Shown: piece by piece, positions 1 through 34,377 of the stretch
Layout of the letters: each line of letters begins with the position of its first letter
Position numbering within the stretch: position 1 is the stretch's first letter
NCBI GenBank assembly: GCA_938028465.1
Contig: CALJAA010000052.1
Location: 1-34,377, forward strand
Length of the DNA stretch: 34,377 nucleotides
From: an uncultured Granulosicoccaceae bacterium
Lineage (GTDB): Bacteria > Pseudomonadota > Gammaproteobacteria > Granulosicoccales > Granulosicoccaceae
Reading direction: 5' to 3'
Notes under the pieces: model-generated
The model's input: only the letters and a program-made list of their open reading frames with translations
Told to the model about the DNA's origin: nothing
Databases searched by the model: none
Translations under genes and position numbers: made by a program

Positions 1-1
1 T

Positions 2-127
2 GCGTTCGGTGAGGCCATAGCGGGAGAGCTTAAAGGCGTAAACCTTAAAAGAGTAGATGTTGGAGTAAACTTTGCTTTTGCATCTCTGGCGTTCATGCCT
101 GATGCTGCGATTTATCGCAATCAATAG
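2..127 (+). CDS. C-terminal end of an unidentified protein (partial)
   Basis: An open frame enters from the left edge, runs for 41 codons and ends at TAG (125-127). The visible tail ends in PDAAIYRNQ. I do not recognise the family. Codon use resembles the neighbours, and the frame would converge on the leftward operon that ends at 220, which is a normal arrangement. Only the tail is visible, so a chance open frame cannot be excluded. Confidence 0.35.
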   Translation, partial: AFGEAIAGELKGVNLKRVDVGVNFAFASLAFMPDAAIYRNQ

Positions 128-219
128 AGAATCAGCGCAATTCAGTCTTTATAGAATTCAAACAGCCCTAGTTAGGATTGTTCTATCGCTGTTACACGGT
201 TTCGTTTTCTTAGATGGAG

Positions 220-1191
220 CTACACTTTAGGGAACCCATTTCGGCCAGGAAAATCGGCGGCAAGGGTTCGAGCATTTGGCATTTTTAACCATAAACGCAA
301 TTTCTTCCGGCGTAAGGATTGGTCATCAAAATCCTCAAACTCTGTGCGTGAATGTAATATCGCATAGTTGTTCGCAAGCTGTATATCGCCGGGCTCCATC
401 ATCATATCAATACGCATTTTGGGATCCTGCGCTATGGAATCAAACAGGTCAAAAGCTTGCACTTCTACCGCTGATAAGGGTTGCTTGACCATCTGTTGGC
501 CTAATTCAAAGTACTGGCGTAAAAATCGACAACTGATTTTCCCATCATTGAAGCTAAAAATTGGTGTAGGTGTTGGTTCTTTTGTCCCTAAGTGCGCCAT
601 GAAGTAGGAGCGATAAAATAGCGCTAAATAGTGAGGGTGATGTTCAAGTATTTCGTTGTATACCGATGCCGTGCTCACCAAGCTGCTTAAACCGCCACTT
701 TTTGCTTTTTGCAAACACAGGAGGCCAACTACGTCTGAAGGGTCGGTATGGTAGGGAAGGTAAGCGTTAGTTTCGTACACGCGGGTTTGTGCATCGTTTA
801 GATCCCCCACGTTCATAACAACGCCAAGTAAATCACCATTATGATTTTGTCTGACGGGTGTGCCCAAGTGCAACCCTATACCGTAATAGATAATCCTGAT
901 CTCTTCTTCGCTGTAGCGATCAACCGGTAGGCCCCGTAGTAGTAAAAAGCCCCGTCCATTTTCTAGTTCATCAGCAATCCTGTTTAATTCTGTTTTTAAT
1001 TCCCCGACTGGAAAATGAAGTTGAGTTAACTTATTTATCGGCAGGCCACTTGCTTGCGCCGTACGTAGTGCATCATCCAATAAATTAATTGCAGAGCTTG
1101 AAAGTTGGTGTAACCAAGAGTTATCTTGCGCGAAATCATTGCCTAACCAAGCAGACGGCCCTTTGATAGGAGTTTTTAGCATTACACTCAT
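220..1191 (-). CDS. TauD/TfdA-family Fe(II)/2-oxoglutarate dioxygenase
   Basis: Predicted cytoplasmic non-haem iron oxygenase of about 323 residues. The HxD iron ligands lie in LPYHTDPSD (H148, D150), the distal His in ILHSR (H280), and the 2-oxoglutarate-binding Arg probably in RRKKLRLWL. Members of this family hydroxylate or oxidatively demethylate small acids and betaines; the substrate here cannot be read from sequence. A longer TTG start at 1200 is possible. I prefer ATG at 1191, which has AAGGG about 9 nt upstream, overlapping the end of livF. It is the last gene of the leftward Mo-hydroxylase/ABC-importer operon, so it probably acts on the imported compound or a product of it, for example as an N-demethylase. 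That role is inference. Confidence 0.85.
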   Translation of the reverse strand: MSVMLKTPIKGPSAWLGNDFAQDNSWLHQLSSSAINLLDDALRTAQASGLPINKLTQLHFPVGELKTELNRIADELENGRGFLLLRGLPVDRYSEEEIRIIYYGIGLHLGTPVRQNHNGDLLGVVMNVGDLNDAQTRVYETNAYLPYHTDPSDVVGLLCLQKAKSGGLSSLVSTASVYNEILEHHPHYLALFYRSYFMAHLGTKEPTPTPIFSFNDGKISCRFLRQYFELGQQMVKQPLSAVEVQAFDLFDSIAQDPKMRIDMMMEPGDIQLANNYAILHSRTEFEDFDDQSLRRKKLRLWLKMPNARTLAADFPGRNGFPKV

Positions 1192-1203
1192 AAACACCAA
1201 CCC

Positions 1204-1902
1204 TTAATTAATACCCAAGTAACGATGAATTTTCCCTTGGTTGTTTTGCAGTTCGACTATGCTAACGACTTCCGGGCAACGACCATTTTCAATAAAAGCC
1301 ACTCGGTCAGCAATAGCGAGCACTGTGTCAATATGATGCTCTACTAACACGACCGCCACGCCTTGCTGTTTCATTTTTACGATCACGTCTTGTATTAAGG
1401 CGATAATAGAAGGTTGTAAACCTTCTGTAGGCTCGTCTAGCAATAAGAGCTTAGGCTCCATACTGAGTGCTCGTGCCATGGCTAACATCTGTTGCTCACC
1501 ACCGGAGAGTGTTTCAGCGCGTTGTTTAAAACGCTCACGAAGGCGAGGGAACATATCAAGTATGCGTTCACGTGTGTCGGAGCCTGAACCTTTAACCATT
1601 AGGCCTATCTCGATATTTTGAGCGACCGTGAGCTCAGAAAACAATCCTCTGCCCTGTGGTACGTAGGCGATGCCTTGCTTAGGTACTTCAAATGCAGGGA
1701 GTGCACTGAGTGTTTGATCCTCACATCGAATACTGCCTGCCTTTAAAGGCAACAATCCCATTATCGATTTTAAAGCAGTTGTTTTGCCAGCGCCGTTACG
1801 CCCCAATAGGCACAGAATTTCTCCCGCTTGTACGTCGAGTGACACATCAAACAACACTTGAACCTTGTCGTAGGCTACTTCGACATTGTTTAAACTAAGC
1901 AT
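1204..1902 (-). CDS. livF: LIV-type ABC transporter ATP-binding protein (LivF-like)
   Basis: Second ATPase of a branched-chain-amino-acid-type importer, 232 residues, the usual LivF length. Walker A is GRNGAGKTT (about 34-42), the signature is LSGGEQQMLAMARAL (about 134-148), Walker B is LLLLDEPTEGL, and the H-loop lies in LVEHHID. The start overlaps the end of livG by 8 bp, which indicates translational coupling. LivF-type subunits pair with LivG at the inner membrane to power LivH/LivM. In this operon, with molybdenum hydroxylase and ring-reduction genes nearby, the cargo is probably the aromatic substrate rather than leucine. The symbol denotes the family, not a proven substrate. Confidence 0.93.
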   Translation of the reverse strand: MLSLNNVEVAYDKVQVLFDVSLDVQAGEILCLLGRNGAGKTTALKSIMGLLPLKAGSIRCEDQTLSALPAFEVPKQGIAYVPQGRGLFSELTVAQNIEIGLMVKGSGSDTRERILDMFPRLRERFKQRAETLSGGEQQMLAMARALSMEPKLLLLDEPTEGLQPSIIALIQDVIVKMKQQGVAVVLVEHHIDTVLAIADRVAFIENGRCPEVVSIVELQNNQGKIHRYLGIN

Positions 1903-2617
1903 TGGCGATACCTAGGTAAGCTGCTTGCACGTCATCGTTAGCACGGATTTCCTGCGGAGTACCTTCCGCCAACACTTCGCCAAAATTCAGCACGGTAATT
2001 AGATCTGCAGTTGCCATGACAACGTCCATATTGTGCTCAATCAGCAGAATGGTTGTATCGCCAGCTAGACTTTTCATTAATGTGATAAAGGATTCAATTT
2101 CTTCCGCTGACAAACCTTGTGTAGGCTCATCGAGTATGAACAAGCTAGGGGATTGCGCTAGCCCCATAGCAATTTCAAGTAGCCGTTGATGGCCGTAACT
2201 AAGATCGCCTGCGATCTGTTCGTGTCTATCGGAGAGGTTAACGCGATCAAGCGCATCTGCTACTCGTTGGTTAACAGAGATCGAATCTGTTTTTTGATTG
2301 ACTCGGCGTGCGGCTAATGCAACGTTTTCATGTACTGATAAGTTAGAGAAGATCGAAGTAATCTGAAACGTATAAGCCATGCCCAAGCCTATACGTTTAT
2401 GTGCTGGTAACTCAGTAACGTCTTTACCATTAAAAGTAACCGTGCCACTAGTAGAAATGATCTTACCGCTTAACATGCCTACAAAAGTTGATTTACCCGC
2501 GCCGTTTGGCCCGATAATGGCGCGAATCTGCCCCTGCGGTAAACTAAAATCAACGTTATTAACAGCAGTTAAACCCGCATATTGTTTCGTTAGGCCACGT
2601 GTTGAGAGTAGTGTCAT
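1895..2617 (-). CDS. livG: LIV-type ABC transporter ATP-binding protein (LivG-like)
   Basis: First ATPase of the importer, about 240 residues. Motifs are Walker A GPNGAGKST, signature LSYGHQRLLEIAMGL and Walker B LFILDEPTQGL, with the H-loop in LLIEHNMD. A GTG at 2626 would add three residues. ATG at 2617 is better: it overlaps the livM stop as ATGA and has AAGGTGG 6 nt upstream. The C-terminus ends in YLGIANA, typical of LivG-type proteins. It acts with LivF, LivH, LivM and the binding protein encoded upstream. Confidence 0.93.
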   Translation of the reverse strand: MTLLSTRGLTKQYAGLTAVNNVDFSLPQGQIRAIIGPNGAGKSTFVGMLSGKIISTSGTVTFNGKDVTELPAHKRIGLGMAYTFQITSIFSNLSVHENVALAARRVNQKTDSISVNQRVADALDRVNLSDRHEQIAGDLSYGHQRLLEIAMGLAQSPSLFILDEPTQGLSAEEIESFITLMKSLAGDTTILLIEHNMDVVMATADLITVLNFGEVLAEGTPQEIRANDDVQAAYLGIANA

Positions 2618-3570
2618 GGTAACCACCTTATTACTCGCTTGCGTAGCATACCGGCTATACCTTGCGGAGCAAACAACGTCAGTAAGATCAGCGCCACACC
2701 TGCAACTAATAGGTATGCACTCGTAAATTCACTGGATATGTCGATCAGGTAGAACATAAATAACGCGCCTATCAATGGTCCGATAGTCGTGCCTGCACCA
2801 CCTAACAGCACATATAGTAATGGAAATATGGAGTATTGAACTGTAGCGAATGTACCCCCAACATAGCCAAACAACAACGCGTAGGCGGCTCCCGCGGCGC
2901 CAGACATCGTGCCTGAAATGACCACCGCAATCCATTTATGCAGTTGCACATTGTACCCCAGCATTCTGGCGCGTTCTTCATTCTCCCTTATGGCCACAAG
3001 CGTTTTACCAAAACCGCTTTGCACAATCCAACCAATAATCAGCAAACAAAAACCGAATAGAAATACTGAAACGAAGTAACGGTTGGTAGCATGGCTTAAG
3101 TCGAACCCTGCGATCATTCTTTGGCTTTGTTTAATAACAAACCCTTCGTCGCCTCGAGTGTATTCACCCATGAGCAGTATCGTCAGATAGCCTGCTTGAG
3201 CAAACATGAGCGTGACGATCATGAACGCAACACCGGTAGTACGCAGCGCTAAAAACCCAATTACAGCAGAGACAAAGGCGGCGAAGCCTAAACCTGCGAT
3301 TAAACCAACCAAAGGTGGAGCATTTAGGTACTGCATGGCTAGACCAAGGCCGTACATGCCGGATGCGAAAAACAATGCATGCCCGAGGCTGAGCAAACCG
3401 GTGTAGCCAAAGAGCAGGTTGTAACCCATGGCATAAATTGCCAGGATAAGCACTCTAGCGATAATGCCACTGTGATATTCCGGCAACACTAAAAATGACA
3501 CAGCCAGCACAGCAATAATAGAAAGGTGTAAGCCCAGTGCTTTTAGCTTAGTATTTGATGACGTACTCAT
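2614..3570 (-). CDS. livM: LIV-type ABC transporter permease (LivM-like)
   Basis: Inner-membrane permease of 318 residues with about eight to ten hydrophobic helices. It carries the family motif near GYNLLFGYTGLLSLGHALFF (about 49-68) and the EAA-like loop IRENEERARMLGYNV that contacts the ATPase. It overlaps livH by 4 bp (ATGA) and livG by 4 bp, so the permease and ATPase genes are tightly coupled. Length and motif spacing are normal. It forms the translocation pore with LivH. Confidence 0.93.
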   Translation of the reverse strand: MSTSSNTKLKALGLHLSIIAVLAVSFLVLPEYHSGIIARVLILAIYAMGYNLLFGYTGLLSLGHALFFASGMYGLGLAMQYLNAPPLVGLIAGLGFAAFVSAVIGFLALRTTGVAFMIVTLMFAQAGYLTILLMGEYTRGDEGFVIKQSQRMIAGFDLSHATNRYFVSVFLFGFCLLIIGWIVQSGFGKTLVAIRENEERARMLGYNVQLHKWIAVVISGTMSGAAGAAYALLFGYVGGTFATVQYSIFPLLYVLLGGAGTTIGPLIGALFMFYLIDISSEFTSAYLLVAGVALILLTLFAPQGIAGMLRKRVIRWLP

Positions 3571-4493
3571 GATTCACGTTTGCCAAACAGGCCCTGTGGC
3601 CGAAAGATCAATACAAATGCAACCAGGAGTGTGGCTAAAATTTTTGCAAGTGTTGGCGAAAAAAACACAGAAATAATGCCGTCACTCATGCCGATTAAAA
3701 TGGCCGCCACGATAGTGCCCGGTATGCTGCCAAGCCCTCCAATAATCACGACAATAAATGAAAGCAACAATGGGTCACCACCCATTAAGTAATGAGCCTG
3801 CTGAATGGGTACTATCAATACCGCTGCAAGTGCTGCGATTGCCGCGCCCAAGCCAAACACCAAAGCATAGACTTTTTCTACCGGGATACCATGAGCCAAA
3901 GCCATATCACGATTAAGCTGAGTGGCTCGCATGATAAGCCCAGCACGCGTGCGAGTCATCAGTAACCATAAACCTATTAACACCACGACAGCAGCTGCTA
4001 TCACAGCTAACTTGTAAGTTGTGGTGCTTAAACCCCATGGCCAGTACATTGCAAAACCATCTGCACCGTTTTCAAACCAGGGCAAGGCAATACGTTTATT
4101 AAATGGTGCTTCAACCGGGCGAGCATCAGCGCCAAATGTCATTAGTGTGAGTTGTTGAAGTACGTACAACAAACCAATAGTTGCGACGATAGTTCGCTCC
4201 GGGTCGTAATCGATACGGCGCAGTACGAGATGATCAGCGAGGGCGGCTATAGCCCCTACCAATAAGGGCGCGACAATCAGTGCTACGACAAAGCCGTACG
4301 CGGGATGCCCGCCGATCAGGGATGTGATCCACCAAGCGATTACAGCACCGAGCATATAAAACTCACCGTGCGCAACGTTTACCACTCGCATAATGCCAAA
4401 TACGATACTTAACCCCACCGCCATTAACGCAAGGACGGCTGCACCAATTGCACCTTCAAGTGTTGCTAATAATAAATGAGGACCAAATTCCAT
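3567..4493 (-). CDS. livH: LIV-type ABC transporter permease (LivH-like)
   Basis: Second inner-membrane permease, 308 residues and strongly hydrophobic. The N-terminal motif GLSIVFGIMRVVNVAHGEFY (about 27-46) is the LivH hallmark, and FRPQGLFG lies at the C-terminus. About 150 bp separate it from the upstream binding-protein gene, and that gap contains a hairpin. This commonly gives more transcript for the binding protein than for the membrane subunits. The stop overlaps the livM start. Confidence 0.93.
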   Translation of the reverse strand: MEFGPHLLLATLEGAIGAAVLALMAVGLSIVFGIMRVVNVAHGEFYMLGAVIAWWITSLIGGHPAYGFVVALIVAPLLVGAIAALADHLVLRRIDYDPERTIVATIGLLYVLQQLTLMTFGADARPVEAPFNKRIALPWFENGADGFAMYWPWGLSTTTYKLAVIAAAVVVLIGLWLLMTRTRAGLIMRATQLNRDMALAHGIPVEKVYALVFGLGAAIAALAAVLIVPIQQAHYLMGGDPLLLSFIVVIIGGLGSIPGTIVAAILIGMSDGIISVFFSPTLAKILATLLVAFVLIFRPQGLFGKRES

Positions 4494-4547
4494 ACGATTG
4501 TTTAACGCTATGTTGTAGTAAATAGCCGAACTTAATCAATACAAATA

Positions 4548-4577
4548 AAAGCACACCCACATTAGTGAGTGTGCTTT
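4548..4577 (-). terminator. Hairpin between binding-protein and permease genes (partial terminator)
   Basis: Arms 4548-4560 and 4565-4577 pair over 13 bp with one mismatch, around a 4-nt ATTA loop. On the leftward transcript the stem is followed by a U-rich stretch (TTTTATTTGT). It lies inside the operon, 70 bp after the binding-protein stop, so it probably acts as a leaky terminator or mRNA 3'-end stabiliser that favours binding-protein expression. Confidence 0.6.
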
Positions 4578-4646
4578 CTATTAGCCCATAATGGCGTTTG
4601 ATTTTATCTTAGTACTGCGAGTGCAGTAGAGTTTGTTTAATAGCGA

Positions 4647-5951
4647 TCAAAATGACTGTGTTGTGTAGTCAACTTCATCTTCATAAAGTGTATCTTCAAT
4701 GGAAGTCGTATGTGCTAGCACTAGTTTTCCGCCTTCGACTTTAGAAATGTATTGATGCCCAAAGGTTTGGTGAGTTTTACCGTTGAACACTTTGGCCCCT
4801 TGCGGATGCGCATGAGAATGCGGCATATCACTCATGGCTTCAACTGCTTCGATTAACTTTGATCGATCAGCTGCGCCTTGATAGTCAGCCGCTTCCATAC
4901 CTGCTTTTATGATGTGCAGCGTTTCCCAACAACCAAACATATGCGCAAAGGTGGATACATCTTTTGAATCCGAAACAGATGCGCCGTTTTCATCAACGCC
5001 TACCGCTTCTCTATAGGCCTTATCAAACTCTGATTGATCTTCTTGTGCATAACGTGGCATACCCTCCCAAAAGTAAGTTCCATCTAGAAACTCTAGGCCT
5101 GGGCTTGTCATATCGACGGCTTCTAAGCTATCGATAAATCCGAATATCTCAGGGCGACTAGGGCCAAAGAATTCGCCCATCTCTTTAACAAATGTCAGTA
5201 CTGCTGGGCCAACCATCACGTGATAAATGACTTCGGTTTCCCTAGGTATTTTTGGAAAATACTTGGTGAATGATGTTTCAGTTGGTGGGATCGCTATTTT
5301 TTCTAATATGGTGCCACCTTGAGCTTCAAACGCTGCTGAGAAATAATCTCTGTGGTCGTGCCCAAACGCAAAGTCTGGATAAATCATCGTCACTTTTTTG
5401 CCAAGATTCTCAGAGATGAAAGGCGCCATGGCTTGTACTTGGCTTTTTACATCAGTGATACCCGGCTGCAATGTATATCGATTTAATTTGCCACTCGCCA
5501 CATGGTGCCCCTCAGATACAACAAAGTAAGGCATTTTTAATTCACCAGCGCGTGGAGCAGAGCCATAAACTACGTGGCTAAACAAAGTACCAAATGACAC
5601 ATCGCATTTATGCTGACTAGCAAACTTCTCAACGACTTCTGCACCACGCTTTGGATCAGTGCCGTCATCCTCAGCCACTATCTCTATCGGTCGACCATTA
5701 ATTCCACCTTCTGCATTAATCTTTGCAACGCAGGCTTCAGTGGTACGGTCATACCAACGACCATACGCTGCACCAATGCCTGTTCGATGAACTTGAAAGC
5801 CGATTCGAATGGGCTCCGCGCTATGCGCTTGATTGTAACCGGGTAAGCCAGGAAGCATGCCAGCGGCAGCTACTGTGCCTGCGCCAACGGCTAGTGTTTT
5901 AAGCGCGCGACGTCGATTGGGTTGAAATAGGGAGTCTTTGATGTCGGTCAT
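4647..5951 (-). CDS. Periplasmic substrate-binding protein of the LIV-type importer, Tat-exported
   Basis: 434 residues, Peripla_BP_6 type (Leu/Ile/Val, urea and amide binding class). The N-terminus has a twin-arginine-like signal (RRRALKTLAVGAGTVAAAG) ending near AHSA, so folded export by Tat is likely. The mature part begins EPIRIGFQVHRTGIGAAYG, with INAEGGINGRPIEIVAEDDG, typical of the family. The start at 5951 has AGAGGAA about 9 nt upstream. It is followed by permease and ATPase genes and preceded by the membrane protein and Mo-hydroxylase genes, so it presumably captures the compound degraded by this cluster. The ligand cannot be deduced from sequence. Confidence 0.9.
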   Translation of the reverse strand: MTDIKDSLFQPNRRRALKTLAVGAGTVAAAGMLPGLPGYNQAHSAEPIRIGFQVHRTGIGAAYGRWYDRTTEACVAKINAEGGINGRPIEIVAEDDGTDPKRGAEVVEKFASQHKCDVSFGTLFSHVVYGSAPRAGELKMPYFVVSEGHHVASGKLNRYTLQPGITDVKSQVQAMAPFISENLGKKVTMIYPDFAFGHDHRDYFSAAFEAQGGTILEKIAIPPTETSFTKYFPKIPRETEVIYHVMVGPAVLTFVKEMGEFFGPSRPEIFGFIDSLEAVDMTSPGLEFLDGTYFWEGMPRYAQEDQSEFDKAYREAVGVDENGASVSDSKDVSTFAHMFGCWETLHIIKAGMEAADYQGAADRSKLIEAVEAMSDMPHSHAHPQGAKVFNGKTHQTFGHQYISKVEGGKLVLAHTTSIEDTLYEDEVDYTTQSF

Positions 5952-6010
5952 GTTTAGCGTTCCTCTTTGTTTCGTTGGTGATACAGCTTTATGATGAGTG
6001 TCTTGGCATC

Positions 6011-6047
6011 ATTTGTACAACTAATCTTTGCTATTTTGATCAAAATA
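6011..6047 (-). promoter_or_regulatory. Putative promoter/operator of the binding-protein gene
   Basis: A perfect 16-bp palindrome, TATTTTGATCAAAATA, lies at 6032-6047. On the leftward strand it contains a -35-like TTGATC, and TGTACA follows after about 18 bp. The -10 area overlaps ATTTGTACAACTAAT (6011-6025), which partly resembles the MarR-type palindromes at 11.26 and 16.30 kb. An internal promoter about 60 bp upstream of the binding-protein start is plausible. The regulator of the TTGATCAA palindrome is unknown. Confidence 0.4.
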
Positions 6048-6064
6048 TCGCGTTAAATCGGTGC

Positions 6065-6086
6065 AATTAGGCTTAACAGCCTGATT
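6065..6086 (-). terminator. Weak hairpin between membrane-protein and binding-protein genes
   Basis: AGGCT (6069-6073) pairs with AGCCT (6078-6082) around TAAC, and the flanking AAT/ATT can extend the stem past a mismatch. No strong U tract follows on the leftward strand. At most it would attenuate read-through from the Mo-hydroxylase genes into the transporter genes. Confidence 0.3.
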
Positions 6087-6103
6087 TTTGGATTGTGATT
6101 AAT

Positions 6104-7516
6104 CTAAGCTCCTCGCGGCGCTGCCAACAGCCACAAGCCCAGCAACGTATACAAGATCATAAATAACGCTAACGGTATCTGGCTGAACACCGCTCGACGT
6201 GTATCGTTCCACAGCCTTGTGGCGATTGAATGCGCGAGCATAACTGATAGAACATGGCCGATGACGACGGCAATCGCTTGAGTAAGCCATATGATCTTTA
6301 CGGTAGCCTGAGTATTAAAGAACCCCGTACTGACATAAAACTTGCCTAAACCCAAGAGATCTCGCCCAGATTGCATTGGGTCGGTAGCCGCCGCTAACGC
6401 ATATTGCGAATTCACCAAAAATGCCGTTAAAAAATGCGCAAAATGATAGGCCAATGCGATAGGTAGAATGGAGGCAGACAGCTGTATAAATGATTCGCGA
6501 AACGACACGGTACTGGTTTGACGATAATTGGCAAGCAGCACTCCTAACCACACGCACAATGCAAAGCACCCTACAAGCAAAATAACGCTCAGTACTAAGC
6601 CGCCCACCGTTTGATAGATCACTGCCGAGCGCCCTGGAAACTCGAGCGGATTGATACCCAATAAACCAAGCCAGTAAAACGTTTCGTTTAAGCCATCGAA
6701 ACTCCCGATGGCGAGTAGGGTTAGGATAAATACAGCGGCGCTAATTGAAACAACAGGGCGTTTAAACAACTGCCAACCGGGAAGTCCCACATGCACTGCC
6801 TTTTTACTGGTGTTTATCAGGGATAATTGAGCCATTCGGTTTAACAATACGGTAAAACATTCACAACGCTGAAGCCAAACATTACCTCCAAAAACGATCA
6901 TTCCCACGAGGGTAAATAACCAATACCCGGATACCACAATCATTAAACGTAAAGGGTCCTCCGGTGCAGGGTCTGCCAGTGCAAAACAACTAAAGATAAT
7001 GTAAATAAACACTGCTGGCCAAACGCCAGAGCGTTGCGGTAGGTTTAAAATAGGCTGGCTTAGATTGATAAAACCGCTCAGTACTTTGTAGATCCCTGTC
7101 CAGGGGTTAACCCAATGCCACACATTGCCAAACACGCCTTGTAAACAGACAAATCCGATCCACCATATTGTCCAGATGGTAAGCGGTAGTAAGTTTTTTA
7201 GTGGATCGTGTGGGCCAATGCTGCCGATGATTAACAAACCAATAAGAATACTTAACGATGCAAGGCTTGTAACAATAGATGCTGAGGATAGGCTGGGTAG
7301 ACGAATTAGCTGTTTGCTGTCAAACAAACCGGTACTTAACCGCGCGGGCAGTACAGCTAATATTAATACCGATAAAATAACAGCCATTACGCCGGCACCG
7401 ATATAAACATTAGTGGGTAGTAGCAACACAAACCCTTGTTCAGAGGTATGTGCCAACCCGGCAACAGCGTACAAACACAAGCCTAACGCCACACCGCTTG
7501 GAACGTATCTATTCAC
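6104..7516 (-). CDS. Polytopic inner-membrane protein of unknown function
   Basis: 470 residues with about eleven or twelve hydrophobic helices spread over the whole length. The N-terminal helix may be a cleaved signal (VAGLAH). Two His-containing motifs lie in late helices, AYHFAHFL (about 365-372) and IGHVLSVMLAH (about 428-438). From memory these resemble membrane proteins labelled fenitrothion-hydrolase-like in actinobacteria, a label that says little about function. The GTG start overlaps the end of the Mo-hydroxylase gene by 8 bp, so the two are co-translated. That position suggests a role in redox coupling, metal or cofactor supply, or substrate passage for the hydroxylase. I cannot assign one. 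Confidence 0.8.
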   Translation of the reverse strand: MNRYVPSGVALGLCLYAVAGLAHTSEQGFVLLLPTNVYIGAGVMAVILSVLILAVLPARLSTGLFDSKQLIRLPSLSSASIVTSLASLSILIGLLIIGSIGPHDPLKNLLPLTIWTIWWIGFVCLQGVFGNVWHWVNPWTGIYKVLSGFINLSQPILNLPQRSGVWPAVFIYIIFSCFALADPAPEDPLRLMIVVSGYWLFTLVGMIVFGGNVWLQRCECFTVLLNRMAQLSLINTSKKAVHVGLPGWQLFKRPVVSISAAVFILTLLAIGSFDGLNETFYWLGLLGINPLEFPGRSAVIYQTVGGLVLSVILLVGCFALCVWLGVLLANYRQTSTVSFRESFIQLSASILPIALAYHFAHFLTAFLVNSQYALAAATDPMQSGRDLLGLGKFYVSTGFFNTQATVKIIWLTQAIAVVIGHVLSVMLAHSIATRLWNDTRRAVFSQIPLALFMILYTLLGLWLLAAPRGA

Positions 7517-10259
7517 GGTTAACTAAATTAATCGCAGCTAATACTTTGTGAGGGGTTGCGGGTAAGTCAGATACGATCGCGCCAGTAGCATCGCGTATCG
7601 CATTAAGAATAGCCGGAGCTGTGGGTATCAAAACATGCTCGCCAAGGCCTTTTGCACCATAGGGCCCTTCAGCATCTTCAACTTCGATAATAATATTATT
7701 AAATGTTGGCATATCACCAATGGTTGGAATGAGGTAGTCGTGCAGGTTTTCAGTTTTGCCGGGTAGATACTCCTCCATCAATGCCATGCCAATTCCTTGC
7801 GCAATACCACCTTCGATTTGCCCTTCAACTAGCATTGGGTTTATGGCGCGCCCTACATCATGGGCAGCCGTAACGTGGTCGAGTTTAATCGTACCCAACT
7901 TAGTATCTACAGTGAGCTCCATCAGTTGCGCTCCATAACCATAAACAGCATAAGGACTGCCTTGCCCTCGTTTATCCAGCGGGGAGGTTGGTGGGTCGTA
8001 AGTTTCCTCAGCCATCAGTGCATATCCGAATTCGTTTACCTCTAGTTGTGATAAATCCACGGAGGATATTAGCGCGTCATCATGTAAATGAATAGTTGCG
8101 CCGGCTACCTCAATGCGAGAGGTAGCGCTGACATTGCCCAGCCTCAATACGGCTGCGCGCAACGCCTCTCCAGCGAGTTTAGCGGCCATGCCGGTTACGT
8201 AGGTTTGGCGCGAAGCTGAGGTTTTTCCACAGTCAGGTGTTAAATCAGTATCGCCGCCTACTAACGCAATGCTACTAACAGGCACGCCCAAGGCATCCGC
8301 TGCTATTTGGGTTATGACTGTATTGGATCCTTGGCCGATATCCATCGCGCCCTGATGCAATACCACAGCACCATCGGGTTTAATACCGAATCTAATTGTT
8401 GATGGATTAGGTAGAGACGTGTTACCACAGCCGTACCAGCAAGTGCCAATACCAACACCTTTACGTAAATGACCGTTTATTGATTGTTCATTGAATGCGC
8501 GCGCCGCTTTGTTTGCTCGAACCCATCTTGTTTGCAATGCTTCTAAACATTCGACAATGCCAACACCAGAAGTGAACACTTGCCCCGTAACAGTCGCTTG
8601 TTGGTTACGTAGCGCGTTACGAATTCTAAACTCTAACCGATCAAGCCCAACCTGATCTGCTAATTGATCAAATGCGGTTTCTTGTGCTACTGCTGACTGT
8701 GGTACACCGAAGCCTCTAAAGGCACCTGATGGAGGCGTGTTGGTATGTATCGCAACGCTACGTGCGCGATAATCTGGCACGTGATAGGGCCCTGATGCAT
8801 GCACTGGCACTCGGTTTGCCACAGTTGGGCCCCAGCTAGCGTAAGCACCAGTATTAAAGGTTCCTTTAAAATCAAAGCCACTCAGCATCCCGTCGGCATC
8901 GCATCCTACCGTTAACGTGATGTTAGATGGGTGACGTTTTGTTGTTGATCGCATTGAATCACCACGCGTGTAATTAATGGCGACGGGCATTTTCAGCACC
9001 CATGCAGCAAGAGCAATATAGGGTTGAAAGGAGATATCGAGTTTTGAGCCAAAGCCACCACCGCAGGCAGATGGCACTACACGAATAGCCTCCAGTGGAA
9101 GATCCAGTATTTCGGCTAAGCTCTCGCGATCCATTTGAGCGGCTTGAGTACACCCATGGACCTCGATTCGATCCGCGACGCGTACGCAATATCCAGCTTC
9201 GGGCTCGATATACGCATGCTCTATAAAAGGGGTAGACGTATGTGTTGTTACGCTGAAGCTTGCGCGCGCTAGTGCGGAGCTATATTCACCACGCTCAACA
9301 TAGCCTTCAACCAACATGTTACCGGGGCGGTCGTTATGAAGAAGCAAACTGGTTTTGTTAGTGGCTTCTTCTGGCAATAAGCTGTGGGGTAGTACTTCCC
9401 ATTCGATTGGCAACGCACTTTCGTCGATATTCTCTATGGCTTGGGCAGTTCCCACAATAGCTGCAACGGCTTCACCACGAAAACGAGCCGTGTTCTCGGC
9501 AAAAACAGTTTGGTCTGCAAAGGGTGGGATGACACCAAAACAATTGCGGCCCGGTATATCAGATGCGCAAAGCCATAACGCCAAGCCGTCTGTCGAATCA
9601 ACAAAGCGTTGGCTATCGGTAATAGTGAAATTTGCATGATGATAAGGGCTACGAATAACATGCACGAATAAGGTATCAACCGGGAAGCTATCTGCACCGT
9701 AGGTTAGTTCGCCATTCACTTTAGGCACACCGTCTAAATGTGGTATCGGTGAACCTATGGATTTTCCGGTATCAGGTTGAGTTGCGTTGTCAACAAAATT
9801 GTGAGTATTGACCACTGCATCTATGATTTTCTGATAACCCGTGCAGCGGCACAACACCCCCCCAAGTGCATCTTCGACTTCAGAACTTGTTGGGGTAGGG
9901 TTTGAATCCAAAAGTGCTTTGGCTGACATCAGCATGCCTGGTGTGCAAATACCACACTGAGCTGCACCATGATGAAGAAAGCTACGCTGTAACTGGCTAA
10001 GGGTGCCGCCACGGTTTAGCCCCTCAACCGTTTCAATCTGTGCGCCATCCAGTTGCGCTATCGGTACTAAGCATGAACACGATACTTGGTCGTTTATGAG
10101 TACAGTACAGGCACCACAGTCGCCTGCATCGCACCCAACTTTAGTGCCAGTAAAGTTCAGTTGGTTTCTTAGCACATCAGAGAGGCGTTTAGTTGGATTG
10201 GCCTCAAGCGATACCGATGTGCCGTTAAGATTCAGTGTGACTTCAATCGGTTTCAGCAT
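7509..10259 (-). CDS. Xanthine-dehydrogenase-family hydroxylase, fused [2Fe-2S] and molybdopterin subunits
   Basis: 916 residues joining two chains that are usually separate. Residues 1-155 are the iron-sulfur part: a plant-ferredoxin site at C43, C48, C51 and C63, and a second site at C102, C105, C137 and C139. Residues about 165-916 are the Mo-cofactor part, with GGGFGSK (400-406), QGAMDIGQGSNT (636-647), AHDVGRAINP and the catalytic Glu in GAKGLGE (E874). Such enzymes hydroxylate N-heterocycles next to the ring nitrogen using water, passing electrons via Fe-S to FAD. Its FAD partner is the gene just upstream, overlapping by 7 bp. The fused layout recalls E. coli XdhD. Nearby ring-reduction and enamidase-like genes point to a pyridine carboxylate, such as nicotinate to 6-hydroxynicotinate, as substrate; purines are less likely. 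Substrate is inference. Confidence 0.9.
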   Translation of the reverse strand: MLKPIEVTLNLNGTSVSLEANPTKRLSDVLRNQLNFTGTKVGCDAGDCGACTVLINDQVSCSCLVPIAQLDGAQIETVEGLNRGGTLSQLQRSFLHHGAAQCGICTPGMLMSAKALLDSNPTPTSSEVEDALGGVLCRCTGYQKIIDAVVNTHNFVDNATQPDTGKSIGSPIPHLDGVPKVNGELTYGADSFPVDTLFVHVIRSPYHHANFTITDSQRFVDSTDGLALWLCASDIPGRNCFGVIPPFADQTVFAENTARFRGEAVAAIVGTAQAIENIDESALPIEWEVLPHSLLPEEATNKTSLLLHNDRPGNMLVEGYVERGEYSSALARASFSVTTHTSTPFIEHAYIEPEAGYCVRVADRIEVHGCTQAAQMDRESLAEILDLPLEAIRVVPSACGGGFGSKLDISFQPYIALAAWVLKMPVAINYTRGDSMRSTTKRHPSNITLTVGCDADGMLSGFDFKGTFNTGAYASWGPTVANRVPVHASGPYHVPDYRARSVAIHTNTPPSGAFRGFGVPQSAVAQETAFDQLADQVGLDRLEFRIRNALRNQQATVTGQVFTSGVGIVECLEALQTRWVRANKAARAFNEQSINGHLRKGVGIGTCWYGCGNTSLPNPSTIRFGIKPDGAVVLHQGAMDIGQGSNTVITQIAADALGVPVSSIALVGGDTDLTPDCGKTSASRQTYVTGMAAKLAGEALRAAVLRLGNVSATSRIEVAGATIHLHDDALISSVDLSQLEVNEFGYALMAEETYDPPTSPLDKRGQGSPYAVYGYGAQLMELTVDTKLGTIKLDHVTAAHDVGRAINPMLVEGQIEGGIAQGIGMALMEEYLPGKTENLHDYLIPTIGDMPTFNNIIIEVEDAEGPYGAKGLGEHVLIPTAPAILNAIRDATGAIVSDLPATPHKVLAAINLVNRE

Positions 10260-11095
10260 AATGAGATAACCAGTGTGTCTATTGATCGCTTTAGTAGCTC
10301 GACAGCGGCAATATGACGATAATCAGCTGTAGCACGAACGTCATCAATAGCGGATAACTCTGCAACGTGTTGGGTGGCGACTCTATCGCTAAGCTCAGCG
10401 TTAAGCGCGTTGCCTATCAACGATTGCTCCAGTGCTGATAACCGACGCGCAACTACCGAGCAAGACCCGACACTCAGTGCGGCATCAGTCACGATATTAT
10501 TGTTATCAACCGCTATCCGTGTTGCTACCATCGCGATAGAAATCACTAAGTACTTGCGAGCGCCTAGTTTTAGAAAACATGATCGCCCATTTGAAGACGC
10601 CTTGGGTATTAATAGATCAATGACCATTTCACCATCAGCAAGGGTGGTTTGTCGATTGCCAGTAACAAAATCCTGTAAAGCGATATCACGCATGCCAGTT
10701 TTTGATGATACGCGTACGATCGTATCCAAACACAGCAAAGCGGGCATACCATCTGCAGCAGGAGACGCGTTACAGATATTGCCGGCAACGGTGGCACGGT
10801 TTTGTATTTGCACGGAACCTACTTCGAGTGCAGCAAGTTTTAACGCATTGAATGCCTCTGGAAGCTTTGCTTGAATAACGTCCGTCCATGTAGCTAATGC
10901 GCCAATATGCCAATGCGATTCATCCTCGTGGATGGTGCGTAGCGTGCTTAATTTTGATATATCGAGTACGTTGCCAGTGGGCTGTGAATTACCCAGCGCA
11001 GGATAATAATCTGTCCCGCCAGAGACTAACGACCAATTATCATCAGCAAGCAGTGATAGCGCTTCTTGGGTTGTCTTCGGTTGGGCAAATTTCAT
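10253..11095 (-). CDS. FAD-binding subunit of the molybdenum hydroxylase (CoxM/XdhB type)
   Basis: 280 residues. The N-terminal FAD-binding region includes VSGGTDYYPAL (about 20-30) and TVAGNICNASPAADGMPALL, the signature of the medium subunit of CO dehydrogenase/xanthine dehydrogenase enzymes. It takes electrons from the [2Fe-2S] clusters of the fused partner and passes them to an unknown acceptor. It is the first gene of the leftward operon; its stop overlaps the start of the Mo subunit gene. ATG at 11095 gives a normal family N-terminus (MKFAQPKTTQEAL), although the ribosome-binding site is weak. The promoter lies in the divergent region just upstream. Confidence 0.9.
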   Translation of the reverse strand: MKFAQPKTTQEALSLLADDNWSLVSGGTDYYPALGNSQPTGNVLDISKLSTLRTIHEDESHWHIGALATWTDVIQAKLPEAFNALKLAALEVGSVQIQNRATVAGNICNASPAADGMPALLCLDTIVRVSSKTGMRDIALQDFVTGNRQTTLADGEMVIDLLIPKASSNGRSCFLKLGARKYLVISIAMVATRIAVDNNNIVTDAALSVGSCSVVARRLSALEQSLIGNALNAELSDRVATQHVAELSAIDDVRATADYRHIAAVELLKRSIDTLVISLC

Positions 11096-11140
11096 CAGCG
11101 AAAGCGCACTTGATTATTTGACAATAGGGTATGAAATTAA

Positions 11141-11158
11141 GAATATCAGTATATTCAT
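11141..11158. promoter_or_regulatory. Operator-like inverted repeat at the leftward (hydroxylase) promoter
   Basis: GAATAT-CAGT-ATATTC (11141-11156) is a perfect 6-bp inverted repeat with a 4-bp spacer. The segment 11145-11158 matches the palindrome at 11265-11278 at 11 of 14 positions. It covers the leftward -10 TATACT, so a bound repressor would block the hydroxylase/transporter operon. Confidence 0.5.
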
Positions 11159-11263
11159 TTGTATGCATTCGATAATTCCTGGTGCATAGCTAGCTCTGCT
11201 ATAACTAATAGGCCAGAGCCACATAAAACCTGAATTTATAACGAATTGACAGGCTAGAATACA

Positions 11264-11279
11264 CATTAGTATACTAATG
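11264..11279. promoter_or_regulatory. Perfect 16-bp operator palindrome at the reductase promoter
   Basis: CATTAGTATACTAATG is a perfect palindrome lying over the -10 hexamer that follows TTGACA. Its core GTATACTA recurs at 16302-16309 in front of the MarR and enamidase-like genes. Size and position fit a MarR-family repressor site. Confidence 0.65.
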
Positions 11280-11429
11280 AATATAATCGTGATTGGCCTG
11301 GTTTGACTACGTCATTTTTTTATCGGGTTTCAAGGCGAAAACACCAGCGATTAAACTAGCGAACAAATCGTATTCAAGCAGTGCTATTAGTTTTAGTGCT
11401 TTTAGAATTAATAAATTAGGATTATTCGT

Positions 11430-12908
11430 GTGACCGAAGAGCAAGCTAAACCCGTCAAAATTAGATGCGATGCGTGCCCGGTAATGTGTTACGTCGCAAA
11501 CGGTCGCACGGGTGCATGTGATCGCTACGCTAACGAAGACGGACAGCTTGTTCGAGTAGACCCATTAACCATCTTAGAGCGTGGCACAAGCGAAGTTGTG
11601 CCGTTTCTTAAAAAAGACGAACGATGGGATGGCAATATTGTTGCCTCTGAAGATCAATTTGTTACCGCCATTGGCGCTGGCACGACCTATCCTGATTACA
11701 AGCCCGCTCCTTTCATTGTTGGCAGTACACATGAAGGTATTGATATGGTCACCGTGGTAACTGAAGGCATTTTCAGTTACTGCGGCGCGAAAGTAAAAAT
11801 AGATACTGATCGTCATATCGGAGCAGAACGCAGTTTGGTCCGTGCCAAAGGCGAGGCGATTGGTCATGTCACTACAGGCGAATACGGCTCGCAGATGTTG
11901 TCGATTGGTGGCGTTCATCATTTAACGGGTGGAAGCAAAAAGGAAGGCCGCCTAACCTGTGAGTCACTCATGGCTTTGTGTAATAGCGAAGCCGTGGAGC
12001 TGACCATTGATGATGGCTCTGACTTGGTAGTTCAAGCGAATAAACCCCCAATAATTAATGGTGTCGTTGAAGAACGCATGCGAGTTGGGTGTGGATCTGC
12101 CACCGTTGGCATGTTCGCGTCCCAATGGAAGGGCTTGGTTGATGAAGTCGTCGTTGTCGACGACCATATCACCGGCGTAATGTCAGAACATCAAGCCGGT
12201 AAAGTTATCGGCTGGGAAAAAACCGGCATAAAAATAAATGGCAAAAAATCGACACCGGGCCGGTACTTTCAAGTGGCAGAGCCTGGCACTGGCTGGGGCG
12301 GCACAAACCTAACCGATCCACTCACTATCCTTAAAGACTTTGATGCAAAGTTTGCCCAAGCCGGACTATCAATTTTAATGGTGTCCACCACAGGTGAGCA
12401 GTTTAGTTACTACGAGCTAGATGACGAACTAAAACCTCAACAACTAGAAATACCTGCGCGCCTACAAGCGTCCATCCGCAGAATTGAAGAAAATTGCGAG
12501 CCGGCACTGTGCTCAGTGATGTTTATGGGTGGTGCTGGTGGGTCATTGCGTGCAGGCGTGACTGAAAACCCGGTCATGCTAACTCGATCTGTTCAACAAG
12601 CAATAACCCGTGTCACTTGCGCTGGCGCACCAACGTTTCGTTGGCCAGGGGGTGGCATAACCATCATGGCGGATGTGACGCGTATGCCTAATTATTCCTT
12701 TGGCTATGTACCAACTCCAGCGTTAGTTGCGCCAATTGAATTCACACTTACACGTGCCGCCTACGAATCGCTTGGCGGCCATATGAATCACATCATGCCG
12801 ATTGAAGATGCGGTAAAAGGTGTTTTAGGACCGCAAAACGATCACTTATTAGCTGGCCGTGCAGGCGCTAAATGGCATGACGACAACCCATGGCCAATAG
12901 GGGATTAA
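11430..12908 (+). CDS. hnr: 6-hydroxynicotinate reductase-like iron-sulfur flavoprotein
   Basis: 492 residues resembling the family annotated as 6-hydroxynicotinate reductase. In Eubacterium barkeri that enzyme reduces 6-hydroxynicotinate to 1,4,5,6-tetrahydro-6-oxonicotinate and carries Fe-S clusters and a covalently bound flavin. Visible here: an N-terminal cluster motif C13-x2-C16-x3-C20-x9-C30, seven more cysteines (118, 177, 184, 221, 356, 361, 397), and glycine-rich stretches GGAGGSLRAG and RWPGGGI. The GTG start at 11430 has AGGA 8 nt upstream. It leads the rightward operon and lies 3 bp before the UPF0280 gene. With the Mo-hydroxylase and enamidase-like genes it supplies the ring-reduction step. 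The natural substrate could also be another pyridine carboxylate or an N-methylated pyridinium. Family call is firm, substrate is not. Confidence 0.85.
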   Translation: MTEEQAKPVKIRCDACPVMCYVANGRTGACDRYANEDGQLVRVDPLTILERGTSEVVPFLKKDERWDGNIVASEDQFVTAIGAGTTYPDYKPAPFIVGSTHEGIDMVTVVTEGIFSYCGAKVKIDTDRHIGAERSLVRAKGEAIGHVTTGEYGSQMLSIGGVHHLTGGSKKEGRLTCESLMALCNSEAVELTIDDGSDLVVQANKPPIINGVVEERMRVGCGSATVGMFASQWKGLVDEVVVVDDHITGVMSEHQAGKVIGWEKTGIKINGKKSTPGRYFQVAEPGTGWGGTNLTDPLTILKDFDAKFAQAGLSILMVSTTGEQFSYYELDDELKPQQLEIPARLQASIRRIEENCEPALCSVMFMGGAGGSLRAGVTENPVMLTRSVQQAITRVTCAGAPTFRWPGGGITIMADVTRMPNYSFGYVPTPALVAPIEFTLTRAAYESLGGHMNHIMPIEDAVKGVLGPQNDHLLAGRAGAKWHDDNPWPIGD

Positions 12909-12911
12909 GCG

Positions 12912-13835
12912 GTGGCATTGTGGGATAAACCGGTGGTAAACCGCTTAAGTGATAACCGTCTACAGTTACGCCACGGCCCAATCGAGCTGATCATCGAAGC
13001 GTTTGGCTCACAAACTGAAGTTGACGCAGCCTATCAACAAGCAGTTAATTCGTTTGCCACCGTACTCGAAGATTTAGCGGGTGAGCTAAACGAACTCAGA
13101 AAACAAACCAATGCAAACGCTCACTTGTTTAAAGGCGATATTGCCAAACAAATGGTAAAGGTGGCAGAATCATTTGCCCATCGTCATTTTATAACCCCAA
13201 TGATTGCTGTTGCAGGTGCAGTGGCCGACCATGTTCTTCACTATATGGTTATGGATAGAAACCTAAGCAGGGCTTACGTTAACAACGGCGGGGATATCGC
13301 CCTTTTTTTAAACGATAAAGAAAGCTTCAATATAGGCGTGTGTGCCAACCCACATACAGGCGCCATTGTGTCTCAGGCCAAAATAACTGAAGATAGTGAT
13401 GTTAGAGGGATAGCCACTAGCGGTTGGCGCGGGCGTAGCCATTCGTTGGGCATAGCTGATTCTGTAACAGTTCTTGCCCGCAATTCTGCTATCGCGGATG
13501 CAGCCGCAACACTAATTGCCAATGCCATCGATTTACCAAATCATCCAATGATAAAACGAGCAACTGCTACTGAGTTGAGCCCCGATAGCGATTTGGGTAA
13601 TCGATTGGTCACTGTTGATGTTGGAACGATATCACCTGCGGAATCTAAAACAGCTTTGAACTTGGGGCAGAAGCTTGCACAGTCACTGATAGAATCTAAG
13701 CAGATTACTAGCGTGTACGGTAGCCTGAACGACGAGGTGTTTTCGTTATATCCTTCATTGCAACCAACAGCGCTATACAAGGCTCCCAGCCAATCTAACT
13801 TTGATAACGTTCAAAAGGAACAAGCCAGTGCCTGA
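12912..13835 (+). CDS. UPF0280-family protein, ApbE-like fold
   Basis: 307 residues. Motifs recall ApbE-type FAD:protein FMN transferases: VNNGGDIAL (about 123-131), RGIATSGWRGRSHSLGIADS (165-184), then TVLAR and IADAAATLIANAI (194-206), which parallels the metal/flavin-binding ADAxAT segment of ApbE. The UPF0280 family has no settled function. The gene starts with GTG 3 bp after the reductase stop and overlaps the next gene by 8 bp, so it is strictly co-expressed with the reductase. Because the characterised reductase carries a covalent flavin, a flavin-attachment role is an attractive inference. A separate catalytic step in ring degradation is equally open. About 40 C-terminal residues are less conserved in character. 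Confidence 0.8.
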   Translation: MALWDKPVVNRLSDNRLQLRHGPIELIIEAFGSQTEVDAAYQQAVNSFATVLEDLAGELNELRKQTNANAHLFKGDIAKQMVKVAESFAHRHFITPMIAVAGAVADHVLHYMVMDRNLSRAYVNNGGDIALFLNDKESFNIGVCANPHTGAIVSQAKITEDSDVRGIATSGWRGRSHSLGIADSVTVLARNSAIADAAATLIANAIDLPNHPMIKRATATELSPDSDLGNRLVTVDVGTISPAESKTALNLGQKLAQSLIESKQITSVYGSLNDEVFSLYPSLQPTALYKAPSQSNFDNVQKEQASA

Positions 13836-14412
13836 AGTAATTGTCAGAAAAAGTTTTATTACGATCGAAGATATATTTCATGAAGGTGGACCCATCGCTT
13901 CGGTTCCGTTACGTCGGGCCGTTGTGGCCACTGTCATCCAAAACCCTTATGCGGGACGCTATGTTGAAGATATTGTCCCATTTATCGATGACTTAAAACC
14001 TCTAGGCACCAGCATGGCGCAGCACCTGATTGAAGCCTTGGGTGGTGATGCCAACGTTGTTGAAGGTTATGGCAAAGCATGCATAGTGGGTTCAGCTGGT
14101 GAGGTAGAGCACGGTGCACTTTGGCATGCACCAGGTGGATACTCTATGCGGGACAATTTACCTGCATCCAATGCCATCGTACCGTCTACCAAAAAAGTGG
14201 GTGGCCCGGGCACTCGTATCGATGTGCCGGTGACTCATTGCAATGCGTCTTATGTGCGTTCGCATTTTGATTCTATCGAAGTGGGGATTAACGATGCTCC
14301 CAAAGCCGACGAAATGCTCGTCATTTTGGTGATGACCACGGGCGCAAGAATCCATAATCGCGCAGGCGGCCTAGACGCAAAAGATATCAAAGGTGAGGAT
14401 GGCTTAAGATGA
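13828..14412 (+). CDS. AA_synth (DUF1185) family protein, copy 1
   Basis: 194 residues of the PF06684 family, known from structures with a chorismate-mutase-like fold and no firmly assigned reaction. Motifs shared with the next gene are NP(Y/F)AG(R/K)Y, YGKA, GEVEH, a run of DVP before AYVRSHFD-like residues (SYVRSHFD here), and NDAPKADE. The GTG at 13828 is preferred over an upstream TTG at 13801: AAAAGGAA lies about 7 nt before it, and it overlaps the UPF0280 stop by 8 bp. The stop overlaps the start of copy 2 as ATGA. Lying between ring reduction and enamidase-like genes, it may process a reduced-ring or ring-opened intermediate; no reaction can be read from sequence. Confidence 0.82.
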   Translation: MPEVIVRKSFITIEDIFHEGGPIASVPLRRAVVATVIQNPYAGRYVEDIVPFIDDLKPLGTSMAQHLIEALGGDANVVEGYGKACIVGSAGEVEHGALWHAPGGYSMRDNLPASNAIVPSTKKVGGPGTRIDVPVTHCNASYVRSHFDSIEVGINDAPKADEMLVILVMTTGARIHNRAGGLDAKDIKGEDGLR

Positions 14413-14987
14413 AAATACGTAAAATTGTAACCACTGTTGAAGAGACTCATCTAGAGATGGGTAAGGCGATCAACCCCCCGACGCGACGAGCCGCATCAAC
14501 GGCTGTGATAGAAAACCCTTTTGCAGGAAAGTATCAAGAGGATCTTGAGGCCCTTATGACTATCGGCGAGCAACTAGGCGCACAACTTGGCAAAAATTGT
14601 GTTGATGCTTTAGGGATTGAACCTAAAGATGCCGAGAGTTACGGCAAGGCTGCCATGGTAGGCGAGAATGGCGAACTTGAACACGCGGCTGCGATCTTAC
14701 ATCCTAAGCTGGGTAAGCCACTACGCGCTGCAGTTGAAAAAGGCGCAGCGCTTGTAGCTTCATCTAAAAAAATGGGATCAATGGGGCACCCATTGGATGT
14801 ACCGTTAGGGCATAAGGATGCTGCCTATGTGCGCTCACATTTTGACGGTATGGAAGTACGCATCAACGATGCTCCTCGCGCGAATGAGATAATGGTGTCT
14901 ATTGTTGTGACGGATTCAGGGCGGCCACTACCACGAGTAGGTGGGCTTGAACATGCCGATGCAAAAGGTGAAGACGGCCTGCGATAA
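14409..14987 (+). CDS. AA_synth (DUF1185) family protein, copy 2
   Basis: 192 residues, a diverged tandem paralogue of the preceding gene. Both share AYVRSHFD/SYVRSHFD, NDAPRANE, YGKA, GELEH and a nearly identical end (KGEDGLR). Differences are concentrated in the N-terminal 50 residues and in the segment after GELEH, which suggests either different substrates or a heteromeric complex. ATGA overlap with copy 1 implies equal expression. It is the last gene of the rightward operon; an inverted-repeat element follows. The Pfam name AA_synth should not be taken as evidence for amino-acid synthesis. Confidence 0.82.
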   Translation: MKIRKIVTTVEETHLEMGKAINPPTRRAASTAVIENPFAGKYQEDLEALMTIGEQLGAQLGKNCVDALGIEPKDAESYGKAAMVGENGELEHAAAILHPKLGKPLRAAVEKGAALVASSKKMGSMGHPLDVPLGHKDAAYVRSHFDGMEVRINDAPRANEIMVSIVVTDSGRPLPRVGGLEHADAKGEDGLR

Positions 14988-15004
14988 TGCTCATCCCCGA
15001 GCTT

Positions 15005-15069
15005 GTCATCCCCGCGAAGGCGGGGACCCACTTCCCCGTGTGCTAGATCCCCGCCTGCGCGAGGATGAC
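15005..15069. repeat. REP-like inverted pair between convergent genes
   Basis: GTCATCCCCGCGAAGGCGGG begins at 15005 and is a self-complementary hairpin element. An inverted, slightly diverged copy (GATCCCCGCCTGCGCGAGGA...) occupies 15046-15069. The two can form either separate hairpins or one long cruciform. It sits between the convergent AA_synth and enamidase-like genes and could also stop transcription in both directions. A truncated relative is at 16810. Confidence 0.75.
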
Positions 15070-15073
15070 GAGG

Positions 15074-16255
15074 CTAGCCGTCCACCACCTCAGGCAAACG
15101 TGTAGCTGGCGGTGTATTACGGCTTCTATGAGAACGAACAATACCGTCAATAATCGTCATCCCAATACCCGGTAAATTGCCTTGATGGATACTCTCCAAC
15201 ATATCTTTACCTGGCGAATGTTGTGCTTGGTCGAGCAAAATCATATCCGCTGATTTGCCCACTTCGATAATCCCACTGTTGAGCTCCCGCATGCGGGCAG
15301 TGTTGCCTGTAGCAAAGCAAAAAGCTATTTCAGCCGGTACATTGCCAAGGCTAGATAACATTGCGATCATTCGCAAAATACCTAAGGGTTGTACGCCAGA
15401 ACCAGCAGGGGAATCGGTGCCTAGTATCACTCGTTCCGCTTCTTTTATTTCAAAGGCTGTACGCATAGCAAGCAAACCAGCTCGCTCATTGCCGTTGTGC
15501 ACGATTTCAATACCGCGGCTGCAACTCTCGCACAGGCAGGTAATTTGATTATCAGGCAGAGCAGTATGGCCTCCATTGATGTGACCAATAATATCGGCAT
15601 CGGCTTCAAGCACGGTGTCGGCATCGATTAAACCCGAACCAGGGATAGAAGGCCCTCCCGTATGAATAGTGGATTGAATGCCGTACTTACGAGCCCACTT
15701 AACCATCTGCGCTGCTGTTTCACCGGCCTTAACAGACCCAAGCCCGACTTCACCTAACAACTTAACTCCAGCGTCGGCTAAATCCTTAAAATCATGCTCC
15801 TCCATGCCTTCTTCAAGTACTGGCGCTCCCGCTAACATTTTTACACCAGAAGGGCGGAAATTTTCGTACCACCGTTGCGAAGCAATGGCCATCGCTTTTA
15901 GTCCAACGATATCCTTTGGTCTTCCGGGTGCATGAACTTCACCGGCTGATATCATCGTGGTAACACCACCATGCAAGCACGAATCTATCCAGCCCAATTG
16001 CTGTTGCCGTGGCGTGTAGTCACCAATCACTGGGTGCACATGGCTATCGATTAATCCCGGCGATAGCCAATTGTCATTGGCGTTAACTTTGGTAGTGGCT
16101 TCAGAGGTATCTAACTCTTTTTCGTAACCAATGCTGGAGATAAGCCCGTCTTCACAGATCACGCAATTACCGTCTATCAACGGCTCCTCGAGCTTGCCCG
16201 AAAGGATCTGTGCTATGTTCGTGATAACGAGTTTTTGCTTGGCCGCTGCAGACAT
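15074..16255 (-). CDS. ena: Enamidase-like amidohydrolase
   Basis: 393 residues of the amidohydrolase superfamily (metal-dependent TIM barrel). Probable metal ligands are H72 and H74 (HVHP), bridging E169 (GEVGLG), H198 (IHTGG), H225 (GHINGG) and D281 (GTDSPAGSG). Overall pattern and length match enamidase of E. barkeri, which opens 1,4,5,6-tetrahydro-6-oxonicotinate to 2-formylglutarate and ammonia. The lone cysteines C240, C242 and C245 form a tight cluster that looks unusual. It is divergent from the MarR gene, and its leftward promoter (TTGACC, about 16 bp, TAGTAT) overlaps the operator-like GTATACTA. Together with the hydroxylase and reductase it supports a ring-opening route; other cyclic enamide or lactam substrates remain possible. 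Confidence 0.8.
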   Translation of the reverse strand: MSAAAKQKLVITNIAQILSGKLEEPLIDGNCVICEDGLISSIGYEKELDTSEATTKVNANDNWLSPGLIDSHVHPVIGDYTPRQQQLGWIDSCLHGGVTTMISAGEVHAPGRPKDIVGLKAMAIASQRWYENFRPSGVKMLAGAPVLEEGMEEHDFKDLADAGVKLLGEVGLGSVKAGETAAQMVKWARKYGIQSTIHTGGPSIPGSGLIDADTVLEADADIIGHINGGHTALPDNQITCLCESCSRGIEIVHNGNERAGLLAMRTAFEIKEAERVILGTDSPAGSGVQPLGILRMIAMLSSLGNVPAEIAFCFATGNTARMRELNSGIIEVGKSADMILLDQAQHSPGKDMLESIHQGNLPGIGMTIIDGIVRSHRSRNTPPATRLPEVVDG

Positions 16256-16299
16256 TGGCTTGTCTCAATAATGATTGATAGGGGTAACTCAGATGTTGT

Positions 16300-16313
16300 T
16301 TGTATACTATCAA
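16300..16313. promoter_or_regulatory. Operator-like site between enamidase-like and MarR genes
   Basis: TTGTATACTATCAA contains GTATACTA (16302-16309), identical to the core of the 11.26-kb palindrome. On the leftward strand it overlaps a -10 (TAGTAT) spaced 16 bp from TTGACC; on the rightward strand it lies about 30-45 bp before the MarR start. This suggests repression of the enamidase-like gene and autoregulation. Confidence 0.55.
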
Positions 16314-16344
16314 TATATAAAGATGGGTCAAGTATAGATTTCTC

Positions 16345-16767
16345 ATGGCTGCACCAAAAACTTATATCCTAGAAAACCAAATTGGGCATATCCTGCGAAA
16401 GGTTAGCCAGCGCCACTCTGGGATATTTGCCAATCATATGCCGGCTGATTTAACACCAACGCGTTTTGCTGCAATGGCTAAGCTATTGGAGTGTGGGCCG
16501 TTATCGCAAAATGAATTAGGTCGATTAACCGCGATGGATGTAGCAACAATCAAGGGCGTTGTTGATCGGCTTCGTGTGCGTAAGCTAGTGGACAGTAAAA
16601 AAGACCCAACGGATGCCAGAAGGCAGTTGATCAAGCTTACTCGCAAAGGTGAGGCGTTTATTCAAGCGGCAATACCTGAGGCAGTGACGGTAACTGCTCA
16701 AACGATAGACCCGTTGTCCACGGCTGAGTCGAAGCAACTGATTAAGTTGCTGAATAAATTGTTGTAG
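16345..16767 (+). CDS. MarR-family transcriptional regulator
   Basis: 140 residues. The winged-helix region runs from about 35 to 105: LTPTRFAAMAKLLECGPLSQ, NELGRLTAMDVATIKGVVDR (recognition helix), then the wing DPTDARRQLIKLT. This resembles the MarR subgroup that includes NicR/BpsR, repressors of nicotinate catabolism that respond to 6-hydroxynicotinate. That comparison is from memory and untested. Its likely operators are the GTATACTA palindromes at its own promoter and in the 11.1-11.4 kb divergent region. It would act as a repressor released by the substrate or an early intermediate. ATG at 16345 has no clear ribosome-binding site. Confidence 0.88.
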   Translation: MAAPKTYILENQIGHILRKVSQRHSGIFANHMPADLTPTRFAAMAKLLECGPLSQNELGRLTAMDVATIKGVVDRLRVRKLVDSKKDPTDARRQLIKLTRKGEAFIQAAIPEAVTVTAQTIDPLSTAESKQLIKLLNKLL

Positions 16768-16809
16768 GGATAGTTTTGTTTTCGCTTATAGCCATCCCAC
16801 CTCGATAGT

Positions 16810-16826
16810 GTCATCCCCGCGTAGGC
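16810..16826. repeat. Truncated REP-like element
   Basis: GTCATCCCCGCGTAGGC matches the first 17 bp of the 15005 element at all but one position, then breaks off exactly at the stop codon of the HDAC-like gene. With the 15-kb pair it flanks the enamidase-like/MarR segment. Confidence 0.6.
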
Positions 16827-17939
16827 TTATAAAACTCCGTTAGTCGTCAGCTCTTGTTTCAATCGGCTAATAACCTCGTCGTGAAAAGCATCAGCATAAG
16901 CATCAGGTTGTTGGCCAGCAATTCTGTGTGCCAATGGATCCTCTGCTCGAATAACCGAACCTGACATTTCTTCAAGCATTGCGTGACCACAGAAGGGCAC
17001 ATACATCTCAGAATAACCGCCCTCGTGAGCGGCGACCAATCGACCATCTGTGATATTCATGATTTCTCGTGTCATCAACCTGTAGGTTTCTGGAGAGCAC
17101 ATCATTCTAGATAGTGGATCAAAACCAGAAGCATCGAACCCACAGGCAATCACGACTAAGTCTGCATCAAACTCCTTCAGCTTTGGGATTACTAACTGCT
17201 GCATAGCATTCATGTAGGCCTTATGACCACAACCAGGAGGAAGGGGAATGTTCATGTTGTAGCCTTTGCCAGCACCTTCACCGACAACATCGGTAGCCCC
17301 GGTATCTTGTGGGTAACAATGATCTTGATGAATCGAGATGGTTAAAACATCATCCCGGTTTAAGAAGATGGCTTCAGTGCCATTGCCGTGATGGACATCC
17401 CAATCTACTACGGCAATCTTTTTTGCTAGCTTCTTTTTAAAGACTGATTCAATAGCGATGGCTATATTTGCTAATAAACAAAACCCGTTTGGCCAATCGG
17501 GTAGGCAGTGGTGCCCAGGCGGACGAGAAAGGGCATAAGCATTTCGAGCTTGCCCGTTGAGTACTTGCTCTGCGGCTTCAGTCACTAAGCCTGCTGACAG
17601 AGCTGCAATTTCAAATGAACCTGCTCCAAAAGGTGTGCGCAAGCCTAACTCACCGCCACCTTTGTCTGACATTGATTTAAATTGATCGATGTACTCTTTT
17701 GTGTGTACATCAAGTAGCTCATCCATCGTTGCCGGATCAGCACTCATCATCATAAGTTCGTTAGACAAACCCGTAACATCCATTAGGTTTTTTAATCGGC
17801 GTTTGGTTTCAGGCGCTTCAGGCAAACCCCCTGAAACCATGGGCTGCACTAAGCCCCCAATCGGTGCGATGAATGCATAGTTACCCCCAGCATGCCAAAA
17901 ACACTTTTCGTCCCAAACAAACGCGGTGCCGTTACTCAT
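16827..17939 (-). CDS. Class II HDAC-like zinc amidohydrolase
   Basis: About 370 residues of the histone-deacetylase/acetylpolyamine-amidohydrolase superfamily. The catalytic His pair is in RPPGHH (H143, H144), metal ligands are in DWDVHHGNG (D181, H183) and GFDAS (D269), and the transition-state Tyr is in EGGYSE (Y309). All key residues are present, so it should be active. In bacteria such enzymes remove acyl groups from small amines or amino acids rather than histones. A GTG at 17954 is possible, but ATG at 17939 has AGGA 6 nt upstream. It follows the aconitase-X gene by 43 bp and is probably the last gene of the GlxA-AcnX-HDAC operon. It may deacylate an N-acylated substrate before or after dehydration; that is inference. 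Confidence 0.87.
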   Translation of the reverse strand: MSNGTAFVWDEKCFWHAGGNYAFIAPIGGLVQPMVSGGLPEAPETKRRLKNLMDVTGLSNELMMMSADPATMDELLDVHTKEYIDQFKSMSDKGGGELGLRTPFGAGSFEIAALSAGLVTEAAEQVLNGQARNAYALSRPPGHHCLPDWPNGFCLLANIAIAIESVFKKKLAKKIAVVDWDVHHGNGTEAIFLNRDDVLTISIHQDHCYPQDTGATDVVGEGAGKGYNMNIPLPPGCGHKAYMNAMQQLVIPKLKEFDADLVVIACGFDASGFDPLSRMMCSPETYRLMTREIMNITDGRLVAAHEGGYSEMYVPFCGHAMLEEMSGSVIRAEDPLAHRIAGQQPDAYADAFHDEVISRLKQELTTNGVL

Positions 17940-17982
17940 AGTTATTCCTATCACTTAAGCTGCTTAAATCGTTATTACTACC

Positions 17983-19755
17983 CTAATGCGATAGCCATCG
18001 TGGAGCAAGCGATGAATTGACACCTGTACAGGCTGCAGCAGCACAGGCGGCTAAACTACCAAAGTGCATATCGCGTTTTACCAACGCAGGGCCATAGTGC
18101 GCATACTTTCCAGAGTTGGTCATTAAGAACCGAGCGTTCTTAGGTATGACGGGGTCAGTGATCATGCACCAACAGGTATCTGTTATGAATTCAGCGCCAA
18201 ATGATTCTAGCTGTGCAACGTAACCGAGTTCGTTTGCAGCATTGTGAATATCGCGCCCCATTGTTATTAATAACCGAACCTGATCATGTTTCGTTTTCCC
18301 CTCACACAGTTTCGCAAGCACCTCACACTCCGTAATTGAAAAATGTGGGTTACCTAGGCATACCATATCGACTGTCTGCTTTACCGCAGTGTTCAGCTCT
18401 TTAAAGCTGCGAATGAGTTGATGCTTAGTCACTATTTTGGCGTGTTCAAATAAACCAGTCTTTTTACAGTAGTCATCTGCTAGCTTGGCTTCTGGCGTCA
18501 CCTCACTCATATGAAACATCGATGCGGAAGAGGTTGTTGCGAACGCTGCGCTAAAAGCTTTGAGGTCGTCCATCGAAGGTTGTAACTCCTCAAGCCCGTA
18601 GATCATGGGTATATCGTTTGGAGCTTCAAGGCCAATGTGATAGCCCAGTAGTGGCCAGAAAGCATCATCAGGAGAAACGACGCTCTCTATGTTTACACAA
18701 GCTGTGGGATTGCGCCCGGTATCTAAGTGGCTACCACTATCTGGTGCTCTACCGGTGAGCGCAATAAAGATATCTAGAAAATCAGGGTATTTTTGTGTAC
18801 GCGCACCAATAACGCTATTAGCGAACATCACCGCATTTGATTCTGCCCAAACGATCTGCTCTCCAAACGCAGGTGCTGTGTTCAATAGGTAAGGCGCGCA
18901 GGTATAACTGGCTTGTGCGCCCATGCTCATAAACGCATACCCTAACTGACTGGCTGGTATACCCATACTCTTATCAACACCTTGGTCTTGCCAACGGCGC
19001 TCGTCGATAGATATCGCATTAAGTGTGGTTGGTATTCGAACCTTTGCATTACGCTTAACTAATTCTTGAGCAAACTCTAGGCTAGATGGACCGTGATAAA
19101 TGCAAGCATCGATATGTGCCTGAGTTACATCTATGAGTTTACTTGCACCTTGTATTATTGCGATGCGCAGTATTATTTGCATTGCCATTTGAGCGGCATC
19201 GCCATGGGTACCATCGAGAAATTGCTGATCGAGCACGCTTAGCGACAATTTACTTGTGTCAACATCGTATAATGAATCTGCAGATAGCTTATTTATTGTT
19301 GGAGCTGTTGCTGTATCGCTTGCAAGTTGCAAAGTCGAATTATTAATAGTGACTCGTATGCCAGTTTTAAGCTGGTTCAAATCAGTTGAATCGATGCGCA
19401 GTACGGGTAGTGTTCGATCAAACATTGCTTCAGCAACTAACACGCCTAACGTTAAAATATCTTCCGCTTCAGTGAATACCAGCGCAGCTGGCGCGCAATT
19501 ATTTAAAATTAATTCCAGAAGTGCGCCGCTTCCAGAGCACGAACCGCGACCACTGGGTATCACCAACACCTTATCGCTTACGTTTTCACCATAAAGTGGA
19601 TGACGTTCGTCAATAACGTTACCGTTGAGCGGATCAACGCCGCCCCAAAAGCTAATGCCAACATCTGACACCAGTAGCTCACCGTTTGCGGTCCCGTTTA
19701 CTAGTGCAGAACCGTTTATGAGGCGCTGACCGCATGGCTTTTTTGGATTAGTCAT
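17983..19755 (-). CDS. Aconitase-X family dehydratase, fused small (swivel) and large domains
   Basis: 590 residues. Residues about 10-145 are the DUF126 swivel domain with PSGRGSCSGSGALLE (67-81). Residues about 170-590 are the AcnX catalytic domain, beginning LDQQFLDGTHGDAAQMAMQI, with possible Fe-S or substrate cysteines at C286 (TCAPY), C353 (TACVN) and a C-terminal CWC. Characterised bacterial AcnX enzymes dehydrate cis-3-hydroxy-L-proline; archaeal ones dehydrate mevalonate 5-phosphate. The start overlaps the upstream GlxA-type regulator gene by 8 bp and the HDAC-like gene follows. Substrate here is unknown; a hydroxylated cyclic or branched acid is plausible. No proline racemase or pyrroline reductase gene is visible, so a complete hydroxyproline pathway is not supported within the window. 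Confidence 0.88.
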   Translation of the reverse strand: MTNPKKPCGQRLINGSALVNGTANGELLVSDVGISFWGGVDPLNGNVIDERHPLYGENVSDKVLVIPSGRGSCSGSGALLELILNNCAPAALVFTEAEDILTLGVLVAEAMFDRTLPVLRIDSTDLNQLKTGIRVTINNSTLQLASDTATAPTINKLSADSLYDVDTSKLSLSVLDQQFLDGTHGDAAQMAMQIILRIAIIQGASKLIDVTQAHIDACIYHGPSSLEFAQELVKRNAKVRIPTTLNAISIDERRWQDQGVDKSMGIPASQLGYAFMSMGAQASYTCAPYLLNTAPAFGEQIVWAESNAVMFANSVIGARTQKYPDFLDIFIALTGRAPDSGSHLDTGRNPTACVNIESVVSPDDAFWPLLGYHIGLEAPNDIPMIYGLEELQPSMDDLKAFSAAFATTSSASMFHMSEVTPEAKLADDYCKKTGLFEHAKIVTKHQLIRSFKELNTAVKQTVDMVCLGNPHFSITECEVLAKLCEGKTKHDQVRLLITMGRDIHNAANELGYVAQLESFGAEFITDTCWCMITDPVIPKNARFLMTNSGKYAHYGPALVKRDMHFGSLAACAAAACTGVNSSLAPRWLSH

Positions 19756-20749
19756 TTGATAATCTATTTTTACGGCAAGTATTACGATACTCGATTGGAG
19801 ACTGCGAGCAATGCTTTTTAAATAACCGACGTAATGTGCCTGGATCGTTATAGCCGCAGCGATAGGATATTTGGGTAAAATCTAATTCAGTAATATCCAG
19901 TAGTAATTTGCATTTTTCAATTCTTGCTTTTTGTAGGTACTGATTGGGTGATTCACCAAATGCGGTTTGAAAATAGCGTGTCAGCGTACGAGTACTTACG
20001 GATACATGCTCTGCGATATCGCCAACCCTGATTTCGTTTTCTAAGTTTCGTTGGATCCATGCATCCGCTTGATCAACCACTGGGTTGTTAGTTTTTATCT
20101 GTGATGCAAATAGTTGAGGTGCAGCGCTGCGTTGCTCGTAGTCATCCATCATGTACCGCGACATCGCTTTGGTAAAGCTCTTGCCTGCATAGCGCTCTAC
20201 TAGCTCCGTGCAAAGATCTTGATACCCTTTTACTGGGCCTGAACTCAATATGTTGCCATCTTTGACGCACAAAAGTTGAGTGTTGACATTGATGGCGGGG
20301 TAGCGATCTGTAAACGTGGTTTTAAACCACCACGCTACTGAGACAGATTTATTTTCCATCAGGCCCGCATCAGCTAATAAAAACACACCAACCGAAACCG
20401 CACCGAGAAATTCAAATTCATTTCCTCGACTACGTAACCAGTTAATCAACTGCTGTTGTTTCGAAAGAGCACTAAGAAACTTAGTAGAGGAAGAGGCAGC
20501 AAAAGGAATACAAATGATACCGTCACCCGGTTTTACTAAGTCCAGGTTTCCATCTACCGAGACCGTATACTTATTACTGCATGTGATTGCTTGCCCGCTT
20601 AATGACACGATCTGAACCGAGAATAGATCATCTTTGGATTCCGATAGCAATTTCCATAATACGTTAGCTGTTTTAAAGGTATCAATAGATCCCATTAATG
20701 CATGGCCGCTGCATTCATCCAAACCAATTATTGAGATACGCATAGCCAT
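19748..20749 (-). CDS. GlxA-family transcriptional regulator (DJ-1/PfpI domain plus AraC HTH)
   Basis: 333 residues. Residues 1-190 form a DJ-1/PfpI-like sensor domain. The usual nucleophile-elbow Cys is absent (AVSVGVFLLADAGL), which points to ligand sensing, not catalysis. Residues about 225-325 are an AraC-type double helix-turn-helix (VGDIAEHVSVSTRTLTRYFQ, then YRCGYNDPGTLRRLFKKHC). The gene heads the leftward operon and overlaps the aconitase-X start by 8 bp, so it probably activates its own operon in response to the AcnX/HDAC substrate. Relatives control carnitine, choline, dimethylglycine and arginine use in other bacteria. No GTATACTA site is visible upstream, so this operon looks separate from the MarR regulon. 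ATG at 20749 is the best available start; its ribosome-binding site is poor. Confidence 0.88.
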   Translation of the reverse strand: MAMRISIIGLDECSGHALMGSIDTFKTANVLWKLLSESKDDLFSVQIVSLSGQAITCSNKYTVSVDGNLDLVKPGDGIICIPFAASSSTKFLSALSKQQQLINWLRSRGNEFEFLGAVSVGVFLLADAGLMENKSVSVAWWFKTTFTDRYPAINVNTQLLCVKDGNILSSGPVKGYQDLCTELVERYAGKSFTKAMSRYMMDDYEQRSAAPQLFASQIKTNNPVVDQADAWIQRNLENEIRVGDIAEHVSVSTRTLTRYFQTAFGESPNQYLQKARIEKCKLLLDITELDFTQISYRCGYNDPGTLRRLFKKHCSQSPIEYRNTCRKNRLSND

Positions 20750-20985
20750 TGTGTTTAGGAGCTGGTTAGGAAATCCAATAGGCCATTAACCATCAAGTAC
20801 CAATCTATAGCAGATGACGGTTGGCAAATTATGCACTTATTTTGTCTGTTTATACCCTCTACCGCAACAACTACTCGCGTTATGGTGTTTTATGCAAGCT
20901 GATTGATCGGTATTAGCACTTGAAATATCAGACTGTTGTTTACTTACATTTTTAAACTTAATCCTTATTACTGAGTATTTTTATA

Positions 20986-21411
20986 ATGAAAATAATCGCT
21001 ACAGTTAAATTACTACAAGCGTCACTTATTGCGTCAGCGCTTTTACTATCAACTGCGTCTTTTGCGGGAGAAAAACTGAATAAAGCAGAGATGAATGCCT
21101 TATTAGTAGGAAACTTCATGAAGATCGTTTATATCTACGAAGGCGAGAGTATCGCTATGTGGGAGTACTACCAAAAGGACGGCACAATAGCAGGCAGTAC
21201 TGATAAATGGGGCGACTATAGCGCTACCTACGAAATCAATGACGATGGAGAGATGTGCGTAACGTATGCTTCCGAGGCTTATAACGGCTGTTATGGTTAC
21301 GAACGTATCGCAGACAATACCTATAAGCTAGTTGGACTAACCTGGCCAGAAAATACCACTCTTGATGTGGACATCATCCCTGGCTCTACGAAGAATATAT
21401 CTGCTAACTAG
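20986..21411 (+). CDS. Small exported protein of unknown function
   Basis: 141 residues with a clear Sec signal peptide (KLLQASLIASALLLSTASFA, cut near residue 27). The mature part of about 114 residues is rich in aromatic and acidic residues and has two cysteines in CVTYASEAYNGC that could form a disulfide. The start of the mature region (NKAEMNALLVGNF) and the later MWEYYQKDGTIAG resemble small periplasmic DUF995-like proteins, a weak similarity recalled from memory. It stands alone, with its own upstream region and a strong terminator hairpin shared with the convergent OmpA-type gene. Confidence 0.75.
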   Translation: MKIIATVKLLQASLIASALLLSTASFAGEKLNKAEMNALLVGNFMKIVYIYEGESIAMWEYYQKDGTIAGSTDKWGDYSATYEINDDGEMCVTYASEAYNGCYGYERIADNTYKLVGLTWPENTTLDVDIIPGSTKNISAN

Positions 21412-21440
21412 GTCTAGTTTGAAATCTGTATGAGAATGTC

Positions 21441-21480
21441 ATATCACCCCTGCCCAAAACGAACTCAGCAGGGGTGATAT
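21441..21480. terminator. Bidirectional terminator hairpin
   Basis: ATATCACCCCTGC (21441-21453) pairs perfectly with GCAGGGGTGATAT (21468-21480), a 13-bp GC-rich stem with a 14-nt loop. It lies between two convergent genes. No long U tract follows on either side, but the A/T ends of the stem give short U runs. Confidence 0.75.
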
Positions 21481-21500
21481 GGTTAGCTTACTAGCTTAAT

Positions 21501-22028
21501 TTAAATACCGGTTTGCTTTTCAAAAATGACTTCAACACGGCGATTAGATTGACGACCTTCTAGTGTGTTGTTATCAGCAACTGGTTGTGTTTCACCAAAG
21601 CCTATGGTCTTTATGCGTGATTCAGCAACTCCATAGCTCATCAAAGCATCTTTAACTGATTGCGATCGAGCTTTTGAAAGGGCTAGATTAAATGATTCTG
21701 GGCCAGTGTGATCTGTATGACCTTCAACTACAGCGATGCGCTGTGGATTCTCTTTCAAATAATCAGCAGCTTTTTTCATTGTGCCAGACGCATTTTGGTG
21801 AAGTGTTGCTTCTTCAAAATCGAATAATACGTCATCGATTGTAAGTACCGGACCACGAAATGATTTAGTTAATTCAAATGGAGCGGTATACGCTGGAGTT
21901 GTTGGTTCAACAGGTTGAACTTTTGGTGAGCTTCCACATGCTGTTAGTGTCGCGCTCAATGCAACTAATGCTACTAAACGTAAAGCTGGAGCTTTGTTAA
22001 AGCGAAGAGATGTAGATAGTGTTTTCAT
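21501..22028 (-). CDS. OmpA-family outer-membrane lipoprotein
   Basis: 175 residues. A lipoprotein signal ends at LTAC (lipidated C31), followed by a Pro-rich linker of about 20 residues. The C-terminal OmpA domain (about 60-172) has VEGHTDHTG, NLALSKARSQSVKDAL and GRQSNRRVEV, the residues that bind peptidoglycan diaminopimelate. Likely role: anchoring the outer membrane to peptidoglycan. It resembles Pal-like or YiaD-like proteins. No tol genes are adjacent, so it is not clearly Pal. Upstream is a long non-coding stretch with an inverted repeat. Confidence 0.87.
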   Translation of the reverse strand: MKTLSTSLRFNKAPALRLVALVALSATLTACGSSPKVQPVEPTTPAYTAPFELTKSFRGPVLTIDDVLFDFEEATLHQNASGTMKKAADYLKENPQRIAVVEGHTDHTGPESFNLALSKARSQSVKDALMSYGVAESRIKTIGFGETQPVADNNTLEGRQSNRRVEVIFEKQTGI

Positions 22029-22535
22029 GTCAACCTCAAAATTGGTGAATATAAATAGTGTTTGTTACGTATCGATGTTTCTCACTGTTCAAGATTGCTA
22101 GCGGCCCGAATGCAATCAACATAACGTAAACCTTTCATTGCCGAACATCCATGATCGACGTTTGAAGATAGGCAAATTAAATCGAATCAAGGGTTTGCGT
22201 GTTCACCGTGGTAAATACCACGACAGAAGACGGTAATGTTTAGCCCAATTTCAAGGAAAGAATGAGAAGTGAATCAAAATGAAAACGTGACTGATTCCAA
22301 ATTGTTTTCGGCTCGGGTTGACGGTGATACCTCTGGAATAAGCCACCTGAGTGTCGATGCATCGCCGATAAGACTCGAATGTTGCCCTTCACATTATCAA
22401 CAGACGGGCGGTTTTGGAGTTCCGTCGTTTTGAAGGGGTATATCAGAGCCTAAATCCACGCACCATAGATCTGTTCGATCACTCAGATGCACGGTATAAT
22501 GGGCTGATTAACACATAGAGAGCGTTTATCCCTCA
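22029..22535. other. Divergent 507-bp intergenic region (lipoprotein / dehydratase)
   Basis: It contains a 16-bp inverted repeat CGTGGTAAATACCACG (22207-22222; 7-bp arms, AA centre), which is operator- or hairpin-like. It also contains a 54-codon GTG-started frame at 22269-22433 preceded by AAGGAA, without recognisable features and probably chance. A promoter-like TATAAT (22495-22500) precedes the dehydratase gene. Nothing else is recognisable. Confidence 0.5.
22495..22500 (+). promoter_or_regulatory. -10 element of the IlvD-like dehydratase gene
   Basis: A consensus TATAAT lies 35 bp before the ATG and would give a leader of about 29 nt. The corresponding -35 region (around TGTTCG, 22472-22477) is poor, so an activator may be needed. 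Confidence 0.45.
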
Positions 22536-24410
22536 ATGAAGAACAAAACAAAAGCCGTACTTTTTGACAAAAATCCGGGCCGGAACGCTCAAACCTATGG
22601 AATAGCCCGCGAACTGAACACCGATATGGATCTAATCCATGAACCTTCGGTCGGGGTTATCGGTACCAAAGGCGATAGTCAGTGTTATCTGGGCGTACAA
22701 CGCAAGGTTGAAGCGATCCATGAGAATCTGCGCCAACGGCTTGGCCGAGGGGATGGGCAGATGCCGATGCGCCTAGTTCAACCCGAATACACGGTAGCCA
22801 CATCTGACGGCATGCGTAACGGAACCCGTGAAATGCGTTATTCACTTATCGGCCGTGAAGTCACTCACGACACAGTCTGCGAGCATCTTAGCGCCAGCGG
22901 CCTAGAAGGCACCATTGCAGTGGTTGCCTGCGACAAACCGCCGGTGGGTACATTAGCAGGTTTACTGGAGCACAATCGACCAGCAATCATCATGTCAGAC
23001 GGCCCAATCCGCCCAGGAAGAGATTCAGTAACAGAACAGCCCATTGATATCATCTCCGGCTTTCAGGTAGCAGCCAACACCGACGCCGAGTTTAAAAAGC
23101 GCATCTCTCGTGAAGCCTGCCCGGGCTATGGTAGCTGTGGCGGCATGTTTACATACAACACGATGCAAACTTTTATCGGTGTAGTTGGTATGCAGCCATT
23201 AAATATGGTTTCACCTCCATCGGATGATCCACGCCGCTTAGAAGAATTCCCAGCGCAGCTAGTGAGCTATTTACAGGGCATGATCGAACGGGGTGATACA
23301 CCAAGGGATATCGTTAGTCGTGATTCAATACGAAACGCGTTAATCGTGTCGATGGCTGTAGGCGGATCAACCAACGTGATGTTGCATGCGCCAGAAATCG
23401 CAAGAGCTGCAGGTTTTGGTAGTTTTGCTGAGGACGTGATGTCACCGGAGGAATTTAACCACCTATCCCAAAACGTCGTACCTGTACTCACCGATGCCCG
23501 CCCTTATGGTGTGTACTCCATGGTGGATATCGACGAGAAGGGTGGCGTGCAAGTTATTGTTAAGGCGCTCATGGATGCAGGGCTGCTCAATGGCGATACA
23601 TTAACATGCACCGGCGAAACTCTAGCAGAGCAGGTAGCCCGGCTAAATACAGCGGATCCAGATGGCACGGTCGTGTATCCGGTTGAAAAGCCATACAAAG
23701 AAACCGGCGGCCTACGTGTATTAGGCGGAAACCTATCACCTGAATTTAGCGCCGTACTAAAGCTTGCAGGCGTTGAAGGTGGTTTAGAAGACAATCGATT
23801 TGTAGGTCGGGCACGCATTTTTAATGGTGAGCAAGATTTACTAAATGCGCTAGAAGCCAACCCTGGCCAGTTTTCAAATCATGACATGGTCATCGTACGA
23901 TACGAAGGCCCAAGTGGTGCACCAGGGATGCCGGAAATGCTTGATTCAACTTCACGTATCACAACGCTATGCCGTGAAAAAGAAATCGTTGTAGGCTTAA
24001 TGACAGATGCACGTTTCTCTGGTGGTTCCGTTGGTTTGGTTATTGGCCACGTAGGGCCGGAGGCCGCCCTGGGTGGCCCAATTGCCTTTGTAGAAGACGG
24101 CGATGAAGTGATTGTTGATCTAGAAACCAACGAAATTAACTGCACAGCATTGAATGATGCGGCAACGCTTAAAGCGCGTAAAACAGCATGGGAAAAGGTA
24201 GTTGCCGACAACGGTGGTATGCATCCACTGTGTGGCGAAGTTGATACCCGTTTATTAAACCGCATGCGCTTGTCTGCTGTGTCTGCAGTCTATGGAGCAG
24301 GTATGCACCCCGATCGGCAGCTTTGGGTACCTCAGCCACGAGCAGCGGAGAGGAGTGGTTTTGTGCCACAAAACAAACACCGCGAAGGATCTCAAAAATC
24401 ATTTGATTAA
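22536..24410 (+). CDS. IlvD/Edd-family dehydratase, substrate uncertain
   Basis: 624 residues. The [2Fe-2S] cysteines of the family are present: C50 (SQCYLG), C132 (ACDKPPVG) and C201 (GSCGGMFTYNTM). So are the Mg2+ ligand region SDGMRNGTREMRYSL (D91) and the Lys after C132-D133. Dihydroxy-acid dehydratases make 2-keto acids for Ile/Val; relatives dehydrate sugar acids. Two points argue against plain IlvD: about 50 extra residues, and a C-terminal segment LSAVSAVYGAGMHPDRQLWV where IlvD proteins usually have a SSASxGA-type motif. No ilv genes are adjacent; the gene stands alone. A sugar-acid dehydratase or a second DHAD-like enzyme are both possible. Confidence 0.82.
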   Translation: MKNKTKAVLFDKNPGRNAQTYGIARELNTDMDLIHEPSVGVIGTKGDSQCYLGVQRKVEAIHENLRQRLGRGDGQMPMRLVQPEYTVATSDGMRNGTREMRYSLIGREVTHDTVCEHLSASGLEGTIAVVACDKPPVGTLAGLLEHNRPAIIMSDGPIRPGRDSVTEQPIDIISGFQVAANTDAEFKKRISREACPGYGSCGGMFTYNTMQTFIGVVGMQPLNMVSPPSDDPRRLEEFPAQLVSYLQGMIERGDTPRDIVSRDSIRNALIVSMAVGGSTNVMLHAPEIARAAGFGSFAEDVMSPEEFNHLSQNVVPVLTDARPYGVYSMVDIDEKGGVQVIVKALMDAGLLNGDTLTCTGETLAEQVARLNTADPDGTVVYPVEKPYKETGGLRVLGGNLSPEFSAVLKLAGVEGGLEDNRFVGRARIFNGEQDLLNALEANPGQFSNHDMVIVRYEGPSGAPGMPEMLDSTSRITTLCREKEIVVGLMTDARFSGGSVGLVIGHVGPEAALGGPIAFVEDGDEVIVDLETNEINCTALNDAATLKARKTAWEKVVADNGGMHPLCGEVDTRLLNRMRLSAVSAVYGAGMHPDRQLWVPQPRAAERSGFVPQNKHREGSQKSFD

Positions 24411-24841
24411 GTAACCCCAAAGCACAAGCCACTGCGCTGGGCCGTACAAGGTTCAGCGCGTTGGTCGAGCTTTGCACTACCAACACCTTTTAGCTAGACG
24501 CGATCAGCCCTTGTTAAGGTCAACCGGTAACGCTCCCGCCACCGATATGACCTCCTGCCATTGCGTCTTTTCGATGAATCCTAAGTTATGCGCCTCCAGC
24601 AAACTGAAGCCTCGGATATTATTAAAGAGATATTAGCGCTATTAGACGCTGACCTAATCCAAACTAGGTTTTCTAACAAGTCGAACAACATGCGTCTAAA
24701 AATCGGATTTAACGAACTGTTGAATGAGTAAATACGACTTTAAAAATTGTCAACAAACCCTTATCTTCGTGTCTTAAACCTATTGGTGCAATAGATTTCG
24801 ACATCTAGCAATCAATCGATTAGCAGGCAAATAATTCTATT
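24411..24841. other. 431-bp intergenic region before the sodium-channel gene
   Basis: A possible terminator for the dehydratase: GTTGGT (24460-24465) and ACCAAC (24479-24484), followed by CCTTTT. A 47-codon open frame at 24588-24731 begins MRLQQTEASDIIKEIL and ends ELLNE; it lacks a good ribosome-binding site and any recognised motif, so I do not call it a gene. I see no clear promoter for the channel gene. Confidence 0.45.
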
Positions 24842-25648
24842 ATGTTTAAAAGCAAGCTTCGAGCTATCCTAGAATGGCGGTATTTTGAGGCCGTTATCTT
24901 GTGCCTCATCATTCTCAATTCAATAACGTTGGCTTTAGAAACCAGTCCAACCACCATGAACGCCTTTGGCAATTGGTTGACCTTAATAGATAATATATTC
25001 CTTACTATTTTTGTTTTTGAAATTATCTTGAGATTAGCGGTGGATTTTCGCGGATTTTGGCGAGACCCGTGGCGTATATTTGATTTTATAGTTGTCGGTA
25101 TAGCACTGGTGCCGACAGGCGGCTCGTTATCAATACTACGCGCACTACGTATCCTTCGAGTGCTCAGGCTAATATCTGCAGTACCAGCAATGCGGCGCGT
25201 TGTTTCTGGATTGTTAGGCGCAATGCCAGGAATGGCGTCAATTGTCTTTTTGATTGCGTTGATATTTTTTGTGTTTTCCGTTATCTCAACAAAACTATTC
25301 GGCGAGGCTTTTCCCGAGTGGTTTGGATCACTCGGCGCTTCGGCCTACACGCTATTCCAAATCATGACATTGGAGAGTTGGTCAATGGGTGTCGTACGGC
25401 CAGTAATGGAGGTCTATCCGTTGGCTTGGATACTATTTATCCCATTCATCATTTTGACCGCATTTACTGTGCTGAATCTCTTTATCGGTGTCATTGTTGA
25501 TGCCATGCAAACAGAACATGAATCACTTGCTAGTGAGGAAAGAGGAAAAATGATGACTGATAACGAGAGCATTCTTTTAGAACTTCGTGCCATGAAAGCA
25601 GAGGTGCAGCAAATGCGCGCCGACATAAATAGCAATCTGAGCGACTAA
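24842..25648 (+). CDS. Bacterial voltage-gated sodium channel (NavAb/NavMs-like)
   Basis: 268 residues, the size of one six-helix BacNav subunit, which acts as a homotetramer in the inner membrane. The S4 voltage sensor has Arg at every third position (R100, R103, R106, R109 in SILRALRILRVLRL). The selectivity filter TLESWSMGVVRP (176-187) is nearly that of NavAb and NavMs. After S6 (about 200-224) comes an acidic linker and a C-terminal heptad coiled coil (about 241-262, ILLELRAMKAEVQQM) that assembles the tetramer. Such channels occur in marine and alkaliphilic bacteria and have been tied to pH homeostasis and motility. It stands alone, convergent with metH. Confidence 0.93.
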   Translation: MFKSKLRAILEWRYFEAVILCLIILNSITLALETSPTTMNAFGNWLTLIDNIFLTIFVFEIILRLAVDFRGFWRDPWRIFDFIVVGIALVPTGGSLSILRALRILRVLRLISAVPAMRRVVSGLLGAMPGMASIVFLIALIFFVFSVISTKLFGEAFPEWFGSLGASAYTLFQIMTLESWSMGVVRPVMEVYPLAWILFIPFIILTAFTVLNLFIGVIVDAMQTEHESLASEERGKMMTDNESILLELRAMKAEVQQMRADINSNLSD

Positions 25649-25663
25649 ACATGTTGCATACCT

Positions 25664-25680
25664 CGCAAATTATTTTTGCG
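25664..25680. terminator. Possible weak bidirectional terminator
   Basis: CGCAAA (25664-25669) pairs with TTTGCG (25675-25680) around TTATT, between the convergent channel and metH genes. The stem is short and lacks a U tract. Confidence 0.3.
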
Positions 25681-25749
25681 CCGCTCACCTACGACCTGTT
25701 CACCAGCGTGGGAGTAGTAGTGCGTAATCTGCAACACTTATAACCAGTA

Positions 25750-28700
25750 CTAGTAGGCCAGAGAATTAGCCAGCCAGCGCTCAGTTGATTCAGTCGATTC
25801 CTCCATCCGCCCAGCATAGCTTTCTACTTGGTCGCGTTTAACTTTTCCAAGACCAAAATAACGAGCGTCTGGATGCGAGAAATAGAAACCACTAACAGAC
25901 GAAGCCGGCAGCATGGCAAGCGACTCAGTCAGCGTGATACCGATGCTATTCGGGTTCAGTAACTCCCATATGACTTCCTTTTGCCGATGATCCGGATTGG
26001 CAGGGTAGCCAGGAGCAGGGCGTATACCCTGATAGCGTTCTTTGATTAAATCGACATTTTTAAGTGATTCGTGAGGCATGTAACCCCAAAATTCAGTTCT
26101 GACTTTTCTATGTAGATATTCTGCGAACGCCTCAGCTAAACGATCGGCTATCGCTTTTGCCATGATGTTTTTGTAGATATCGTGATCTTTATCGTAATCA
26201 GCTATTATTTTTTCTAATCCTAGCCCTGCAGTTACGGCAAACGCACCTATGTAGTCAGCGACCTTTGATTCTTTTGGCGCTATATAATCGGCTAAGGTTA
26301 AGTTTGGACGACCATCAGGGAATACCCGCTGTTGGCGTAAGCAATTCACCTTATTTAATAAGCTCGTTCGACTTTCATCTGTGTAGATTTCAATATCATC
26401 GTCATTCACTGAATTGGCCGGAAATAAACCGACTACTGCTTGCGCCTTTAATTTATCGTGATGGCAAAACTCTTCCAACATTTCTTGTGCATCCGAAAAT
26501 AGCTTTTTAGCTTCCTCTCCTACCGTCTCATGCTCCAGTATGCGCGGAAACTTACCTCGAAGTTCCCAAGTTTGGAAAAACGGAGTCCAGTCAATATAGG
26601 GCACTAGATCTTTCACAGTAAGGCTATCGATAACGTTAACTCCGGTCAAGGCAGGCTTAACCGCTTCGTATTCGTCCCAGTTGAACTTGAATTTGTTTTG
26701 TCGTGCGACTTCAATATCAAGAAGATCAACTCCTTTTTTACGATCTTTATAACGTTTTCGATAACGGTCGTAGTCCACCTCTAATTCGTCGTAAAATGTT
26801 TTCTTGTGATTGTCGTTGAGTAAGTGGCTAGCAACCTGCACGCAACGAGAAGCGTCCGCTACATGCACAACGGGCTCTTCGTATTCGTCTGATATTTTGA
26901 CCGCGGTGTGCATACGCGATGTGGTGGCGCCTCCAATCAATAGAGGAATCGTAAACCCCGTACGCTTCATTTCAGCCGCGACATGTGTCATTTCTTCTAA
27001 AGAGGGGGTAATTAGGCCAGAAAGGCCGATCAAATCAACATTATGTTTTTTTGCCTCCTCCAAGATAGTAGCGGAGGGAACCATCACACCTAGGTCTATC
27101 ACCTCATATCCATTGCACTGGAGCACAACACCAACAATATTTTTTCCAATATCGTGTACATCACCTTTAACCGTTGCCAATAATATTTTGCCAGCGCTAC
27201 GCGCATTCTCGTCCTTATCCTCGTCCATGTAGGGTAGCAACCACGCTACCGCTTTTTTCATCACGCGAGCTGACTTAACCACTTGCGGTAAAAACATTTT
27301 GCCGGCGCCAAAAAGATCACCGACTCGGTTCATGCCATCCATTAAGGGACCTTCAATGACATCTAGCGGACGATCCGCAACTAAGCGAGCTTCCTCCACG
27401 TCTTGGTCAATGAATTCGTCAATTCCCTTAACTAATGAATGAGCCAAACGCTCATTCACTGACGCGCCACGCCATTCATTGTTTTGCGCTTCTAGTACTT
27501 TTCCATCTCCACGGAAATGTTCTGCAATGTCTAACAATCTGTCAGTGGCGTCAGGGCGACGATTGAGAATGACGTCCTCTACAGCTTCGCGTAGCGCTGG
27601 TGGTACTTCATCAACAATGGCTAGTTGCCCAGCGTTTACAATACCCATATCTAATCCGGCTTGGATCGAGTGGTAGAGAAATACCGCGTGGATCGCTTCG
27701 CGCACTGCATTGTTGCCACGAAAAGAGAATGAAACATTAGAAACACCACCGCTAACCATGGCATGAGGTAGGCTTTGTTTGATTTGTCGAGTGGCTTCTA
27801 CAAATGCAATGCCATACTCGTTATGCTCTTCTATCCCGGTTGCTACCGCAAATATGTTTGGATCAAAAATAATATCCTCGGGTGGGAAATCTAAGGTATT
27901 CAGCAACAGATCATAGGCTCGTTGGCAGATAGCCACTTTGCGATCAATAGTATCGGCTTGACCATCCTCATCGAACGCCATAATAACCACCGCAGCACCA
28001 TGCCGTTGAGCTAGCTTAGCGTGCTGTAAAAAATGGGTTTCACCTTCTTTCATACTAATAGAATTGATGATGCATTTGCCTTGTAAGCACTTAAGACCAG
28101 TTTCAATCACTGACCATTTTGAAGAATCAATCATGATTGGTACGCGGCATATATCGGGCTCTGTAGCCACCATACGTAAAAACTGCTGCATCGCTTCAGC
28201 CGACTCAAGCAACCCTTCGTCCATGTTCACATCTATTATCTGCGCGCCGTTTTCAACTTGTTGGCGAGCTACATTTAAACCGGCTTCATAGTCTGCCTCC
28301 TTAATAAGGCGCAGGAAAACGGCGGACCCCGTTACGTTCGTACGTTCCCCAACATTAACAAACAACGATTCAGAATTGATGTTAAAGGCCTCTAAGCCTG
28401 ACAATCGACATTCTCGTGGAATGGTTGGCACTTGACGTGGAGGCACGTTATTTAAAGTTTTGGCAAACGCTCGTATATGATCTGGCCCTGTTCCGCAGCA
28501 GCCACCAATGATGTTTAAATAGCCTTCTTCAGCCCATGCGCTAATCTCGGTTAGCATTTGTTCAGGTGTTTCATCATAGCCACCGAACGCATTTGGTAAG
28601 CCAGCATTTGGATGAGCGCTAATAAATGTATCTGCTATGCCTGAAAGCTCCTCAATATGCTGACGGAGTTGCGCAGGGCCTAGCGCGCAATTAAAACCAA

Positions 28701-29457
28701 TGGAAATTGGCTTTGCATGTCTGACAGAGTTCCAAAAGGCCTCAACGGTTTGTCCCGAAAGTGTGCGGCCAGACGCATCTGTAATGGTGCCTGATATCAT
28801 GACGGGTAGTTCAATGCCGCGATCGTCAAATACACGTTTAATGGCAAAAATTGCAGCCTTAGCGTTTAACGTGTCAAATACAGTTTCTATCAAAATAATA
28901 TCGACACCACCTTCGATTAACGCGTTACAGGCTTCGTAATAAGAATTATCTAAATCATCAAAGCTCACATTGCGAAAGCCAGGGTCATTAACATCCGGCG
29001 ATATAGATGCTGTACGGTTGGTGGGGCCAATTACACCGGCAACAAAGCGTGGTTGACTTGGATCTTGCTCTAATACTGCATCTACGCATTCGCGAGCCAA
29101 GAGCGCACTTTGCCGGTTCATCTCAGCTACCAATGACGCCATGTTATAGTCAGCCATTGATATTGAATTGGCATTGAATGTATTAGTTTCAATGACATTT
29201 GCGCCAGCATGAAGGTAGTCAGTGTGAATCTGTCGAATGACTTCAGGCTGGCTCAGTGTAAGAAGATCGTTGTTACCTTTTAGATCAGTAGGCCAATCTT
29301 TGAAGCGATCCCCCCGATAATCTACTTCACTAAAGTTATGTTTTTGGATCATGGTGCCCATGGCACCGTCCAATATAAGAATTTGCTCTGAAAGTGCTTT
29401 GCGAAGCTGGGATTCAACAGAAGGAGCAGTTGAGCCATTAACTTTTGATTGATTCAT
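25750..29457 (-). CDS. metH: Cobalamin-dependent methionine synthase
   Basis: 1235 residues, full length (E. coli MetH has 1227). The homocysteine domain (about 1-330) has zinc cysteines in GFNCALG and [10 protein letters not shown]. The methyltetrahydrofolate domain (about 350-640) has [14 protein letters not shown] and MIDSSKW. The cobalamin domain has [15 protein letters not shown] (axial His), [12 protein letters not shown] and [13 protein letters not shown]. The C-terminal SAM-dependent reactivation domain has [13 protein letters not shown]. It transfers the methyl group from 5-methyl-THF to homocysteine, so the cell needs B12. It lies 68 bp downstream of metF, which makes its methyl donor, so the two are probably one operon. 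Confidence 0.97.
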
Positions 29458-29525
29458 CTCGAGTTATAACTTGGTTGGGTTGTGTTATCGGATAAATTTT
29501 CTGGCTATCTGTCAACAAATTACTG

Positions 29526-30395
29526 CTACGCAGCACTATCCAAAATCAAATCCACGAATTTTTCCTTTCCTTTCAATAAGCAGCCAACCTGCCACGCTAA
29601 GTCCGATTGATTCAACGTATAAAAATGAAATTCATCAACACCTTCTTGATGTAACGTTTGGCAGAGCTCGTAAGATTGTTGTATTGCTAATTGGTACAGG
29701 CTCTCTTTATCGCTATAACTATTAAACGATTCAATAAGCGCCTGTGGCACATTAGCACCACATTTTTCGCTGAAACTCACTACTTTTTGAATATCATGAA
29801 TGGGTAGGATGCCGGGTACGATATCTTGTTTAATGCCTACAGCGGTTACCTTATCTCGCCACCGCAAGTAGCTATCAGCATTAAAAAAGAATTGAGTCAG
29901 CGCGCGTGTTGCACCTGCATCCAGCTTTTGTTGTAAGTAATACAAATCATCTTTTGCACTGGCGGCATCGGGATGTATTTCGGGATAAGCAGCGACGCTT
30001 ATTTCGGTTACGCATTGATTATTCTCAGATTCACGTCCGATGAGCCGGACCAAATCCACGGCGTGTTTCATGTGGTTGTCAGCAACTGCTTGCCCTTCAG
30101 CTGCATCACCACGCAATGCGACAATATGCTCAATACCCTTGGCTCGTAGTCCGCTCAAGGTTTGGCTCATAGCAGCTTCGGTTTGCCCGCAGCACGTTAG
30201 ATGCGCAGCAATAGGGACACCGGTTTTTTGTACTTCTGATAACAGCTCTAAGCTGGCAGACTGGTCGGTGCCTAGCGCGCCCCAGGTAATCGATACAAAT
30301 TCTGGTGAGAGTGTCTCTAGCGTGCCCAGTGTTCGCCAGAATCGCTGCTGTTGTGCCGTACTACGAGGAGGAAAAAACTCAAATGATAATTTCAT
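29526..30395 (-). CDS. metF: 5,10-methylenetetrahydrofolate reductase
   Basis: 289 residues if started at ATG 30395, close to E. coli MetF (296). It begins MKLSFEFFPPRS, the usual N-terminus. A longer frame to 30455 adds 20 residues that do not fit the family. AAGGA lies 5-6 nt before the chosen start. Motifs are ITWGALGTDQS (usually TYGAGG/SVTYG-like), HLTCCGQT, IVALRGDAAEG (FAD/folate site) and TQFFFNADSYLRW. It reduces methylene-THF to methyl-THF with FAD, feeding MetH encoded just downstream. Confidence 0.95.
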   Translation of the reverse strand: MKLSFEFFPPRSTAQQQRFWRTLGTLETLSPEFVSITWGALGTDQSASLELLSEVQKTGVPIAAHLTCCGQTEAAMSQTLSGLRAKGIEHIVALRGDAAEGQAVADNHMKHAVDLVRLIGRESENNQCVTEISVAAYPEIHPDAASAKDDLYYLQQKLDAGATRALTQFFFNADSYLRWRDKVTAVGIKQDIVPGILPIHDIQKVVSFSEKCGANVPQALIESFNSYSDKESLYQLAIQQSYELCQTLHQEGVDEFHFYTLNQSDLAWQVGCLLKGKEKFVDLILDSAA

Positions 30396-30776
30396 TTTAA
30401 TCCTTGAGAATATACTGTTAAATATCAATGGCTTAAGCAATTTGCGAATATGCATATATATACATATAACGTAATCTTTATATGATAATGACGCATATAT
30501 CGTTCCATTGCAACTGTCGATTTAATGACGCATACGAAGATAATATGACGAGTATTGGTTTTAGAGCAGTGAGGATCCGGTCGAGTCAGCTTATGGGTTG
30601 ATAGCGCGTGATAGATCGTTCGCGCTCGGCGGTGTATTTTTTCTCACGATTAACAATGCAAAACCGGCTACCGATACTTTGTTACGAATCAATTCTCCTG
30701 ATTCAACTGTCTTCATCGGTGAGACGGCCAGCTAATGGTTGCCGCCTTATTTCTAGCCTAGCCGTATAATAGAACC
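30396..30776. promoter_or_regulatory. Divergent 381-bp control region (metF / phosphatase)
   Basis: AATGACGCATA occurs twice in direct orientation (30487-30497 and 30524-30534), with a degenerate third copy ATATGACGAG at 30543-30552; spacing is about 37 and 20 bp. An AT-rich track TGCATATATATACATATAA lies nearer metF (about 30451-30469) and may hold its -10. These repeats could bind a metF-metH regulator. I looked for SAH and SAM riboswitch cores and MetJ-like AGACGTCT and found none. At the right end is TATAAT (30765-30770) for the phosphatase gene. Confidence 0.45.
30765..30770 (+). promoter_or_regulatory. -10 element placed for leaderless transcription
   Basis: TATAAT ends 6 bp before the ATG at 30777, so transcription would begin at or next to the start codon. 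No Shine-Dalgarno sequence is present. A -35 candidate (TTGCCG, 30739-30744) is weak and 20 bp away. Confidence 0.45.
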
Positions 30777-31574
30777 ATGAATAAACAGTTATTAGATCGC
30801 GCTACTGAAGCCGCCAATCAAGCCTGCGATGCAGCAAGTCTAGAAATCGAACGGTTTTTAAATAGTGGCGATTGGTCGGTAAGCAATAAACCCGATAACA
30901 CGCCTGTGACAGAAGTCGACGTAGCTGCCGAGCATGCCATTAGAAAAGTACTGCTGGCTACTGAGTTAGGTGCTGATTTTTATGGCGAGGAGACTGGGCG
31001 GCATTCAAAGGCTCAATCAGAACAGAATGATTTGTTGTGGTTAGTGGATCCAATTGATGGCACTAAAAGTTTTGTTCGACAATCACCGTTTTACTCTACG
31101 CAGGTTGCCTTACTGCAAGGAGATGAATTAGTCGTTGGTGTATCCAACGCTCCTGCCTATGGGGAGCGCCTAGTTGCGACTAAGGGGCAGGGTGTCCATT
31201 TAAACGGTAAAGCAGTTGAGTGTAATGCGGACGTTCAGTTAAATGATGCTTACCTTTCCACTGGCAATATAACAACTCTGGCTGCCGATACTCAGGGGTG
31301 GCTTGCCTTAGGTAAGTTAGTAGGCCAGGTCAAGCGCAGCCGAGGCTATGGCGATTTTTGTCACTATCATCAATTGTGCTGTGGTCATACTGATATCATT
31401 ATCGAATCTGATGTCAATATATTAGATATTGCGGCCTTGTATGTAGGTGTTACCCAAGCAGGCGGTGTGATGACTGACCTTGAAGGCAATACCATAAATC
31501 AACAAACGACATCGGTCTTAGCAGCGGCTAACAAACCGTTACATGATGCAGTGTTAGCACTGTTTTCGGCATAG
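30777..31574 (+). CDS. Inositol-monophosphatase-family phosphatase, HisN-like
   Basis: 265 residues. The metal-site motifs are FYGEETG (about 69-75), WLVDPIDGTKSF (about 88-99) and NILDIAALYVGVTQAGG. The last replaces the IMPase WDxAA motif with LDIAA, a change common in the histidinol-phosphatase (HisN) branch. GDFCHYHQLCCGHTDIIIES also fits that branch. It probably hydrolyses a small phosphate monoester using Mg2+: histidinol phosphate, inositol phosphate or 3'-phosphoadenosine 5'-phosphate. HisN is my first choice; no his genes are nearby. A leaderless transcript is suggested by the close -10 box and missing ribosome-binding site. A strong hairpin follows the stop. Confidence 0.85.
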   Translation: MNKQLLDRATEAANQACDAASLEIERFLNSGDWSVSNKPDNTPVTEVDVAAEHAIRKVLLATELGADFYGEETGRHSKAQSEQNDLLWLVDPIDGTKSFVRQSPFYSTQVALLQGDELVVGVSNAPAYGERLVATKGQGVHLNGKAVECNADVQLNDAYLSTGNITTLAADTQGWLALGKLVGQVKRSRGYGDFCHYHQLCCGHTDIIIESDVNILDIAALYVGVTQAGGVMTDLEGNTINQQTTSVLAAANKPLHDAVLALFSA

Positions 31575-31576
31575 CG

Positions 31577-31610
31577 AAAGCTGTTAGGGCAATAATGCTC
31601 TAACAGCTTT
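31577..31610. terminator. Bidirectional terminator hairpin
   Basis: AAAGCTGTTAGGGC (31577-31590) pairs with GCTCTAACAGCTTT (31597-31610), 14 bp with one G-T wobble and a 6-nt loop. It lies between the convergent phosphatase and serA genes; the A/T stem ends supply short U runs in each direction. Confidence 0.75.
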
Positions 31611-31634
31611 GACTAACAAACTCTAAGGGTAACT

Positions 31635-33218
31635 CTAAGGGAAGTTCAAATACTGCACGTTGTTAATACTCGGGATTGCACGTAGTATCTCTAGATCCTC
31701 AGATGACACTGCTGCATCCACCTCAAGTAGGGCAATAGCATTGGCCTTGTCTTGATCTCTCCCTAAGTGCAAGTTAGCGATATTGATCCCTTTCGCGGCT
31801 GCAGCTGTACCGATTGCACCGATAACACCTGGCGTATCTTCGTTAGTGAAGTACAGCATGTGCTCTCCAAGTTCAGATTCTAGCGAGATTCCCTTTACAT
31901 CGATAACGCGTGCCTTGTTGCCAATGAGCGTACCGGCAATGGTGCGCTGCATTTTTTCGGTTTCAACATCAACCGTTATACGACATTGATATTCGTCTTT
32001 ACCGTCATTTTTTGCGTCCACAACTGTGATGTTTCTATTACGCGCTACTTCGCGAGCATTAACTGTATTAACGGTGGCAACGTGATGAGTCAGCAGAGAT
32101 TTTAATACCTCCGTTGTCAATGGCTCAGTGTTGTAAGCCGCCACATCGCCGGCGTACGTCATGGTGAGTTTCTTTATCGGGTCATTAGTTAACTGGCCAA
32201 CAAACGAGCCTAATTTGCCCGCTAAATCCAGATACGGTTTAAGTTGGCGGGCTTCTTCTGCACTTAGATTAGGTGCATTTAATGCATTGGTAATGGCGCC
32301 AGTAAGTAGGTAGTTACTCATTTGTTCGGCTACTTGCACAGCCACCTTTTCTTGAGCCTCAGAGGTTGATGCACCAAGATGAGGTGTGCATATCACGTTA
32401 GGCATACCAAATAATATATTCTCTTTAGCGGGTTCTTGCTCGTATACATCAAGTGCGGCACCACGAAGATGTCCAGACTCCAATGCAACCTTAAGCGCAA
32501 GCTCGTCAACTAAACCACCACGAGCACAATTGATTAGCATGCTACCTTTTTTCATTTTATTCAAAGCAGTCGCATTAATGATATTCGCTGTATCGGGTGT
32601 TTTAGGAACGTGTAGGGAGATGATATCGCTATTGGTCAGTAGTTCATCCAGCTCTAGCTTGGTAACGCCAAGTTGATCTGCGCGCTCTTCTGTTAAAAAT
32701 GGATCGTAAGCCGACACTCTTAAACCCAAACCGAGCGCTTTTTGAGCAACGATTGAGCCGATATTACCCGCACCAATCAAGCCCAGTTGTTTACCGGTAA
32801 CTTCCATACCCATGAATTTCGATTTTTCCCATTTGCCATCATGAGTAGATTGACTAGCCTGTGGAATATGCCGTGCAAGTGCCAACATCATAGCCATTGT
32901 GTGTTCAGCTGTAGTGATGGCATTGCCGAATGGCGTATTCATCACAACCACACCGTCCGCTGTGCAAGCGGGAACGTCCACATTGTCCACACCAATGCCG
33001 GCACGACCAACCACTTTAAGGCGGTTGGCTTTTTTCAATAGTTCTGGAGTTACGTTAGTCGATGAGCGTATCGCGAGACCATCAAAATCAGCAATGGTAT
33101 CCATAAGTTCCTCAACTGATAGCTTCGATGACTGCACAACCTCAATACCGCGTTCCTCAAATACGCCAACGGCAAGAGAAGACATAGAGTCAGAAATTAA
33201 TACGCGTGGCTTATCCAT
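31635..33218 (-). CDS. serA: D-3-phosphoglycerate dehydrogenase (long form)
   Basis: 527 residues, the long SerA type with an intervening domain (about 315-450) and a C-terminal ACT domain (about 453-525, beginning MLYFTNEDTPGVIGAIGTAA). The NAD-binding domain has GLIGAGNIGS (about 145-154). Catalytic Arg, Glu and His lie in NCARGGLVDE, DVYEQEP and TPHLGASTSEAQ. It oxidises 3-phosphoglycerate to 3-phosphohydroxypyruvate, the first step of serine synthesis, and the ACT domain suggests serine feedback. Its start overlaps the end of serC by 8 bp, so the first two steps are co-expressed. Confidence 0.96.
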   Translation of the reverse strand: MDKPRVLISDSMSSLAVGVFEERGIEVVQSSKLSVEELMDTIADFDGLAIRSSTNVTPELLKKANRLKVVGRAGIGVDNVDVPACTADGVVVMNTPFGNAITTAEHTMAMMLALARHIPQASQSTHDGKWEKSKFMGMEVTGKQLGLIGAGNIGSIVAQKALGLGLRVSAYDPFLTEERADQLGVTKLELDELLTNSDIISLHVPKTPDTANIINATALNKMKKGSMLINCARGGLVDELALKVALESGHLRGAALDVYEQEPAKENILFGMPNVICTPHLGASTSEAQEKVAVQVAEQMSNYLLTGAITNALNAPNLSAEEARQLKPYLDLAGKLGSFVGQLTNDPIKKLTMTYAGDVAAYNTEPLTTEVLKSLLTHHVATVNTVNAREVARNRNITVVDAKNDGKDEYQCRITVDVETEKMQRTIAGTLIGNKARVIDVKGISLESELGEHMLYFTNEDTPGVIGAIGTAAAAKGINIANLHLGRDQDKANAIALLEVDAAVSSEDLEILRAIPSINNVQYLNFP

Positions 33219-34377
33219 GTTGCACCTCGATGCTTAGGTCTGTAGATTCAAATTGTGTGTATGCCCAGTCAAGCCAAGCGGTTAGTGCTTCTATATCTGT
33301 ACTGTCTACGGTCGCGCCACCCCAAACCCTGAAACCAGGCGGTGCACTGCGATAGTTCGCGATATCAAATGCAACGCCTTCATCTGCTAACCAGCCAACC
33401 ATGGTTTTTACCGCAGCTTGGCGTTGTTCTGGGTTTAGCGCTTGAAAGCTTGCAGCTGTTATCTGCAAACACATAGAAGTGCTTGAACGAGTCTCAGCAT
33501 CGGTTGCCAGCCAATCAATCCACCGACTATTATTGACCCAAGCATCCATTGCCTTAAAATTGGCAGACGAGCGAGCGTGAAGGGCGTTAAGGCCACCGAT
33601 GCGCTCCGCCCAATCAAGAGCCGAATGCAAATCAGCCACAGCGAGCATGCTAGGAGTATTGATTGTCGCGCCTGAAAAGATGCCTTCGATCAATGCTTGT
33701 TTTTTTGTTAACGTAAATATTTTTGGAAGCGCTCTATGAGGTTGTTCCGACTCCAGTCGAGCAATGGCACGTGGGCTTAAAGCAAGCATGCCGTGTGCTC
33801 CCTCACCACCCAATGCTTTCTGCCAAGACCAAGTAAGCACATCTACCTTGTCATAATCAATTGGCATCGCATAGGCTGCTGATGTCGCATCACATAACGT
33901 TAATCCCTCACGATCGTCGGGAATCCAGTCTAGGTTAGGCACGCGAACACCGCTTGTGGTGCCGTTATAAACAAAGACAATATCATTTTGTTTTGAGGCA
34001 GCTCTCAGTTGCGGTAACTTGCCGTATTCAGCTTTATGAATATTGAGGCCAGGTAACTCTAGCGCCGCAAGATCTTTCGCCCAATCAGAGGAAAAGCTCT
34101 CCCAAACAAACGCATCTACCGCCTTAGAGCCGAGTAGGGACCACATGGCCATCTCGAACGCACCGGTATCAGAAGCCGGCACAATGCCCAGTTTCCAGTC
34201 AGCAGGCAAGTTTAAGAGTGCGGCCGATCGATCGATAGCAGATTTAAGATGAGCCTTTGGATTTGCCGCACGATGAGAACGGCCAAGATGTTGAGTATTG
34301 AGTGCAGAAATATCCCAGCCTGGATGCTTGCGACAGGGGCCAGAAGAGAAGCGAGCGTCAGCGGGACGCACGCGCGG
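33211..34377 (-). CDS. serC: Phosphoserine aminotransferase, 5' end cut by window edge
   Basis: At least 386 residues visible, of the SerC subtype found in Methanosarcina and many proteobacteria (TIGR01365-like), distinct from E. coli SerC. Features are FSSGPCRKHPGWD near the N-terminus, substrate loop HLGRSHRA, and the PLP lysine in SWQKALGGEGAHG. The frame stays open to base 34377. The GTG at 34371 begins RPADARFSSGP, but relatives usually have a few more residues before this, so the true start is probably outside. It converts 3-phosphohydroxypyruvate and glutamate to phosphoserine. It is upstream of and overlaps serA. Confidence 0.93.
   Translation of the reverse strand, partial: PRVRPADARFSSGPCRKHPGWDISALNTQHLGRSHRAANPKAHLKSAIDRSAALLNLPADWKLGIVPASDTGAFEMAMWSLLGSKAVDAFVWESFSSDWAKDLAALELPGLNIHKAEYGKLPQLRAASKQNDIVFVYNGTTSGVRVPNLDWIPDDREGLTLCDATSAAYAMPIDYDKVDVLTWSWQKALGGEGAHGMLALSPRAIARLESEQPHRALPKIFTLTKKQALIEGIFSGATINTPSMLAVADLHSALDWAERIGGLNALHARSSANFKAMDAWVNNSRWIDWLATDAETRSSTSMCLQITAASFQALNPEQRQAAVKTMVGWLADEGVAFDIANYRSAPPGFRVWGGATVDSTDIEALTAWLDWAYTQFESTDLSIEVQHG

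Follow-up and report, generated by a model that had tools for sequence, protein, structure and literature searches.

The nic pathway of Pseudomonas putida starts with hydroxylation of nicotinate at C6 and continues oxidatively, and a nicotinate fermentation by Eubacterium barkeri is said to have been described by Alhapel in 2006. Clusters encoding a hydroxylase, a reductase, an enamidase and an importer, together with further conserved proteins, have been described in Azorhizobium, Bradyrhizobium, Rhodopseudomonas and strain SG-6C; there, SG-6C grows on nicotinate with transient 6-hydroxynicotinate, and Azorhizobium is termed aerobic, with Kitts 1989 and 1992 cited (PMC3511419). A second source terms the same route anaerobic (PMC9304392). 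We read the locus studied here, carried on a 34,377-nucleotide stretch of DNA (the window), as another cluster of the type described in PMC3511419. The original prediction presented this route in a proteobacterium as a surprise, a view that fails because a proteobacterial route with an importer was already published (PMC3511419). The newer part is that 6-hydroxynicotinate reductase (Hnr) is almost always accompanied by UPF0280, a small, poorly understood protein. We did not find this tracking in print, nor the absence of any locus seen with both importer types (A and B) or with both enamidase (Ena) and HyuAB, nor the occurrence in some relatives of a Rieske oxygenase gene, usually with importer B.

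A predicted nicotinate degradation locus

The genes named in the original prediction were all found at 220-16767 (Table 1), closely packed and with several ends overlapping, and family matches and coordinates agree with their placement there. We read the host as a Granulosicoccaceae-like marine gammaproteobacterium, presumably aerobic, and relatives of the locus bear out a proteobacterial host.

Table 1. Features of the locus, in window coordinates
Feature	Position	Strand	Basis
TauD-family dioxygenase, operon end	220..1200	-	PF02668
LivF-type ATP-binding protein, importer A	1204..1902	-	ABC_tran; 87% identical in sister locus L001
LivG-type ATP-binding protein, importer A	1895..2626	-	ABC_tran, BCA_ABC_TP_C
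LivM-type permease, importer A	2614..3570	-	BPD_transp_2
LivH-type permease, importer A	3567..4493	-	BPD_transp_2
Substrate-binding protein, importer A	4647..5951	-	Peripla_BP_6
Polytopic membrane protein (MemP)	6104..7516	-	No Pfam match; many hydrophobic stretches
Mo-hydroxylase subunit, fused iron-sulfur and molybdopterin domains	7509..10259	-	Fer2, Fer2_2, MoCoBD_1, MoCoBD_2
Mo-hydroxylase FAD subunit	10253..11095	-	FAD_binding_5, CO_deh_flav_C
Probable MarR operator ATTAGTATACTAAT	11265..11278	.	Divergent FAD/Hnr promoter region
6-Hydroxynicotinate reductase (Hnr)	11430..12908	+	17/26 plasmid relatives so annotated; N-terminal C-x2-C-x3-C-x9-C
UPF0280/COG2122 protein, ApbE-like fold	12912..13835	+	NF003322, fold search, co-occurrence
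AA_synth protein 1	13801..14412	+	PF06684, E 2.1e-70
AA_synth protein 2	14409..14987	+	PF06684, E 7.9e-72; PDB 2qtp, E 3.7e-92
Enamidase (Ena), amidohydrolase	15074..16255	-	PDB 2vun, E 1.1e-104
Second operator copy, degenerate, 2 mismatches	16299..16310	+	Between Ena and MarR
MarR-family regulator	16345..16767	+	PF01047, PF12802

The cluster very probably serves the import of nicotinate and its degradation by the reductive (THON) route. Gene content, co-occurrence and operator conservation are computed results, while substrate, reactions and repression follow from homology and from what is generally known of these protein families. We favor this reading because the enamidase is 44% identical over its whole length (168/383 residues) to the E. 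barkeri enamidase in PDB 2vun, and because Hnr relatives on 17 of 26 plasmid records are annotated as 6-hydroxynicotinate reductase, the others being hypothetical or unannotated. Identity to the plasmid relatives is 58.5-71.4% over most of the length. Together with the Mo-hydroxylase, which belongs to the right family, these matches uphold the proposal that the first three steps of the E. barkeri route are likely encoded here.

In the predicted sequence of events, importer A would bring nicotinate into the cell, and the Mo-hydroxylase, a putative nicotinate 6-hydroxylase, would hydroxylate it at C6 with oxygen from water. Hnr would then reduce 6-hydroxynicotinate with two electrons to 1,4,5,6-tetrahydro-6-oxonicotinate, UPF0280 would be required for functional Hnr, most likely through cofactor handling, and the enamidase would open the reduced ring to give 2-formylglutarate and ammonia. 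The carbon of 2-formylglutarate may proceed via glutarate, as reported for Azorhizobium.

All NCBIfam matches of the Mo-hydroxylase fall under their cut-offs, the highest-ranking models being of the xanthine-dehydrogenase type or for other enzymes in this family; the E. barkeri hydroxylase differs from it in architecture. No Pfam model matches Hnr at E 0.001, nor does any NCBIfam model at E 0.01, and eight of its cysteines (13, 16, 20, 30, 118, 177, 221 and 356) are kept in 99-100% of 70 sequences. Membership was also checked in an alignment of 40 sequences; a relationship of Hnr to DUF39 proved unsupported, with an HcyBio match in 0 of 40 Hnr proteins.

A MarR repressor acting at TTAGTATACTAA would govern the divergent operons. 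This palindrome, between the FAD and Hnr operons, has no second exact copy in the draft genome of 4.1 Mb. Sites with 0-2 mismatches precede Hnr in L001-L006 and Ena in L001-L004 and L063. Neither the binding protein nor LivH has such a site ahead of it, even allowing up to 3 mismatches. The suggestion that the whole set behaves as one regulon is partly supported. Beyond close relatives the operator was mostly not found: it stands upstream of Hnr in 9 of 95 loci, including L063, where the hit is spurious because the gene lacks its start. By count alone we reject it, since the window holds 3 sites with up to 3 mismatches against 1.86 expected (no enrichment) and, genome-wide, the pattern written in reverse as a control turns up more often than the operator (16 versus 5); its weight comes solely from the exact match and its conservation.

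Genome-wide pairing of UPF0280 with Hnr

UPF0280, which we take to be the same family as COG2122, matches NF003322 at 348.5 bits (cut-off 290). The original prediction listed it and the AA_synth proteins as additions foreign to the described E. barkeri route. Comparison of 118 relative Hnr loci, of which at least L017 and L096 are one contig, shows that both are regular companions of Hnr and no peculiarity of this genome, in view at 104 and 94 loci, respectively; the UPF0280 count places the gene arrangement beyond chance.

We also surveyed two genome panels, one of 57 relatives of the window weighted to its own genus and one of 297 genomes at the order level (the group of G004). Hnr occurs in 27 of the 57 and 74 of the 297 genomes, suggesting that nicotinate breakdown by ring reduction is common in Proteobacteria. 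UPF0280 was present in 27/27 Hnr-bearing genomes of the first panel (Fisher 3.5e-13) and 71/74 of the second (Fisher 3.5e-62), both values ignoring relatedness; enamidase at a minimum of 60% identity was found in only 42 of those 74. The two genes are sometimes paired in a genome while unlinked. Among the open-licence papers listed in literature searches, none linked UPF0280 with Hnr.

A fold search assigns UPF0280 the ApbE flavin-transferase fold, with a match to 2o34 of Desulfovibrio, which is also the link to COG2122 observed here. The ApbE target motif D-x-x-[ST]-G-A-[ST] is present in 0 of 70 sequences of Hnr, the sole client tested, and was rejected as a conserved Hnr feature; a D-x-x-[ST]-G-A-C variant occurs in 21 of the 69 that have the Cys motif. 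In Vibrio ApbE, His257 is the general base according to PMC12052999. The nearest candidate for a catalytic histidine in UPF0280 by sequence alone, His177, is kept in 27 of 42.

We infer that UPF0280 is a maturation factor or partner of Hnr. More tentatively, and with somewhat less than even expectation, we speculate that UPF0280/COG2122 is a general ApbE-related maturation factor, installing or repairing flavin or another cofactor in reductases that lack the classical ApbE motif, with Hnr as its client in this route and DUF39 in that of homocysteine, and that Hnr is inactive without it. Such dependence, if true, would explain the near-perfect genome-wide co-occurrence, unlinked genes included. 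The pairing also opens this family, whose chemistry is unclear, to tests in bacteria that are easy to culture.

Exchangeable importers, ring-opening enzymes and the substrate

Importers A and B occur together at 0 of the 118 loci. The binding protein of importer A, for which we infer nicotinate or a close pyridine carboxylate as ligand, has weak PDB matches (best E 7e-13) and relatives at 60-80% on 12 plasmid records, 10 of them among the 26 with Hnr; importer A is also found on two plasmids with no Hnr match (Sagittula sp. P11 and Rhizobium sp. SSA_523). MemP travels with this importer, which shows at 23 of 25 MemP loci. Separately, a MemP relative lies near Pseudomonas putida-type nicotinate genes in Sagittula sp. 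MA-2.

Among the same 118 loci, Ena was seen at 29 and HyuAB at 22, never together, with neither in view at 67. The one caprolactamase-like HyuAB pair scanned best matches the caprolactamase models NF050156/NF050157, under their cut-offs. Ena and HyuAB both fit lactam ring opening, and HyuAB is an apparent stand-in for the enamidase. At 7 of 20 Hyphomicrobiales-type loci a NicA/NicB-like hydroxylase adjoins Hnr, along with UPF0280, AA_synth and MarR; most of these seven have importer B, and some Ena.

A Rieske oxygenase gene lies inside the cluster at 19/118 loci, 15 with importer B in view and none with importer A. The Rieske protein of Sagittula stellata, the one searched, best matches the dicamba O-demethylase DdmC (E 2.1e-45), with the N-demethylase NdmA lower. 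Such a demethylase-like gene, usually accompanied by importer B, would suit trigonelline (N-methylated nicotinate), and two close relatives of the window, L002 and L003, carry it with importer B, importer A not being in view. Were trigonelline the true substrate here too, it would be demethylated first and then enter the same route, and the window's demethylase would be TauD. We consider this unlikely: no Rieske protein was detected among the 30 window proteins scanned for families, and importer B occurs without a Rieske gene in Hyphomicrobiales-type loci (9/20 and 0/20, respectively). With the gene at 19 relative loci and not among the scanned window proteins, those relatives are likelier users of trigonelline than the bacterium studied here.

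The distribution of TauD also speaks against trigonelline here. It is absent after LivF in a sister genome (L172) that carries the same importer A, and no relative at 45% identity or above was found at any of the 118 loci. Its relatives at 58-67% in five other genomes have none of the searched importer or core genes nearby, and a 56% relative in Acinetobacter adjoins an importer of another kind, together with GMC and aldehyde dehydrogenase genes. Distant TauD genes (28-29%) occur in two SAR116 loci (L034 and L037), and the best PDB matches are FrbJ and 7n7v, a "predicted hydroxylase". On the evidence of the sister genome and the 118 loci we reject TauD as a conserved pathway part, although it shares the operon in the window; its proposed membership of the set is not conserved, and it is probably a passenger.

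The same enzyme families acting on another N-heteroaromatic, such as isonicotinate, picolinate or a purine-like lactam, is a distinctly improbable reading. The Mo-hydroxylase family is broad, and the Hnr and Ena families have few characterised members, but the enamidase resembles the E. barkeri enzyme from end to end and the gene set is common to clusters in a nicotinate-growing strain. Homarine (N-methylpicolinate) is the remotest candidate: cluster relatives include marine SAR116 and Rhodobacteraceae, which carry a homarine operon (no description of one was found in open-licence literature), but homarine is converted to N-methylglutamate with its methyl group kept, by other chemistry, and it is nicotinate with which the families of the enamidase and the reductase are associated. 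Of the nicotinate or N-methylated pyridine originally proposed, nicotinate is the best-supported substrate, the N-methylated option being weakened by the lack of a Rieske gene among the scanned window proteins. More broadly, the exchangeable front ends, either importer A plus MemP or importer B, the latter sometimes joined by a Rieske oxygenase, predict which marine bacteria import nicotinate as such and which may use trigonelline.

Comparison with described systems

By the account in PMC3511419, the clusters of Azorhizobium caulinodans, Bradyrhizobium japonicum, Rhodopseudomonas palustris HaA2 and SG-6C share with the window a hydroxylase, Hnr, an enamidase, an ABC transporter, further conserved proteins and proteobacterial hosts. 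Compared by description rather than sequence, the window differs in its fused Fe-S/Mo subunit with a FAD subunit, where 7 of the 20 Hyphomicrobiales-type loci have the NicA/NicB type, and in carrying importer A and the membrane protein in place of importer B. The E. barkeri fermentation, as cited in PMC3511419 and PMC9304392, shares the first three steps and a 44% identical enamidase; the window differs in its proteobacterial host and importer. C6 hydroxylation is the common start with the Pseudomonas putida nic pathway, whose oxidative genes have no counterpart among the window proteins scanned.

For UPF0280, the closest parallel is the homocysteine system of COG2122, DUF39 and NIL/ferredoxin proteins, in which, according to PMC5764234, a COG2122 protein is likewise required alongside another enzyme. 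HcyBio (DUF39) has no match in the window's own genome. The client here would be Hnr, and its strict pairing with UPF0280 points to a second likely client for the UPF0280/COG2122 family.

Pairing of 6-hydroxynicotinate reductase with UPF0280

To place the window's cluster in context, we compared 118 loci encoding 6-hydroxynicotinate reductase (Hnr): 66 from named genomes, 9 of 26 plasmid loci, 23 from the window's genus or family, and 20 hand-picked, so as to span scores, from the 74 genomes with Hnr in an order-level panel. Gene presence was called by BLAST against window and reference proteins; many loci end early, either where the contig stops or where the flank limit was reached, and one contig or more was entered twice (L017 = L096). 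UPF0280, an ApbE-fold small protein and likely Hnr helper, was in view in 104 of these loci and was the immediate neighbor of Hnr in 83, while at least one AA_synth gene was present in 94.

Among 57 genomes related to the window, Hnr was detected in 27 and UPF0280 in 30, including all 27 with Hnr. The three relatives with UPF0280 alone (G012, G030, and G040; 74%, 82%, and 84% complete) all encode the enamidase (Ena), and Hnr is therefore probably missing merely from their assemblies. In 10 of the 27 pairs the two genes lie within 500 bases of each other, in 13 they share a contig at distances of up to 20 kb, and in 4 they are on different contigs. Four relatives have one in-frame stop inside the UPF0280 match (TGA in three, TAG in one), through either sequencing error or decay; their Hnr matches are stop-free.

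A panel of 297 genomes from the order of Nitratireductor aquimarinus (G004, locus L026) contained Hnr in 74, UPF0280 in 73, and both in 71. Hnr occurred without UPF0280 in G184, G247, and G288 (Hnr matches partial in the latter two); G249 and G136 had UPF0280 without Hnr, the G136 match being a fragment (E 1e-5). Fisher tests of co-occurrence, uncorrected for kinship, gave 3.5e-13 for the 57-genome panel and 3.5e-62 for the 297-genome panel. As a yardstick, the enamidase (E <=1e-90, at least 60% identity) was found in 48 of the 297 genomes, including 42 of the 74 that have Hnr. Comparison of these 42 genomes with the 71 that pair Hnr with UPF0280 indicates that the enamidase is replaceable and UPF0280 hardly so. 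The worth of the window's cluster lies in this comparative pattern, chiefly the Hnr-UPF0280 bond.

The cysteine motif of Hnr (residues 13-30) closes in G-A-C, and 21 of 69 Hnr relatives carry D-x-x-[ST]-G-A-C, one residue from the ApbE target motif. This likeness is probably a coincidence inside a four-cysteine metal site.

Variable modules around the core

Other components vary among the 118 loci, as called by BLAST. The FAD/Mo-type hydroxylase is seen in 94, and 10 have only the NicA/NicB type. Ena was found in 29 and the caprolactamase-like pair HyuAB in 22, never together, and 67 loci show neither of the two; importer A, the LIV-type ABC importer of the window, was found in 34 and importer B, the other type in relatives, in 31, again never together, these exclusions being non-independent events because relatives share history. 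In several alphaproteobacteria, HyuAB apparently takes the place of the enamidase within the Hnr cluster. A Rieske protein was encoded in 19 loci, 15 with importer B in view and none with importer A. The polytopic membrane protein (MemP) or its NCHU2750-type relative occurred in 25, of which 23 had importer A in view.

Importer A and MemP are present in the window and its sister locus L001. Four other loci (L002, L003, L006, and L063; Hnr 77-79% identical) carry Rieske and importer B genes between AA_synth and Ena; importer A was not seen on the other side of the cluster in L002 and L003, where that side is in view (it is cut off in L006 and L063). The nearest PDB match to the Sagittula Rieske protein is dicamba O-demethylase. 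Together with this likeness, the differing front ends suggest that the core accepts nicotinate from more than one delivery system, and that trigonelline is possibly its source in some relatives.

Away from Hnr, importer A of Sagittula sp. P11 is accompanied by a MemP relative and by GMC oxidoreductase, aldehyde dehydrogenase, and tannase-like genes. Sagittula sp. MA-2 has a tannase-like gene as well as a MemP relative ~6-18 kb from putative P. putida-type nic genes, annotated as FAD-dependent monooxygenase, (2Fe-2S) and molybdopterin subunits, MarR, maleate isomerase, alpha/beta hydrolase, leucyl aminopeptidase, and isochorismatase family; by our own reading, these look like nic steps. This one instance of proximity, interrupted by unrelated genes, hints that the substrate of the MemP/importer A module is a pyridine. 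Remoter MemP relatives (25-29%) occur in haloarchaea and actinobacteria, next to other genes.

The original prediction counted the TauD dioxygenase among the set, a membership that the comparison did not support. TauD was found in none of the 118 Hnr loci at >=45% identity (BLAST). Because none lies downstream of LivF in the sister genome (L172), and the 6-20 kb stretches around relatives in five other genomes (58-67%) contain none of the searched importer or core genes, we left TauD out of the pathway. Its closest plasmid relative (56%; Acinetobacter sp. NCu2D-2) neighbors a different LIV importer and genes for 2-dehydropantoate 2-reductase, class II aldolase, FeaR, GMC oxidoreductase, and aldehyde dehydrogenase.

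Gene layout and a putative operator

The window is the entire contig C52; the draft genome to which it belongs spans 4.1 Mb and is 88.8% complete. Beyond 16.8 kb, an HDAC-family protein, a cis-3-hydroxy-L-proline dehydratase (NF051439, 801.9 bits versus a cut-off of 700), and an AraC-type regulator are followed by more genes, several of them housekeeping. HDAC and AcnX genes also lie downstream of MarR in L001.

Features of the window and of compared loci (window positions unless a locus or genome is named)
Feature	Position	Strand	Content
Contig C52	1-34377
Minus-strand run	11095 down to 220	-	FAD subunit, fused Fe-S/Mo subunit, polytopic membrane protein, binding protein, two permeases, two ATPases, TauD
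Palindrome	11266-11277
Plus-strand run	from 11430	+	Hnr, UPF0280, two AA_synth genes
Hnr cysteine motif	11466-11519
Ena		-	downstream of AA_synth pair
MarR		+	beyond Ena
Separate group	16827-20749	-	AraC-type regulator, AcnX-family cis-3-hydroxy-L-proline dehydratase, HDAC-family protein
Ion_trans	24842-25648		voltage-gated-type channel
MetH-type gene and next gene	25750-30455		MetH-type methionine synthase, then methylenetetrahydrofolate reductase
UPF0280 matches with internal stop	G010:C138:50469-51299; G017:C99:19113-19976; G029:C18:69267-70106; G043:C56:6237-7169
HyuAB (caprolactamase/hydantoinase-like)	L068 5534-9273; L070 17002-20837; L071 17632-21425		in Hnr clusters
TauD plasmid relative	L121 7980-8981

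A perfect palindrome, TTAGTATACTAA, lies between the divergent operons. It has no second exact copy in the draft genome, and at <=1 mismatch it is not enriched genome-wide (5 places versus 16 for the reversed control pattern). Upstream of Hnr it recurs exactly in L001, with one mismatch in L002, L003, L005, and L006, and with two in L004; upstream of Ena it recurs without mismatch in L003 and L004, with one in L002 and L063, and with two in L001. The background rate at <=2 mismatches in the loaded loci is 0.024 per kb. Read most simply, these are MarR sites that act on both operons and in the gap between Ena and MarR, with MarR, by gene position, the candidate binder.

Relation to known nicotinate clusters

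The nearest Hnr relatives in named genomes belong to uncultured Granulosicoccaceae (L001, 87%; L002, L003, and L006, 79%; L004, 76%). Judged by its sequence, the window very probably holds a nicotinate catabolic cluster of known kind in a marine gammaproteobacterial host. PMC3511419 reports that the 6-hydroxynicotinate reductase of E. barkeri has a homologue with 42% identity in a gene cluster conserved in A. caulinodans, Bradyrhizobium japonicum, Rhodopseudomonas palustris HaA2, and strain SG-6C, and that the A. caulinodans route continues via glutarate. That paper calls A. caulinodans aerobic; PMC9304392, which treats the E. barkeri and A. caulinodans route, calls it anaerobic. On both accounts, the original prediction's main surprise, that such a gene set occurs in proteobacteria other than strict anaerobes, was already published.
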